A DNA stretch of 64,000 nucleotides. Source: Owenia fusiformis (lineage: Eukaryota > Annelida > Polychaeta > Sabellida > Oweniidae). How positions within the stretch are numbered: position 1 is the first letter of the stretch; the number at the start of each line of letters is the position of its first letter. The translations under genes were made by a program, and so were the position numbers. Below, in pieces: positions 1 to 64,000 of this stretch. The notes under the pieces were generated by a model. It saw only the letters and a list, made by a program, of their open reading frames with translations, was not told the DNA's origin and made no database searches. The DNA is taken from the NCBI GenBank assembly GCA_903813345.2, contig CAIIXF020000010.1, positions 27,180,425-27,244,424 of the forward strand, in the 5' to 3' direction.

Positions 1-440
1 CGGAAAGACATTATATTTCATTCTTAAGAATTTGTAGAAAGGAGCAAAAACAATTGCACTAAAAAAACAAAAAAATGTTAACAAAAACAGTTATATAACA
101 TATTTCTAAATACTTTTCGCATTAAATTCTTGTCAATCAGTCAACATTACATAAAATATCCTGTTTTTTACAGAATGGTTTCAATGATTGGTTTAAGAGA
201 AAAATATTGTTGAATTCAGTTCTCCATATCGATACCACTCCTTTGGTTTTGAAGTATGGTCCATCTTTCTTTGCCATAATCTACAAATAAGGAACTGATT
301 TCTGGATTGCTTTCTCATAAATTATCCTTGCAGAGGCTACGTCCATTCAATAAAGTAATTCAATGCATGCATGGTTTGAGGGTTAACAACTTTCCCATCG
401 ACTGTTGGTATTTCTAAAGCACGGATAGTGACCTATGGTA
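1..440 (-). pseudogene. Coding-like fossil, family not recognised
   Basis: Read on the minus strand, about 170-435 gives protein-like stretches (TIRALEIPTVDGKVVNPQ, then ASARIIYEKAIQK, then MAKKDGPYFKTKGVVSIW) that sit in different frames and are separated by stops. This looks like a decayed coding sequence, either a pseudogene or an old transposon protein. I do not recognise the family. It does not resemble the missing end of the neighbouring chitinase. Confidence is low because short open stretches also arise by chance in AT-rich DNA. Confidence 0.25.
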
Positions 441-929
441 TATTTTGATATTTCACACTCTGTACTTTTACCTAAGGAGGTAGCTAATTCGAAATTCAGC
501 AATAACATTCAGGTTAGTAAGCTCTCCTATTTTAGATCACGTCACGCCTCTGCATAGATGATGATATTACTTAATACTATGAGCGAGATGCGTAATGATT
601 ACCTAATGATTTCAATCTCTTAAGATGTCTTTGGTACATTAATCCCCTATGATGAAAATATTATAAAACACGTATTCTGATTAACATCGACACGATCAAT
701 TATCCAAAATGAAATATGTCAGGCAAATTAATCTTCAACGTTACCAGTAATTCACGGCACGTGGAACACATCCTTTCTCATTTTCAAACTGATCAGTCTG
801 AGTCTAAGATTATGTAAAGGCATGTTTCTTTTATTAAAACGTTGATACTTGTCAATCGCAACACGCTCCTTATCATCACATTTACAAGTCATGTATGACA
901 GGTAGGATTTATGATTGATAGGGGGTGAA

Positions 930-1045
930 GATGGGGGCTGTTTGGTCGTTTACTTCCAAGGGCAAATAGTGTAATGTGACCTTCGAGCGGAGGGTCCTGG
1001 GTTCGATTCCCGCACTGGGCATTGAATTTGGCACACTCCCTTTCA
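930..1045 (+). repeat. tRNA-derived SINE head (possible)
   Basis: GGGTTCGATTCCCGCACTGG at about 1000-1019 is a good match to the tRNA T-arm and RNA polymerase III B box. The upstream sequence does not fold into a clear acceptor, D and anticodon cloverleaf. A SINE head or tRNA fossil is therefore more likely than a working tRNA gene. No A-rich tail or target duplication could be fixed. Confidence 0.4.
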
Positions 1046-1099
1046 AGTCTGGTATCTGGTTTCTTACACCCCCCGACGGACGTGCCCAAGGGTCGTTAC

Positions 1100-2880
1100 A
1101 GTTAGAATCAAATAATATACTTCAAATATTTCAGCACCACATGAAATCAGTGAGAAATTGCCATGTTACGAGCACAGCATATTATGGAAAGGTGTAGTTT
1201 TGTAACGAACCAACATAACGTTATGAAGTCTAATACATAAAACTCCCCATGTATATTCTAATGAGAGAGCATTCCTATCACGAGTAGGATTATTTTTTAC
1301 ATAACATAGGACGCATGTAAAGTTTAGATGTCCTTGGGCATGCAGAACATTAAGATGATATGTGATTTTTGTTCATAACAAGTTATTAGTGTCAAAGTCT
1401 ACAGCCAAAACCAAGATATATGGTACCAAGTGTGATATACCATTGGAAAGATCGTCCAAAGTTGAGGGCCGGGGATAGTCTTTTTAGTACAAGTGGAATG
1501 CGAAAAAAGGTTAAGTTTTTAAGCGTATTACTGAGATAATATCCTTCTCATTTCAACGTAATAAAAGTTGCTGGAGGAGGTATCACTATTTAAAAAAAAT
1601 AATCAAGAAAATAAAGGTAAATTTCATCCAAAATACTTGAGAGTAAGTGAATTAATGTAACTTTGGAGGATTTTTCACGCTAGGTACCATCTATTAAGGT
1701 TTTAGTTGTAGCATTATTTGACACCCTGTATATGGCGTTTGTTTCTAATGTAAACAGGAAACGATTTGTTGACATGTCTGAATAATATAAAATCCTTAAT
1801 CTTCAAACCCTGTTTTGAAGCAGAAGTACCATTGCTTATATTTGATATAAGATCTTATATTTTCGTAAAGGCCCTAACTATTAGTTGTATTAAAATATCG
1901 CTCCAAGCATAGAACATGTTTTTTCATCAAATAAGTAATTTGTCATCGTGGTAAGCCACGCCCTCTCCATCTCTATCCTTCTGCGATGCAACAGAGAGAT
2001 ATGCTATGAGTATCAAAATGGTAATTTTTATGATGGCCAAAGCAATCTTTAAAATGACACATTTTATAATTATATTGAAATAACAAGAAATCTGTCATGG
2101 CTCTGGATTGCTATGGGATGTCAGGGTGTGCTGATTACATCGAGAACCTAATATCAATAGCTTTGAGAAACGTCCTGTGCTTTCATCTTGGATTACTAAG
2201 CTGTTTTATATGTCTCTGTACTAAGGTCTGACGTTTTCAGATTGAAGGTTGTAAATCAAACTGTAAGCGAGTATGCTGCGCTTTCTTGAACAGAAAGTGC
2301 ATCTCAATTGATGCTCAGAATTAATTGTTTTTATACCTGAAAGTTATAAGCATTCTGCTAGAATTTAGAAAAGCGGCACGGTTTGTAATTGCATTGTTCT
2401 AACTATACTAATAAGAAATATTTTACTAGTTTCAGATTAACTACCTGACAATTTCATAATTTTACAGGGTAACCCAAAACCAAGACTGCAAAAACTGAAA
2501 TAAATTACGCGTGGCAATCACTTTCATGAGACTAACATAAAACATTTCTGAACCGTGCGTAATTTTACGGCAAGATGCTACCTGCGGTCTGTCGATTCAG
2601 ACATTATGTCTTTCCTATCTAAAATCTTGAAGGATGTACATATCACTATTCATGTCTGAAGTACCTCCTCTGACTGTAAAACTGAATGTCAAGACTGCGC
2701 TCTTGACATTCGGCGACTGGCACTCAAGAGCTCGGTGACTCCCGACATAATATTACATAATTCTTATTAAGTGCTCTTTCTCGCATGTACGAGAGAAGCA
2801 AAAGTATCCAAATTGAAGAAAATGACGTTCACCTTTTCAGAGCTATTGTCAGTTGTATTAAGTCACTTTTAATTTAAACT
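1100..2880. other. Non-coding stretch, nothing recognised
   Basis: AT-rich sequence without any exon-like segment, clear repeat or RNA gene that I can support. It probably belongs to the 3' part or flank of the minus-strand chitinase gene. Confidence 0.4.
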
Positions 2881-2950
2881 TCTTGTGATCACATGTACAG
2901 TCTTTTTTAAATAACATTAACATCAATCATACAAAATAAACATACAAGTC

Positions 2951-3361
2951 TTACAAATCTAATATCTTTTGTTTGTTAAACTCGCTTTTAATATTACCTA
3001 AATAGTTCTGGCAGTTGAAAATTTGGATTGTTTTTCTGGCTATTAGAACATCTTTATAATTAGAACATGTTTGAAGACCTAAAATTTGTTCATCTGTCAA
3101 ACTGAAATTATTCCAAATATATTTAACTTTATTACATTTAATAACATGATGTACAATAATGTCATTTACTCCACAATGGTCACATAAAGGAGAATTTTTA
3201 ATTTTGAACTTGAACAGGACCGAATTACAACGATAGATATTGTGAAGTGTACAATCATGTACAATCATGAGTATGTGCTCTTTCAGTGCTACGTCAACAC
3301 TACGGTTAAATACTATTGAAGTTACTCGATTCAAACTTGAAGAGAATACTAATAAAAACAA
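2951..3361 (-). mobile_element. LINE fragment, reverse-transcriptase C-terminal zinc-binding tail
   Basis: A 136-residue open stretch on the minus strand carries CDHCG, then H-H and KCNKVKYIW, in the order seen in the C-terminal zf-RVT region of LINE ORF2 proteins (C-x2-C, then H and C, then a following W). No reverse-transcriptase core is present. It is a 5'-truncated LINE remnant. The flanking A tail and target duplication could not be placed. Confidence 0.55.
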
Positions 3362-3364
3362 CCA

Positions 3365-4510
3365 CGAACATTGTGATATAAATATTGTTCCAAAATTAGA
3401 AATATGTTGAGGTATTCCAAAAAATATTTGGACTCATCTAAGAGTGCAAATCATAATATACTGTACGTTTTGCTCACACATACGAGTACAATTGTATTAA
3501 TGTTGTAACACATGGAACTGTAATCTTCAAAATAACGCCCACATATATCAGCTTTATTGTAAATTGATGCTTTCAACAGTTATTCCCATCAACAATCAAG
3601 TAGCTGAGACAAAGGTTTTATCCCAGCAGATAGACAGATGTTGAACGTTAAAGCGTTGACCAATGCAATTAAAGTATCTTTTAATTGATATAACATATAT
3701 TACAGGCAGTACATAATGTTTTTAATCCAGAACATGAAGTGACTTGCCCTACCCATTGCATTCTTTCGACGTCGACTTCTTAAAAGAGAGCTTTGTCTTC
3801 GTAGTTTGTTATGAGACTCTGCGCTCAGGGTAGTATTGTACGCTTATTTAAAAATTCGATAGTAAAATGACGTGGCTATATACCTTTACACTTTTTCAAA
3901 ATACTTGGTCGCTTGTTTTTGCAAACAAATATACTAAGAGTGCAAACACAACATGTACAATAGATACATCACGTCTTTGCCTAATATTCCTATGGGTTCA
4001 TCAATCTTATTGATGATGCCAATCAAGCGTGGTACGGTCATGTAAACTATAATATATAGTTTTGTAATTTGAAACTGGATGGGGTCTATGACCATTTTCA
4101 TTTTTCAATGATATATAAGCCTACAAATAGGAACCATTCTTAATGGTACATATACATTCATATTGTCTCTAATGATGTTTAGAGATCTGCCCAATTATTA
4201 TAAACTAAACTAACTAAACTGTTATAATGCCTTACATATAGGATCCAGTCAACAAGGTACTTATGTGACAAACACCAAAGTCATAGTTGCAATCTTTCCA
4301 AAATATAAAACACTCTACCCCGTGCCCTTGACTTGTGTACTATTTCCTACTCTTTCCAATGAAACTAGTACTATTATACTACTACTATTAATAGGACAAG
4401 AGCTAGAGATCATCTCTAAATTGGACCTACTGATTCGAACATATCATGGAAACATTCTAACTAGAAAACAGCAACTCCACGGAGTAGCAATTCCCACCGA
4501 ACAAAAAATG
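3365..4510. other. Non-coding stretch
   Basis: No exon, RNA gene or mobile element recognised. Open frames here are short and do not resemble known proteins. Confidence 0.35.
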
Positions 4511-4514
4511 TTTT

Positions 4515-5262
4515 GATCAATAGCGGCCACTTTGAAAAAAGAACTCATTTGTCCCTAGGCATCAGAATATAAAATTTGAACTTCATTCTGTCAATTTGTA
4601 CTTTGGTTTCCAAAGATTACATTAAATTTTTAACAACAAATGGAGGCCATTTTGATGAATAGCTGTCATCTTTAAAATTCCTTCTCAAGCAGAGCTCCTT
4701 TGTCCCTAGATCAGCAAATAAAATTTGATCCAAATCCGTCCATTGGTATTTGAGTTATCAAATATTACATTATTAATGGTGGCCATTTTGAAATTCAGTG
4801 GCGACCTTGAAAATGTCTTCTTACGCAGAGTAACTTTGTCTCTTGGCACAAGCACATAAGATTTGAACCAAATCCGTCAACAGGTATTTGAGTTAGCAAA
4901 GATTACTGCGTACTTTTACGAAAAATGGCGGCCATTTTGAAATTTAGCTGTGTCATCTTGAAAATTCCTTCTTGAGCAGAGCTCCTGTGTCCCTAGCCAC
5001 CTGTCGATCACTTGTATTGTCTGACTGGAGTTATCAAAGATCGAGTTTTTAAAGAAAAATGGCAGCCATTTTGAAATTCAGCGGGCTTCTTGGAAACCTC
5101 ATCTTGAGCATAGTTCCTTTGTCACTAGGAATCAGCATATAACATTGAACCAAATCTTTTCAACTAGGATTTGAATGCGAATTACATTTTTATGATAACA
5201 ATAAAAAAAATGGTGGCCGTTTTGATTTTAACGGCCGTGAATTTCCTTCTCGAGCAGCAGTT
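4515..5262. repeat. Diverged tandem repeat, about 150 bp unit, 5 copies
   Basis: A block of about 150 bp recurs five times. Landmarks in each unit are AATGGCGGCCATTTTGAAAT, then CTTGAAAATTCCTTCT, then AGCAGAGCTCCTTTGTCCCTA, then a TTTGAACCAAATCCGTC segment and an ATTTGAGTTATCAAAGATTA segment. Copies differ by many substitutions and small indels, so the array is old. The GGCGGCCATTTTG motif is itself a partial palindrome. No function is evident. Confidence 0.7.
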
Positions 5263-5428
5263 TCTAAGGCATAAGCCGGACGGTTTCTCTATATCCCTGT
5301 CGAACTTCGTTCGATGGTATAAATATAGACACATATGCTAGCTGTCAAAAGTATTCTATTGGATCCGATGAAAGCTCTGCTATTTCTAAAATGGTACTTT
5401 TAAACATTTAAAGGTGAGTGTAACATAC

Positions 5429-8400
5429 CTTTTTCGTGATACTGAGCAGGTCTTCATAGCCAAACCACTGGTCACCTTTAAATGCATAGGGAACTAACTG
5501 ATCGCGCTGCCACCTATTTGTCCAACCATTATTTTTCACATTCAAACACATCTGGAATTGGACAGGATATATCAACATCTACATGTATATCTCTGTTTTA
5601 GCCTAATAGGATAACATGGGTAGATTTACAGTAGATGTATGCTAGTTATAATAGTTCAAATGTTGTACAGCGACGCAAACGATATGCTGGTCATTCTATT
5701 CATCAAAGGGTATTAGCTTTTTAGTGATATATCCACTGATTAAAAGGAGCTATCCGTGTGACATCACTTAATTAGTCTTACCTCATAGTACGACAGGAAC
5801 CCAGATGATGCTGTGTATTCACCAGAATCTCCTGCTCCAATTGCAGCATCACCGGGTCTGTTATTTTTGGGGTCCGCAAGTTTGAATCCAAGGGCATAAG
5901 CTGGGATGCCAAGAATAAGCTTCTCTCTTGGTGCGCCAAGCTCCAAGTATTTATTCACTACCCAATCCTAATAAATTGTGAAACTGTGTCACTTTGCTAT
6001 GCAATCATGAACAAGGACAAACGTTTAATACAAGGTGTGTAACATTGCAGAGGATACATGTAGAAATAATGAGTAATAGTGTTTATGTTCAAATATATTC
6101 GGGCATGTCATGCTTCTTAAGAGTTTTGCAGATAAAGTTATTTGGTATTAAGAGAAAGGTATACATGACATACAACACCGTGTACAATTGAAAATTAAAC
6201 TTACCAAATTCAGAAGACTTTTTTTGTCCCGCTCATCAGACCTAGGGTAGAGGGCACTGTGCATTCCTATCCAGTCATTCCAGCTGCCGTGAAAGTTGTA
6301 CGTCATCACATTCATGTAGTCCAAGTAACTGGAATATATTCACTCAAAAGTAGAATATTTTACTCTTCAATGAAACTGGATCCTGGCCGGGGCATTCTCC
6401 TAAGTAGGTATCCATAATCCGTATCTCCTTCTTCCCCCTGCTATAACCAATTTGAAAGCGCCCGATTAAACTGAAACACGTGATCTAATTATGCGCAATG
6501 ACTTACACATGATTTCTGTCGCAGTGTTGCGACAGCCAATCAGATTGCGAGTTCTTAATCGTGGAAATGCTAACTGCTTATTGCAGGGGGTAAAAAGAAA
6601 GAATATATTCTGGATTTTGAAGCCCTGTGATCGGAGGATGGGCCGGGGAACCCACTTCAAACGTCGGAAGGGAAATGATACTCTACTCAGTATATGTGTT
6701 TGTATTGAATTTTGTATCCGTTATGCCCTCATGCATTGTTAGTACATGCAATTATGCCTTTAAATTTCCAATGAAGAATGATACAGGATTCCTTATTACT
6801 TGAGCAAATATCGTAATACATTATGTAACGGCCACCATATTTCCATTTTTGTAAATAATTAGATTTAGAGTTATTGCCCCGACAGACGGACGTGCGAACG
6901 GACAGACGGACGTACCGACGGACGAACGGTCCGTTCGATGGGATACTTATTACCTTATAGGTTTGGGTAATTTGTATAAATAGGATCGTTTGCGATAACA
7001 TATTCAACCACATACATCACGTTCTACTCATGAAATAACAAGTGATTTTATATCAAGCAAATAAGTCAATCGATGTTATCCCTGAAACCATCCACCACAA
7101 ATTCTACAACATCAGAAGAATATCTCTCAATGATTTTATATTAGCGCTATTAGCTGCTTATTATTTGTACTTACGGTGATATCTCGGGAACTTCATATCC
7201 TGCCTCTATTGACTCTGAGCCAGCTGCAAGACAGGACGACAAGAGAAGACGATTCTCTCCCATTTTTTGGGCCTCCCCATCAAAACTTAAACGGAGTTCC
7301 TGAAAATTTCAATTGCGTTTTTACAAAATCACAATCAAATCCTCTGAAAACAAGAGACTCCAGATCTAGTTTGACAGAAGATAAAAGATCCGGCTGGAGC
7401 ACTCTGATCAGGGGATAGCATGAACTGATAATAAAAAGGTTCGTGATACTCTGAAACTCTGAGTCTAGCAGTTTTCTAATTGACTTAGAGATGCGAAGTG
7501 AAGATGTTTACAGATGCTGGTTACGCGATTGATTATCCCTATGTATCAAATTCGTAGTCGTTTGAATGAAACCTTACCCGCACAAGATCTGTAAACCTAT
7601 ATTTGTCCTCCTTTGGACTCCCTCTATATTCTGCCCCGGGAAACTCCCAATCAAGGTCAAGGCCATCAAAGTTATGTTTACGTAAAAACGTCAGGGCATG
7701 TTCGATAAATTTGAACCTAAAATACAACAATATAGAGTGCACGATGGAGACGGCCACCTCAATCCAACATAGTCGGACATATTAGAGCTGGTAAGTCTAT
7801 CAAAATATAATAAGGAATTGCAACACAAATCTATATTCGAATCATATGTAGTAGGAAAAGTATGGGAATCAAATGACAATGCTAAATACGTCTCGTTGAA
7901 TTAGTATTTATATAGGGCAAATCATTGTGTTTTTCCCACTTCCTGCGCACGTGTGGGTGTCATTTTTTATAGTTATAAAATAAGTAATTGGAAATGTAAA
8001 CAAGGTATACTAGCGAGATAAATAGTGACATAAAAAAGGGTGAAAGCGCCGAAAACGGAACAAATCGTGGAACTTTCCATATATGACCAGACAACCTTCC
8101 TGGGTGTAAAAAGCAACTGTGCCGAAAATTTCCTCCATTTTTTATCTACTTTTCGCAATTTTTACCCCTACCCCTAAAATTTATAGGGGTAGGCTTAATG
8201 ACCATCCATAACATTTTAGGATTATCATTAAATAGTATCATAATTTCAATGTTGGGACCTTTTACCATGATACACATGATAATGAGTGAGATTGCAGTCA
8301 ATTTTTAGCAAAATGAATATTTACTTATCTTTAATTAATTCCTTTTATCTCTTTTCCATAGTGGCTCTACATAATGAACAACGTAATTTTAATTGAAAAT

Positions 8401-11400
8401 AAAGTTTGACAAACTATGTGACATCTGATGAGTGACTTGAATGCAAATACAGAATAATCTAGGAAAAGGTGTATCTTTCTGAAACAACTACCAAAATCAC
8501 TTCTTGTTTTTGACAAGGTCATGCTTGAGTGACAATGAGCATCAACGTTTATGATAGGATCTAGATCAGTTTTTGTAAGTATGATTTTGACCTATATGAT
8601 TAATAAAAATAATCAAGAAGTTATTCTGCTTATTTTGATTAAAGAGGCTCTATGCAATAGGATAGCAAAATCAAGACCCCTCTGGACTTTTTGCATATTG
8701 AGTTTCACCACATATATACCCATCTACTTACCAAAGAAGAAGTCCCAAATCCCCCTCTTTCAGTGTTAATTTCGTGATTGTGCTGGCCGATCTAATTATT
8801 TTCGAAGAAATTAATTCAATCTGAAGTGTGAATATACCGGGAAAGTCATCCTGTTGTCTGATTGGTCGTTGAATTTGTTCATCATAAACCTGATTGGCTG
8901 CCTGGTTCAAGGCACTTGTGGGCGCTTGTGTGACTCAATGGGAATTCCTCTCGCTAGCTGAGGAATCGATTGTGTTTAATTCTGGAGTTTGGTTGTTCTG
9001 TTGATTATTTCCGATATTTCGGCAATGATATACCCAAAAGTTATTCTCAAGATATATCTATGGTATGTGGGATATTATATGAGCAATAACAATAGGACAT
9101 CATTGATTGTCTGGGGGAGAAACCTATGGCATAATGCATCTTTAACTGTTATGTTTTAAAATATGATATTGTTGGTCTAATGAGGGCAGTTTTGAATTAA
9201 GAATGAGTGTTATGTGTATTGGGAGGGGGTCTTGTTACTTGGGTTGATTTCAGGTAGATTACCAATCAATACAATTTTGCCTCTTGATTTTGAATCTTTG
9301 ATAGATACACAGCAGAGTGAAGAAACAGGGTCGCCTTTATTCAAATTCTGGTACATGGTACTCCAATTACAAGTTCTGGGTCTAACAAATGTTAGAGCTG
9401 TGAGACTTGGGGACTTCAAGCTCTACAAAGAAACTATCATGGAAATCATGCCATGGTTTGTCTCCCTGGATCATACCAATTATGCCCGCTGGGTACCTGT
9501 CCATGTAAGTGATATGGTTCAGCTCAAAGAAATCCATCCTGAAGTTCACAATGGTTTCATGAAGGGGCATTTCACTGTCAGCAAGTCAAGAAAAAGCTTC
9601 TCCTCCATGTCAATAGACCAAGCCCATGAGCAAAATAATAGTGTGATCAAAAGTGAGGGTGGAGCTGTGGGGTTGTTCGACAATCCAAGCGCATTACAAA
9701 AGTGGATGGTCGATGGTCCAGAGATCGCAAGAATGTTAACTGAGTTTGAGGATGAGATGAAGAATAATGATGGTCCTTGCAAACCATAAGCACAGTGTTA
9801 GTTATCAAACCAGTTTCAACAAATATGTCAATTCCATTACTTAGGTTATCAATGATTTAGGAAATCCCTTTATTGCAACATCAAAGGAACTTTGGACACT
9901 TGATACTAGAGATGTAATGTCAAGCAGTGCAGTTGACACATTGAACACAATTGAGAAAAGGGGGAAAAGTCAATGTGAAGTATATGTAAAGGAGAGAATT
10001 ATTGAAAGATCAAAAGCCATCACCAGACCCTATCAAGAGAAACAATTTCAAGATCTTCAAACAAATCTAAGTCAAGTTCAAAGCTAGCAAGCTATTTTCA
10101 CAACTATACATAGCGTGCCAGAATAGAGACGGCAACTTAGAAGAACTTTTCCGACATGAGAACCAGACATTCCCTCCATCCCTTTCACAAGATGGCACAA
10201 TCAAGACTGGACTCAAAGCAAATATCTTAAAACCACTGGAAGACCTTGTTCCAAATAGAGACATCAATACACCAGATGTTGAAGCCCTGTTTCTTGATGG
10301 TGCCGTAATAGTCCACCTGCTGAAAACTCAAGAAGCAAGAACCTTCCTACAATACTCAAAAAATGACATATTCAATAAGTATGTTGCAGATCAACTTAAT
10401 AGAATACAAAGACTTGATATTGTATGGGATCAATATATACCAAATAGTGTCAAATCTTCAACAAGAAAAAAGCATGGATCTGGAAAGCGTCAAATAGTTT
10501 ATCCAGAAAACAAATTGCCAGGGAATTGGCCAGAATTTCTACGCTCAGATGACAAGAAAAGTGATCTCTTTACCTTCCTTGCATCAAATGTCTCAGCCAT
10601 TCCAGTACCAGAGAATAAAATCCTGATTACAACAATTGGGAATTCTGCAGAGGCATATCCTAAGCAGCATGTTTCTGAGATTTCACCATCATCCCATGAA
10701 GAGGCAGATTCCCAAATCTTTCTGCACATATATGATGCAATGAAAAAAGGCTTCACAAAAATGACGATTAGAACAGTTGATTCAGACATTGTTGTTCTGG
10801 CAGTTAGCACAACTTAACATTCAAATCTGGCTCTTCTTTGGCAAGGGAAAGTCCTATAGATACCTTCCAGCCCACGAAATTGCCCATGAAATGACTCCTC
10901 AGAAAGCCATGTGTTTCCCAATATTCCATGCTATGACTGGGTGTGACACCACATCAGGCTTTAATGGAAAGTCTAAGACATCAGCTTGGAACCAATGGAG
11001 TACCTACCCTGAATTGACTACAGTATTAACAGAAATCTCAATACGACCCAATACCCTGCTTGATGCCTATTTTAGAGCAGTTCATTATTCTGGTCTCCAA
11101 CTTAAAACAAGCAATGAAACATCAATCAATGCTGCGAGGAAGGAGATGTTCACAAAGAGGACTTCAATAATATCACATATTCGTCCAACATCAGATGCCT
11201 TTTAACAGCATATGAAGAGAGTCATATACCAAGCTGTATTTATTTGGGGGCAACCACTTACAGCAAATCCTCAAGTTCCTTCCCCAGCTGAGTGGGGCTG
11301 GATATTTGAAGACACCAAATGGATACAAAGGTGGACAACCTTACACCAAGCATCAGACGCTTGCCAGGCTCTCATAAATGTGGCTGCAAAAAGCAATGCA

Positions 11401-14175
11401 TATCAACACGATGCAAGAGCCTGAAAGGAAATCTTGTTTGTACAGCATTATGTGTGTGTGATGGCAATTGTTCTTCATAAGGATACTGCAACATACCAAA
11501 AAGTAACTATGATACTGATAGACACTAGTATAAATCCTTCTATTGATAAGATTAATAAAACTATGATTTAAAAATGTGTGCAAAGTGAAACTAAAGGAAC
11601 TATGAAACAGATATAGATAGTTGATATATGGAGTCTAACTGCACTCAGAAGCCAAAAGAAACCACAAGTCGAGCCATATCGACCATTTTTTCTGGATATC
11701 TAAAAGATGGGTGTGACTCAAAACAAGCCTTTAACAGTGAAAAAGGTGAAAAATAATAGTCATGTGAAGCATTAGATATAGATGTAATTTTAAAATCATA
11801 TATCACTTATTTGATTTACTCCTGCTACTGTGATATGGTGCAAAATATTCAATACAAGAAAAGTGGGCGTCGCCCATCGCCACCCTTTAACAGATCAATC
11901 GAAAATCAATGGTATTTCATATTTTTACTTCAACATTAACTTCTTAACATGATAAGGTAATATTAAATTTGAAGTATGAGCGCGAGCATAATTTAGTAAA
12001 AAAAATTGTGTCAACATTTTTTTAGCCCCCCCCCTCCGTGACCATGGGGGGGGGTAAGAATTGTAAAATTAGGGTAGTTCCTATGGAGCGATTTTTTGGC
12101 ACAGTTGCTTTATTTAAAGAGTAGCAATCAGTGATCATTTGAGGAAAGTTTCACGATTTGTTCCGCAAACGGCGATTACTTTACACTATTTATCCCGCTA
12201 TACGGTAAATACGTACAGCACGGTATTGCGTTACTAAAATGACCTGTAATATAGATATCGCAGGATATCACATTGCAAAAATTACATGTTATGAAGGGTA
12301 ATTTTACATGCACTCGTCATTTTGCTAAATATTTACAATATTCAACCCTTTCGATGCTATGCCATCTATGACGATCCCAAAGGCATTGCAAGTTGGATCC
12401 CAAACATGATCATATCTAATGTTGCTCTCTTGATATTCAACGTCATCATTCAATTACCTTGATGTTGAATCTTTGGCCATTTCGGTGAAAACCTCAGTCC
12501 CTAGATTCCATCCACCAACAGCTAAGAGTACCTTTAAATGTGGATACTTGCTCTTCAAATCTGTAACTTGCTTATAGCGACCTGCAAAAGCATGACAACC
12601 AGAATAGCGTGATTAGATATATTGGTGGAAAGTTCACCATGATTTGTGACCTTGACCTCATTGAAATTAATATCTCTACCTTGATGATCCATCTAGCTAT
12701 CAATGTGTTGGTAAGAGAGTAAAATCCTTATAAAAACTAGCTCTGAAAGAAAAAAGCGTATTGTGCTTTCCAATTGAAAACTAATGATCAAATAATTACT
12801 CTTGATGTAGAAGTATTATCTCAATGTATCTTTACCAAAACATTCTCCATAACTTATATTATAAAGTCATATAAAATGAGTGTGGATCAAACTACTAAAC
12901 TTACCATTGTTGCCAATGTCATTCCACTCGTAAGGTGCCAGCACCCCCTCTTCGATCTTAGAGCAGCAGTATATAATGTGTGTGCAGAGGGTGGGGTCAA
13001 TGTTCTCCGGGTTGAACTTGGCTTCTTCTATAGGGCGATACTGGGACCAGTTGGTATAATAACATAACACGGGGGTGGACGAACCAAGACCTACCAGTAG
13101 ATTAAAAATAATGCAATTAGAACTTGGTATAATAACATAACACCGGGGTGGACGAACCAAGACCTACCAGTAGATTAAAAATAATGCAAATAGAACTTGG
13201 TATAATAACATAACACTGGGGTGGACGAACCAAGACCTACCAGTAGATTAAAAATAATGCAAATAGAACTTGATATGAGGTCATCTGCAATGCTGCTGAT
13301 TATACTTTATAAGGGGTCGTGTGTTATGCTGTGATTATTATACTCTATAAGGGGTCATTTGTAATATTTGCTGATTATACTTTATAAGGGGTTGTGTGTA
13401 ATGCTATGCTGATTATACTTTATAAGGGGTCATGTGTAATACTATGCTGATTATACTTTATAAGGGGTCATGACCATGTGTAATACTATGCTGATTATAC
13501 TTTATAAGGGGTCGTGTGTAATACTTTGCTGATAATACTTTATAAGGGGTCGTGTGTAATACTTTGCTGATTATACTTTATAAGGGGTCATGTGTAATAC
13601 TTTGCTGATTATACTTTATAAGGGGTCATTACCATTTGTGTAATACTATGCTGATTATACTTTATAGGGGTCGTGTGTAATACTTTGCTGATTATTCTTT
13701 ATTAGGGGTCATGTGTAATACTTTGCTGATTTTACTTTGTAAGGCGTAATGTGTAATACTATGCTGATTTTACTTTATAAGGGGTAATGTGCAATACTTC
13801 TGATTTTACTTTATAAGGGGTCATATGTAATACTATGCTAATTTTACTTTAAAGATGTTATATCTTCTGTTGTGCTAATCACACCTTATAAGGGGTGGTG
13901 GTGTCTAATTTGTGCTGATTATAGTTTAAAATGTGTGCTGATTATACTCTTTTCCACTATCTTGGGTACTTTATAAGAAGCCATGTGTAATCTCGTAATG
14001 CTGTGCTGGTTATACTTCATGAGACGCGATGCGAAATATTGTTTTATTTCGAAAGTTACGTCTAATGTTGCATCCAGAGAGGGATAAAATCCATTACAAT
14101 ACTTGACTTACCATTGGATAACTGCGTCCATATTCCAAGTAAAAGGAGCAATGTGGGAAGGGTATTTATTTGCAT
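5429..14175 (-). CDS. Secreted GH18 chitinase, partial at its 3' end
   Basis: Hydrolyses beta-1,4 GlcNAc polymers (chitin); secreted. Coding exons in transcript order: 14175-14112, 13090-12905, 12581-12458, 7716-7578, 7299-7175, 6328-6205, 5967-5782, 5551-5429. All have AG/GT borders and their phases fit, giving 357 residues. Exon 1 starts [14 protein letters not shown], a signal peptide; TTTCAG just before the ATG suggests an upstream 5'UTR exon. GH18 marks in order: [13 protein letters not shown] (strand 1), [10 protein letters not shown], the active site [12 protein letters not shown] (DxxDxDxE with the catalytic Glu), [16 protein letters not shown], and [15 protein letters not shown]. The last 30-40 residues of the barrel, and any chitin-binding domain, were not found between 1 and 5428; they may lie beyond the edge or be lost. 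The GH18 assignment is certain. Chitinase versus a lectin-like relative is settled by the intact DxDxE. Confidence 0.93.
6885..6950. repeat. GACGGAC-type simple repeat
   Basis: Short degenerate tandem repeat of GACGGAC and GACGAAC units in chitinase intron 5, probably the tail of an old interspersed element. Confidence 0.5.
9214..11468 (+). pseudogene. Broken copy of a multi-copy invertebrate protein family (LDHTNYARW / HEEAD / Cys-rich tail)
   Basis: Intron-free coding remains in a few frames. In order they show [15 protein letters not shown], a [15 protein letters not shown] block, a [10 protein letters not shown] block, [34 protein letters not shown], and [13 protein letters not shown]. 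After these come [18 protein letters not shown], then [28 protein letters not shown], and a cysteine-rich end (CGCKKQC, CTALCVC) read in a shifted frame. From memory, proteins with these blocks are found in many copies in cnidarians, molluscs, echinoderms and hemichordates and have no assigned function. The acidic HEEAD, DSD and TGCDT positions recall PIN/FEN-like nucleases, but that is inference. The copy has several breaks and no clear start, so it is unlikely to make a full protein. It lies inside the inverted-repeat unit at 8004-12206. Confidence 0.7.
11470..12040. other. Non-coding right part of the inverted-repeat unit
   Basis: AT-rich sequence between the Cys-rich end of the broken family copy and the right terminal repeat. 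A C-rich run next to a G-rich run occurs near 12026-12055. No gene seen. Confidence 0.35.
12205..12285 (+). repeat. Short interspersed repeat, copy A (second copy inverted at 14341-14412)
   Basis: CACGGTATTGCGTTACTAAA followed by a TGACCTGTAATATAGATATC block matches, in the opposite orientation, 14341-14412. The block is partly self-complementary (GATACCGTGCGG near one end, CCATGCGATATC near the other in the second copy), as in very small MITEs. It abuts the right arm of the 4.2 kb unit. Confidence 0.5.
13051..13269. repeat. 73-bp tandem triplication across the 3' splice site of chitinase exon 2
   Basis: Three near-identical 73-bp units lie at 13051-13123, 13124-13196 and 13197-13269. The first contains the real 3' splice site and the first 40 bases of chitinase exon 2 (minus strand; exon end at 13090). 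The other two repeat the same acceptor and exon piece ([10 protein letters not shown]) in intron 1 upstream of it. Sequence differences between copies are only a few bases. Confidence 0.9.
13275..13990. repeat. Minisatellite, about 38-bp unit, roughly 17 copies
   Basis: Tandem units built on GCTGATTATACTTTATAAGG followed by GGTCATGTGTAATACTAT. The array is regular in the middle and decays to the right. It lies in chitinase intron 1, right after the exon 2 triplication. Confidence 0.9.
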
Positions 14176-14340
14176 CTGAAAGTAGAGACAATCCGTAAAT
14201 AAAAACACGATACACGAAATTCCATGAAAAGTTTTATTATAATCTAAAACTAAAATAAACTAAAATAAAAAAGGAAAAATTGCGAAACTAAACCTAAATG
14301 CAATCTCGTGTTGATAAGTAAAATAACGTTAAAAATTCAC

Positions 14341-14412
14341 CTGATACCGTGCGGTTTCTATATAACAGATCATTTTAGTAACGCAATGCCATGCGATATC
14401 TACGGTACACCT
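14341..14412 (-). repeat. Short interspersed repeat, copy B
   Basis: Inverted relative of 12205-12285, with ATTTTAGTAACGCAATGCC at its core and near-palindromic ends. Located just upstream of the chitinase signal-peptide exon. Confidence 0.5.
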
Positions 14413-14654
14413 CATTAGTGTTTACATTAGGTAATTTCAACTTTAAAATCATCTTATTTATGGGGTAATTTCACTTGACACGGTGGGTGAAAAAAGTTGT
14501 ACGTGGACAACTACTAATTTGCGGTAATAGAGAACATCATAGATCATCACCTGATATAAATTCAGACAATGCGCTCACTTTTTCTACTAGGCCTACTAGT
14601 AAATCTTAATTTACATCCCTAGACTACCCTCGATAAGTTTGTCAACTCCCAGAT

Positions 14655-15170
14655 AATGTGTAAATTAGGGATTTAAGCCTTGGACTCAGTGGATTGTGTG
14701 CTGAACCATTCCATGAAGATGTTGTTTTCAAATCTTTGCATGACCGCGCAGCGGGAATGCAAAGTTTGGGAAACAACATCTGAGTGGAAATAAGCAGCCA
14801 CAATGCATTGGGCTTTTGGCTTAAATTCTTTTCACACATTGTAAAATACTTTCTACAAAATCATCTAAAAGGAACGAAATTACTAAAAGAACACATTCTC
14901 AATGAGTTTTTTTGCCAAGGGTCAAGTTGGCAAGTCATCAAATCCAATGTGAAAAGTCCATTCATCACCATGACAACTGTTTAATTAGTGACCTTGAGTG
15001 TGTTATTGATTATTTCACACACTGTTCTCTATGTGAAATACTGTGTTCGGATTGGCTGGAATCAGACAAACCTTGCGCATGCCTAGCTATGTGTGAAAGC
15101 CTGTTTATGTTGGGTGGTTTGAAAAAATCACCGACTCTGTCTCATATTTTTGGACTAATGCAATGAAGGA
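14655..15170. repeat. Interspersed repeat, copy 1 (second copy 17595-17965)
   Basis: Shares long blocks with 17595-17965 in the same orientation: TGGGCTTTTGGCTTAAATTC, TTCTTTTCACA, CAAGTTGGCAAGTCATCAAA, CATCACCATGACAAC, and a TGTGAAATACTGTGTT block followed by GGATTGGCTGGAATC. The left part is an imperfect foldback (ATTTAAGCC against GGCTTAAAT). A separate 64-bp palindrome (GATGTTGTTTTC to GAAACAACATC, 14719-14782) is present only in this copy and looks like an insertion. Confidence 0.7.
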
Positions 15171-15407
15171 ACAAAATAAAGATTCAAACACAATGAGTAG
15201 GCTTTAACACGCTTTCAGAAAAAAAACTCCAGCTCTTGCTTTTTCATCCAAGAATAAATTTTGTAGATCCAATACTTTTATTTCTATTACTAATTATATA
15301 ATGTATTTATTTATTAACTTCAATTTAATTCTAAGTATTTGCCTGTCATAGTAGCCCGGACATGATTTATTAGGTTTCACTGATTTATCATTGTGAGAAA
15401 GCAATAT

Positions 15408-16058
15408 CACGGTGTTATAGCATGACGGTTACGTCAAGGCGATTTGCAAGATTTTGCGGTAACGATAACAAAAAATGGCGGACGGGAAAGGCAGCATGTC
15501 CTCTTTCTCGCCCGTAGGCAAGTTTCACAGAAAAGATTTCCTTTTAAACTAGTTCCATTTGGTGACGTACGTATGGATGATTATAAAGACTGGGTCAAAT
15601 CTGCCAGGTGGTCTACAAGAAGCAAAATATAAGCTGTAAACCTACCGACTGAGACATCCAAGTTCATAATTTTTAGTCCATTCTCGTGTTTTCTCAGAAC
15701 ATGTGCCTCAAAATATTAACTGTAAGTAAACTGTGTATAAACAAGCCATAAAATGACAAATCCAGAACAGGAACGTGGTGTATATTGTAAATAATAAGGT
15801 TTCAAACAAAATGTCGTTAGACGACTACGTATGAATTCTATGGACGGTAACGTACCACCTGGCAGATTTGACCCAGTCGTTATAACCATCCATATATACG
15901 TCACCGAATGGAACTAGTTAAAAAGGAAATCTTATCTGTGAATCTTGCCTACAGGCGAGAAAGAGGACATGTTGTCTTTCCCATCCGCCATTTTTTGTTA
16001 TCGTTACCGCAAAATTTTGCAAATCGCCTTGACGTAACCGTCATGCTATAACACCGTG
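15408..16058. mobile_element. Foldback MITE with 205-bp inverted arms
   Basis: Arms at 15408-15612 and 15854-16058 are near-identical inverted repeats starting CACGGTGTTATAGCATGACG. The spacer is about 240 bp. Both arms carry AACAAAAAATGGCGG and the TGACGTA segment. No transposase reading frame is present, so it is non-autonomous. No clear target duplication was seen at the ends. Confidence 0.85.
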
Positions 16059-16059
16059 G

Positions 16060-17560
16060 TAACACTTCAATTACGATTGGTTTCATACATGGGTTTTTAA
16101 GGTGGGTAACCTCTATTTTGAGAAATATATAAATAAACGTTCTACAGGGGAAATGGGGAGTACCAATCCGAGTTTGATGTTGCGTATTAACTGTTAAGTA
16201 TTTGGAATATCTGTGTTTAGATTTTCATTTCATTTCTTCAAGATACGCAAAGTGGTAAAATTAGTTTTAAAAGGGTTGTTGAATATCCAAGGTGTTCAAA
16301 AAATGTTGTCCCTTAGTTCTTGTTAGCGAGTAAATTGCATTGAACATGGTGTTCACTGTTGACGTTCATATGGAATTAGTTTTGAAAAGGGAGACATCCA
16401 ACTTTTCGTCAAAATTGTTTCTTAGCAACCAAATACCAAAAAGTAAGTATTATCATAACGTGTAATGTTGTGAGCAAAAAATTGAAAACTTTTGAATTTT
16501 TGTTAAAGTTATTTCGAACTAGTCTTTGTTTTGCCTGATTCTGCTTTAAAATATATAAAATATAAAGAAATTGTGAAAATACAGTACGTACCATTGTTGT
16601 ATCTGCCATCACTCCATGTAAATCTGTAAAATATCCAGACCTGCTAAATCTCAAATGTTTTAGGAAAAGTAATACCGTACATAAAATTATAAAAAGACAA
16701 TCGATGACCTGACTTGAGTGACACACGCTCTCGCAGAGTAAATTCACCTTACATGAAATTTAATTGCCCCTACATGAAATGTTATTCCATCAAGTTTTGT
16801 CAAAATACAAATAGAATAAAATATTCCAATGCGCAAGAAGATATTACCATATGCACATTCAAATATTTTTTAAATATACATAAGATGTGTTTTGCAAAGC
16901 AGTCAGGTGCTAGCAATAAAACAAAACAAAAATTTAAGGGCACGTTAAAAATACCGAATCAAATATTAAAGTTTTTAATTGGTTTATATTAATATCGAAC
17001 ATGACAAGGGATGTGTTTGTGTTGACAAACTGTTACATACAGAAGGTCCAGGTGTTGCAATGAAGTGTGCTCTCTCCTGCACAAATTATTATATTCTAGT
17101 CTTGCTATTTCACATTTTCTCTTACTGAAGCCTGAAGAAAAATTGTTGTTTCGTACTTTATATCACCAAGGACCTTCTCTGATTCCTATCCACCTTTTCT
17201 CTCATTAACCGACTCTAGTATTTGTACATTTAGAAATCGAAATTTGAGAGTTGTGATTCCGTCTATGTTTTTCCCGATGTTTTTGTACATGTGGCTTGGG
17301 TATATAAAGCCTCATTAAAGATCCTCAGCAATTCAATTAATTAAATACATGACAGGTGATAAATTTAAACGTGATTTGTCTCTTCTATATTCATATTGAA
17401 TATTAAATGTTGCATATGAGGTGTTGCATAATTTTGAATAAGTTGTGGAAGAATACGTTTACATTTTAAAGGACCGTTCACAAAACAGTTTTACGGGACG
17501 CTCAATAAGTAATGGATAAACAGTGATGCTTGCTGCAACGCTTTTGTTTTTAATGCATTT
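16060..17560. other. Non-coding stretch
   Basis: AT-rich, with no exon, RNA gene or transposon end that I can support. A 112-residue minus-strand open frame near 16409-16747 has low-complexity composition and no recognised motif. Confidence 0.4.
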
Positions 17561-17594
17561 TTTCGGGAATCGGAATATCCGAGACAGTGTACAG

Positions 17595-17965
17595 TTTGAG
17601 AGTCGTTAATTAAGGATTTAAGGCCTGGACTCGGTGCATTGTTTGCTGAATCGAACCATGGAATGAAGCAGCTACAATACAATGCATCGAGTCTTGGGCT
17701 TAAATTCTTTTCACAAATTGCATTTTTTCTACAAAATAATCCAAAAGGAACAAAATCACTTAAACAACAAATTTTCAATGACATTTTTGCAATGGTCAAG
17801 TTGGCAAGTCATCAAATCCAGTGTGAAAGTCCATCCATCACCATGACAACAGTTTAACTAGTGACCATGCATGTGTTATTGATATTTCACACACTGTTCT
17901 ATATGTGAAATACTGTGTTTGGATTGGCTGGAATCGAGCACACTTTGCCTAGCTATGTGTGAAAA
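17595..17965. repeat. Interspersed repeat, copy 2
   Basis: Same family and orientation as 14655-15170, without the 64-bp palindrome found there. The GGATTTAAGGCCTGGACTCG end pairs with the inverted GAGTCTTGGGCTTAAATTC block, so this part can fold back. Confidence 0.7.
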
Positions 17966-17999
17966 GTTAATAAAGTTATTTATTCCATAATACTACTAT

Positions 18000-18115
18000 T
18001 TTCACAGGGAAATATGAAGGAATAAAAATCGTATTGAATCGTATTACATGAAAAAATCGTATTGTCCCCGGGAAAAATCGTATTGGATCGTATTTTATGT
18101 TTCCCGGTCATTTTT
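18000..18115. repeat. Local short repeats (AATCGTATTG)
   Basis: AAAATCGTATTG recurs several times within about 100 bp, next to GGGAAA-type runs. It is probably a small degenerate tandem repeat. Confidence 0.5.
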
Positions 18116-18215
18116 AACTTTTTTAATTTAACTTCAAACAATGTGCACTTACTTATTATATAATGTTTGCATTATCCATATGTAACATTTTAGAGGGATG
18201 TATTATGGAATAAAC

Positions 18216-20215
18216 AGGTTATTTCTGGTCGGGATTGAATATGGTTTTTATTCCTTGGAAAATAAGATCAATATCATATTTCAGTCAAGCCGAGTAAGTA
18301 AGTCAACATTCGAAAATAAAAATCTCAAAAATCGTACATCTTTGATTTCCAAAATAATTTGTGAGGTGGTTATTAAGACGATAATACACATTTTAACGTA
18401 TTAATTTTGAGTACATCTCGAATCCATTCTCAACAAAGCGTTCTCGAAATAAGTATTCGAAATATTTAAGTTCGGGATGATTAAGTACGTTAAGATATAC
18501 CGTTCCTTAACAAACTCCTTTGGGAACAAGATATAGAATCATATGCATATTCTTCTTGTTTACTCGCTGACACATGCCAACGAATGTTACATAAGTAAAT
18601 ATCTCCGTTTTAAATAATTTTGTAAACGTTGTTCTCTACAGGTGCCATTTTTATAATTGAAAAACAAAATTGAACATTTTGCATTTCTAAATTGATAAGT
18701 TTCTTGGGATACAACTTAACTGTTAACGATTTAAGTCATTAATAATATTTCCCTAAGTGATCCCATGCTAAATAAACAGTAATTAGGTCATTGTTTTGTG
18801 TTCAACCTTGTTTGCATGACTTTTAAACATGAGTCGACAATTATGTAGGAAATTTCAATTCCAAATGTAAGCGTGTCAACTCCTGTTATTGCACAAAATT
18901 TAGCCTTTTAGAATGATAGATCGCCAAAATCTGCATGTACCTCTCAATGAGGAGACACGTTTTTAAATTTATAGATGCTGGGATATAAACTCAAACAAAA
19001 ATTCAAACCACCCGCTATTATTTTGATTACACAAGACGAAATTTCTACTCCCGGGGAGCACAGTGGTAACACTTTGAAGGAGGATTCTTGAAAAATCGTT
19101 CAAATTTTCACAAAAGGTTTCACGCAATTTTATTGCTTTGTTTAAGCCTCGACTAATATCATACTCAAATCCGATACCATAATTATGAATTAAAATGAAA
19201 CATTAAACTCACCAGGTTATTTGATAAACCGTTTCGAGAGTTGATGATTTGAGTTAACTGTGGATATTTATATAAATGTAAGTCGGCGTGCATTTGACAG
19301 TTAATGTACACACATGATGTATGCATCAACGTGTGACTTAGATATCAATTCGTGACTATCATATTTGGCTTTCAAAAATTAAGTTGGAAGTTACAGTGGT
19401 TGGAGATTAACAAAAACGTCAATCACATCCAAATATCCGAACGACGTCAAGTATTAGCAATACACGTTTCGTGCATCTCGAAAGAGGCAATGTTCTGTGA
19501 TCCAGCAATGTGCATTCCGAAAGAAAAAATTCACAAGTATCAACAAATTTCATTGAGTTGGATATTACATTCGAAATCACAACTTTCGAAATATTTGTTT
19601 TAACCAAGAATTGTAAGAACTTAAAACATGTTGTTAGTTTTTCAAACCGCACATCCTCATTTACGTTCTTTAATACAAGGATGAATTCATTTGAAAACAT
19701 GGATTTTCTTGATTATTCTTCAAAACTACCCTTGAAATATAAGTATTTGGGATATTACAGTGTAAATTGACACGCATTTGTTTGCTCCATATCATGAAAA
19801 AATAGATGCAGTACCATCTTTCAATATTTGAAAACAGAAAGTTCATTCTGTATGTATACAATAAAAATACATAATGGTTGATGCATAATGAAAAATGACC
19901 AATAACATACATCTTTTGAAGTAGGGGTATACAGGGACATAGTGGAAATTCAGAAATTTAGGCCATATCCCCAAGATTGCTTCACCAATATGTAACAGAA
20001 CATCAAATTTATCATTTACACGTTTGCTGATAGGTTTATTGAAAATAATTAAACAGAGGTTTACTTCAATTGTGGCACCATTCTTAGTTAATATTGATGA
20101 ACATACGAATATCGAATGTTGACTAAGTTACTTGGCTTGACCGATTACCCTTCGGTCAATATCATATTGTTCCTCGGAATAAAATCCATATTCAATCCCT
20201 CTCAGTAAATAACCT
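18216..20215. mobile_element. 2.0 kb element with about 100-bp terminal inverted repeats
   Basis: The left end (18216-18317) and right end (20113-20215, read on minus) share AGGTTATTT, then GGGATTGAATATGG, TTTTATTCC, ATATGATATT, GTCAAGCC, and GTCAACATTCGA in the same order. The interior is AT-rich, with short open frames and no recognisable transposase. It looks like a non-autonomous or strongly decayed DNA transposon between the chitinase and sulfotransferase genes. Confidence 0.6.
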
Positions 20216-20350
20216 ATATTGATACTTTATTTTTGGCACGGCGAAATTTCTTTCACATTTAGGAATTAAGATAAAACATAATATAGTTCAGCCACCAGAG
20301 GATAACTTTTATTTCCTTTCAGAATACAAATGTATTTTAGATGTTCAATA

Positions 20351-23300
20351 TTAGGATAAACCCAACCTTTCCTGAGCATAATAGAATCGCTGCTTGATGA
20401 ACCTAAAAAGTTCATATTCCAAACTCAACTTGTCAAGGATGGTTGAGCGAGTATTCTCGCCTGGGAGTTCATGGGAGTTTTCAAACTCATGGTATTCACC
20501 TGCAATTATAATAAATAAACTTTTTTCAATAATCTTAGACACGTTATTACTCGTTTCATTAGATCAGCAATATCATTTACCCCATTATTTAGAATTATAT
20601 CCCTATTATAAAACACAATTGCTTGCAAAACAATAGCACTTATCCCATTATTTAGATTTATCCCCATTATGAAACATAATCCAAAAACGCGACCCCTAGA
20701 ATGCATGATTCATACGATACTTACTTAATGCATCATACAGTGCAGTCACCCCTGTGAAATAGAATGGAAGGATTTGTTCGAATAGTCTGAGAGATCTCCG
20801 ATAGTCTTCCATTAGTCCTATCACGGCATAGTGATTCACTATATTCCTCATTGCTTGGTGTAAGGCCTCGCGACTCTTCAAACTTTAACATGTTTAAAGA
20901 AACACAATTTTAATACAATTTTCAAGAATTTCTTGGTATTCTATATTCGAACCAGATGTTTGTGCGATTTGGGGTCTCTCTTAGTAAATCACTTTCTCGC
21001 TCATTCCTCTTATATTTTACAAAAATGGCAAATGATTAACTCTTTGTGGGTGTCTCTGGCCACCAGGAAAAGCTTGGAAAGGCGAAGGTGTACATCTTGA
21101 TTCAAATAATATTGATTAATACTTTAGAAATCAAAGCTAAACATGTGCGAAAGAATAAAACTAAAATAGAACACTGCTTATGATAGAATTTGCAATTTGG
21201 ACGACTGTGGCCTAAATATGATTTTTGCAAATTAGATGATATCCCATGGGCCTTCAAGAGAGGTTGAAATTCCATGGTTATCCGTATCAGCAATTTCATA
21301 GAGTTCTCATCCTAGTTCTATTTAGCTCTTGGTCAAACCTTCAACTTAAAGAGCAATATACTGCATTGCGTACATAGCTGCCAGTATACTGTATCTTAAA
21401 GAGTGAAGAATGCAATGACATGAACCATGAACAAGTACCTGCATAAGGAGTCGTGTCCACAAAAGTAACTCACAAGGGTGTGTGTTTCGTTGTGTCCCAT
21501 ACATTCTGGATCATTATCTACTATGCACTCTTCAAATGTCTAAAACAAAGCATGGATATATAAGGGTTATGTACTGGGAGGTTTTGGATATGGGGTTTGT
21601 CCAGAGGGATATATGCATATCTACCTGAGGGACCGTAGGGACCGAAGGTAGATGTGCATATCTCACGAGGGATGAAGATGAACCCTATATCCAAACCGAC
21701 CGTACGTAACTGCTTTATCCTATACCAAGTTGAGTTTTCAGGGGCATATAGTCATTTCAATACTACAAGGTGTAAAAATATACAAATCGTTCATATGCAA
21801 AGTCATTTTATTGCATTATCGGAAGCGGGAAGATAAGCACCGGAAGCGGGGAGATATGCACCGAAGCGGGAGATATGGCGGGAGATACGGCGGGAGATAT
21901 GGAGGTTCTGGATATGGACCTCAAAATCAGGATACGGGATATATCTTACCAACTTATCTCCCTAAAACTCTACTTGGCATAGGATAAATAAGGGTTATGT
22001 ACTGGGAGGTTTTGGATATGGGGTTTATCCAGAGGGATATATGCATATCTACCTGAGGGACCGTAGGGACCGAAGGTAGATGTGCATATCTCACGAGGGA
22101 TGAACCCTATATCCAAACCGACCGTACGTAACTGCTTTATCCTATACCAAGTTGAGTTTTCAGGGGCATATAGTCATTTCAATACTACAAGGTGTAAAAA
22201 TATACAAATCATTCATATGCAAAGTCATTTTATTGCATTACCGGAAGCGGGAAGATATGCACCGGAAGCGGGAAGATATGCACCGAAGCGGGAGATATGG
22301 CGGGAGATATGGAGGTTCTGGATATGGAAACCTCAAAATCAGGATACGGGATATATCTTACCAACTTATCTCCCTAAAACTCTACTTGGCATAGGATAAA
22401 CGTACATTAGCATATCAATCATTGGTAAAGGGTAAATGGGAACATTTGAATACTCAATCTACTCATGGTGCAATCGGAAAGCAGACCGTCAGCATTTACC
22501 CTGTTCCTTTGCTCATCAGTATAGTACACGTTTAAGAGCCCTGTATTTCGCTTGAAGTAGTAAAGCGACGCAAGTCTCTCCAGTGGGTCTCTGACTAGGT
22601 TAATATACACTGGCATGGGCTGATTGAATCTTGTGAAGTTTACAAAGTAGGTGTGTCTCTCGAAGAGGAATGGTATGGTAAACTTGGAGAACTTGTCTAC
22701 CAACCACATCTGAAAAAATGGACTTAATCATTTTAGACATTCCATCAAAAGGAGACATATTAACAAGTGTTATTAACTTTATGATCATATATGGAACAGT
22801 AAAACCTTTTTATCCGAACACCTGGCTAATCCAAACATCTCCCAATCTGAACACTTATTTCCGTTCCGTTTTTTCCTCCTACTGACTCTCATGTTTAAAA
22901 AAATAAAATATGAAAACCTCCCAAAAACAGTGACCAATCATATTTGAAAAAATAACCTGCTGAACACTTTTTATAAAATATCACACGGAACATACAAAAT
23001 TGCTCAAATATTTGAAAGTTAATGCTGATTTGTTTTTATCAAAACTTTTGGAAACCCCCTAAAATATGGTCTCAATCATAATGGGGCTTTTGGCAGCATG
23101 ACTAGATTCATTTGAATCGAATATTCAAATTACTGGAGTGCCATAAAATTATGTGGTCAAAAGAATTATATACATTTATTGAGAATATTTTCAAAGGAGG
23201 AGGGAAAGTATCGCAACAGGTTTCAGACAATTATATGTTGGATTTTGGCTATTTTCTGAGGATTAAACAGGTGCATATGTTAGACCAATGCATTACCTCC

Positions 23301-24328
23301 AGGAAAAGCACTCCTAGATATGATAAAATAATTTCGACTTTGATAAAGGGAAGATGCAAACATCCCACCCACATGTTTTTTCTGGAATGTTTTCCTGATT
23401 TTCAACCCCTTGCATCCCTACTTTTTTTCTTTTTTCTTGCATCAATATGTTGTGCTTTGACACACAGTTAAAACCTTTAAAGGAATAAGTGATTCTTTTT
23501 AGATAAAGTGGAAAACAATATTTCCCATGTCATTTTCCCATAGGGAAAACTCATGCGATCCATTGCTTTCAGCTAATTTTGGTCACCCATAATGGATATC
23601 TTTAAAACCCCCGAAGGATTCTTTCCCTCCTCCTTTGTTCAAAATCCAGAATCTCGCGAATGCAAAAACCTCGAAATGTGAACACTTCCTTATCCAAACA
23701 CTTTTAGCCGGTCCCAATGGCATTCGGATTAAACAGGTTTTACTGTATCTTTTTTATGAAGCCTTTAGCAAAACACGTTTGACTCATTTCTATCATGAGG
23801 CATTTCGAAAACCTGTTTTCCCTCATCCAAACTGTCCGTCCACTGCACACTCTTCTCTAACGTAAAGTTATTATATCTCGACAGCACCGTCATTAATCTC
23901 AAAAGAGTTGTTGATCCACATTTAGGTAGACGATTGTAAAACACTCGAGGTGGCCATGGCATTTTGTACTCTGCATGGTTATATTCCCTAAGAAGCCTCT
24001 TATCGGTCAATTCACTGATTTCTGCAGCACGTTTCCTTTCAATGAGGTCGATTCTGGCTTCTTTTAAAATCATCCTAATGACTCCAGCGTCGGGGGTTGT
24101 CTCATTCGACACATACTTATCTTTTCTCTGATCATATATCGCATCAAATATCTTCAAGTTTAAATTTGAGACTTGCTCTTTGAATAGTTTCAAGTGTAAG
24201 AACTGATTATATTCCATTTGGAGATACAGCATTGACATACTTGTTAGGATAAAGATCAATCCACATGTTAATATAAACAATATAAAAAATCCAAATGGAA
24301 CTTTGATTATTTTCACTTTTCCAAGCAT
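20351..24328 (-). CDS. Uronyl 2-O-sulfotransferase-like Golgi enzyme
   Basis: Transfers sulfate from PAPS to the C2 of uronic acid residues in glycosaminoglycans. It is a type II membrane protein of the Golgi. Coding exons in transcript order: 24328-23813, 22709-22500, 21539-21439, 20873-20725, 20499-20351. All are GT-AG with matching phases and a stop at 20351-20353, giving 374 residues. A membrane anchor lies at about residues 11-34 and a stem with coiled-coil character follows. The PAPS 5'-phosphosulfate loop NRLPKCGSTT is at 132-141. FERHTYFVNF follows, with His191 at the place of the proposed catalytic base of HS2ST. The 3'-phosphate element VYINLVRDPLERLASLYYF starts near 206. Cys-rich pieces (ECIVDNDPEC, YFCGHDSLC) match the family. 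KCGS resembles UST and Drosophila Pipe more than HS2ST (KTAST). It lies head to head with PIK3C3. Confidence 0.92.
21560..22400. repeat. Tandem duplication of a hairpin-bearing 415-425 bp repeat
   Basis: The unit beginning AAGGGTTATGTACTGGGAGG occurs at about 21560-21987 and again at 21988-22400. The copies are nearly identical except for small indels in the GGAAGCGGGAAGATATGCAC sub-repeats. Each unit holds two inverted pairs (TATGCATATCTACC against GGTAGATGTGCATA, and GGTTTTGGATATGGGGTTT against AACCCTATATCCAAACC), so it resembles a MITE. It lies in intron 2 of the sulfotransferase gene. Confidence 0.85.
22797..23745. mobile_element. pogo/Tigger-like MITE
   Basis: Ends CAGTAAAACCT (left) and AGGTTTTACTG (right) are inverted repeats. 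They are followed inward by ATCCGAACACC and ATCCGAATGCC. TA flanks the right end (ACTG-TA). The 950-bp interior has no transposase. It lies in intron 1 of the sulfotransferase gene. Related ends are at 31269, 34680, 53360, 55590 and 62790, so the family is common here. Confidence 0.75.
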
Positions 24329-25125
24329 TTTAGCCTTATATACAGCTTTGTCCTTTGAGATGAATTGTTTTTTTCGTTACGTGTACTGTATATTGGCTTA
24401 CATAACTTTGGTTTGCAAAATATATATAGATCTTATTCACTTTAAAACCAAGCGGGCAGTTGCAAGATTTTTCTTTATCCCGGGTACATTATACAAGGGG
24501 GCATTTCAAATCTCGATCTTCGTCTATATCATTTTAAAGGGATACGATCGTTAAATATCAGCTACTTTTGAGATGAAATATGTTTGATTTTACATTGATG
24601 ATATCTTGGCATGTGCAAAAGTAAAATGCCCCCAGCACAAATTAACTGTTTTTGCCCAGTCTAAATCCATCAATCAAATAAAGCTATTACTAGAGTACAG
24701 TGTAGTACGAGATAATGGCGGGTGATTTACCTTACAGTCGCTTTTGGGCCAACACCCATTTGAAAAAAACAAAATTATGTCATCTTATGGAGACTATAAA
24801 TATATTATGAATGTATATATGCTCACTGTATGGACAACACATACATGTAGGCCTAGACCGGATATGAGGGCAGTGACCCTATGGGGTAGCAGAAATTAGC
24901 CAATGGGCAATAAGAGGCCTAGGAAAGCGCCTTCGTGGATTTTATTAAAAACCAATGATTCAGTATTGCATCAAATCTCTGGAGTCTGGAGCCAATATCG
25001 GGGCCAATATATACTCCTGTGGAGCCCGGGACTTTTGAACCTCTTCTGTTTCGTTCAGTTCTTTTCCTTTCGCTGTAGCAAGATTTTACAGGAGTGTTCT
25101 TGTGTAGAAACAAAAGGGAGTAAAA
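24329..25125. promoter_or_regulatory. Shared intergenic region, probable bidirectional promoter
   Basis: The start codons of the sulfotransferase (minus, 24328) and PIK3C3 (plus, 25126) face away from each other with 797 bp between them. This stretch must hold both promoters and both 5' ends, unless more 5' exons lie elsewhere. I see no TATA box or GC-rich island that I would rely on. AATGGCGGGTG near 24715 is a typical sequence around initiation sites. Confidence 0.5.
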
Positions 25126-28100
25126 ATGACTTCTGTTCCTGATCGATTTTGTTATGTATATAGCTGTGATCTGGATGTAAATGTGCAGATAAAAATGTAA
25201 GTAAATGTAACATTTGCCAAATAAATCACAATCGCCCACGTTTCAACAATACGATTATGTACCTGAAACAATTTCCAGACTGTTCCAATTTAGACTAGAT
25301 CTATTTATTTTTTTCAAAAATTGAATTGAAATGAAAATAAATTTAATTTCAATGATTATCGATAGCCTACACAGTTCTAAATTATTTTGTGACTGCTTTA
25401 ATCGTGACAAAATCAGACTTAGATAAAGGATATATGATACTGTACCTTACCTTCAAGAAGAATTTGTGAAACCTTTTTACATTTCCATCAATTTATTTTT
25501 CTGGATGGTAAGAAAAATGATCTTTACAGTTTGTACAAACAAGAAGCCGATTTGAAGCACGAGGAAGCCTGGGCGTAGCACCTGGTATACCTGGCTGACT
25601 GGTACTTACTCGAGTCTCTAGCTTACAGCTAGACGAAACTTCATTAGGCATGTACTGTGCTACACGCACCTACACGCACCTAAAACTCATTTTTAATAAA
25701 TTTTATAAATATTTTTAAGAATATTAATCATATTTAGGATGAAGCGTTGCTTGTTTGGATTTAGATATTTCAAAATTTCATTTCGGAGTTTGACACATGG
25801 TGAAATTTTCTCGCTGTAGCTAAAAATGGCTTCCGGTTCTGGACGTGAATAACATTTGAAATTATTCTCGCTTAAAGAAATCAAATATAACAATAGATTC
25901 AGACGGGGATGTGAGCTGATGTTCTTCAAATCTATACATAAAGGTATATTTCATATTATTATGCCATATTTACTGTGCGTGTGACACAATGATTTACAAT
26001 ATTTATAATACTAAGGCAGCTCAATCTTCCTCCTCAAAGCCGGAATATAGAGAAGGCTTTGGACCGAAGTAAACTGGTACACACAGGTGTACCAGATGGT
26101 TGAAAATACACTCCAAATAATCTACAACCTAACTTCACTTCACTTTTTCACTTCACTCAACTTGTATTCCCAATGCCCGGGGGGTTCACTATACAAGACA
26201 TTCTTTAACAACAACACTATATACAAAATTGACGGTGGTCCTAGGCTGAACCCTCAGATATCAATATATTCCAATACCGATCTGTCAAATTTCGAAGTGT
26301 TCCCATACCAACCAAAATAACGCCCAAACACCATAACAAATGTCAAAATATAAGACCAATGCCATACCACATGTCCAAATATAGGACCAATGCCATACCA
26401 AATATCAAGATATAAGAGTGCCAAGGCCATTCAAAATGTCTAAAGCCCTGTAGACATGTAATAAGAAGGCAGATCTTTGAGGAAAACGATCCAAAACGAT
26501 CCTACTAGACCAATGCCATACCTCAAGTGGCTCGTAATATATTTTCTATGACCATTCTCATACCAGAAAGTAGAAAAATCCAACCATTGCCATACCTCAA
26601 AAGTCATAATTTTGGGGGCGTTCTCATACCAGATCCTAAAAGTTGGGTCCATTACCATACCATACGTCAAAAAAGGTACCCCACGTGCAAGGAGGATCCC
26701 CGTCAAGGTTTATATACAGTGAACCCCTGGGTCTCAATGATGGCATTCTTCGCATAAAATAGCACTCCACCCATGGGAAGATGTAGACTTTACATAAAAT
26801 CTCTGACGTAAATCATAAATTTGAACAGCTTATTTGCAAATGTTTGCAAGAACTTTGAATCTAGCATATTATCAATATTGTGAATTGCCTGTGGATACTT
26901 GGGAAATAATAAAACAAATGTTGAATGATTGAGATCCTTGGGGCAGCGTTAAATTGCACCCTCAAAAATACATACACGTACAGCAATCCATCTCTACATC
27001 ATTCGTTCTATATTATTATATACTTGCAGCGGCACTCTAGAAGGTGTACGTGATAAACCTAGCTACAATGAGCTGATCGCTGATCCCATGTTGAAATACT
27101 CTGGTGTCTACCAAGATGACTGCTCTGATATGTATGTGACGTGCCAGGTCTACTCTGATGGTAAACCACTCGCTCTAGCCACACAGACATCTTATAAAGC
27201 ATTCACAACTCGCTGGAAGTATGTATTCTGTACCATGCATATACAACATTGTATGTAACACTATATGTGTCTGTGCCATCATTTGAGACTGATTACTCTA
27301 TCAATTAAGGAGGAATACTTGTACCTACAACTATTTTTGATGTTTATGAGTATTGTTTATCAAGTAAAATTTATTCTTCATTCTTTAAAATGTACAGTGT
27401 ATTGTAATGACTTTAGCATGAATAAAATGTCCCTTGTTGTTATGGTTTCAGATTGTGATTATAGCACTTGAATGGTGGGGGGGGGTATGAGACATTGTTT
27501 CTTTTCACGTTTCATAATACTTTGGGATAGTTGGGGTTTGTTTAACTTATGACTCAGACTGGTATTCTTTTAGATGTTTTCTTAATTGCTGTCATCTGTA
27601 ACAATATTCTGTTTACTTAAAGTGGTAAAAAAAGACAAGAATGAGAAGACTAAAGGTTAAAAAGTCCATCTATTTACAATATTTTTGCCGATACAATGAA
27701 CAATTATGTACAGCATGCATATCATCACACTTTCTCAAAAAATATTTCAGATTTTAATTCACGAAATGGTTTGAATGTTAAGGTTATCAGTTATTTCACA
27801 GTAATTTTGAAACGGGGTCTTTGACTTTTTAATTTGAGTGATTATGCACATTTTCCCATTTGTCAAACTTGGCACAACTACATGTATTGCTGCTACTGTA
27901 AAATGCTCACAAGATGAGTCTAGGTTAGAACCCTTGATATGGTGTGACATGAAATTCATGAAATCATTTTCACAAATCTTACATACTTTATTTTGCATTA
28001 TCACTAGAATTTTGCATTCAGATAACAAAATTATTATCAGTGATAAAATCAAGAATCATATAACTGTATAATCAGCTTTAAATTAAACTAAATTGCTATG

Positions 28101-31100
28101 TTTTTTCTGTTTTAGCTGGAATGAATGGTTGACCCTGCCAGTGAAATACAGTGACTTGCCACGAAATGCCCAAGTGGCACTGACCATATGGGACATATAT
28201 GGCCCCAGGAAAGTAGTTCCAGTAGGGGGCACTGTTGTTTCATTGTTTGGCAAAAATGGGTAAGATTTCATGTACATATCATTTTGTCTAGCCTTGCTTG
28301 TTTCAGTTGTGGTATTGTGAAGTATGGAAGTGTTAATATAAGCAAATGCCATTATTAATGTCATCAAAACTTATTTAGAAGGTGTGAGATATTTGCACTT
28401 TGTCTTGTATATTTGGATGTGAAGACCAGTGGAGAATGCTTGCCTTTAGACATTGTATCTGATACCTCAGAACAAAGAGGAGATTACCAAACAATGTAAA
28501 TGATCACTGAAATCACCAATTGATTGACACCAAATTGATTGCAGAACATTTGCACAGGTTGTTCTCATATTAGAAGAAGAGATACCTTAGTTTTGAATTA
28601 AAAATGTTGAAGTGAAATTAGTAAAAATTCATGAATAACTATAATTTCCATTATTGTCACATTTTGTGTAAAAATTAACTAACTTTAACATGATCGTATC
28701 ATGCAAATTTATTCAGCTCGTGAACAGTTCATAAAGCACCTCTGGGAGCCAGGTAACGTTCGCTTACATATTGGTGTAATATGATTCGCAACCACCTGTG
28801 AACCAATCAAAACTCAGAACTCTATACCCTTTCTAATTTTACTGCACATGTTTTTTTACTGATATAGAGAATTAATATGTGAACATATGAGACGTTTTTA
28901 GTTATACCTTTGAAATTTGATGATAGTAAATGTAACTTTTTCATCATATTACTCTTTGATGTTCTAAGATGAATTTGAGAAATGTTGTTTTAGGACGTTT
29001 CGTCAGGGTATGCATGATCTCCTTGTCTGGCCTAATGAAGTATAATAGTATATACCACATTGAGAAATGTTGTTTTAAGACGTTTCGTCAGGGTATGCAT
29101 GATCTCCGTGTCTGGCCTAATGAAGTATAATAGTATATACCACATTGAGAAATGTTGTTTTAGGACGTTTCGTCAGGGTATGCATGATCTCCCTGGCTGG
29201 CCTAATGAAGTATAATAGTATATACCACATTGAGAAATGTTGTTTTAGGACGTTTCGTCAGGGTATGCATGATCTCCCTGGCTGGCCTAATGAAGTATAA
29301 TAGTATATACCACATTGAGAAATGTTGTTTCAGGACGTTTCGTCAGGGTATGCATGATCTCCTTGTCTGGCCTAATGAAGTATAATAGTATATACCACAT
29401 TGAGAAATGTTGTTTTAGGACGTTTCGTCAAGGTATGCACAATCTCCGTGTCTGGCCTAATGAAGTATAATAGTATATACCACATTGAGAAATGTTGTTT
29501 TAGGACGTTTCGTCAGGGTATGCATGATCTCCCTGGCTGGCCTAATGAAGTATAATAGTATATACCACATTGAGAAATGTTGTTTTAGGACGTTTCGTCA
29601 GGGTATGCATGATCTCCCTGGCTGGCCTAATGAAGTATAATAGTATATACCACATTGAGAAATGTTGTTTTAGGACGTTTCGTCAGGGTATGCATGATCT
29701 CCCTGGCTGGCCTAATGAAGTATAATAGTATATACCACCTTGATACTTGATACTATATACCACCTGTATACCACCTTCAGGGCTTGCATTAACGGCGTCC
29801 CTTACATGTAAGTGACGCAAAAAAAAATTGTAGGACGGAAAAATAAAAAATATTTCCGTTTTTGGGACGGAAAAAAAATTGAGTCAAAACTTTGAACATT
29901 TTTTGAAAATCTTGAAAATCTCAATAGTTGATCATGTTTGACTTCTTTGAGGTGTATATTAAGATCAAAATATGTGAGATTTACAACTTTATTTTGAGTA
30001 AAAAAGAAAAAGAATGCAGAAAAACGAACTATTGTAATGGGCGATAATAGCATAATTTGCATGTGACATATTTTTCTCACTGAAAAGCTGATATAAAACC
30101 TTCAAAATGAGTTCAATTGTACAAATGATGCATACTTACCTAGGTGAAGTAGTCTATTTGTGATTATATAACGTCAAAATGGTCTAATTTATGATATAAA
30201 TCAGAGGATTCTGATCATGTAGAAAATGTACACTAAATTACTGAGCGTCAGACAAATTCATACTAAAAAATGTTCTTATTTTTTCAAGCAGTTGTTCAGT
30301 GCAAACAGCAAGTATAAAGATAATCACAGTATAATAGTACTTACTATAACAGGCTGGAGGTTACATAACATAAGTGAATTGAATATAAAGAACATGTTTA
30401 AATCACAGGGCATGAATGGCAACATTTTGAAAACACATAAGACATGTAAGATCAAGTCATGCACATTCCAAAATAGCCCATTATAGCTAATTTAGCTAAT
30501 TTAGCTTATATATTGGAGGACACACTTTTTTCGGTCGGGACTCACTTTTTAAAATTTTTTCCTTCATTGTGACTCACATTTTTCAGAGCCTAATGCAAGC
30601 GCTGCACCTTGTTGTTTTAGGACGTTTCGTCAGGGTATGCACGATCTCCGTGTCTGGCCTAATGTTGAAGCAGATGGGTTAGAGCAGACAACCACACCTG
30701 GCAAAGTTGGTGGAGCCACTGATGAAATGAGTCGACTTGCAAAGGTATCCATTATGTATGACAGAGAAAGGCCATGCATTGAGTGTTTAAAGCATTGGCA
30801 TATCTTTTTAGGGGGCAGGTTTAAATTTCTACCCCTGATGTAAAAAGAAATTGGTTACTATGTTGTGGGTGCATTATGGATGTTTATAAACCCAACAAAA
30901 TTCTCAACTTATAGGTGCATTAACTATCAGTTCAAAGAGTTGTTAGTCAGAGAGTGTCAGTATCTTTAAGAGAGTAACCTGCCATTCCATTTAATTTCTC
31001 CTATAAGTTCTTTTCTGCTTGAAATGGACACAGTTTTCCGGCAGCCATTTTGGTGTTGAATTGTAATGTATTCTGATTATATTGCAAAATGTATTCATGA

Positions 31101-34100
31101 ATAATGATTTACTCATTAATTTCCTGAAAACATTATCTTCTTGATAAATTGTGGCCACTTTTACTAATTTCATTTTCTGCCTTTCACATTTACTCAAAAA
31201 TTAATTGAACAATGTTAGTGATATGGTATTTGTAAGCACTTTGAAGCAATTAAGATTCTGATGATAAAGTAGAATACCTCTGTTAGTGGAACACTTTTTA
31301 GAGTCCCAAGACAACTAACTTAATGTTAAATGAACCTCCAAAAGTGCAACACCTCCTGAGTGGAATACTTTTTAGAGGTACTGAAGGTGTTCCACTTAGA
31401 CATGTTTTACTGTCAACTACTGTAGGAAGATATAAAACTATTATTCTAGTTGACCAAAAAGCACAGGAATGGGCACATGGTGAAGGTGGATTGGCTGGAT
31501 CGACTGACATTTCGTGAGATTGAGGTCATCAATGAGAAACAGAAGAGAGACTCCAATTTCATGTACCTTATGATCGAGTTCCCACAGATACATTATGATG
31601 GCACAAAGTTTGCTGTTGTCTATTTCGAAAAGGTAAGATGATGAATACAGCTGATTTTGGGCTTGTTGATTAACAATTTTCTTGATTGTTAGTTTTAGTT
31701 TTTATGGTTTCTTTATTTTACTTTACAAAATTATCTACAAATGACAGGGCCGAGGCTGAAATCAGCATTATTGGCCCTGTTAATACAAAGTTTATTCAAA
31801 TTTACAAAATAGCAACAAAATGACTACCAACATATATGTATGCATGGCAGGAATGTGTTAAAACTATATAATTATATCAATGCATTCACACAAAAAGGAT
31901 GTAAAATGCTTCAATATTGAAGAATTGCATGTTATGCTAACTCCATCTCTGCCATACATTAAGATATTCAGCTTTTGCTCTATAGAGCATCCTGTAAAGA
32001 AAATGTTCATTTCTGGCATGTTCCTGAGTTCCCCCCAAAGTTTCTCTCTTATAACATTCAACAGAGGGCATTTGAAGATTAGATGCTTTGTAGTTTGTTG
32101 TTTAAAACCACAGATGCATTTGGGACTGTCAATACCTTGAAAATTATGTTGAAAAAGATGACCAGTAAAAATGAAATCACATCTTGTTCTATTCAGTAAA
32201 ATTTCTTCTTTTCTTGTAAGATCCAGTTTTGTGGTTGTTAAATGCTTCATTGTTCCTGAATATTTACATAAATTGGTTTTGAAAGTGACTCTTGATGGTG
32301 CACTTTTTAGATAATTTGGAATGGCTTCCCATTCTCTTATGGCATTTATTATTGGTGACTTTTGTGAACGTGCAGTTAACTTTGGAATAGTGTATTCTCT
32401 TGATTTTCCCAAGTTAATATAATGTTGCTTATTTTGATAACTATCAAAAATTTTTTGAACATAAGTTGGGACCAATTTCTGTCTAACATCATACATTAAA
32501 CGTAAACGTTTCTCCTTTCTCCGCTCAGACAGGGTATTCCAATTTAGACATGATTGTTAAAGTCAGTAGTATGGAAAAGTTCTGTATTTGTTATTAATTC
32601 AATATACCCACAGATGGGTAAAGAGAATAAATAGATGTAAATTTACATTGAGTATTAATTGAGATTAATTGAAGAGCGTAACATAGACCTTATTTTAGAA
32701 TGATAATGGGATTGTCCCTGTATAATAAGACAATATACTAAGATAGATAATATTTCAGGATGCTGATGAGATGGTCCCTGTAAGACAATATGCTGAAATT
32801 GTTACTGTGCCTGACCCTGAAATAGGAAAGGTATAAACTTATTTTTAGATTCCATCTTAAGTATAAGTTGAATATTCATTGAGAACTGTATGTTTTGTAG
32901 TATTTGAAGGGATTAATATGTACTTGAATGGACTGTAATACAGACTACATAGCCCCATGTGTGTAAACGCTTCTTTCAAAATTCCAGGAAATTTTTCAAT
33001 GCAAGAACAGACTAGTGCCAAGATCTAATTAGGTTTTGGACATGCTGGGTAAATCACTTGGTGGTAATTTTGAATTTTTGATAAAAAGTGCAATATTTAT
33101 CGCTGTGTCTATTTTTCAAATATTGTGTGATACAAGGTGCCGACACTTTGTCATGTTAAGCCATGTCTTGTTTATAAGTGACAACAGATATAACTGCAGT
33201 ATTGATAGTTCATTTATAGTAACTCATTATAATTTCTTTCTTCACTTTTCAGGAGAATCTTGTAGAAAGCAAGCACCACAAACTTGCCAGGAGACTGAGA
33301 AGTGCACCCACAGACAAGGACCTCAAGCCGAATGCTGCAGTGAGAGATCAGCTTAATGTGAGTATACAATGAATACTGAATAGCATTTAAATGGACATGT
33401 ATCTAGCTTAATGTGAGTTTACAATGAATACTGAATAGCATTTAAATGGACATGTATCTAGCTTAATGTGAGTATACAATGAATACTGAATAGCATTTAA
33501 ATGGACATGTATCTAGCTTAATGTGAGTTTACAATGAATACTGAATAGCATTTAAATGGACATGTATCTAGCTTAATGTGAGTATACAATGAATACTGAA
33601 TAGCATTTAAATGGACATGTATCTAGTTTAATGTGAGTTTACAATGAATACTGAATAGCATTTAAATGAACATGTATCTAGCTTAATGTGAGTATACAAT
33701 GAATACTGAATAGCATTTAAATGGACATGTATCTAGCTTAATGTGAGTACTTTGCACATAAAATACATGTACATGTATTATAAATTCAATGTGAATATAT
33801 GGACATTCACTGTGTGATATTCTTAATTGTTCATTGCCATCAGTTTTAAACATATATTTATACTCTCCTTGTCTCTAGTATGTGTTTTGCATCACTCATC
33901 ATAACCCACATACTTTACAAGGCTCATTAGGGGCCTAAGATTCTATTTCTTTGAATGATGATGTAAAGGAATGATTCATTCATAGGAAAACATCACTTAG
34001 GCATCAACATTCATGTAAATGTATAACCATCCTGTTGTTTTTTATGTTAGGTAATTGTGAGCTACCCTCCAACCAAGCAACTAACTAGTGAGGAACAGGA

Positions 34101-37100
34101 CCTTATATGGAAGTTTAGATTCTACCTATCTGCACAGAAAAAGGTATGACATATCGTATCACAATACAGTGTTAGTTTTGCACAAATCTGTATAAATTGT
34201 CTTGTGGTTTACCTGGTTTTCTGTTTGAAAATGGGTCACATTCTGAAACGTAATTGTCATGCATATAAATATTTAAGAAGCATGTAAGCATGTTTAAGAT
34301 CAAAACTTCAATTTTTTGAGTCAAGTTTGAAAAACTATCAAGACAGAATTGAAGGAATTTAGGCTTTTCTGCATGATTTCAACCTTTAAATTTCAATGAA
34401 ATTAACCAAAAAAGAGGCCTTCTTTTGGCCTTCCATCTGTGATACTATGTGTTTTGTGTATTCCACTAGGCCCTGACCAAGTTCCTGAAGTCAGTAGCAT
34501 GGAGTGTGCCTCAGGAGGAGAAGCAGGGCTTAGACATGATGTACAAGTGGAGCCCAATGGATGCTGAAGATGCCTTAGAGCTTCTGTCTCCTGCATTCAC
34601 CAACCCAGCTGTGAGAAAGTACGCTGTAAGCAGACTAATGCAGGCAGATGATGAGGTAGTGTATATGTATGATAGAGCACAGTAGAACCTGTATATCTGA
34701 ACACCTTTCTAATCAAACATCTTTCAATGCAAACGCTTTTACTCTGGCAAAAACATCCATGTTCAAAAACCTTGATGTGTAAACACATGTTAATCCTAAC
34801 ACTTTTGGTTAGACCCAGTGGCATTCGGATGAAACAGGTTTTACACTTACTACCTTCTTCTTGTATCTTGTTACTCTGCTCATGTATTCATGTACTGATG
34901 TATTGTCTTCAGGAACTACTGTTGTACTTACTACAACTGGTGCAGGCACTGAAGTACGAAGACTTTGATGTGATTCGTGAAGGTTTGAACCACATATCTG
35001 CCCCAGTTGAGAGTCCCAGGAAAGAGTCTGATCCCAGTCAACTTGGAGAGGAATCTGATACTCAGTCGCTTTCACAAAGGTTGGTTGTATTACATTGAAA
35101 TTAAAAGCTCCAGTGCACAATTTAGGGGGTTGTGTGTGGAATAGGTGTCATTACCCAAAAATGATTGAAATTGTTTGATTTATTAAAAAATTCACCAAGA
35201 TGCACTGCATCTTGTTGATTCAACCATGTGCCATCCATAATTGATTTGATTTTCATTAAGAAGTCATCTTTTGTCAACATCCAATATTGATACAAAAAAC
35301 AATTTTGTTCTTGTAACTGCATGAGTAAATGAGCCCTAATGGCCTCCCATTAATGGATTAAGGACATAACTGAAAACCTCTGAATCAGACCCTGGTTTAC
35401 TATGTATGCGATGCAACAATGGCACACAAATCATATACTCCTATAGTTAATGTACACATTTTCATATTTTCACTTATTTTCATGTTTTTCACAAATCGGA
35501 AGGCAATTGCACTATGTATTGTATTGTAATATGTATTGTGTTGTAATATGTATTGTATTGTATTGTATTGTATTGTATTTTAATATGTTGCAGGTCTCCC
35601 AGTATTGGATCGAAGGATAGTGGGGATATTCTAGATGAGCTCTCCATAGAGAGACCTTCACACTCTACAACAAATAAACATGTAAGTTATAAACACCAAT
35701 ATATTGCAGAAAAGTTCTACATAACATCGTATGTGGTGGTATTTCATTTACAAAGAAGTTGGTATTTTGCATGATACATGTTAACTAATAGACTATAATA
35801 ACTCTATCCTGTTATTACATTGTAGACTGACCTTGCAACATGCCTCATAGAAAGGGCTTGCAATAACTCTATTCTGTTATTACATTGTAGACTCGACTCG
35901 ACCTTGCAACATGCCTCATAGAAAGAGCTTGCAATAACTCTATTCTGGCAAACTATTTTTATTGGTAAGAAAAATCCATTTTTTTCAAAACCAGTATTTC
36001 CTTTTTCTAAAAAAAACGTTGATGGATTTTATGGGATTATTAATGCTGATGCTAAATTAGCATTTCTTCTGGTTTGTTGGTGTAAAATTGGGTTGCATGG
36101 AATAAATATTTACCTCAGGCTTGTCAAAGTAAACGACCTAGCTATATGCTAAAACCAGTTTTCATTTCTGAATCTTGAGGATTTTGGTGTATATTAGAAA
36201 ACAATTTTTAAAGTTTAAAAGGGCCTTCCATATAATTCTGTCCTTGAAAACAATTCTCTCGAGTTTGGACATGTTGATTTTTCTAGACTTTCAGAATATT
36301 TTGATATGTTATCCAAACCAACCAAACCTCTCCCTCACTAACAATAAAATTGAACCACCTCCCACTAAAAAGCTTGTACGGGCCTAAGGAATAAAGTAAT
36401 TTCAGCTGATCCCCTATTACATTTCTTTGCCAGGTTCTTATTGGTGGAATGTGACGACCAGGACTCCCAGGCCAAAGACCCAAAGGTTATGGACATGTAT
36501 ATCTCAGTATTGAAACGCTTCAGTCAGACACTTAGCAAGGTAAGGTTATGGACATGTACATCTCTTTATCGTATGATCTGTAAAATGAAGCCCTCTGATT
36601 GGTCAGTTATTGTGCTGTACCAATCTGTATTGCTACTGAGGTTGTCCCCGTTGATCATCTCCGTCGCAATACAGAAAATATTGGTACGGAGTGGACAATC
36701 TCAGTAGCAATACAGAGGATCACACGATAAAAATGTTATTGAATGATTTGAACTGCAATACAGGATATATTCTGTCTCGATATTCTGTATTGGCACTCGA
36801 CTTCGTCTCGTTCCAATACAAAATTTCTCGCACAGAATATATCCTGTATTGCACTCCAAATCATTCAATAACTTATAGTATTGAAACACTTCAGTCAGAC
36901 ACTTAGCAAGGTATGATATATCAGTCCAGAGGTTTCATTATTTTGAAAACATTTACACCAATTTTGAGTTTATGAATTGGGAAATATTTATAGATTCCCA
37001 GGAATCAAGATCTGACCTGTACATTGAAAATAAAGCGAATAAGCCTTGGTTAGCTTTTAAGATGTCTAGTTATTTTCTAGGGAGGCCAGGAACACAGACA

Positions 37101-40100
37101 TCGCAGGGCTTGTATAGCAGGTCAGCAGGCCTTCATGGACAGACTTGTGCAGGTGGTTAAAGCAGTAGCAAGGGAGAGTGGCAATAGGAAAAAGAAGGTA
37201 CTGTGGTGCTGGCTTTTAAATTCCTAAAAACCTCACTTCTAGGTCCGTTTTTGTCACGTACCTTAAAAGATGACAATATTTGAGTTATAGCGGTCCTTAT
37301 AAAGATGGCAGCCCAATTGAAACGAACAGCACATGAGTACAGTAACATGATCAGCCTTTAATGACCATTAAGGCAGCATTATAATTACACTAACCAAGAA
37401 TGTCCCTTCAACTACCAATGTATAGTTTCTGCACATATTTATAGGTAGAAAAGCTGCAGTCATTGTTGACAGACCAAGAAGTGTCCCGTTTTAACTTCAC
37501 TAATTTTGATCCATTACCATTGCCCCTTGACCCTGAAGTTAAAGTCAAAGCCATAGCTGCAGAACATGTGACACTGTTAAAGGTGAGTCCTCAGCTATTG
37601 TCTCAGTCACATTTGCTCTAAGGCAACCTAAGGCATTAATTAATGGGATTCAATGCTATTTCTCCTGGCATCTAGTCTATTTCATCCCTTTAACATGGTA
37701 TACATATTTGTAAAAAGTTAAGATAGTTCCAAGACATTCAACCATGACCTCCATTATTACATTTCACTATCAACATTTTGTGTTCGTATTGTAGAGTCAA
37801 CTGATGCCGTGTAAGCTCTACTTCAAGACAGTTGACCGTGACGACCATTATTACATCACACTATTCAAACATGGGGATGATTTACGCCAAGATCAGCTCA
37901 TCATACAAATGATCATCCTAATGGACAAGTTAATGAGACGTGAGAACTTGGACCTTAAGCTCACTCCATATAAGGCCATCGCTACAAGCTGCAAACATGG
38001 TGAATATCTCATATGATGTAATTAGTATGAATATATGATTCACTATTAGTTGATACCATTTGTAGTCACCCTTTAGAGTACCATTTAGTGTACATGTATC
38101 ATACAATGTATTATACTGTTTAATTGAAATATTTTAATTTTTGAATTTTCAAAAAGTTGTAGTTCTTCATTATTAAATTGTAAAGTGTTTATTTTCAGGA
38201 TTTATACAATTCATAGATTCCATGCCAATAGCTAACATAGTTGATGAACACACTAATATCTTGAACTACCTACGCAAATACAACCCTGTAGAAAATGGGC
38301 CTTATGGTATAGCACCAGAAGTTATGGATAACTATGTAAAAAGTTGTGGTAAGATTCAGCAAGATACTATCTGCTTTATTCAATCACTTTGAAATATTAT
38401 ATGCTAGCTTTTGATAAACATGAACCTATACAGTATCACTCTCTAAAGTCCTGAGTGTATTAAACATGAAAAATCCATTAACAATGGAGAACATTGACTT
38501 TTTGTTTTATTACACCATTTCCAGTTCAAATGTACCTTACTGTAAATGTTACTATGATTGTAAACGTATGCATTACTGATATTGCAAAATGAACATAAAG
38601 AAATAATAGTACAAAATCATGTATGCCATCTTTCAACTCAGTTATATGTATTACAGCTGGTTACTCAGTAATCACATATCTGCTTGGGGTTGGAGATAGG
38701 CATCTGGATAACATCCTCATCGCTAACAATGGTAAGGAACTGAAAGAAGAAGTTTACTTGCATTTCTAAACCTAGTTGGCCTATTTAATCTTTAAATGAT
38801 GAAATAATAGCCTAGCTCAATATCTTATCTAGGTTTAGCAAGGCAAGACATAAATTGAAATAGTGTTTACATGTTTACTTAACATATGCCATATTTTGTT
38901 GTCTTGTCTGAAGCTTTTGCGATTTTCTTTAATTAAAGACATTAATATGGGTCGTCGTATTGTAGGCAAATTGTTCCATGTAGACTTTGGCTATATCCTG
39001 GGTAGGGACCCAAAGCCTATGTGACATTGTTCATTGTTTTGCAGGCAAGTTGTTCCATGTAGACTTTGGCTATATCCTGGGTAGAGACCCAAAGCCTATG
39101 TGACATTGTTCATTGTTTTCAGGCAAGTTGTTCCATGTAGGCTTTGGCTTTATCCTGGGTAGGGACCCAAAGCCTATGTGACATTGTTCATTGTTTGCAG
39201 GCAAGTTGTTCCATGTAGGCTTTGGCTATATCCTGGGTAGGGACCCAAAGCCTATGTGACATTGTTCATTGTTTTGCAGGCAAGTTGTTCCATGTAGACT
39301 TTGGCTATATATCCTTGGTAGAGACCTAAAGGCTATGTGACATTGTTCATTGTTTTGCAGGCAAGTTGTTCCATGTAGACTTTGGCTATATCCTTGGCAG
39401 GGACCCAAAGCCTATGTGACATTGTTCATTGTTTTGCAGGCAAGTTGCTTTTGCAGGCAAGTTGTTCCATGTAGACTTTGGCTACATCCTGGGTAGAGAC
39501 CCAAAGCCTATGTGACATTGTTCATTGTTTTGTAGGCAAGTTGTTCCATGTAGACTTTGGCTACATCCTGGGTAGGGACCCAAAGCCTATGTGACATTGT
39601 TCATTGTTTTGCAGGCAAGTTGTTCCATGTAGACTTTGGTTACATCCTGGGTAGGGACCCAAAGCCTATGTGACCTTGTTCATTGTTTTGCAGGCAAGTT
39701 GTTCCATGTAGACTTTGGTTACATCCTGGGTAGGGACCCAAAGCCTATGTGACATTGTTCATTGTTTTGCAGGCAAGTTGTTCCATGTAGACTTTGGCTA
39801 TATCCTTGGTAGGGACCTAAAGCCTATGTGACATTGTTCATTGTTTTGCAGGCAAGTTGTTCCATGTAGACTTTGGCTATATCCTGGGTAGAGACCCAAA
39901 GCCTATATGACATTGTTCATTGTTTTGCAGGCAAGTTGTTCCATGTAGACTTTGGCTACATCCTGGGTAGGGACCCAAAGCCTATGTGACATTGTTCATT
40001 GTTTTGCAGGCAAGTTGTTCCATGTAGACTTTGGCTATATCCTGGGTAGGGACCCAAAGCCTATGTGACATTGTTCATTGTTTTGTAGGCAAGTTGTTCC

Positions 40101-43100
40101 ATGTAGACTTTGGCTATATCCTGGGTAGGGACCCAAAGCCTATGTGACATTGTTCATTGTTTTGCAGGCAAGTTGTTCCATGTAGACTTTGGCTATATCC
40201 TGGGTAGGGACCCAAAGCCTATGTGACATTGTTCATTGTTTTGTAGGCAAGTTGTTCCATGTAGACTTTGGCTATATCCTGGGTAGGGACCCAAAGCCTA
40301 TGTGACATTGTTCATTGTTTTGCAGGCAAGTTGTTCCATGTAGACTTTGGCTATATCCTGGGTAGGGACCCAAAGCCTATGCCATCTCCTATGAGGTTAA
40401 GCAAGGAAATGATAGAAGCCATGGGAGGCATGAACAGTGAACACTTCCTGGACTTTAAGAAATTATGCTACACTGCCTTCCTAGCTTTGAGAAGGTGAAC
40501 ACATTTATGAAAAGTATATCCAGAGACACAAGTAGTAAAAAGTAAAAACAAAACAATGTGGTTTCAACCCTCACCTGGCTAAAATAAAAAAGGATATTGT
40601 AAAAATATGAAATTTATAGTAAGGTAATAGTTAGGTGTGCGTTCATGAATGTTAAAAGAATAAATGAGAATATCTTCAGTTCATGAACATCTTTGATTTT
40701 TGATTTATATTGTATTTATGATAATCCAACAAAGTGATTGATATAATAAAGCCAACAAATGTTCTTTTAGGTCAGCAAACTTAATTCTGAACCTGTTCTC
40801 TCTGATGATTGATGCTAATGTACCAGATATCGCACTTGAGCCTGATAAAACTGTCAAAAAGGTAAGTTAATATCAAAACACTGATACATTCACAAAATAA
40901 TTTTGTGTAATATTGCCCCATATCATTCATTGTCATGTTAAGGTTAATATAACCATGACATCTAGGATACATTGTTTTGTGTAATATTGAACAAATATTT
41001 CACTCTATTGAGGTGAATACCTGTACATCTTTCACAAGTGATATTCCACGAAGCCCGAAGGGCAAGTGGAATATCACCTTGTGAAAGTGCTACAGGTATT
41101 CACCAAAAATAGAGTGAAATATTTGTTTTATTATATCACTGTCTAGCTAAACATCCCTAATATTATTAAGTCATAGGTTAACATTGAAATACATTGAATC
41201 TACTCGGTTCGTCTGCCATTTTGACTTACACTGAACTAAATTATTTACACTGAACAAAAACAAATTCTTTGAAAATTCCCGGGAGCGTGGGATATCGCTA
41301 GATATCTCACGGTTGTCTTATCTGATTAGCATTGCCATTGAATATCGCCAGATATCCCACGACATGTGACCTGGTTTTGACCAATCATACTGTCGCTAGC
41401 TAGATAGTGATATAATAATGCCTCATATCATTCATAGAGGTCAGTCACAGACTAAGGCCTTACAAACAGGATGATAGATATCCGAGACCTGTAATCGCTA
41501 AACTTAAATGGAGGGGCGGAAAGGATAATATCATATCGAACAGGAAAAAGCTTAAGGGGTCGAACATTATCGTGTATGAGGACCTGAGTCCCATGAACAG
41601 GAAGTTACTACAAGAGGTCAAAGAGCACCCAGATATCGAACAACAATGGTCAACAAACGGGAAAATCCTTGGAAGGCTAAGGAGTGGGGACATTGTCCTA
41701 TTTAACGTTGGCAGCGAGGTCAGTGATACGATTACACAGCACCGTCGTAGCAGGGCCAGTGCACCTGACGCAAATACCAGCAGACCACAAACTTCTGCCC
41801 ATCGCGGCGGAGCCAGAGGAGGACAAAGGACATAAACTAGCTTGTCAGAATGGTTTATAAATGACTTTGTCGTCAAAAACTTTCACGCGAGTGGTAGTAT
41901 GAATGTTTTCTATTACCATATGCATGATACATGTACATACATTCATGCATTTCATTGACTGATTTAATTGAGTCGATCCAATGGTTTCATCTAGTGCCTA
42001 TTAATTTTTTTACTTTTCTAGTACTGCATATACTGAACATTCTTGTGGTGTCTAAATATAAGTATTCAAAGTGTGCATCAACAGAGAACATATCTTTTTC
42101 ATAACAGCTGATCTGGTAGGACCACGTGCATTTGTTGATAAACAGTAAGGTCACGCAAGTGCGCATGCGCAATGACACATTTACTGTACAGTACAGTTAA
42201 GTTACCGTGCCAAAGTTTCACATGATTGTCGTTGTTATTACATTTCGGCAATTCGGAAAGATATGGGATAAATTCATTGCAGTAATTTTAAGGTACGTTA
42301 TCCATCTATATTCAAGTTTAGTCACTGTAGCTTTTTAATTAAACTGAACAGTGAATGTGAACTCGCCATGTGTCATGAGCTTTCTAACCAGTACACCGTT
42401 TTTGACTTGCTGAAAAGCCAGAGCCAAATTATTCTGTTACATCGAAAGGCAGTAAAATACCAGCATTTGTATACAAACAGGGCCTATGGATAATGTTTTA
42501 TGCGTGTGTTTTTAGATCTATTTTTATGTTCAACTACTTGCACAGTGTACTGCAATGTTTATAATATAATTAGGTTACATACAGCTATAAGACTACATAC
42601 ACGTATGCGTAATATTGTGATCGATTACCCTGCACACACTTGGTGGCGTCCTTATAGGAGCTATCGGGCCTTCGAGGTTTTGAAAACATAACGCTATTTA
42701 GTGATTGGCTGGCGTATGAAGGTTATTACTTGTTTGCAGAGTGACGGGATAGTTGCTAAACATGAGAGGGTAGTATTTTGTTCAAATTTAACATTGAATA
42801 TCTATCTTATTTTTTGTTGTTCTCTTTTATATCATCTACGATTATAATGAAGCAGTTTGCATTATGTAATGTTACTTGAACTGTTACTTAGTATATGGAC
42901 TGACCAAGAAATTGAGTTTTTTTCCCATTGAACTATAGTGGGTCTTTCCTTGCTGATTAATAGCTTGTTGCATTTATGACATCATCTAGACTTAATACCA
43001 ATGTCAGATCTGCCTGGATTAGTTTTCTGAATATTACAGTTTATGTGACTCTTAGAACTTCTGGCAGGACACTTAACTCTAAATCAGTTTGTCTTGAATT

Positions 43101-46100
43101 GTTTTCTCATGGGCATTTCTTGTTGTTTTTGTTGCAGAATGAATTAATTGTTGGTTGTAGTCCTGCAAGAGATGGCATTGGATAATGCCTGTTAGTTTAC
43201 AAATTTGGAGATCAGCAGTGGGGCTCTTCAACTCATATAGTATTTCAGCTTTCCATTCAGAGCAGAAATCACCAAATTATGTCTTTGATATCCAAATGTT
43301 TATTTTAACCCTCATACTAATCTGTGTAGGGTTATATTGCTTATTGACAAATAATTACCCTGTTTTATTGAAATATTTAGTGTTTGCCACAATCTTTACA
43401 AGCCATGTTGCCAACATATGCCTTTGTTCCATGATGCTATACGGTATATTCAAGAAATTGTTAGGGAGACATCGAAATTTATCTTTAGTTATTGCCAAAA
43501 CTGCTGTAGTAGTTGCAACTTTAAGTTGTGTTCCTGGAACAACATTGCTCTTTTTTAATCCTAGTATCATATGTCAACTGCTTCTTCTCATGTCAGGAGA
43601 TGTTGAGAGCAATCCTGGTCCAATGGATAATTTAAAGATTTTATTTAGTAATGTTAATAGTATCAAGGCAGATTCATTTGCTAGGCTAGAGTATCTTAAA
43701 GAATATGCATCGAGAGAGAATTGTCACATAATATCACTTTGTGAAACAGGCAATGTTACCACGGATGATCTAGAATCAAATATGTTTAATATAAGAGGTT
43801 TTGGCAAACCAAAGTATTCAACGAACGAGGGAAGAGGCCTTATTCTATGGGTTCATGATACTGTTCAGACTAACGTATGTGAGTTGGACATGTCTAAAGA
43901 TCTAGCAAATTGCTGGATATCAATTAAGGCTGAACATAAGACTTTCAAGTATGGATTTTTTTATCGGTCACCATCCTTAACTGCGAATGAGACTAGACAA
44001 TATTTATCAAAATTTAAGGAGAATATCTCCAATGTGTTAATGCAACCAAATGATGGGGTCATTATCAAAGGAGATTTCAATGCCAGAAACAATGCCTGGT
44101 ATGATAGTGACATTAATAATATGGCTGGTATTGAATTAAACAATGTTCTGACTGATCTTGGTCTTCAACAACTTATTTTTGAACCAACAAGGATTACTAT
44201 GAATTCCAAATCTTGTATTGACCTACTGATTACAGATTCTGAACATCTTCTATCAAGCTCAGTTGAACCTCCAATAGGAAATTCTGATCACTGTACACTT
44301 ATTACTAAAATAAGAGTCAGCATTCCAAGAGAACCATCAATTAAAAAAAACGTGTGGTATTATGATGATGCCGATACCAACCTGCTAAATCTCAAAATTG
44401 CCGAAGTTGATTGGAATTTTGTCTTTGATTTTCAAGTTAACGATGCTGCTATTAGATTTGCAAATACCTTTCTCTCAATAGTCAAGGAAGTTGTTCCTAA
44501 TAGAACAATTTCCTCACGGTTTGATGATCAGCCTTGGTTCACAAGCAAAATCAAAAAAGAAATATATAAAAGAAACAAATTTCATCATAAATTTAAAGCT
44601 TCGAATAATCCTGTGTTCAGAGAAAAATATGTTGTTCAAAATCAAAAAGTTAATCAATTAATCCAAGAAGCTAAAGCAGAACATGAATTTAATATTAGAA
44701 ATAAAATAGATAATTTATCTAAAGGTTCTGTGGACTATTGGTCACTGATTAAAGAACTTCTTGGTAAAAACCAAGTCTCATCGATACCTATTCTTTTTGA
44801 CCCAACATCAAATTCATCAGCAGTCAATAGTTTTGATAAAGCAAATGTCCTCATGAAATATTTTGTCAATAAGAACATTGTGAACATCAATGACAACTAT
44901 ATTCCTTATTTTAGACCAAGAACTCAAAGTATCTTGCCTGACATGTCAACCTCATCTGAAGAAGTTCTAAATCTAATTAATGATATCGATATTACAAAAG
45001 CACATGGTCCTGATGAAATATCAAACAAAATGCTCAAATTATGTGCACATTCTATCGCCGAACCACTTTCCTTACTTTTTAATAGAATATTTCAAGAAAA
45101 CACTTTTCCTGATATTTGGAAGGAAGGTACAATTGTCCCAATTTTCAAAAAAGGAGATAGAGGACTAGCTTCTAATTACAGACCAGTGACCCTGCTTAGC
45201 TCAATCTCCAAAATCCTAGAATCAATAATCCACAAAAGACTTTTGACTCACCTTCTGCAGCAAAATCTTATTTATCGGCTTCAAAGTGGTTTTCTACCTA
45301 AACATAATACTGTCAACCAACTTATTAACATAGTGCATGATATTCATGAAAACATCGATGATAACAAAAATGTCAGATCAGTATTTTTAGATTTAACTTC
45401 TGCATTTGATTTAGTCCCACACAAATTATTAATATCCAAACTTAAGGGTTATGGATGTAACCTGAACTTTGTCAAATTAATGACGTCATACTTAGAAAAT
45501 AGGAGAGTTCGAGTCAAAGTAAACGGTACACTTTCAAAATGGTCTTCCAATAGTATGAATAATCAAAATGAGCCTAATATGCAGACCGATAATTTTGTCA
45601 TCAATGCTGGTGTACCACAGGGGTCTGTCCTTGGACCCCTGCTATTTCTAATATATATCAACGATCTGCCCGATGAGCTTGTTTCAAAATCATTCATTTT
45701 TGCTGATGACACCTCAATTTATTGTCCATACGAAAAAAATGAAGTGTTTTTCAATATTCACGAGCCAATCCAAAGTGATCTAGACAAGCTTGCTCTCTGG
45801 GCTGCCACCTGGAAGATGCAATTCAAAGCTCAAAAAAGTGCAGATATGATTTTTTCTAGAAGGAACATTTTATCTCATCCACCACCTTTGAGATTAGGTG
45901 CTGATTTTATTCCTAGCTGTGAGAATCACAAACATCTTGGCCTTAATTTTGACATTCACCTTAACTTTAATTATCACATTGACCAGATAATAAAAAGAGT
46001 TACTTCTCTTTTGAGACCGATGATAAAGCTGAGTAAAATTCTAAATAGTCAGCACTTAGAGATATTATATAATACTTACATTATGCCTCATTTTGACTAT

Positions 46101-49100
46101 TGTGATGTCATTTACAACAAGGCATCTAACATGAAATTACAAGCTCTTGAAAGACTTCACTACAGAGCAGCCTGCCTGGTTTCTGGGGCTATACATGGTT
46201 CCAATACTATCAAAGTTTTAAACTCTTTAAACTGGAAACAGCTAACAACCAGAAGAATTGAGCACTTAAACATGTTTACTTTTAAATGCAGGTATAACAT
46301 TAATCCTCCATTTATTTGTGACTTACTTCGGAAATATGAACATATACCGGTCCGCCCCTTAAGACATCAAAGAGATTATGTTCTCCCAACTCGCCTTAGC
46401 TTCTCTTTTAAAAAAACTACCATCTTCCAATCTATAACTTTATGGAATAATTTGCCATCAGATACTAGAATGGGTCAACCTATTTCTAGGTTTAAAAGAT
46501 TAGTAAGAGAACACAAGAGCCCAGTCTCTTTAATTCCAACTTCTAAATTGAATGTGACCTTACCCAGACATATTGAAATACCTTTTAATAGACTCAGGTG
46601 TGGCCTTTTACTTAAAGCACACCTTTATGCACATAACTTTAATGACATTAGTGACCCTTTGTGTAAATGTGGTGTTCCATTGACTACCTTGCATTTTCTT
46701 TTAAATTGCCCACTGCTCCATGATGAAAGAATCAACCTCATTGCAGGCCTTCATACTTACAATTTAGGAAACCTGTTTAACAGCTACAATTTGAATGATA
46801 AATTACAATTTTTACTTTTTGGAAAAGATGATTTAGATGCATCAACAAATGAAGAATTAATTCATATTGTCAGTTATTATATATACACGAGTTTCACTAT
46901 CATATCACGTCTGTGACAACAGGTTCCGTTTCTTCATTTTTCTGCTCTTTCCTTTTTGTCATCATCCCCGCCCATGGGATTTCCTTGATTCAGTGATTTG
47001 GAATTAAGAATTTATGTAAACCTTTTGTATTTTATATTATATCTATTATTTCATTTATGTTATATTATTTAATTGCCGCTAATGTTGCAAAACTTTGGCA
47101 ATCAGCTAACTTTGTACATCTATGTTATTATTTGAAATAAATCGATAACATGAAAAAAAAAATATCATTCATTGTCAGGATAAATTATAAATACCAAAGT
47201 TTGTGTTGTCAATTTAGTTTATTTGTCCTATTGGCTCTAATGTTAAGAGGATGAACAAGATGGCTATTTTTAAAAATGAATGTATGCGAGGGGTGATCCA
47301 AAAGTCTAGGACATCCTGCTCTTATTTTGTTTCAACAGTTGTAATGTGATTTGCATGTTTTAAAAACAGAGCCTGACTGGTCACCCATATTAAGAACTGT
47401 CTAGAATAGTGCCTAAAATAAATATTTTTTTGGTGTTGAACTTTATTATTTGAAAGTTTCATCTAATTTCATTAAAAAATAGCGAGATTAGAGTGGGATG
47501 TCCAAAACATTTGGATAACCCCTCGTATATTGTTGATTTGTATATGCAATACTTATTCAAGTTGTAATTCCAGAGGCCTAAAAACTAATGAATGATAAAG
47601 TGTAAATGATTTTATATTAAAATGTTCAATGCATATGTATGTTTCATCATTTAACAAAAAAGTTAACTAAAAAGCAACTAACTTTGTTTTTGTTTTTTCT
47701 CTTTTAAGAAGACAATTTAATTTTTTTGTATGATTTTGTCTAATGTTTTATTAATTGTGAGTTTGATTGATGTGACCTTGGAACCTAGTGACGAAATAAT
47801 CGTTCACAAAATTTTTCACTAAAATTGCTCCAATTTGAACAATTTTCATCCAGTTTACTCAAAAGATGTCTCAAAATATGTAGAAATGATATGATCTCTG
47901 CCGACTAATTTCAGTTGAGCATCACCTGTCGCATACTGAATAAATGGTAATTTTGCCTAATCATTTAAGCCTATTGCCTTATTTTTGCCAGGTTCGGAAA
48001 ATCAATTGTCAGAAATATTATCTTCATAATGTTATCCAATGGGAAGATTCTTGTCATTTGGATGATTGAAATTTAATTTAGAAAAATATTATAAAATTTG
48101 ACCATTTAACAAATTAACCACTCGGATTAAATACTACTTATACAGTTTGTATACAGTGAAATGTCAAAAGCTGGCAAAAATGACAAATCCTCTGGTTTCC
48201 AACCGATTTTAGAGCCTTGCCGGCATTCAAGAGGTTAAAAAGACTTTTCATGCAAAGCAAGCTATAAAAAGTCCATAAATGCTTGAATCATATCGTAAAT
48301 CCATAATAACTAATAAGGCTAATAAGGCAGTCTGACTGTTGTAGCAGTAAAAAAACTCTCCTTAGATAAGTTATAGCTTTAGTACAGTATCTTAATAGAG
48401 CATTTTTACGATAAGTGATATATCAGGGAACATGGAAAAACCCAAATTTGAAACGCAATTATATGCTGATTTTATGATTTCGTGAGTGGCATCATTATAT
48501 CTATAATGTCCCTTAGTAAATTCAGGGAGATTCAAAGAAATGTATATCCAAGGATTCCAATTATTTGACAGCAGAATGAAGGTTACTTTGAACAGAGACA
48601 TATAATTAATCTTCTCTTCAATATGACTGCTATTTAAAAGATAGGACTCTTTCTGTAGCAGTTTTTGATGAATTATATATATGTTAAAACAATTTGTATG
48701 ATAAGAAAGAAAAATCATACAACACACTTTGGAGATCTATACAACACACTATGGGGAGCAATACAAAACACTGTGGGGGGCAATAAAACACATTATGGGG
48801 AACAATACAACACACTATGGGGAGCAATACAGCACACTATGGGGGGCAATACAACACATTATGGGGAGCAATACAACACACTATGGGGGCAATACAACAC
48901 ACTATGGAGAGCAATACAACACACTATGGGGGGCAATACAACACATTATGGGGAGCAATACAACACACTATGCGGGGAAATACAACACATTATGGGGAGC
49001 AAATCAACACACTGTAGGGAGCAATCAAACACATTATGGGGAACAATAAAACACATTATGGGGGACAATACAAAACATTATGGGGAGCAATACAACACAC

Positions 49101-52100
49101 TATGGGGGCAATACAACACATTATGGGGAGCAATACAACACACTATGGGGAGCAATACAACACATTATGGGGGACAACACAATACATTATGGGGAGGAAT
49201 ACAACACACTATGGGGGCAATGCAACACATGGGGAGCAAATCAACACACTATAGGGAGCAATACAACACATAAGGGGGAGCAATACAACACACTATGGGG
49301 AGCAATAAAACACACTATGGGGAGCAATACAACACATTATGGGGAGCAATACAACACACTATCGGGGCAATACAACACATTATGGGGAGTAAATCAATAC
49401 ACTGTGGGAGCAATACAACACGTTATGGGGAGAAATACAACACACTATAGGGAGCAGGTTGAACCCTAAATAAAAAGGTGATCTATGTTTTATTCAATAA
49501 TCATTATTGTCATCACCAAGACGTGGTGACATATTTCTTTCGACATCTTTTTGGGATTGGCTGTCCAGACTATAATAAATTTTGATATCAGTGTGCAAAT
49601 TAACAAGTCATTTACCGGTTGAATTCATTTGGATATTACTATTTATGGAAAAAATGGCGGAGAAATTTCTATTCCAATCAAATATTATTCAGGCAGTGAA
49701 AACCTTAATAAATCCTATACAGGCAATTTTTCCCTATATACGGTATATTCTTAAATGAGGCAATACAGATTCTTTATAAAGATGACATTTCTGCAATGAT
49801 TCTTTAATTTCTGTAACGATTCTTCAAAAATAGCCATTCTTTACTGAATATATATAGGGAAAACTTGCCTGTGTGTACATAGAAGCCAGAAAAACCATTA
49901 ACGATTTGTCAAGCTTATGTGTGGACTGCCATTGATCTCATTCTGCTCCCTTGGTTTTTTAACAGGGTACAAAATCCAAATTTCCCTTTTTGGTAAGATC
50001 AATGTACTCAGCATCTGCGCTTTTTATTATGTATGAAGGGCTATGACAATAAAACTAATGCAAAGAGGAATAACTGTTAAAATAAAAGAAAAACATTTTT
50101 CATTGTTATTTTATGTTTCCCCTCAGGTGCAGGATAAATTCCACTTTGACTTGAATGATGAGGAAGCTGTCCAGAATATGCAGAACATTATAGATGTCAG
50201 CGCAAGTGCAACAATGGCCGCCCTTATGGAGCAGATGCATCGTCTTGCTCAGGTACAGTACACATATAGACCAGGACATTTCCCTTGCCTAGAGTCTTCA
50301 AGCTTTCAGTTTAATAATATAGATGTTTCAAATAAACCCTTCGTTCTTTTATCACACAAATAATAAATGAAAATATATCGACTACAAGTCATGTACATTC
50401 ATGATGTCATAAAGTGTAGGTATCGAAAATTAAAAATAAAATCAACTTGCTGAATTTTGAATTTGTTTACATGTATTAATATTGTTACTTACAACCTGTA
50501 ACATCATAGATATAATTTTAGACCGTAATATTAAAGCAATCATGCATGTTGTACATGGAGGAGAGACACCATATTGAGACTGTATTAGACATAATGTTAG
50601 ACCGTAATATTAAAGCAATCATGCATGTTGTACATGGAGGAGCAACACCATGTCATGACTGTATTAGATATAATGTTAGACCGTAATATTAAAGCAATCA
50701 TGCATGTTGTACATGGAGGAGCGACACCATGTCATGACTGTATTAGACATAATGTTTGACCTTAATATTAAAGCAATCATGCATGTTGTACATGGAGGAG
50801 CAACACCATGTCATGACTGTATTAGATATAATGTTAGACCGTAATATTAAAGCAATCATGCATGTTGTACATGGAGGAGCGACACCATGTCATGACTGTA
50901 TTAGACATAATGTTAGACTGTAATATTAAAGCAATCATGCATGTTGTACATGGAGGAGCGACACCATGTCATGACTGTATTAGATATAATGTTAGACCGT
51001 AATATTAAAGCAATCATGCATGTTGTACATGGAGGAGCGACACCATGTCATGACTGTATTAGACATAATGTTTGAACTTAATATTAAAGCAATCATGCAT
51101 GTTGTACATGGAGGAGCAACACCATGTCATGACTGTATTAGATATAATGTTAGACCGTAATATTAAAGCAATCATGCATGTTGTACATGGGGGAGAGACA
51201 CCATATCATGACTGTATTAGACATAATGTTAGACCTTAATATTAAAGCAATCATGCATGTCGTACATGGAGGAGCAACACCATATCATGACTGTATTAGA
51301 CATAATGTTAGACCTTAATATTAAAGCAATCATGCATGTCGTACATGGAGGAGCAACACCATATCATGACTGTATTAGACATAATGTTAGACCGTAATAT
51401 TAAAGCAATCATGCATGTTGTACATGGAGGAGCAACACCATGTCATGACTGTATTAGACATAATGTTAGACCGTAATATTAAAACAATCATGCATGTTAT
51501 ACATTGAGGAGCAACACCATGTCATGACTGTATTAGACATAATGTTAGACCGTAATATTAAAGCAATCATGCATGTTGTACATGGAGGAGCGACACCATG
51601 TCATGACTGTATTAGACATAATGTTTGAACTTAATATTAAAGCAATCATGCATGTTGTACATGGAGGAGCAACACCATGTCATGACTGTATTAGACATAA
51701 TGTTAGACCGTAATATTAAAGCAATCATGCATGTTGTACATGGAGGAGCGACACCATGTCATGACTGTATTAGACATAATGTTTGAACTTAATATTAAAG
51801 CAATCATGCATGTTGTACATGGAGGAGCAACACCATGTCATGACTGTATTAGATATAATGTTAGACCGTAATATTAAAGCAATCATGCATGTTGTACATG
51901 GGGGAGAGACACCATATCATGACTGTATTAGACATAATGTTAGACCTTAATAGTAAAGCAATCATGCATGTCGTACATGGAGGAGCAACACCATATTATG
52001 ACTGTATTAGACATAATGTTAGACCTTAATATTAAAGCAATCATGCATGTCGTACATGGAGGAGCAACACCATATCATGACTGTATTAGACATAATGTTA

Positions 52101-55100
52101 GACCGTAATATTAAAGCAATCATGCATGTTGTACATGGAGGAGCAACACCATGTCATGACTGTATTAGACATAATGTTAGATTGTAATATTAAAGCAATC
52201 ATGCATGTTGTACATGGAGGAGCAACACCATGTCATGACTGTATTAGACATAATGTTAGATTGTAATATTAAAGCAATCATGCATGTTGTACATGGAGGA
52301 GCGACACCATGTCATGACTGTATTAGACATAATGTTTGAACTTAATATTAAAGCAATCATGCATGTTGTACATGGAGGAGCAACACCATGTCATGACTGT
52401 ATTAGATATAATGTTAGACCGTAATATTAAAGCAATCATGCATGTTGTACATGGAGGAGCAACACCATGTCATGACTGTATTAGACATAATGTTAGATTG
52501 TAATATTAAAGCAATCATGCATGTCGTACAGCTGCACTCATCATGATTAGAATGAAGCATTTTGTGTGACTAATCAATCAACTTGATTGTCAATTACAAA
52601 CCAATCATCTCTTATGAACTGAACTGTATATGTTTATCATAAAAAATCATTTACCAATGTCATTTTTCACATAATTGCTCTGTAATATGTATCCAGTCTA
52701 CAAAATATAGTATAGAAAAATGATTAAGTGATTGACCTGCACAAAGAATTTAAGTTTAAGTCATAACTTTCATATTTTGAAAATAATATAATGAAATGGA
52801 CAATGATTAGACGGGCAAAACTGTAATACCATTGTAGTACCAATGACTGATCTCTTTGTCTCCAAGCTTTCAACTAGAAGTGTATGTTACCAATCCCGCA
52901 ACAAAAACTCTAAACTTTATTATCAAAGACGAAAACAAGTCATATCTCACTAATCATTATATATGGGTACAATTTCACTAACATAAAGCTCATTAAGATT
53001 AATAGAAGATATTGAAAATTGATTTAAAGTGCAATGGAAAAACATAATGTCATATTACATGGAATAAATCATACATTAGCTAGAGACTCAAGTAAACATT
53101 TACCAATGAGGTGATATCTAGTTGAAAGCCCATGGTATGATGTTATTGTACCTTATATGAACACCTCTCAATGTGAACAAATTTTCAGCCTCATTTTGAC
53201 ATATTGTTATTATAGTTCCTAACTTAGATGGTGTTTGGCAGTTGGTATTTGTGGAGTTCAGCATCTGTAACAAATGGCAGGTGGTGGTGACATTTTGCAT
53301 GTATATGCCTTGCTCAATATGACATAAACTTTCATGTTGAAAACTTCAAAAGCTAATACCTGTTAATCCAAACACTTTAGGCTGGCCTGAGTGGCATTTT
53401 GATTACACACATTTACTGTCATTATTATTTTTCGATTATATTTATTGGCTGTGGATTCCTAACATGAAGTCCATTATAGTGCCTTTTCTCAGAGATAAGG
53501 TTCAATGAAGCTTTAAATTGCTGCCATTTGTCTTGATGCTCCATGAACGATGTAATATTCAGTATTTAATGTGCTTCACTTATTTTGCAAGTTTGAGCTC
53601 TTATTATGCTACATTCTTAGAAAGCTCATGCACAGAGGTGCAACTCTTGCTCGAATTTAATATAGCGTAAAATATGCATTTAAAGTGACTGCCTTGTTGT
53701 CTAGAATTGGATGATGAATGCTATATGAGGCCATGTTGAAAGTAGAGACACGTTCCTGTTAATCTATGGGATATATGTCAAAGCAGATTAATAACACCCA
53801 GGGATAAACAGTCCTCTGGTGTATAACAATAGGCCTCATTAACATGCACACAGTGTTTAGATCTGCTCCTTTATCATCCCAACTATTACATAGCTAGTAC
53901 TTTGAATTAATTGCATGCTGAAATTGCATCATATTTTGCAAAGTATTTTGTACAGTATGCGATTTTTAAGCATATGGAAATTTGATTTTCATGTTAAACA
54001 GTGATCAAATTGGGATAGAGATGGCAAAATTAGTTTAGGTTTAGTGAATACTTTATGAGAAATTGTCACAAAAATTCACAATATATTTTGTTCACAAGAT
54101 TCATTCAAAAATGAGTTCTGACTTTTTATGAAAATGCTATTCAGTTCGGACATTTCTGCATGTTAAATTGTCTATTGCTTCCATATTTGATAAGATTGCA
54201 AATCTTTTTCTGATATTAAAGAAATCGCAAGGGACAATTTTTGCATGTATTGTTCAGAACATTTACACTTTCTACATTTTTGCCAGTATAATATGGTATG
54301 GTAGATGACTAGACACTATGACTTCTTATGAAAACAACTTGCAACTTGGGTGGGCAGTTGATAGGTTCTAATAATAGAGAAAAGACATTGTTGAGTATTT
54401 TAAGATGTCAGATTGCCAATTGGCAGATAACACTGAGACAACAACAAGAAATCCTCCCTTGCAAAGATACCCCCTTCTAAAGGTACAATTTACATGTAGA
54501 AGTTGTGCCATTGTAGAGTAATAATACTGTCGCAATTGCATCAAAATGCGTCCAGGATATAAAAGCGAGTCACTTACAATGTACTGTAATGAGGCAGATT
54601 CTTGTCAGCCACATGGCAGAGTGGAATATTTTGGAATGACTGATCTATTAAATTGCTAGCAATCTGAGTGGTCCCAAAGGGCTTAGCTTTATCAAGCTGT
54701 CCAAAAACATTTCACTTTGCTTGTAAATAGTTAGAGACAGAATCAGTCATAGAATAGTTAGAGACAGAATCAGTCATAGAATAGCTAGAGACAGAATCAG
54801 TCATAGAATAGGTTAAACATTGTAGGGAATTCATTCTACTCTCTATTTTAGCTATAATGATATAACATTCAGGAATCTAGAAGGATCCTTTGTGTTATCA
54901 CATTGAGGGAGTTGTATATGTTTTTAAGTGAAGAGGAATGATGGGGGTGATGTGGGGGGGGGGGAGGTGATACATGAGCCAAAAATATTTTATAGTTAAC
55001 ATGTCTAGGAAAATGTTGCTCTCTCTTCATCGCATATCTATATTCATTATTATTAAGACTTAAATTTTTGATTTATTTCATAACCATTACCATAGGAACA

Positions 55101-56400
55101 TGCCACATGCTTCGATATGTAAATGCTTACTTATCTCCAAGGGACAGAATGACAAAAGCAAGACATTAGCAAGAAATAAAATAAGGCACGGTTATTATTG
55201 CTGAGAGACCTAAAGACGGAATGGATGCTTTATGCATTCAGAGAATCAATAATATTTCCACAACTGACTGTGACACAGAATTTGAATCATAAATCATGTC
55301 TTTTAAATGTACCTTGTAGTCCTTTATGTATTAAACTGATTCTATATACATGTACTATCAAGTCTTAGGTTATTCCCCTAAGATGAGCCTATATGTCAAA
55401 AATCAGAATATCTTCAATCTGTTCTCCTCTTGGCAAGATAACCCAGCTGAGCTGTGAATCATTTCAATTTATAAGATTAACTCAGATTGTCCATACACTT
55501 TTACTTGTCCTCATGGGTATTATCCTGAATATAATAGTATTTTCTTTCGTTAACTTTCTGACAAGCCCTTTGCAAAAGATATAAAGTAAAATGTGTATAT
55601 CTGAACACCTGTCTTCTCTAATCTGAGCTTCTCTTAATGCGAACATTTTTCAAAAAAACTCAAAATGCGAATACAAATACAAGTTTTACTGTATATATTT
55701 GAGGAATATATGTGGTAATTTATTTATTATTCCAACACTAGTGTATAATTGATGTATGACTGTAATGTGTTATTGGTTAAAATGTGATGATGAGTATTGA
55801 ATCTGCAATAAAAATAAGACATTAGCTACATGTATAGCAGCTAGATTTCGCTTCTCTATCTATGAATTATATTTTCAATTCTACACTATAAGAATAGCAT
55901 TCCAAACAATGTTTGACTATATCATCAAATAGATTAGAGGCTTTGATTGTTTAATCCTGTGACCTTAGATTCATCATCGTCGCACGCTCGGTCTTCACTG
56001 CGTTCGACCGACGGGAACCGAGTGAACGAAGATGTAGATTCATATTAGACTTATGTTTACCTTAGCTAGCATTGTTTCCAAGTATATCAGTCCATTCATC
56101 AATCAAAATAGTAATTCAGATAGCAGCGTGTCAGAATGTCCATATTTGGTGGCAATATGAAATATACTGTAGTATTGGGGAATGGTTTTGTTCAATACAT
56201 ACAGTTTCTGTATTCAAAATCCTTGGCAATGATGTATATAACACCTATGTCTTGGACTTCTGTGTATTTGATATTGATTGGGTGCATATATCGGAAACAC
56301 CCTGTATTATGCAAATAGAAGGTAAAGAATATATCATGAATTTAGTGAAAAATTATACTAATTAACTTTGTTTGTGTGCTTGCAGTATTGGAGGAAATAA
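25126..56400 (+). CDS. PIK3C3: VPS34, class III phosphatidylinositol 3-kinase catalytic subunit
   Basis: Makes PtdIns3P on endosomes and autophagosomes with VPS15 and Beclin-1. It has 22 coding exons: 25126-25196, 27030-27218, 28116-28259, 30621-30744, 31450-31632, 32759-32830, 33253-33357, 34051-34143, 34470-34655, 34913-35079, 35594-35681, 35891-35964, 36434-36539, 37081-37197, 37445-37582, 37795-37999, 38199-38348, 38657-38731, 40326-40494, 40771-40861, 50127-50252, 56386-56400. All are GT-AG and in phase; they total 2688 nt, or 895 residues plus stop (human about 887). Starts [19 protein letters not shown]. The C2 domain ([27 protein letters not shown]) is followed by the helical PIK domain and the kinase: Lys644 ([13 protein letters not shown]), catalytic loop GVGDRHLDN with Asp751, DFG Asp769. 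It ends HRLAQ-YWRK; the last exon codes only YWRK-stop, the membrane-binding C terminus. Introns carry exon-derived repeats and a LINE. Confidence 0.97.
25197..27029 (+). other. PIK3C3 intron 1
   Basis: Holds a MITE-like element (26170-26735) and a small degenerate tandem repeat of CAATGCCATACCA and ATATAAGACC segments (about 26310-26440). No other exon recognised. Confidence 0.6.
26170..26735. mobile_element. MITE with GGGGTTCACTATA-type ends
   Basis: Left end CCCGGGGGGTTCACTATAC (about 26176) and right end TATACAGTGAACCCCTGGG (about 26712-26730) are inverted repeats. The 560-bp interior is low-complexity and has no transposase. It is a non-autonomous DNA element in PIK3C3 intron 1. Confidence 0.6.
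27219..28115 (+). other. PIK3C3 intron 2, nothing else seen
   Basis: AT-rich intron with ordinary GT-AG ends. No repeat, RNA gene or further exon recognised. Confidence 0.5.
28975..29739 (+). repeat. 85-bp minisatellite, 9 copies, made from the 3' splice site and start of PIK3C3 exon 4
   Basis: Units start at 28975, 29060, 29145, 29230, 29315, 29400, 29485, 29570 and 29655. Each contains TGTTGTTTTAG-GACGTTTCGTCAGG, the acceptor and about 44 bases of exon 4 (reading [13 protein letters not shown]), then AAGTATAATAGTATATACCA from the intron. The true exon 4 starts at 30621, about 880 bp further on. Copies are 95-100% alike, and each exon piece runs into an in-frame TAA and lacks a 5' splice site. 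Confidence 0.95.
29778..30604. mobile_element. MITE, CAGRGCTTGCATTA family, copy 1
   Basis: Ends CAGGGCTTGCATTAACG and TAATGCAAGCGCTG are inverted repeats. A perfect 6-bp target duplication CACCTT lies at 29772-29777 and 30605-30610. The interior has ACGGAAAAATAAAAAATATT and ACACACTTTTTTCGG blocks shared with copy 2 (56568-57153). It sits 16 bp upstream of PIK3C3 exon 4, in the last exon-derived repeat, and so separates the array from the real exon. Confidence 0.85.
31269..31413. mobile_element. Small pogo-like MITE
   Basis: AGTGGAACACTTTTTAGAG and the inverted GTGTTCCACTTAGACATGTT followed by TTACTGT form the ends of a 145-bp element in PIK3C3 intron 4, just upstream of exon 5. Confidence 0.5.
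31735..32546 (-). mobile_element. 5'-truncated CR1-like LINE, C-terminal end of ORF2
   Basis: An open frame on the minus strand (32546-31864) reads [20 protein letters not shown], then the LINE C-terminal region with [14 protein letters not shown] and the zinc-like motif [20 protein letters not shown]. This is the tail of a LINE ORF2 related to, but clearly different from, the element at 41436-47161. The 3'UTR runs to about 31735. It is inserted antisense in PIK3C3 intron 5. The frame is open over about 220 codons, so the insertion is not very old. Confidence 0.75.
32697..32758 (+). repeat. Degenerate copy of the PIK3C3 exon 6 start in the upstream intron
   Basis: AATGATAATGGGATTGTCCC followed by TGTATAATAAGACAATATAC (32699-32738) mirrors the first 40 bases of exon 6 (GATGCTGATGAGATGGTCCC and TGTAAGACAATATGCTGAAA, from 32759). 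It is a diverged relic of a tandem duplication across this 3' splice site. Confidence 0.6.
33351..33760 (+). repeat. 55-bp minisatellite, 7 copies, made from the 5' splice site of PIK3C3 exon 7
   Basis: Units begin at 33351, 33406, 33461, 33516, 33571, 33626 and 33681, plus a partial at 33736. Each starts GCTTAAT-GTGAGT, the last seven bases of exon 7 plus its donor, followed by TATACAATGAATACTGAATA. The first unit holds the real donor (exon end 33357). Seven further donor-like sites follow downstream in the intron. Confidence 0.93.
34680..34846. mobile_element. Short pogo-like MITE
   Basis: CAGTAGAACCTGTATATCTG at the left and GGATGAAACAGGTTTTAC at the right. This is the same family as 22797-23745, in PIK3C3 intron 9. 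Confidence 0.6.
35515..35580 (+). repeat. TATTG microsatellite
   Basis: Tandem TATTG and TATTGTAATATG units just upstream of the 3' splice site of PIK3C3 exon 11. They may serve as part of its polypyrimidine tract. Confidence 0.7.
35795..35945 (+). repeat. Tandem duplication across the 3' splice site of PIK3C3 exon 12
   Basis: ACTCTATCCTGTTATTACAT followed by TGTAG-ACTGACCTTGCAACATGCC is repeated as TTCTGTTATTACATTGTAG-ACTCGACTCGACC. The real exon uses the second acceptor (exon 35891-35964). The intron piece before each acceptor itself begins with the exon phrase AATAACTCTATTCTG. The duplication therefore joined the end of the exon piece to the intron end. Confidence 0.85.
36484..36912 (+). 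repeat. Duplicated 3' end of PIK3C3 exon 13, second copy split by a foldback element
   Basis: Exon bases AAGGTTATGGACATGTATAT (36484-36503) recur right after the donor at 36541-36560. The rest of the copy, TATTGAAACACTTCAGTCAG followed by ACACTTAGCAAG-GTATG, lies at 36880-36916. About 310 bp of inverted-repeat DNA sits between the two halves. This is a tandem duplication of the exon tail and donor, later interrupted. Confidence 0.85.
36590..36872. mobile_element. Foldback element(s) in PIK3C3 intron 13
   Basis: An inverted pair, GTTATTGAATGATTTGAACT followed by GCAATACAGGATATATTCTGT (36735-36775), is mirrored at 36832-36872. A second pair, GTACCAATCTGTATTGC against GCAATACAG-AATATTGGTAC, lies at 36616-36696. 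GCAATACAG recurs throughout. The stretch interrupts the duplicated exon 13 tail, so it is a later insertion. Confidence 0.75.
37731..37780 (+). repeat. Degenerate copy of part of PIK3C3 exon 16 in the upstream intron
   Basis: CAAGACATTCAACCATGACC followed by TCCATTATTACATTTCACTA matches the exon 16 phrase CAAGACAGTTGACCGTGACG followed by ACCATTATTACATCACACTA at about 37823-37865. It ends some 15 bp before the true acceptor and is a relic of an exon-boundary duplication. Confidence 0.65.
38966..40325 (+). repeat. 79-bp minisatellite, 17 copies, made from the 3' splice site and DFG-loop start of PIK3C3 exon 19
   Basis: Each unit is GCAAGTTGTTCCATGTAGAC, TTTGGCTATATCCTGGGTAG, GGACCCAAAGCCTATGTGAC, ATTGTTCATTGTTTTGCAG. 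The first 55 bases read [18 protein letters not shown], the kinase metal-binding DFG segment, and then hit TGA. The rest is intron ending in a perfect 3' splice site. The first copy has a different acceptor context (CGTCGTATTGTAG). One copy near 39440 has a short internal duplication. The 18th copy, at 40326, is the real exon and continues into [10 protein letters not shown]. Confidence 0.97.
40992..41129. repeat. Long hairpin, about 60-bp arms
   Basis: AACAAATATTTCACTCTATT and the following GAGGTGAATACCTGT pair with the inverted ACAGGTATTCACC and AATAGAGTGAAATATTTGTT. The loop is GAAGCCCGAAGGGCAA. It lies in PIK3C3 intron 20, next to another MITE. Confidence 0.85.
41129..41417. mobile_element. 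MITE with TTATTATATCACT ends
   Basis: TTATTATATCACTGTCTAGC at the left and GCTAGATAGTGATATAATAA at the right are inverted repeats with one mismatch, enclosing about 290 bp without a reading frame. Together with the adjacent hairpin it interrupts a 74-bp duplicated intron segment (TTTTGTGTAATATTG at 40902 and 40976). Confidence 0.7.
41437..41835 (+). CDS. LINE ORF1 protein, C-terminal fragment
   Basis: 133 codons are open from the 5' edge of the LINE to a TAA at 41833. It reads [20 protein letters not shown], then [20 protein letters not shown] and [12 protein letters not shown], then a basic RGGARGGQR tail. The RPVI-KL-KWRG and YEDLSP pattern is the C-terminal domain of L1-type ORF1 RNA-binding proteins. 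The RNA-recognition and coiled-coil parts are missing because the insertion is 5'-truncated. It has no start codon of its own, apart from an internal Met at 41572. Confidence 0.7.
   Translation, partial: EVSHRLRPYKQDDRYPRPVIAKLKWRGGKDNIISNRKKLKGSNIIVYEDLSPMNRKLLQEVKEHPDIEQQWSTNGKILGRLRSGDIVLFNVGSEVSDTITQHRRSRASAPDANTSRPQTSAHRGGARGGQRT
43185..46916 (+). CDS. LINE ORF2: hydrophobic leader, 2A peptide, APE endonuclease, reverse transcriptase
   Basis: An intact 1243-residue frame. Residues 1-137 hold several hydrophobic segments ([34 protein letters not shown]). GDVESNPGP at 138-146 is a complete 2A motif; ribosome skipping would occur between Gly145 and Pro146, freeing the enzyme part. The APE endonuclease follows ([33 protein letters not shown]). 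The reverse transcriptase shows [51 protein letters not shown] (near 809) and the catalytic FADDTSIY (near 839). The C terminus has [16 protein letters not shown] and [20 protein letters not shown], a zinc-like element. 2A motifs at this place are known for several invertebrate CR1-like LINEs. The frame overlaps an upstream 69-codon frame as TAATG. Confidence 0.95.
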   Translation: MPVSLQIWRSAVGLFNSYSISAFHSEQKSPNYVFDIQMFILTLILICVGLYCLLTNNYPVLLKYLVFATIFTSHVANICLCSMMLYGIFKKLLGRHRNLSLVIAKTAVVVATLSCVPGTTLLFFNPSIICQLLLLMSGDVESNPGPMDNLKILFSNVNSIKADSFARLEYLKEYASRENCHIISLCETGNVTTDDLESNMFNIRGFGKPKYSTNEGRGLILWVHDTVQTNVCELDMSKDLANCWISIKAEHKTFKYGFFYRSPSLTANETRQYLSKFKENISNVLMQPNDGVIIKGDFNARNNAWYDSDINNMAGIELNNVLTDLGLQQLIFEPTRITMNSKSCIDLLITDSEHLLSSSVEPPIGNSDHCTLITKIRVSIPREPSIKKNVWYYDDADTNLLNLKIAEVDWNFVFDFQVNDAAIRFANTFLSIVKEVVPNRTISSRFDDQPWFTSKIKKEIYKRNKFHHKFKASNNPVFREKYVVQNQKVNQLIQEAKAEHEFNIRNKIDNLSKGSVDYWSLIKELLGKNQVSSIPILFDPTSNSSAVNSFDKANVLMKYFVNKNIVNINDNYIPYFRPRTQSILPDMSTSSEEVLNLINDIDITKAHGPDEISNKMLKLCAHSIAEPLSLLFNRIFQENTFPDIWKEGTIVPIFKKGDRGLASNYRPVTLLSSISKILESIIHKRLLTHLLQQNLIYRLQSGFLPKHNTVNQLINIVHDIHENIDDNKNVRSVFLDLTSAFDLVPHKLLISKLKGYGCNLNFVKLMTSYLENRRVRVKVNGTLSKWSSNSMNNQNEPNMQTDNFVINAGVPQGSVLGPLLFLIYINDLPDELVSKSFIFADDTSIYCPYEKNEVFFNIHEPIQSDLDKLALWAATWKMQFKAQKSADMIFSRRNILSHPPPLRLGADFIPSCENHKHLGLNFDIHLNFNYHIDQIIKRVTSLLRPMIKLSKILNSQHLEILYNTYIMPHFDYCDVIYNKASNMKLQALERLHYRAACLVSGAIHGSNTIKVLNSLNWKQLTTRRIEHLNMFTFKCRYNINPPFICDLLRKYEHIPVRPLRHQRDYVLPTRLSFSFKKTTIFQSITLWNNLPSDTRMGQPISRFKRLVREHKSPVSLIPTSKLNVTLPRHIEIPFNRLRCGLLLKAHLYAHNFNDISDPLCKCGVPLTTLHFLLNCPLLHDERINLIAGLHTYNLGNLFNSYNLNDKLQFLLFGKDDLDASTNEELIHIVSYYIYTSFTIISRL
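47285..47527. mobile_element. mariner-like MITE
   Basis: The left end TGCGAGGGGTGATCCAAAAG followed by TCTAGGACATCC pairs with the right end GGGATGTCCAAAACATTTGG followed by ATAACCCCTCGTA. TA lies on both sides (47283-47284 and 47528-47529), the target of the Tc1/mariner group. The 243-bp length and lack of a reading frame make it non-autonomous. It lies 110 bp after the LINE. Confidence 0.85.
47530..48719 (+). other. PIK3C3 intron 20, plain part
   Basis: AT-rich intron. No exon or element end recognised. Confidence 0.45.
48720..49465 (+). repeat. 22-bp minisatellite, about 34 copies
   Basis: Tandem AATACAACACACTATGGGGA-GC units with ACT/ATT and GAG/GGG variants. The unit has no stop codon in any plus frame and its length is not a multiple of three, so each frame cycles through all three phases. 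This yields spurious frames of over 100 codons ([22 protein letters not shown]-like). It is intronic; no protein is expected. Confidence 0.95.
50505..52530 (+). repeat. 79-bp minisatellite, about 25 copies, in PIK3C3 intron 21
   Basis: The unit is TAATGTTAGACCGTAATATT, AAAGCAATCATGCATGTTGT, ACATGGAGGAGCAACACCAT, GTCATGACTGTATTAGACA. Variants (GACCG/GACCT/GATTG, GCAAC/GCGAC/GAGAC, TGTTG/TGTCG) recur in blocks, so larger multi-unit segments have been duplicated. It shows no exon sequence, unlike the other arrays in this gene. Confidence 0.95.
52531..56385 (+). other. PIK3C3 intron 21, remainder
   Basis: Contains three copies of a 27-bp repeat (TTAGAGACAGAATCAGTCAT, about 54730-54810). It also has remnants of the pogo-like family at 53350-53415 (TAATCCAAACACTTTAGGC, TGGCATTTTGATTACA) and 55590-55692 (ATATCTGAACACCTGTCTTC to AAGTTTTACTGTAT). 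A G-rich run lies near 54945-54965. No additional exon seen. Confidence 0.6.
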
Positions 56401-56567
56401 TGATTCTTGGATACAAAGGCATCATACAAATGGCGTATGACAGGGTCACAACTGACAAGAGGCCTCATCTATGGCAAAGCCATAACCAACGAGAAGCCTT
56501 TAAGGCCATAACAAACGAGAGGTTTCATCTATGGCAAGGCCAAGGTTCAAAAGACAGAGATACAGTG

Positions 56568-57153
56568 CAGGGCTTGCATTAACGGTGTCCCGTACATGTT
56601 AAGGACTCAAAAATAATTTGGAGGACGCAAAAATTGAAAATATTTCCGTTTTTTGGAAGCAAAATTTTTTTAGGTCAATAGTACAATGTGTTTACAACGA
56701 TACCTAACAAAAACAAATAATTATGATCTCTCACCTTTATTTTAATCGTAAATAAGGCTCAACATGTTGAATATTTACAAATAATCATGATTCTCTCGAA
56801 TTTTTTCGACTTTGTTTATTTTTAGATTTGAAACCATGACACGCCACAGTTTTTCCTATTCAGAAACAAATATTAGGTTATTCATGAAATAAAATGTATT
56901 CATTGTCGAATGAACGAACATGCATTTATTCAGTCCGTACTTAACGTTTACTTCCGTTTTAAATTCGCGGCAAGAAATCAAAATCATGTGACAAAATTAA
57001 CTTCAAGGTGTTTTGGTTATAATGTTTTTAAAATAAAGTTATACCTCAAAACAGGCTAGAAATAGGGGACACACTTTTTTTTCAAAGGACACACTTTTTA
57101 AAAAAAATTGCGTCTTTGGGACTCACAAATTTTCTAACCTAATGCAAGCGCTG
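56568..57153. mobile_element. MITE, CAGRGCTTGCATTA family, copy 2
   Basis: Ends CAGGGCTTGCATTAACGG and TAATGCAAGCGCTG, with a direct repeat CAGTG on both sides (56563-56567, 57154-57158). It shares the AAAATATTTCCGTTTTT and GGACACACTTTTT blocks with 29778-30604, but the interior is shorter and diverged. It sits about 170 bp after the PIK3C3 stop, so it may lie in the 3'UTR or its flank. Confidence 0.85.
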
Positions 57154-57313
57154 CAGTGACATGGCAAACATTATTATGACATCTCAATACCATTCCAAAC
57201 AACAGATATGTTGATGTGGCTACTTTATTGTGACATCATAAAACTTTACAAGACAGGAGGCTGGACTTATGGTCAACACTTTTATTAAAAAGTATAAAAA
57301 ACAAGTGTACAGG

Positions 57314-57519
57314 TGCAGGCCCATAGCCAGGGGGGTTCGCAGGGTTCGGGCGAACCCCCCCCTGACCAAAAATTCTTTCAAAATCATGCAGTTTTTCACC
57401 ATTTTGAGCACTTCTCAAGTGATTTTAGCCATATTTGGGCCAAAATTGTCAAATGTGAACCCCCCTGGACATTTTTGAAAACTGAACCCCCCATGGCAAT
57501 TCCTGGCTACGGGCCTGCG
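57314..57519. mobile_element. MITE with CAGGCCCATAGCCAGG ends
   Basis: GCAGGCCCATAGCCAGGGGG at the left and CCTGGCTACGGGCCTGC at the right are inverted repeats. The interior has C-rich AACCCCCC runs on both sides. It is a 205-bp non-autonomous element of hAT-like appearance; no target duplication could be fixed. Confidence 0.75.
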
Positions 57520-58586
57520 GTGTGTTAATCATTTACTGGCTTTAGTTCGTTCACCAATAAGGAATTTTTAGATGTTTCAGTTTCAACTTTGTATTGTTAA
57601 TCCACTTTTTAAGGAATAAGATCAATACTCTATGATTTATGGTATAATATATATAGAGGATATCCTATGATTTATGAGTGATATGATTTTTATCCACGAA
57701 TAAATATGATATCTGCACGAGCAGAAGTAGCAAAACTCCATAAACCATCGCATACGGCGCCGTATGTCATGGCTAAAAAACTGTATGCTATGGTTAAGTG
57801 AAAATGTGTCAAAAATATATTTTACCACTGATTACAAAAATACCATTTTTATTTTCACATGTTATCCTATGAATATCATGCTAACTATGGAATAAAACTA
57901 ATATTTTATTCTGTTCATTGATAAAAGACAATGATTAAATTCTTTTGGAATGGCAAGGATAAAATCTGAGGTCATATATTTGCCATAAATTGTAGAATCG
58001 AGGTCTTTGCTATTATGATTCTAATATGATAAAGTATGCCATCACTATAGACATTACATTTAGTGGTCTATAATGCAATTTACTAGTCATACATACCCCA
58101 TTATAGACCAGCAACCAATTGTTCTAGTTATTGTGACATAAATTTCCTGTGCATATATCTGAATATAGAACATTGATGAGGATTGTATTTATAGTTTAAC
58201 AGAATTAAATACTGGAATTTATATATATCAGGAATGTACTGTATGAATAGGATTGTATAATAAGCTTATTGTTATATACAAATCTAGCTGTGTCAGTGTA
58301 TTGTGAAAATAATAATTTGTTGATGATTATAAAATACTGGTTAATGATCTTTTTATCACATTTAAAAAGTGTCATATACATATTGTATTATTTGCATTGT
58401 GGGTGCTTTATTGCCATGTGGGTCAAATTGTTGGTGGGTGTCCCAAAATTAACTTCTCTACACATTTTAAAGCAGACATTTTGATTGATTGATTTCAAAT
58501 TTTCAGAGAATAATCTGATCTGATTTTGGGCATGCTGGGAAGATTATTTGTAACAATCTGTCTTAAAGTTTGTCTGCAAAAACATA
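57520..58586. other. Non-coding stretch
   Basis: AT-rich. No exon or element end recognised. Confidence 0.4.
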
Positions 58587-58821
58587 GGTGTAGCCAGGGG
58601 ATTGCGATCTCAATTAAGAAAGAGGAGGAAGATAAGAGCTTTAAAATGCTTTTTATATGAAGCTTCTAGCATGTCTAGCTCAATTTTGAAGAAAGTTGCA
58701 TCAATTTTTGTAAAATGCAAGATAAATCTTAATTTTTGGCTTGTTTATGCCACATTCTGACTGAAAACCGAAATTTTTTGACGATCGCACCCCCCTGACT
58801 GAAAGCTGGCTACGCCCCTGG
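58587..58821. mobile_element. MITE with AGGTGTAGCCAGGGG ends
   Basis: AGGTGTAGCCAGGGGATTGC at the left and CACCCCCCTGACTG with GCTGGCTACGCCCCTGG at the right. The ends resemble those of 57314-57519, so the two may be related families. It has no reading frame. Confidence 0.7.
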
Positions 58822-59994
58822 AAAACATTGACAAATAAAACAATGCAACCATCCTTGTGGATATACTTTGTGAATGATTTAGAACTAATAAAATACTTTT
58901 ATATTTGGGAAACGAAACTATATATATTGTTCTGTGAGATCTTCTTTTCTGTGGAGTTGCTGTTTTCTAGTTGCTAATTGTGACAACATAGTCTAACACT
59001 AGTGTTTACATGTAAACTATGAACAATATTGCCTCATTTCTTTGTTCAATAAGGTAACTGCGCGATACAACACATACATGTACTCTGAAATAATAACATG
59101 AACAACTCATTTAAGCAATTTTTTTTATTTAAATCTTTACAGTACATTTGATGTCAAGACATACATCAATAATGTTACACCATCTTGTACCACAATACAA
59201 GAACATGTTTATATATTACCAAACATGAAACATCAAAGTACAAAATCTATATACAGTAGTCAATCAGTTGGCTGTGATTTCAATATGCATTTCAATTCAG
59301 TTCAAGAGAGTTCAAACATGGGTGCGTTTCTACAGGCACATTTTTTATCGCTTACAAATTATTGTATACAGGAACATTAGATTTCCTAGTTAGTATAGTT
59401 GGTCAACGGATGGCACAAATATATCCAAAAAGACCCCCATTCCCTACCACTTAATTCTTACCTGTGTGAGGCTAGGTAATGGAATAAATTGTTACATTTT
59501 GAAATCACATCTGGACCATACTAAGTCAACTCCTGGCATCAATAAAAATGGAATTTAACCTTTTTAACTAAAATTATTCAGTACATATCTGAATTTGTGT
59601 AAATATAAACACGCTGAATACAAAAAATACCTATACGATGGCAAGAATTTGCGAATCTGTTCCTTCATCATGATGAGCTCATATATTGATCAATGCTGTA
59701 CATCTTCATGTGTAATTTACTCAAGTGTTATTTACTCATGTGTTATTTACTCGTGCAATTTACTCATGTGTTATTTACTCATGCAATTTACTCATGTGTT
59801 ATTTACTCATGCAATTTACTCATGTGTTATTTACTCGTGCAATTTACTCATATGTAATTTACTTACGATTATTTTAAGTAATTATTTGAGACTAAGGTGG
59901 CACAAATAGAAAAATTGGCACAAATTGAAAATATTTATGAAAGCAACAATACATGTATATATATATACACTGTATATATATGGCACTTATAATA
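58822..59994. other. Non-coding stretch with a short tandem repeat
   Basis: ATTTACTCATGTGTT and ATTTACTCATGCA units alternate at about 59710-59870 (the source of a CVIYSCNLL-like spurious peptide). Otherwise no feature recognised. Confidence 0.55.
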
Positions 59995-59995
59995 C

Positions 59996-60795
59996 AGTGT
60001 GTCCCAAAAAAAAGGAAACCAGCAATAGATTGCTTATTTCTCAAATATGAATAATAATAGGAAAATTTCACAGCTACCATCTGATAGGTTATGATGTCCT
60101 CTTTCTTATGATACCAAAGTTGTCTATTTTCCTTCACAGATGACTGAGTTATAAGGGATTTAAGTGACCCTGTCAGAAATGAGTTTGTACCACTTTCAGC
60201 CAAGTCAATTTCACCATCATAACAAAGTGATAAGTAACAACAAACATCAGGATATCACTCTTTTACTCGTTTATTCCAATTAAAATTACACATATCATAT
60301 TTAACACCCCTTTTAAATCCCAGTCTCCATTCAAAGTTGTTTTAATCCCAGTGTCTTTCAACATGACCCCCATTCCTTTCAATGCAAATGTCTGCCCTTG
60401 ATCTCATCGCAGGTACTGCATCCCTGATGATGACACTGGGATTAAAACAACTTTGAATGGACATTGGGATTTAAAAGGGGTGTTAAATATGATATGTGTA
60501 ATTTTAATTGGAATAAATGAGTATAAGAGTGATATCCTGATGTTTGTTGTTACTTATCACTTTGTTATGATGGTGAAATTGACTTGGCTGAAAGTGGTAC
60601 AAACTCATATCTGACATGGTCACTTAAATCCCTTATAACTCAGCCATCCGTGAAGGAAAATAGACAGCTTTGGTATCATAAGAAAGAGGACTTCATAATC
60701 TATCAGATGGTAGCTGTGCAATTTTCCTATCATTATTCATATTTGAGAAATAAGCAATCTATTGCTGGTTTCCTTTTTTTTGGGACACCCTGTAC
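59996..60795. mobile_element. Giant hairpin (about 360-bp arms) of Tc1/mariner type enclosing a transposase scrap
   Basis: Left end ACAGTGTGTCCCAAAAAAAA and right end TTTTTTTTGGGACACCCTGT are flanked by T/A, giving a TA target. The arms (about 59996-60353 and 60422-60795) are near-perfect inverted copies. The central 70 bp, read on minus, gives RDAVPAMRSRADICIERNGG. This resembles the C-terminal helix of mariner/IS630 transposases, where a C-I-x-x-G-G-H pattern is common. The element therefore looks like a head-to-head fusion of two transposon ends around a scrap of the gene. Confidence 0.8.
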
Positions 60796-60854
60796 TTATA
60801 ACCTACTTAACTAATAGCAGCAGATTTATGGCACCATAGAACATATTGCTGAAT

Positions 60855-61345
60855 ATATGCTCTACTGCAGAACATATAGAACTGTACTTTAAAGAATGAT
60901 TGCACTGCAGAACATGTACATTAAAGAATGATTGCACTGCAGAACATGTACATTAAAGAATGATTGCACTGCAGAACATGTACATTTAAGAATGATATCA
61001 ATATTGCAATGTGATGGCACTGCAGAACACATATATTACAGTATGGTGGCACTGCAGGACATATACAGTAAGAATGATTGCACTGCAGAACATGTACATT
61101 AAAGAATGATTGCACTGCAGAACATGTACATTTAAGAATGATATCAATATTGCAATGTGATGCGCTGCAGAACACATATATTACAGTATGGTGGCACTGC
61201 AGGACATATACAGTAAAGAATGATTGCACTGCAGAACATGTACATTAAAGAATGATTGCACTGCTGACCATATACATTTTAGTATGGTATCAATATTGCA
61301 ATGTGATGGCACTGCAGAACGTATACAGTACAGAATAATTGCATT
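60855..61345 (+). repeat. Minisatellite, about 31-bp and longer units (GCACTGCAGAACATGTACAT)
   Basis: Tandem GAATGATTGCACTGCAGAAC followed by ATGTACATTAAA, mixed with a longer higher-order unit that adds ATATCAATATTGCAATGTGA and ATATTACAGTATGGTGGC. The array decays to the right. Confidence 0.85.
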
Positions 61346-64000
61346 GCAAAATGTTACAGTTCAACAGCACTGTGGAACATAACAGTATGATATCAATGCA
61401 GAAAATTACAGAATAATAGCACTGCAAAATATAAACATATTATACTAAAATGGCACTTAGAGTATTCAAATTACAACAAACTTAGAAGTGTAATTTCTTA
61501 CAAAAGCAATGATTTTATATAAAAGCACATTCTCTGCTGCTTCAGGCAAAATATAATGCTGAACTGATTTTCCCCATGTTTTATCAACAATTATGGTCTG
61601 AACAACTAATAGGGGTAACTTTAGATCATAGTTGCAATTTTGCAACCTACAGGTGCTACCATTCAATTGACAATTAAAATGGAATTATAACAGAATTCCT
61701 TGACATATACAAATGAATCTGAATAATTACAAATGTCTGTGTAATCTAACTCATATCTTTTATTATAATGCTGTATGGACATTATTATTATTATCTTCCT
61801 GGTGAATATAATTGTTTTCGCAGGAAGGAGAAATTTATGCTTTTAAAACAACAGTGTATGAATAACAATTTTAAAAAGAAACGATTTCCTTAAATCTATT
61901 TATAGATTGGAACAATAAAAATAAACTATAAAAAACTCTTTATGCATAGTATCAACTAATCAATGGCACCAATCTGAAATGTATTGAAAAAATAAGACAT
62001 AGTAGAATTACTAATATTATAAAGGAAATTAATGTTGCTGAAATTGAGCATGAAAACATAATTGATCTCACCTCATCAGCTAATTGTTTGGTCAACTTCC
62101 TTGTAATTAATTAAAATAATCTATAAAAGGTTTCATATCTACAATGGCTTTGCCTGTTTTTGAAGTCAAATGATTAGATTTTTTCATCCGTGGATCTATT
62201 TCCCACGAGCAATAATAAAACGCAACACTAATTGACTCGTATGAATAATGAAAGTTTTGTCACAACATGCTAATATTCAATATCATTGGCTTTCATTCTA
62301 CTAAGATAGTAGGTAGCCAAATTAGCCCATTTTATCCTAAGATCGGACACTCTTCCATATGCCTGAATACCCTTTATTTATAAACAACACTGAGGTTAAT
62401 TCCCCGTTATCAGTTATCCAAAATACTTAGGGAAATCACTCTCATTTGTAAAAGAATATCATTGCAATATATTCATCTTTGGATCTGGAAAACACATATA
62501 GCATAAAATAAATTACCCATGCGTAGCAATAGTAATATGAGACGACGCTGTCATTAGGCACACTGCTTACCCAATAAATAAACGTCTGGGTGATATTGCT
62601 TTTCTCACAAAATAAAGGCCTGTGAGAAATACTACAGCCAAACATGTTTATATGCTAGAAAATCAGACACTTCTTTTTCACATGTTTAGAATCGAATGGT
62701 TATGAGTGTTAAGCCAAAAATGTATTTCTTTAGAATTAAATTCATTAGCCTGTAATATTAGTATTAGACCAATAAATGAGGTCACTGAAATACAGTAAAA
62801 CCTCTGTATATCAAACTCCCTTTATACTGTCCCAAAATGTCCCTTGAAGGGAGTGTTCCTTATAGATAGTTCATCTACATTAACAGTCATTATCATATAA
62901 TTAAATAAATAGTACTTAGTTCTGTTGAAATGTTTCATTAAGAGAGACATACTTCAAAAATGTGTTCCATCAACAGATTTTTCTGTACATATCTTTTTTA
63001 GTAAAAGTTCCATATTATACATTACTATATTATGCTGGTACATTCAGGATATAAAATCTTGAGATTAGGTGTCATATCTGGGATGAATACACCCTTGTTT
63101 CATTTATATTGTTTGCATTGTACAACCTGAATACTTGAATACAAAAATATTACATTATACATTATGTTTCACATTAGAGTACCAATGAGATTCCTTTCAA
63201 CCCTTGAGGTTCCGCCTAATGCGATGAAATAAAAACTGATGATTGAGGTAATAAAACTATATGCCTGAGAGAGTGCTAATACAGGAAAAATCTTATCATC
63301 CAATAGAGAATTAAAAGAGGGAATTGTATTATTTCTATCAATTTTCATGACCTTGATCCTATATTCGAGGTGTTTACGATATGCATCATCATATAGCATT
63401 AAATGATCAAATCAAATCGTTGATGAAGTTCTTTATGCAACTCATGATTAGGACTTTTGGTCAACAATAATATTCCAGGCTAACTCTAATCTCTATATTC
63501 GACTTTATGCATAGTTGCTATGCAACAATCACCATAGATACACTTTGAATACTGCAGCATATGATATACAGGTAGATTGTAAAACAAAAAGCTACTACAA
63601 TGCCTGTGTACAAGCTTGAACAATACAAAATAAACACTACTATGCAGGTATATACAACACATGAGAGTATTGCAGTGCCTCAATATAACATATTCCTTTT
63701 CTCAGTACACTACATATATCATGTACTACTTTTAACAAAAAAGGATAAAATGCTAATTGAATTTTATGCTTCATTTCAAGGAAACAAGAGTCTGATTTTC
63801 TACCATTTAAATAGATAGAAAGTACAATTTCACTAAATTGTTGTCTATCTAATACTGAGTCTGTATCATTAATTCGTTGCTCAGAGAATTTCTGTGCTGC
63901 AGACTTTCCAATTTAATAGGTTTCTTATCCCATATTGCAGAGAACTGAGAATATGTAATATCAGTGTCCAGTTGAATGAATATTGAATGTTCCACACCAT
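61346..64000. other. Non-coding flank, no gene recognised
   Basis: AT-rich. A pogo-like end, TACAGTAAAACCTCTGTATA, lies at about 62791. No exon, RNA gene or conserved coding block that I can support. Confidence 0.45.

Follow-up and report, generated by a model that had tools for sequence, protein, structure and literature searches.

Why do the tandem repeats in this stretch of the Owenia fusiformis genome so often contain a splice site? The window, i.e., the whole stretch of 64,000 nucleotides that was analysed, had been read once from its letters, and the first-pass annotation claimed that eight exon-intron junctions of a chitinase gene and of PIK3C3 were duplicated in tandem. In our study, short tandem duplications of 55–95 bp were found to have repeatedly copied the edge of an exon, the splice site on it and some adjoining intron sequence. 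The first-pass annotation had also pointed to boundary-spanning minisatellites from amphioxus; such arrays exist and are called mirages. They were described in the globin genes BflGb6 and BflGb9 and also in Adh3 (PMC3087553), and another paper adds PGBD5 and cites TnC (PMC3902484). We consider the Owenia arrays to be splice-border minisatellites of the mirage kind, arising from ordinary duplication, selection and exon definition, and we give this reading a probability of about 0.6.

Genes of the window

Three genes of the window were modelled (Table 1); together they contain 64 exon-intron borders and 32 introns. The translation of PIK3C3 was identical, over its whole length, to an 895-aa Owenia fusiformis protein (P0002), the best match after Owenia being that of Haliotis (69%), with Branchiostoma at 65%; amphioxus was rejected on these values as the species from which the DNA comes. 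The GC content of PIK3C3 was 44% in the exons and 34% in the introns. The joined exons of the chitinase gene matched the Pfam GH18 family with an E value of 1.9e-81. No annotated Owenia chitinase was present among the best 120 of 187 protein matches, and the chitinase exons therefore rest on homology to the chitinases of other animals and on GT-AG borders. The gene models of the Owenia genome are described in the genome paper as having drawn on RNA-seq and splice-junction evidence (PMC9977687).

Table 1. Genes, border-carrying duplications and inserted elements of the window
Feature	Position	Strand	Remarks
GH18 chitinase gene	5429-14175	-	8 exons found, 3' end missing
Chitinase exon 2, true copy	12905..13090	-	GH18 reading frame, GT-AG borders
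73-bp array, 3.1 copies, chitinase exon 2 3' splice site	13051..13276	-	TRF
Sulfotransfer_2 protein gene	20354-24328	-	5 coding exons; Owenia annotation exists
PIK3C3 coding part	25126..56400	+	22 exons, 21 introns, GT-AG; joined exon translations
85-bp array, 9 copies, PIK3C3 exon 4 3' splice site	28975..29743	+	TRF, blastn
827-bp inserted element, 14-bp terminal inverted repeats (CAGGGCTTGCATTA / TAATGCAAGCGCTG)	29778..30604		between exon 4 array and exon 4
PIK3C3 exon 4, true copy	30621..30744	+	gene model
60-bp duplication, old, two-copy, PIK3C3 exon 6 3' splice site	32679..32782	+	34/44 columns identical; true exon start 32759
55-bp array, 7.3 copies, PIK3C3 exon 7 5' splice site	33350..33749	+	TRF; true exon end 33357
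65/71-bp duplication, 2.2 copies, PIK3C3 exon 12 3' splice site	35797..35947	+	78/86 columns; true exon start 35891
59-bp duplication, PIK3C3 exon 13 5' splice site	36483..36910	+	true exon end 36539; second donor after 36910
Palindromic MITE-like element splitting exon 13 duplicate	about 36570-36876		41-bp arms, 95% complementary; outer limits by eye
95-bp duplication, old, PIK3C3 exon 16 3' splice site	37724..37872	+	43/55 columns; true exon start 37795; border placed from the period
79-bp array, 17.8 copies, PIK3C3 exon 19 3' splice site	38960..40381	+	TRF; true exon start 40326

Detection of the duplications

The entire window was aligned to itself with gaps at offsets of 20–400 bp, a whole-window scan being chosen so that the search was not restricted to exon edges. 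The score threshold of at least 22 was taken from 30 dinucleotide-preserving shuffles, which gave 0.1 chance matches per window. All eight junctions of the first-pass annotation were recovered in tandem units, at or near the places it gave. TRF contributed five border-carrying arrays with periods of 55 to 85 at these junctions, and the scan added the older duplications at exons 6, 13 and 16. The scan's own overlap list held six of the eight borders (chitinase exon 2 and PIK3C3 exons 6, 7, 12, 13 and 19); the other two were assigned by hand, exon 4 through its unit copies and the blastn search with exon ends, and exon 16 through its 95-bp period. That blastn search, made with 70 exon ends extended by 60 bp on either side (E of 1e-3 or less), returned the same eight borders and no further local duplicate with exon bases in the window.

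Several other matches were considered as border duplications and rejected. None of the eight borders of the sulfotransferase gene carried a duplication above the scan threshold; the donor of its exon 1, a candidate ninth border, scored 19.5 and was absent from the blastn search with exon ends. The match at sulfotransferase exon 3 was intronic, that at PIK3C3 exon 11 was a TGTAT-type repeat lying entirely in the intron, and those at PIK3C3 exon 9 were dispersed intronic repeats. A clean 79-bp array of 25.6 copies at 50507-52530, in intron 21 of PIK3C3, contains no known border; its period is long, and it lies in intron sequence only. Intron 20 of the same gene contains a 22-bp array of 34 copies at 48717-49456 (ATACAACACACTATGGGGAGCA).

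Structure of the border-carrying duplications

Both kinds of splice site are involved, as had been claimed: the 3' splice site is duplicated at chitinase exon 2 and at PIK3C3 exons 4, 6, 12, 16 and 19, and the 5' splice site at PIK3C3 exons 7 and 13. Seven of the 21 introns of PIK3C3 carry a border duplication. At least three copies were present in four of the eight cases and 2.2 copies at exon 12, the other three being two-copy duplications that are older or split. The extra copies were all found on the intron side.

The unit of the chitinase exon 2 array contained 33 intron and 40 exon bases. Its true acceptor lies at 13090/13091, and the acceptor copies at 13090, 13163 and 13236 were equal in score. 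A 38-bp intronic array at 13294-13851 adjoins this array in the same intron. In the exon 4 array, each unit contained the 3' splice site followed by the first 44 exon bases, and the copies were 96% identical to the edge of exon 4 over 55 bases; the array is confined to intron 3 and is separated from its exon by the 827-bp inserted element. The exon 7 unit contained 8 exon and 47 intron bases, with the sequence AAT/GTGAGT in eight of eight donors. The exon 13 duplicate is interrupted by the inserted palindromic element. At exon 16, the exonic part alone is still alignable. The exon 19 unit contained about 22 intron and 57 exon bases. Within this last array, at 39432-39464, the splice site has been duplicated again as a 17-bp unit (TTTTGCAGGCAAGTTGC, TRF).

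The arrays differ widely in age, in agreement with the first-pass annotation, from near-identical units to duplicates with 77–78% of columns identical. Compared with the true exon, the exonic parts of 17 units of the exon 19 array showed 86–98% identity, and the nine units of the exon 4 array 93–98% in their exonic parts; the duplicates of exon 6 (77%) and exon 16 (78%) were old and diverged. The 827-bp element is flanked by CACCTT on either side, and its right end matches 57113-57155 at 81%. The repeats might have been made or lengthened by misassembly, and one amphioxus mirage was reportedly assembled wrongly in a draft (PMC3087553). In Owenia, however, the copies differ by substitutions, their ages vary widely and inserted elements break two duplicates; the inserted elements and the spread of ages point to real successive events. 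The Owenia paper speaks of a PacBio-based assembly, possibly not the one that contains this window (PMC9977687). An assembly artefact is thus very improbable.

Excess of borders over chance

In the three gene spans 18 distinct duplications were counted, of which eight carried a border and ten did not. Border carriers made up 8/11 of the duplications with a period of at least 50 and 0/7 of the shorter ones; of the ten non-carriers, three had periods of 63, 75 and 79, and the period did not exceed 38 bp in the other seven. For these counts, the scan cluster at 13051-14049, which comprises a 73-bp and a 38-bp duplication, was split in two with the help of TRF, the microsatellite at 35507 was entered with the period 17 given by TRF, and the exon 12 unit was entered as 65 instead of the 71 of TRF. 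Clusters outside the gene spans (4540-5265, 59646-59894 and 60878-61479, among others), the cluster at 56444-56542 just beyond the PIK3C3 stop and clusters scoring below 22 were left out.

The null model placed units of the observed length randomly in the same genes, with placements entirely within an exon excluded. None of the P values is clean, and all overstate the case, since the window was picked for its odd look. Among all 18 duplications, eight carried a border against 1.47 expected (P 3e-5), and among the 11 with a period of at least 50, eight against 1.16 expected (P 1.6e-6). When only the TRF arrays with a period of at least 50 were counted, five of six carried a border (P 5.8e-5). 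The exon-dense part of PIK3C3 gave 7/8, with P from 4e-5 to 8e-5 depending on the chosen start; 7/10 when two short-period arrays were included (P 1.5e-4 to 2.7e-4); and 4/4 for the TRF arrays only (P 0.001–0.0015). Without exon 16 the P value was 3e-5, and without exons 16 and 6 it was 3.7e-4. The set without exons 4 and 16 gave 6/11 (P 3.8e-4) or 6/18 (P 0.002), and the set without exons 16, 6 and 13, with the short arrays kept, gave P 0.012. The addition of four weak sub-threshold matches as non-carriers gave P 1.8e-4. The claim that borders are hit more often than chance would allow thus holds within this window.

Tandem duplications might nevertheless be frequent throughout Owenia, with the window being an extreme draw that was chosen because it is striking. 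This is a single window with an odd look, the cases fall in two genes only, the sulfotransferase gene contributes no border above threshold and P is no lower than 0.001 to 0.012 in the stricter sets, all of which agrees with such a draw; the fuller sets (1.6e-6 to 4e-4) and the long-period TRF arrays speak against it, and we regard it as rather unlikely. An enrichment at borders is probable, on the basis of one window.

Selection may hold the exonic copy of a border duplication, and such duplications might then stay recognisable longer than intronic ones and be over-represented among those detected. Exons 6 and 16, which are old and diverged, and the latter alignable in its exonic part only, are what such a bias would produce. 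The TRF arrays, with 89–97% matches, hardly need it, however, and those with a period of at least 50 carry a border in five of six cases; two old, purely intronic duplications of like divergence were also found (31/38 and 44/52 columns identical). A detection bias is accordingly quite improbable as the explanation.

Position of the border within the unit

The first-pass annotation suggested a process that starts duplications at exon edges. If duplication were initiated at the splice site, a unit end would be expected at the border. The distance from the border to the nearer unit end was 33, 41, 24, 8, 14, 2, 17 and 22 bp in the eight cases (the value of exon 6 being approximate), with a mean of 20.1 bp against 18.1 bp under random placement (P of a mean as small or smaller, 0.71). 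Borders thus lie anywhere within the units, as in random placement, and initiation at the splice site is unsupported. A breakpoint at the splice site was found in exon 13 only, where AAGGT is shared.

The splice sites might trigger the duplications through breaks, through stalling at splice-site sequence, or through repair templated by RNA. Such a trigger would account for the excess at borders, for the exon 13 breakpoint, where the 5' splice site has AAGGT in common with the exon, and for the exon 7 breakpoint eight bases from the border. The distances just given, however, are not below random, and both 5' and 3' sites are hit although they have little sequence in common. With regard to the RNA-templated repair named in the first-pass annotation, no pointer was found: the unit copies contain intron (only two bases of it at exon 13), and the inspected copies contained no exon-exon join. 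We therefore judge a trigger at splice sites to be unlikely, and the random position of the border fits duplications that were not triggered by the splice site. Microhomology was seen by eye in a few cases, CAA at the chitinase array and AAGGT at exon 13, too few for a test. The units of exons 4, 7 and 19 contain, by eye, some stretches unmatched in the array flanks, so that simple duplication and duplication with filler look alike in these arrays.

Under the reading that we favour, the duplications would come from ordinary replication or repair slippage, possibly biased to exonic, GC-richer sequence. Duplications inside exons would be purged by selection, and those crossing a border would survive, their copies landing in the intron. 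The surviving arrays would then expand and decay as other minisatellites do. The exonic share of the units had a mean of 0.64 against 0.5 (P 0.09, not significant), and together with the higher GC content of the exons it gives weak hints of an exon bias of duplication. Three of the 11 long-period duplications are purely intronic and the sulfotransferase gene is without a case above threshold, which runs counter to this account, as does the rise of P to 3.8e-4, 0.002 or 0.012 when the weakest cases are left out.

Decoy splice sites

The duplicated borders contain 38 intact decoy sites, 36 of them in PIK3C3 and two in the chitinase gene. Their scores are slightly flattered, as the scoring matrices derive from these 32 true sites themselves. 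The true acceptor of exon 19 is preceded by 18 extra acceptors, which kept AG in 18/18 and equalled the true score in 11/18, so that 19 acceptors stand in a row, 12 of them with equal score. The seven extra donors of exon 7 were all equal to the true donor; both extra acceptors of chitinase exon 2 and the single extra acceptor of exon 12 also scored as the true ones. At exon 4, AG was kept in eight of nine copies, with scores of 9.7–10.8 against 10.0 for the true site. Weaker extra sites were found at exon 13 (9.7 against 12.4) and exon 6 (6.3 against 11.1), and no recognisable extra acceptor was found in the duplicate of exon 16.

The use of any one of the 38 decoys, with read-through to the exon, would lead to a premature stop (36/36 in PIK3C3 and 2/2 in the chitinase gene). 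In PIK3C3 this stop falls at residue 151 for all eight decoys of exon 4, at residue 300 for all seven of exon 7 and at residues 773–781 for all 18 of exon 19; the single decoys of exons 6, 12 and 13 give stops at residues 245, 505 and 589, respectively, and the two of the chitinase gene at residues 36 and 41. The annotated PIK3C3 protein, itself a prediction, is full length, and the site adjoining the exon is thus the modelled one at all seven PIK3C3 borders. This protein suggests, but does not by itself prove, that the decoys of PIK3C3 are passed over by splicing. Exon definition predicts a preference for the splice-site copy that adjoins the exon body; splicing would pair the acceptor and the donor that lie closest on the two sides of the exon, and the outer copies would be ignored.

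Comparison with known systems

The Owenia arrays share several features with the amphioxus mirages. Their tandem units span the exon-intron border and contain exon bases in eight cases (inferred at exon 16 and detached from the exon at exon 4), both 5' and 3' borders are represented, decoys keep AG or GT and the unit lengths vary. For mirages, many decoys that keep AG/GT and unit lengths that vary have likewise been described, and regular splicing is reportedly undisturbed (PMC3087553, PMC3902484). Haplotype length variation and somatic instability have been reported for the mirage of Adh3. The host differs, being an annelid and not a cephalochordate, and in Owenia a third of the introns of one gene are affected. 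The phenomenon is thus already known from amphioxus, and the annelid case and this density appear to be new, no annelid case having been found among the papers listed by searches of open-access full text.

Internal tandem repeats at exon-intron boundaries were also described in human segmental duplications, with changed transcripts and possible new introns (PMC2812944). Minisatellite expansion at exon-intron borders is common to both; however, the human units are 30 bp on average, and the annotated PIK3C3 protein of Owenia is unchanged. In the RdRp gene of potato, an intron gain by tandem genomic duplication has been reported (PMC4974935), in which the duplication likewise gives extra splice signals. 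In PIK3C3, no recent intron derived from the copied exon sequence was found, and none of the extra copies serves as an exon in the annotated protein.

We tentatively propose for Owenia, and possibly for bilaterians generally, that tandem duplication of exon edges recurs throughout the genome and that many introns therefore contain trains of intact decoys. If this is true, new exons and introns could arise continually from such duplications, and nature would have provided an experiment on spliceosomal choice among numerous similar sites, as in the acceptor row of exon 19. If it were general in Owenia, the amphioxus mirages would represent a recurrent mutational outcome in animals and not a cephalochordate quirk. 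With arrays of this kind, two questions could be tested in natural genes, namely whether small tandem duplications arise preferentially in exons and whether exon definition is enough on its own to pick one among many splice sites of equal strength. The arrays would also provide the raw material that is assumed by models of intron gain via tandem duplication.

Dispersed matches and other elements

The arrays do not resemble introner-type mobile introns, the same sequence not being dispersed over several introns within the window: six of the eight border queries matched their own array alone. The intronic part of the exon 4 query, which is the end of the inserted element, also matched 57113-57155, and the query of chitinase exon 2 gave one weak extra match of 49 bases (75.5%) at 37002-37050. 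In intron 5 of PIK3C3, a long open frame on the minus strand (31867-32556) resembles, by eye, the terminal part of a non-LTR reverse transcriptase; a 160-aa piece of it gave no Pfam match. Two apparently inverted copies, at about 15430-15620 and 15850-16045, were seen by eye within 15420-16050.
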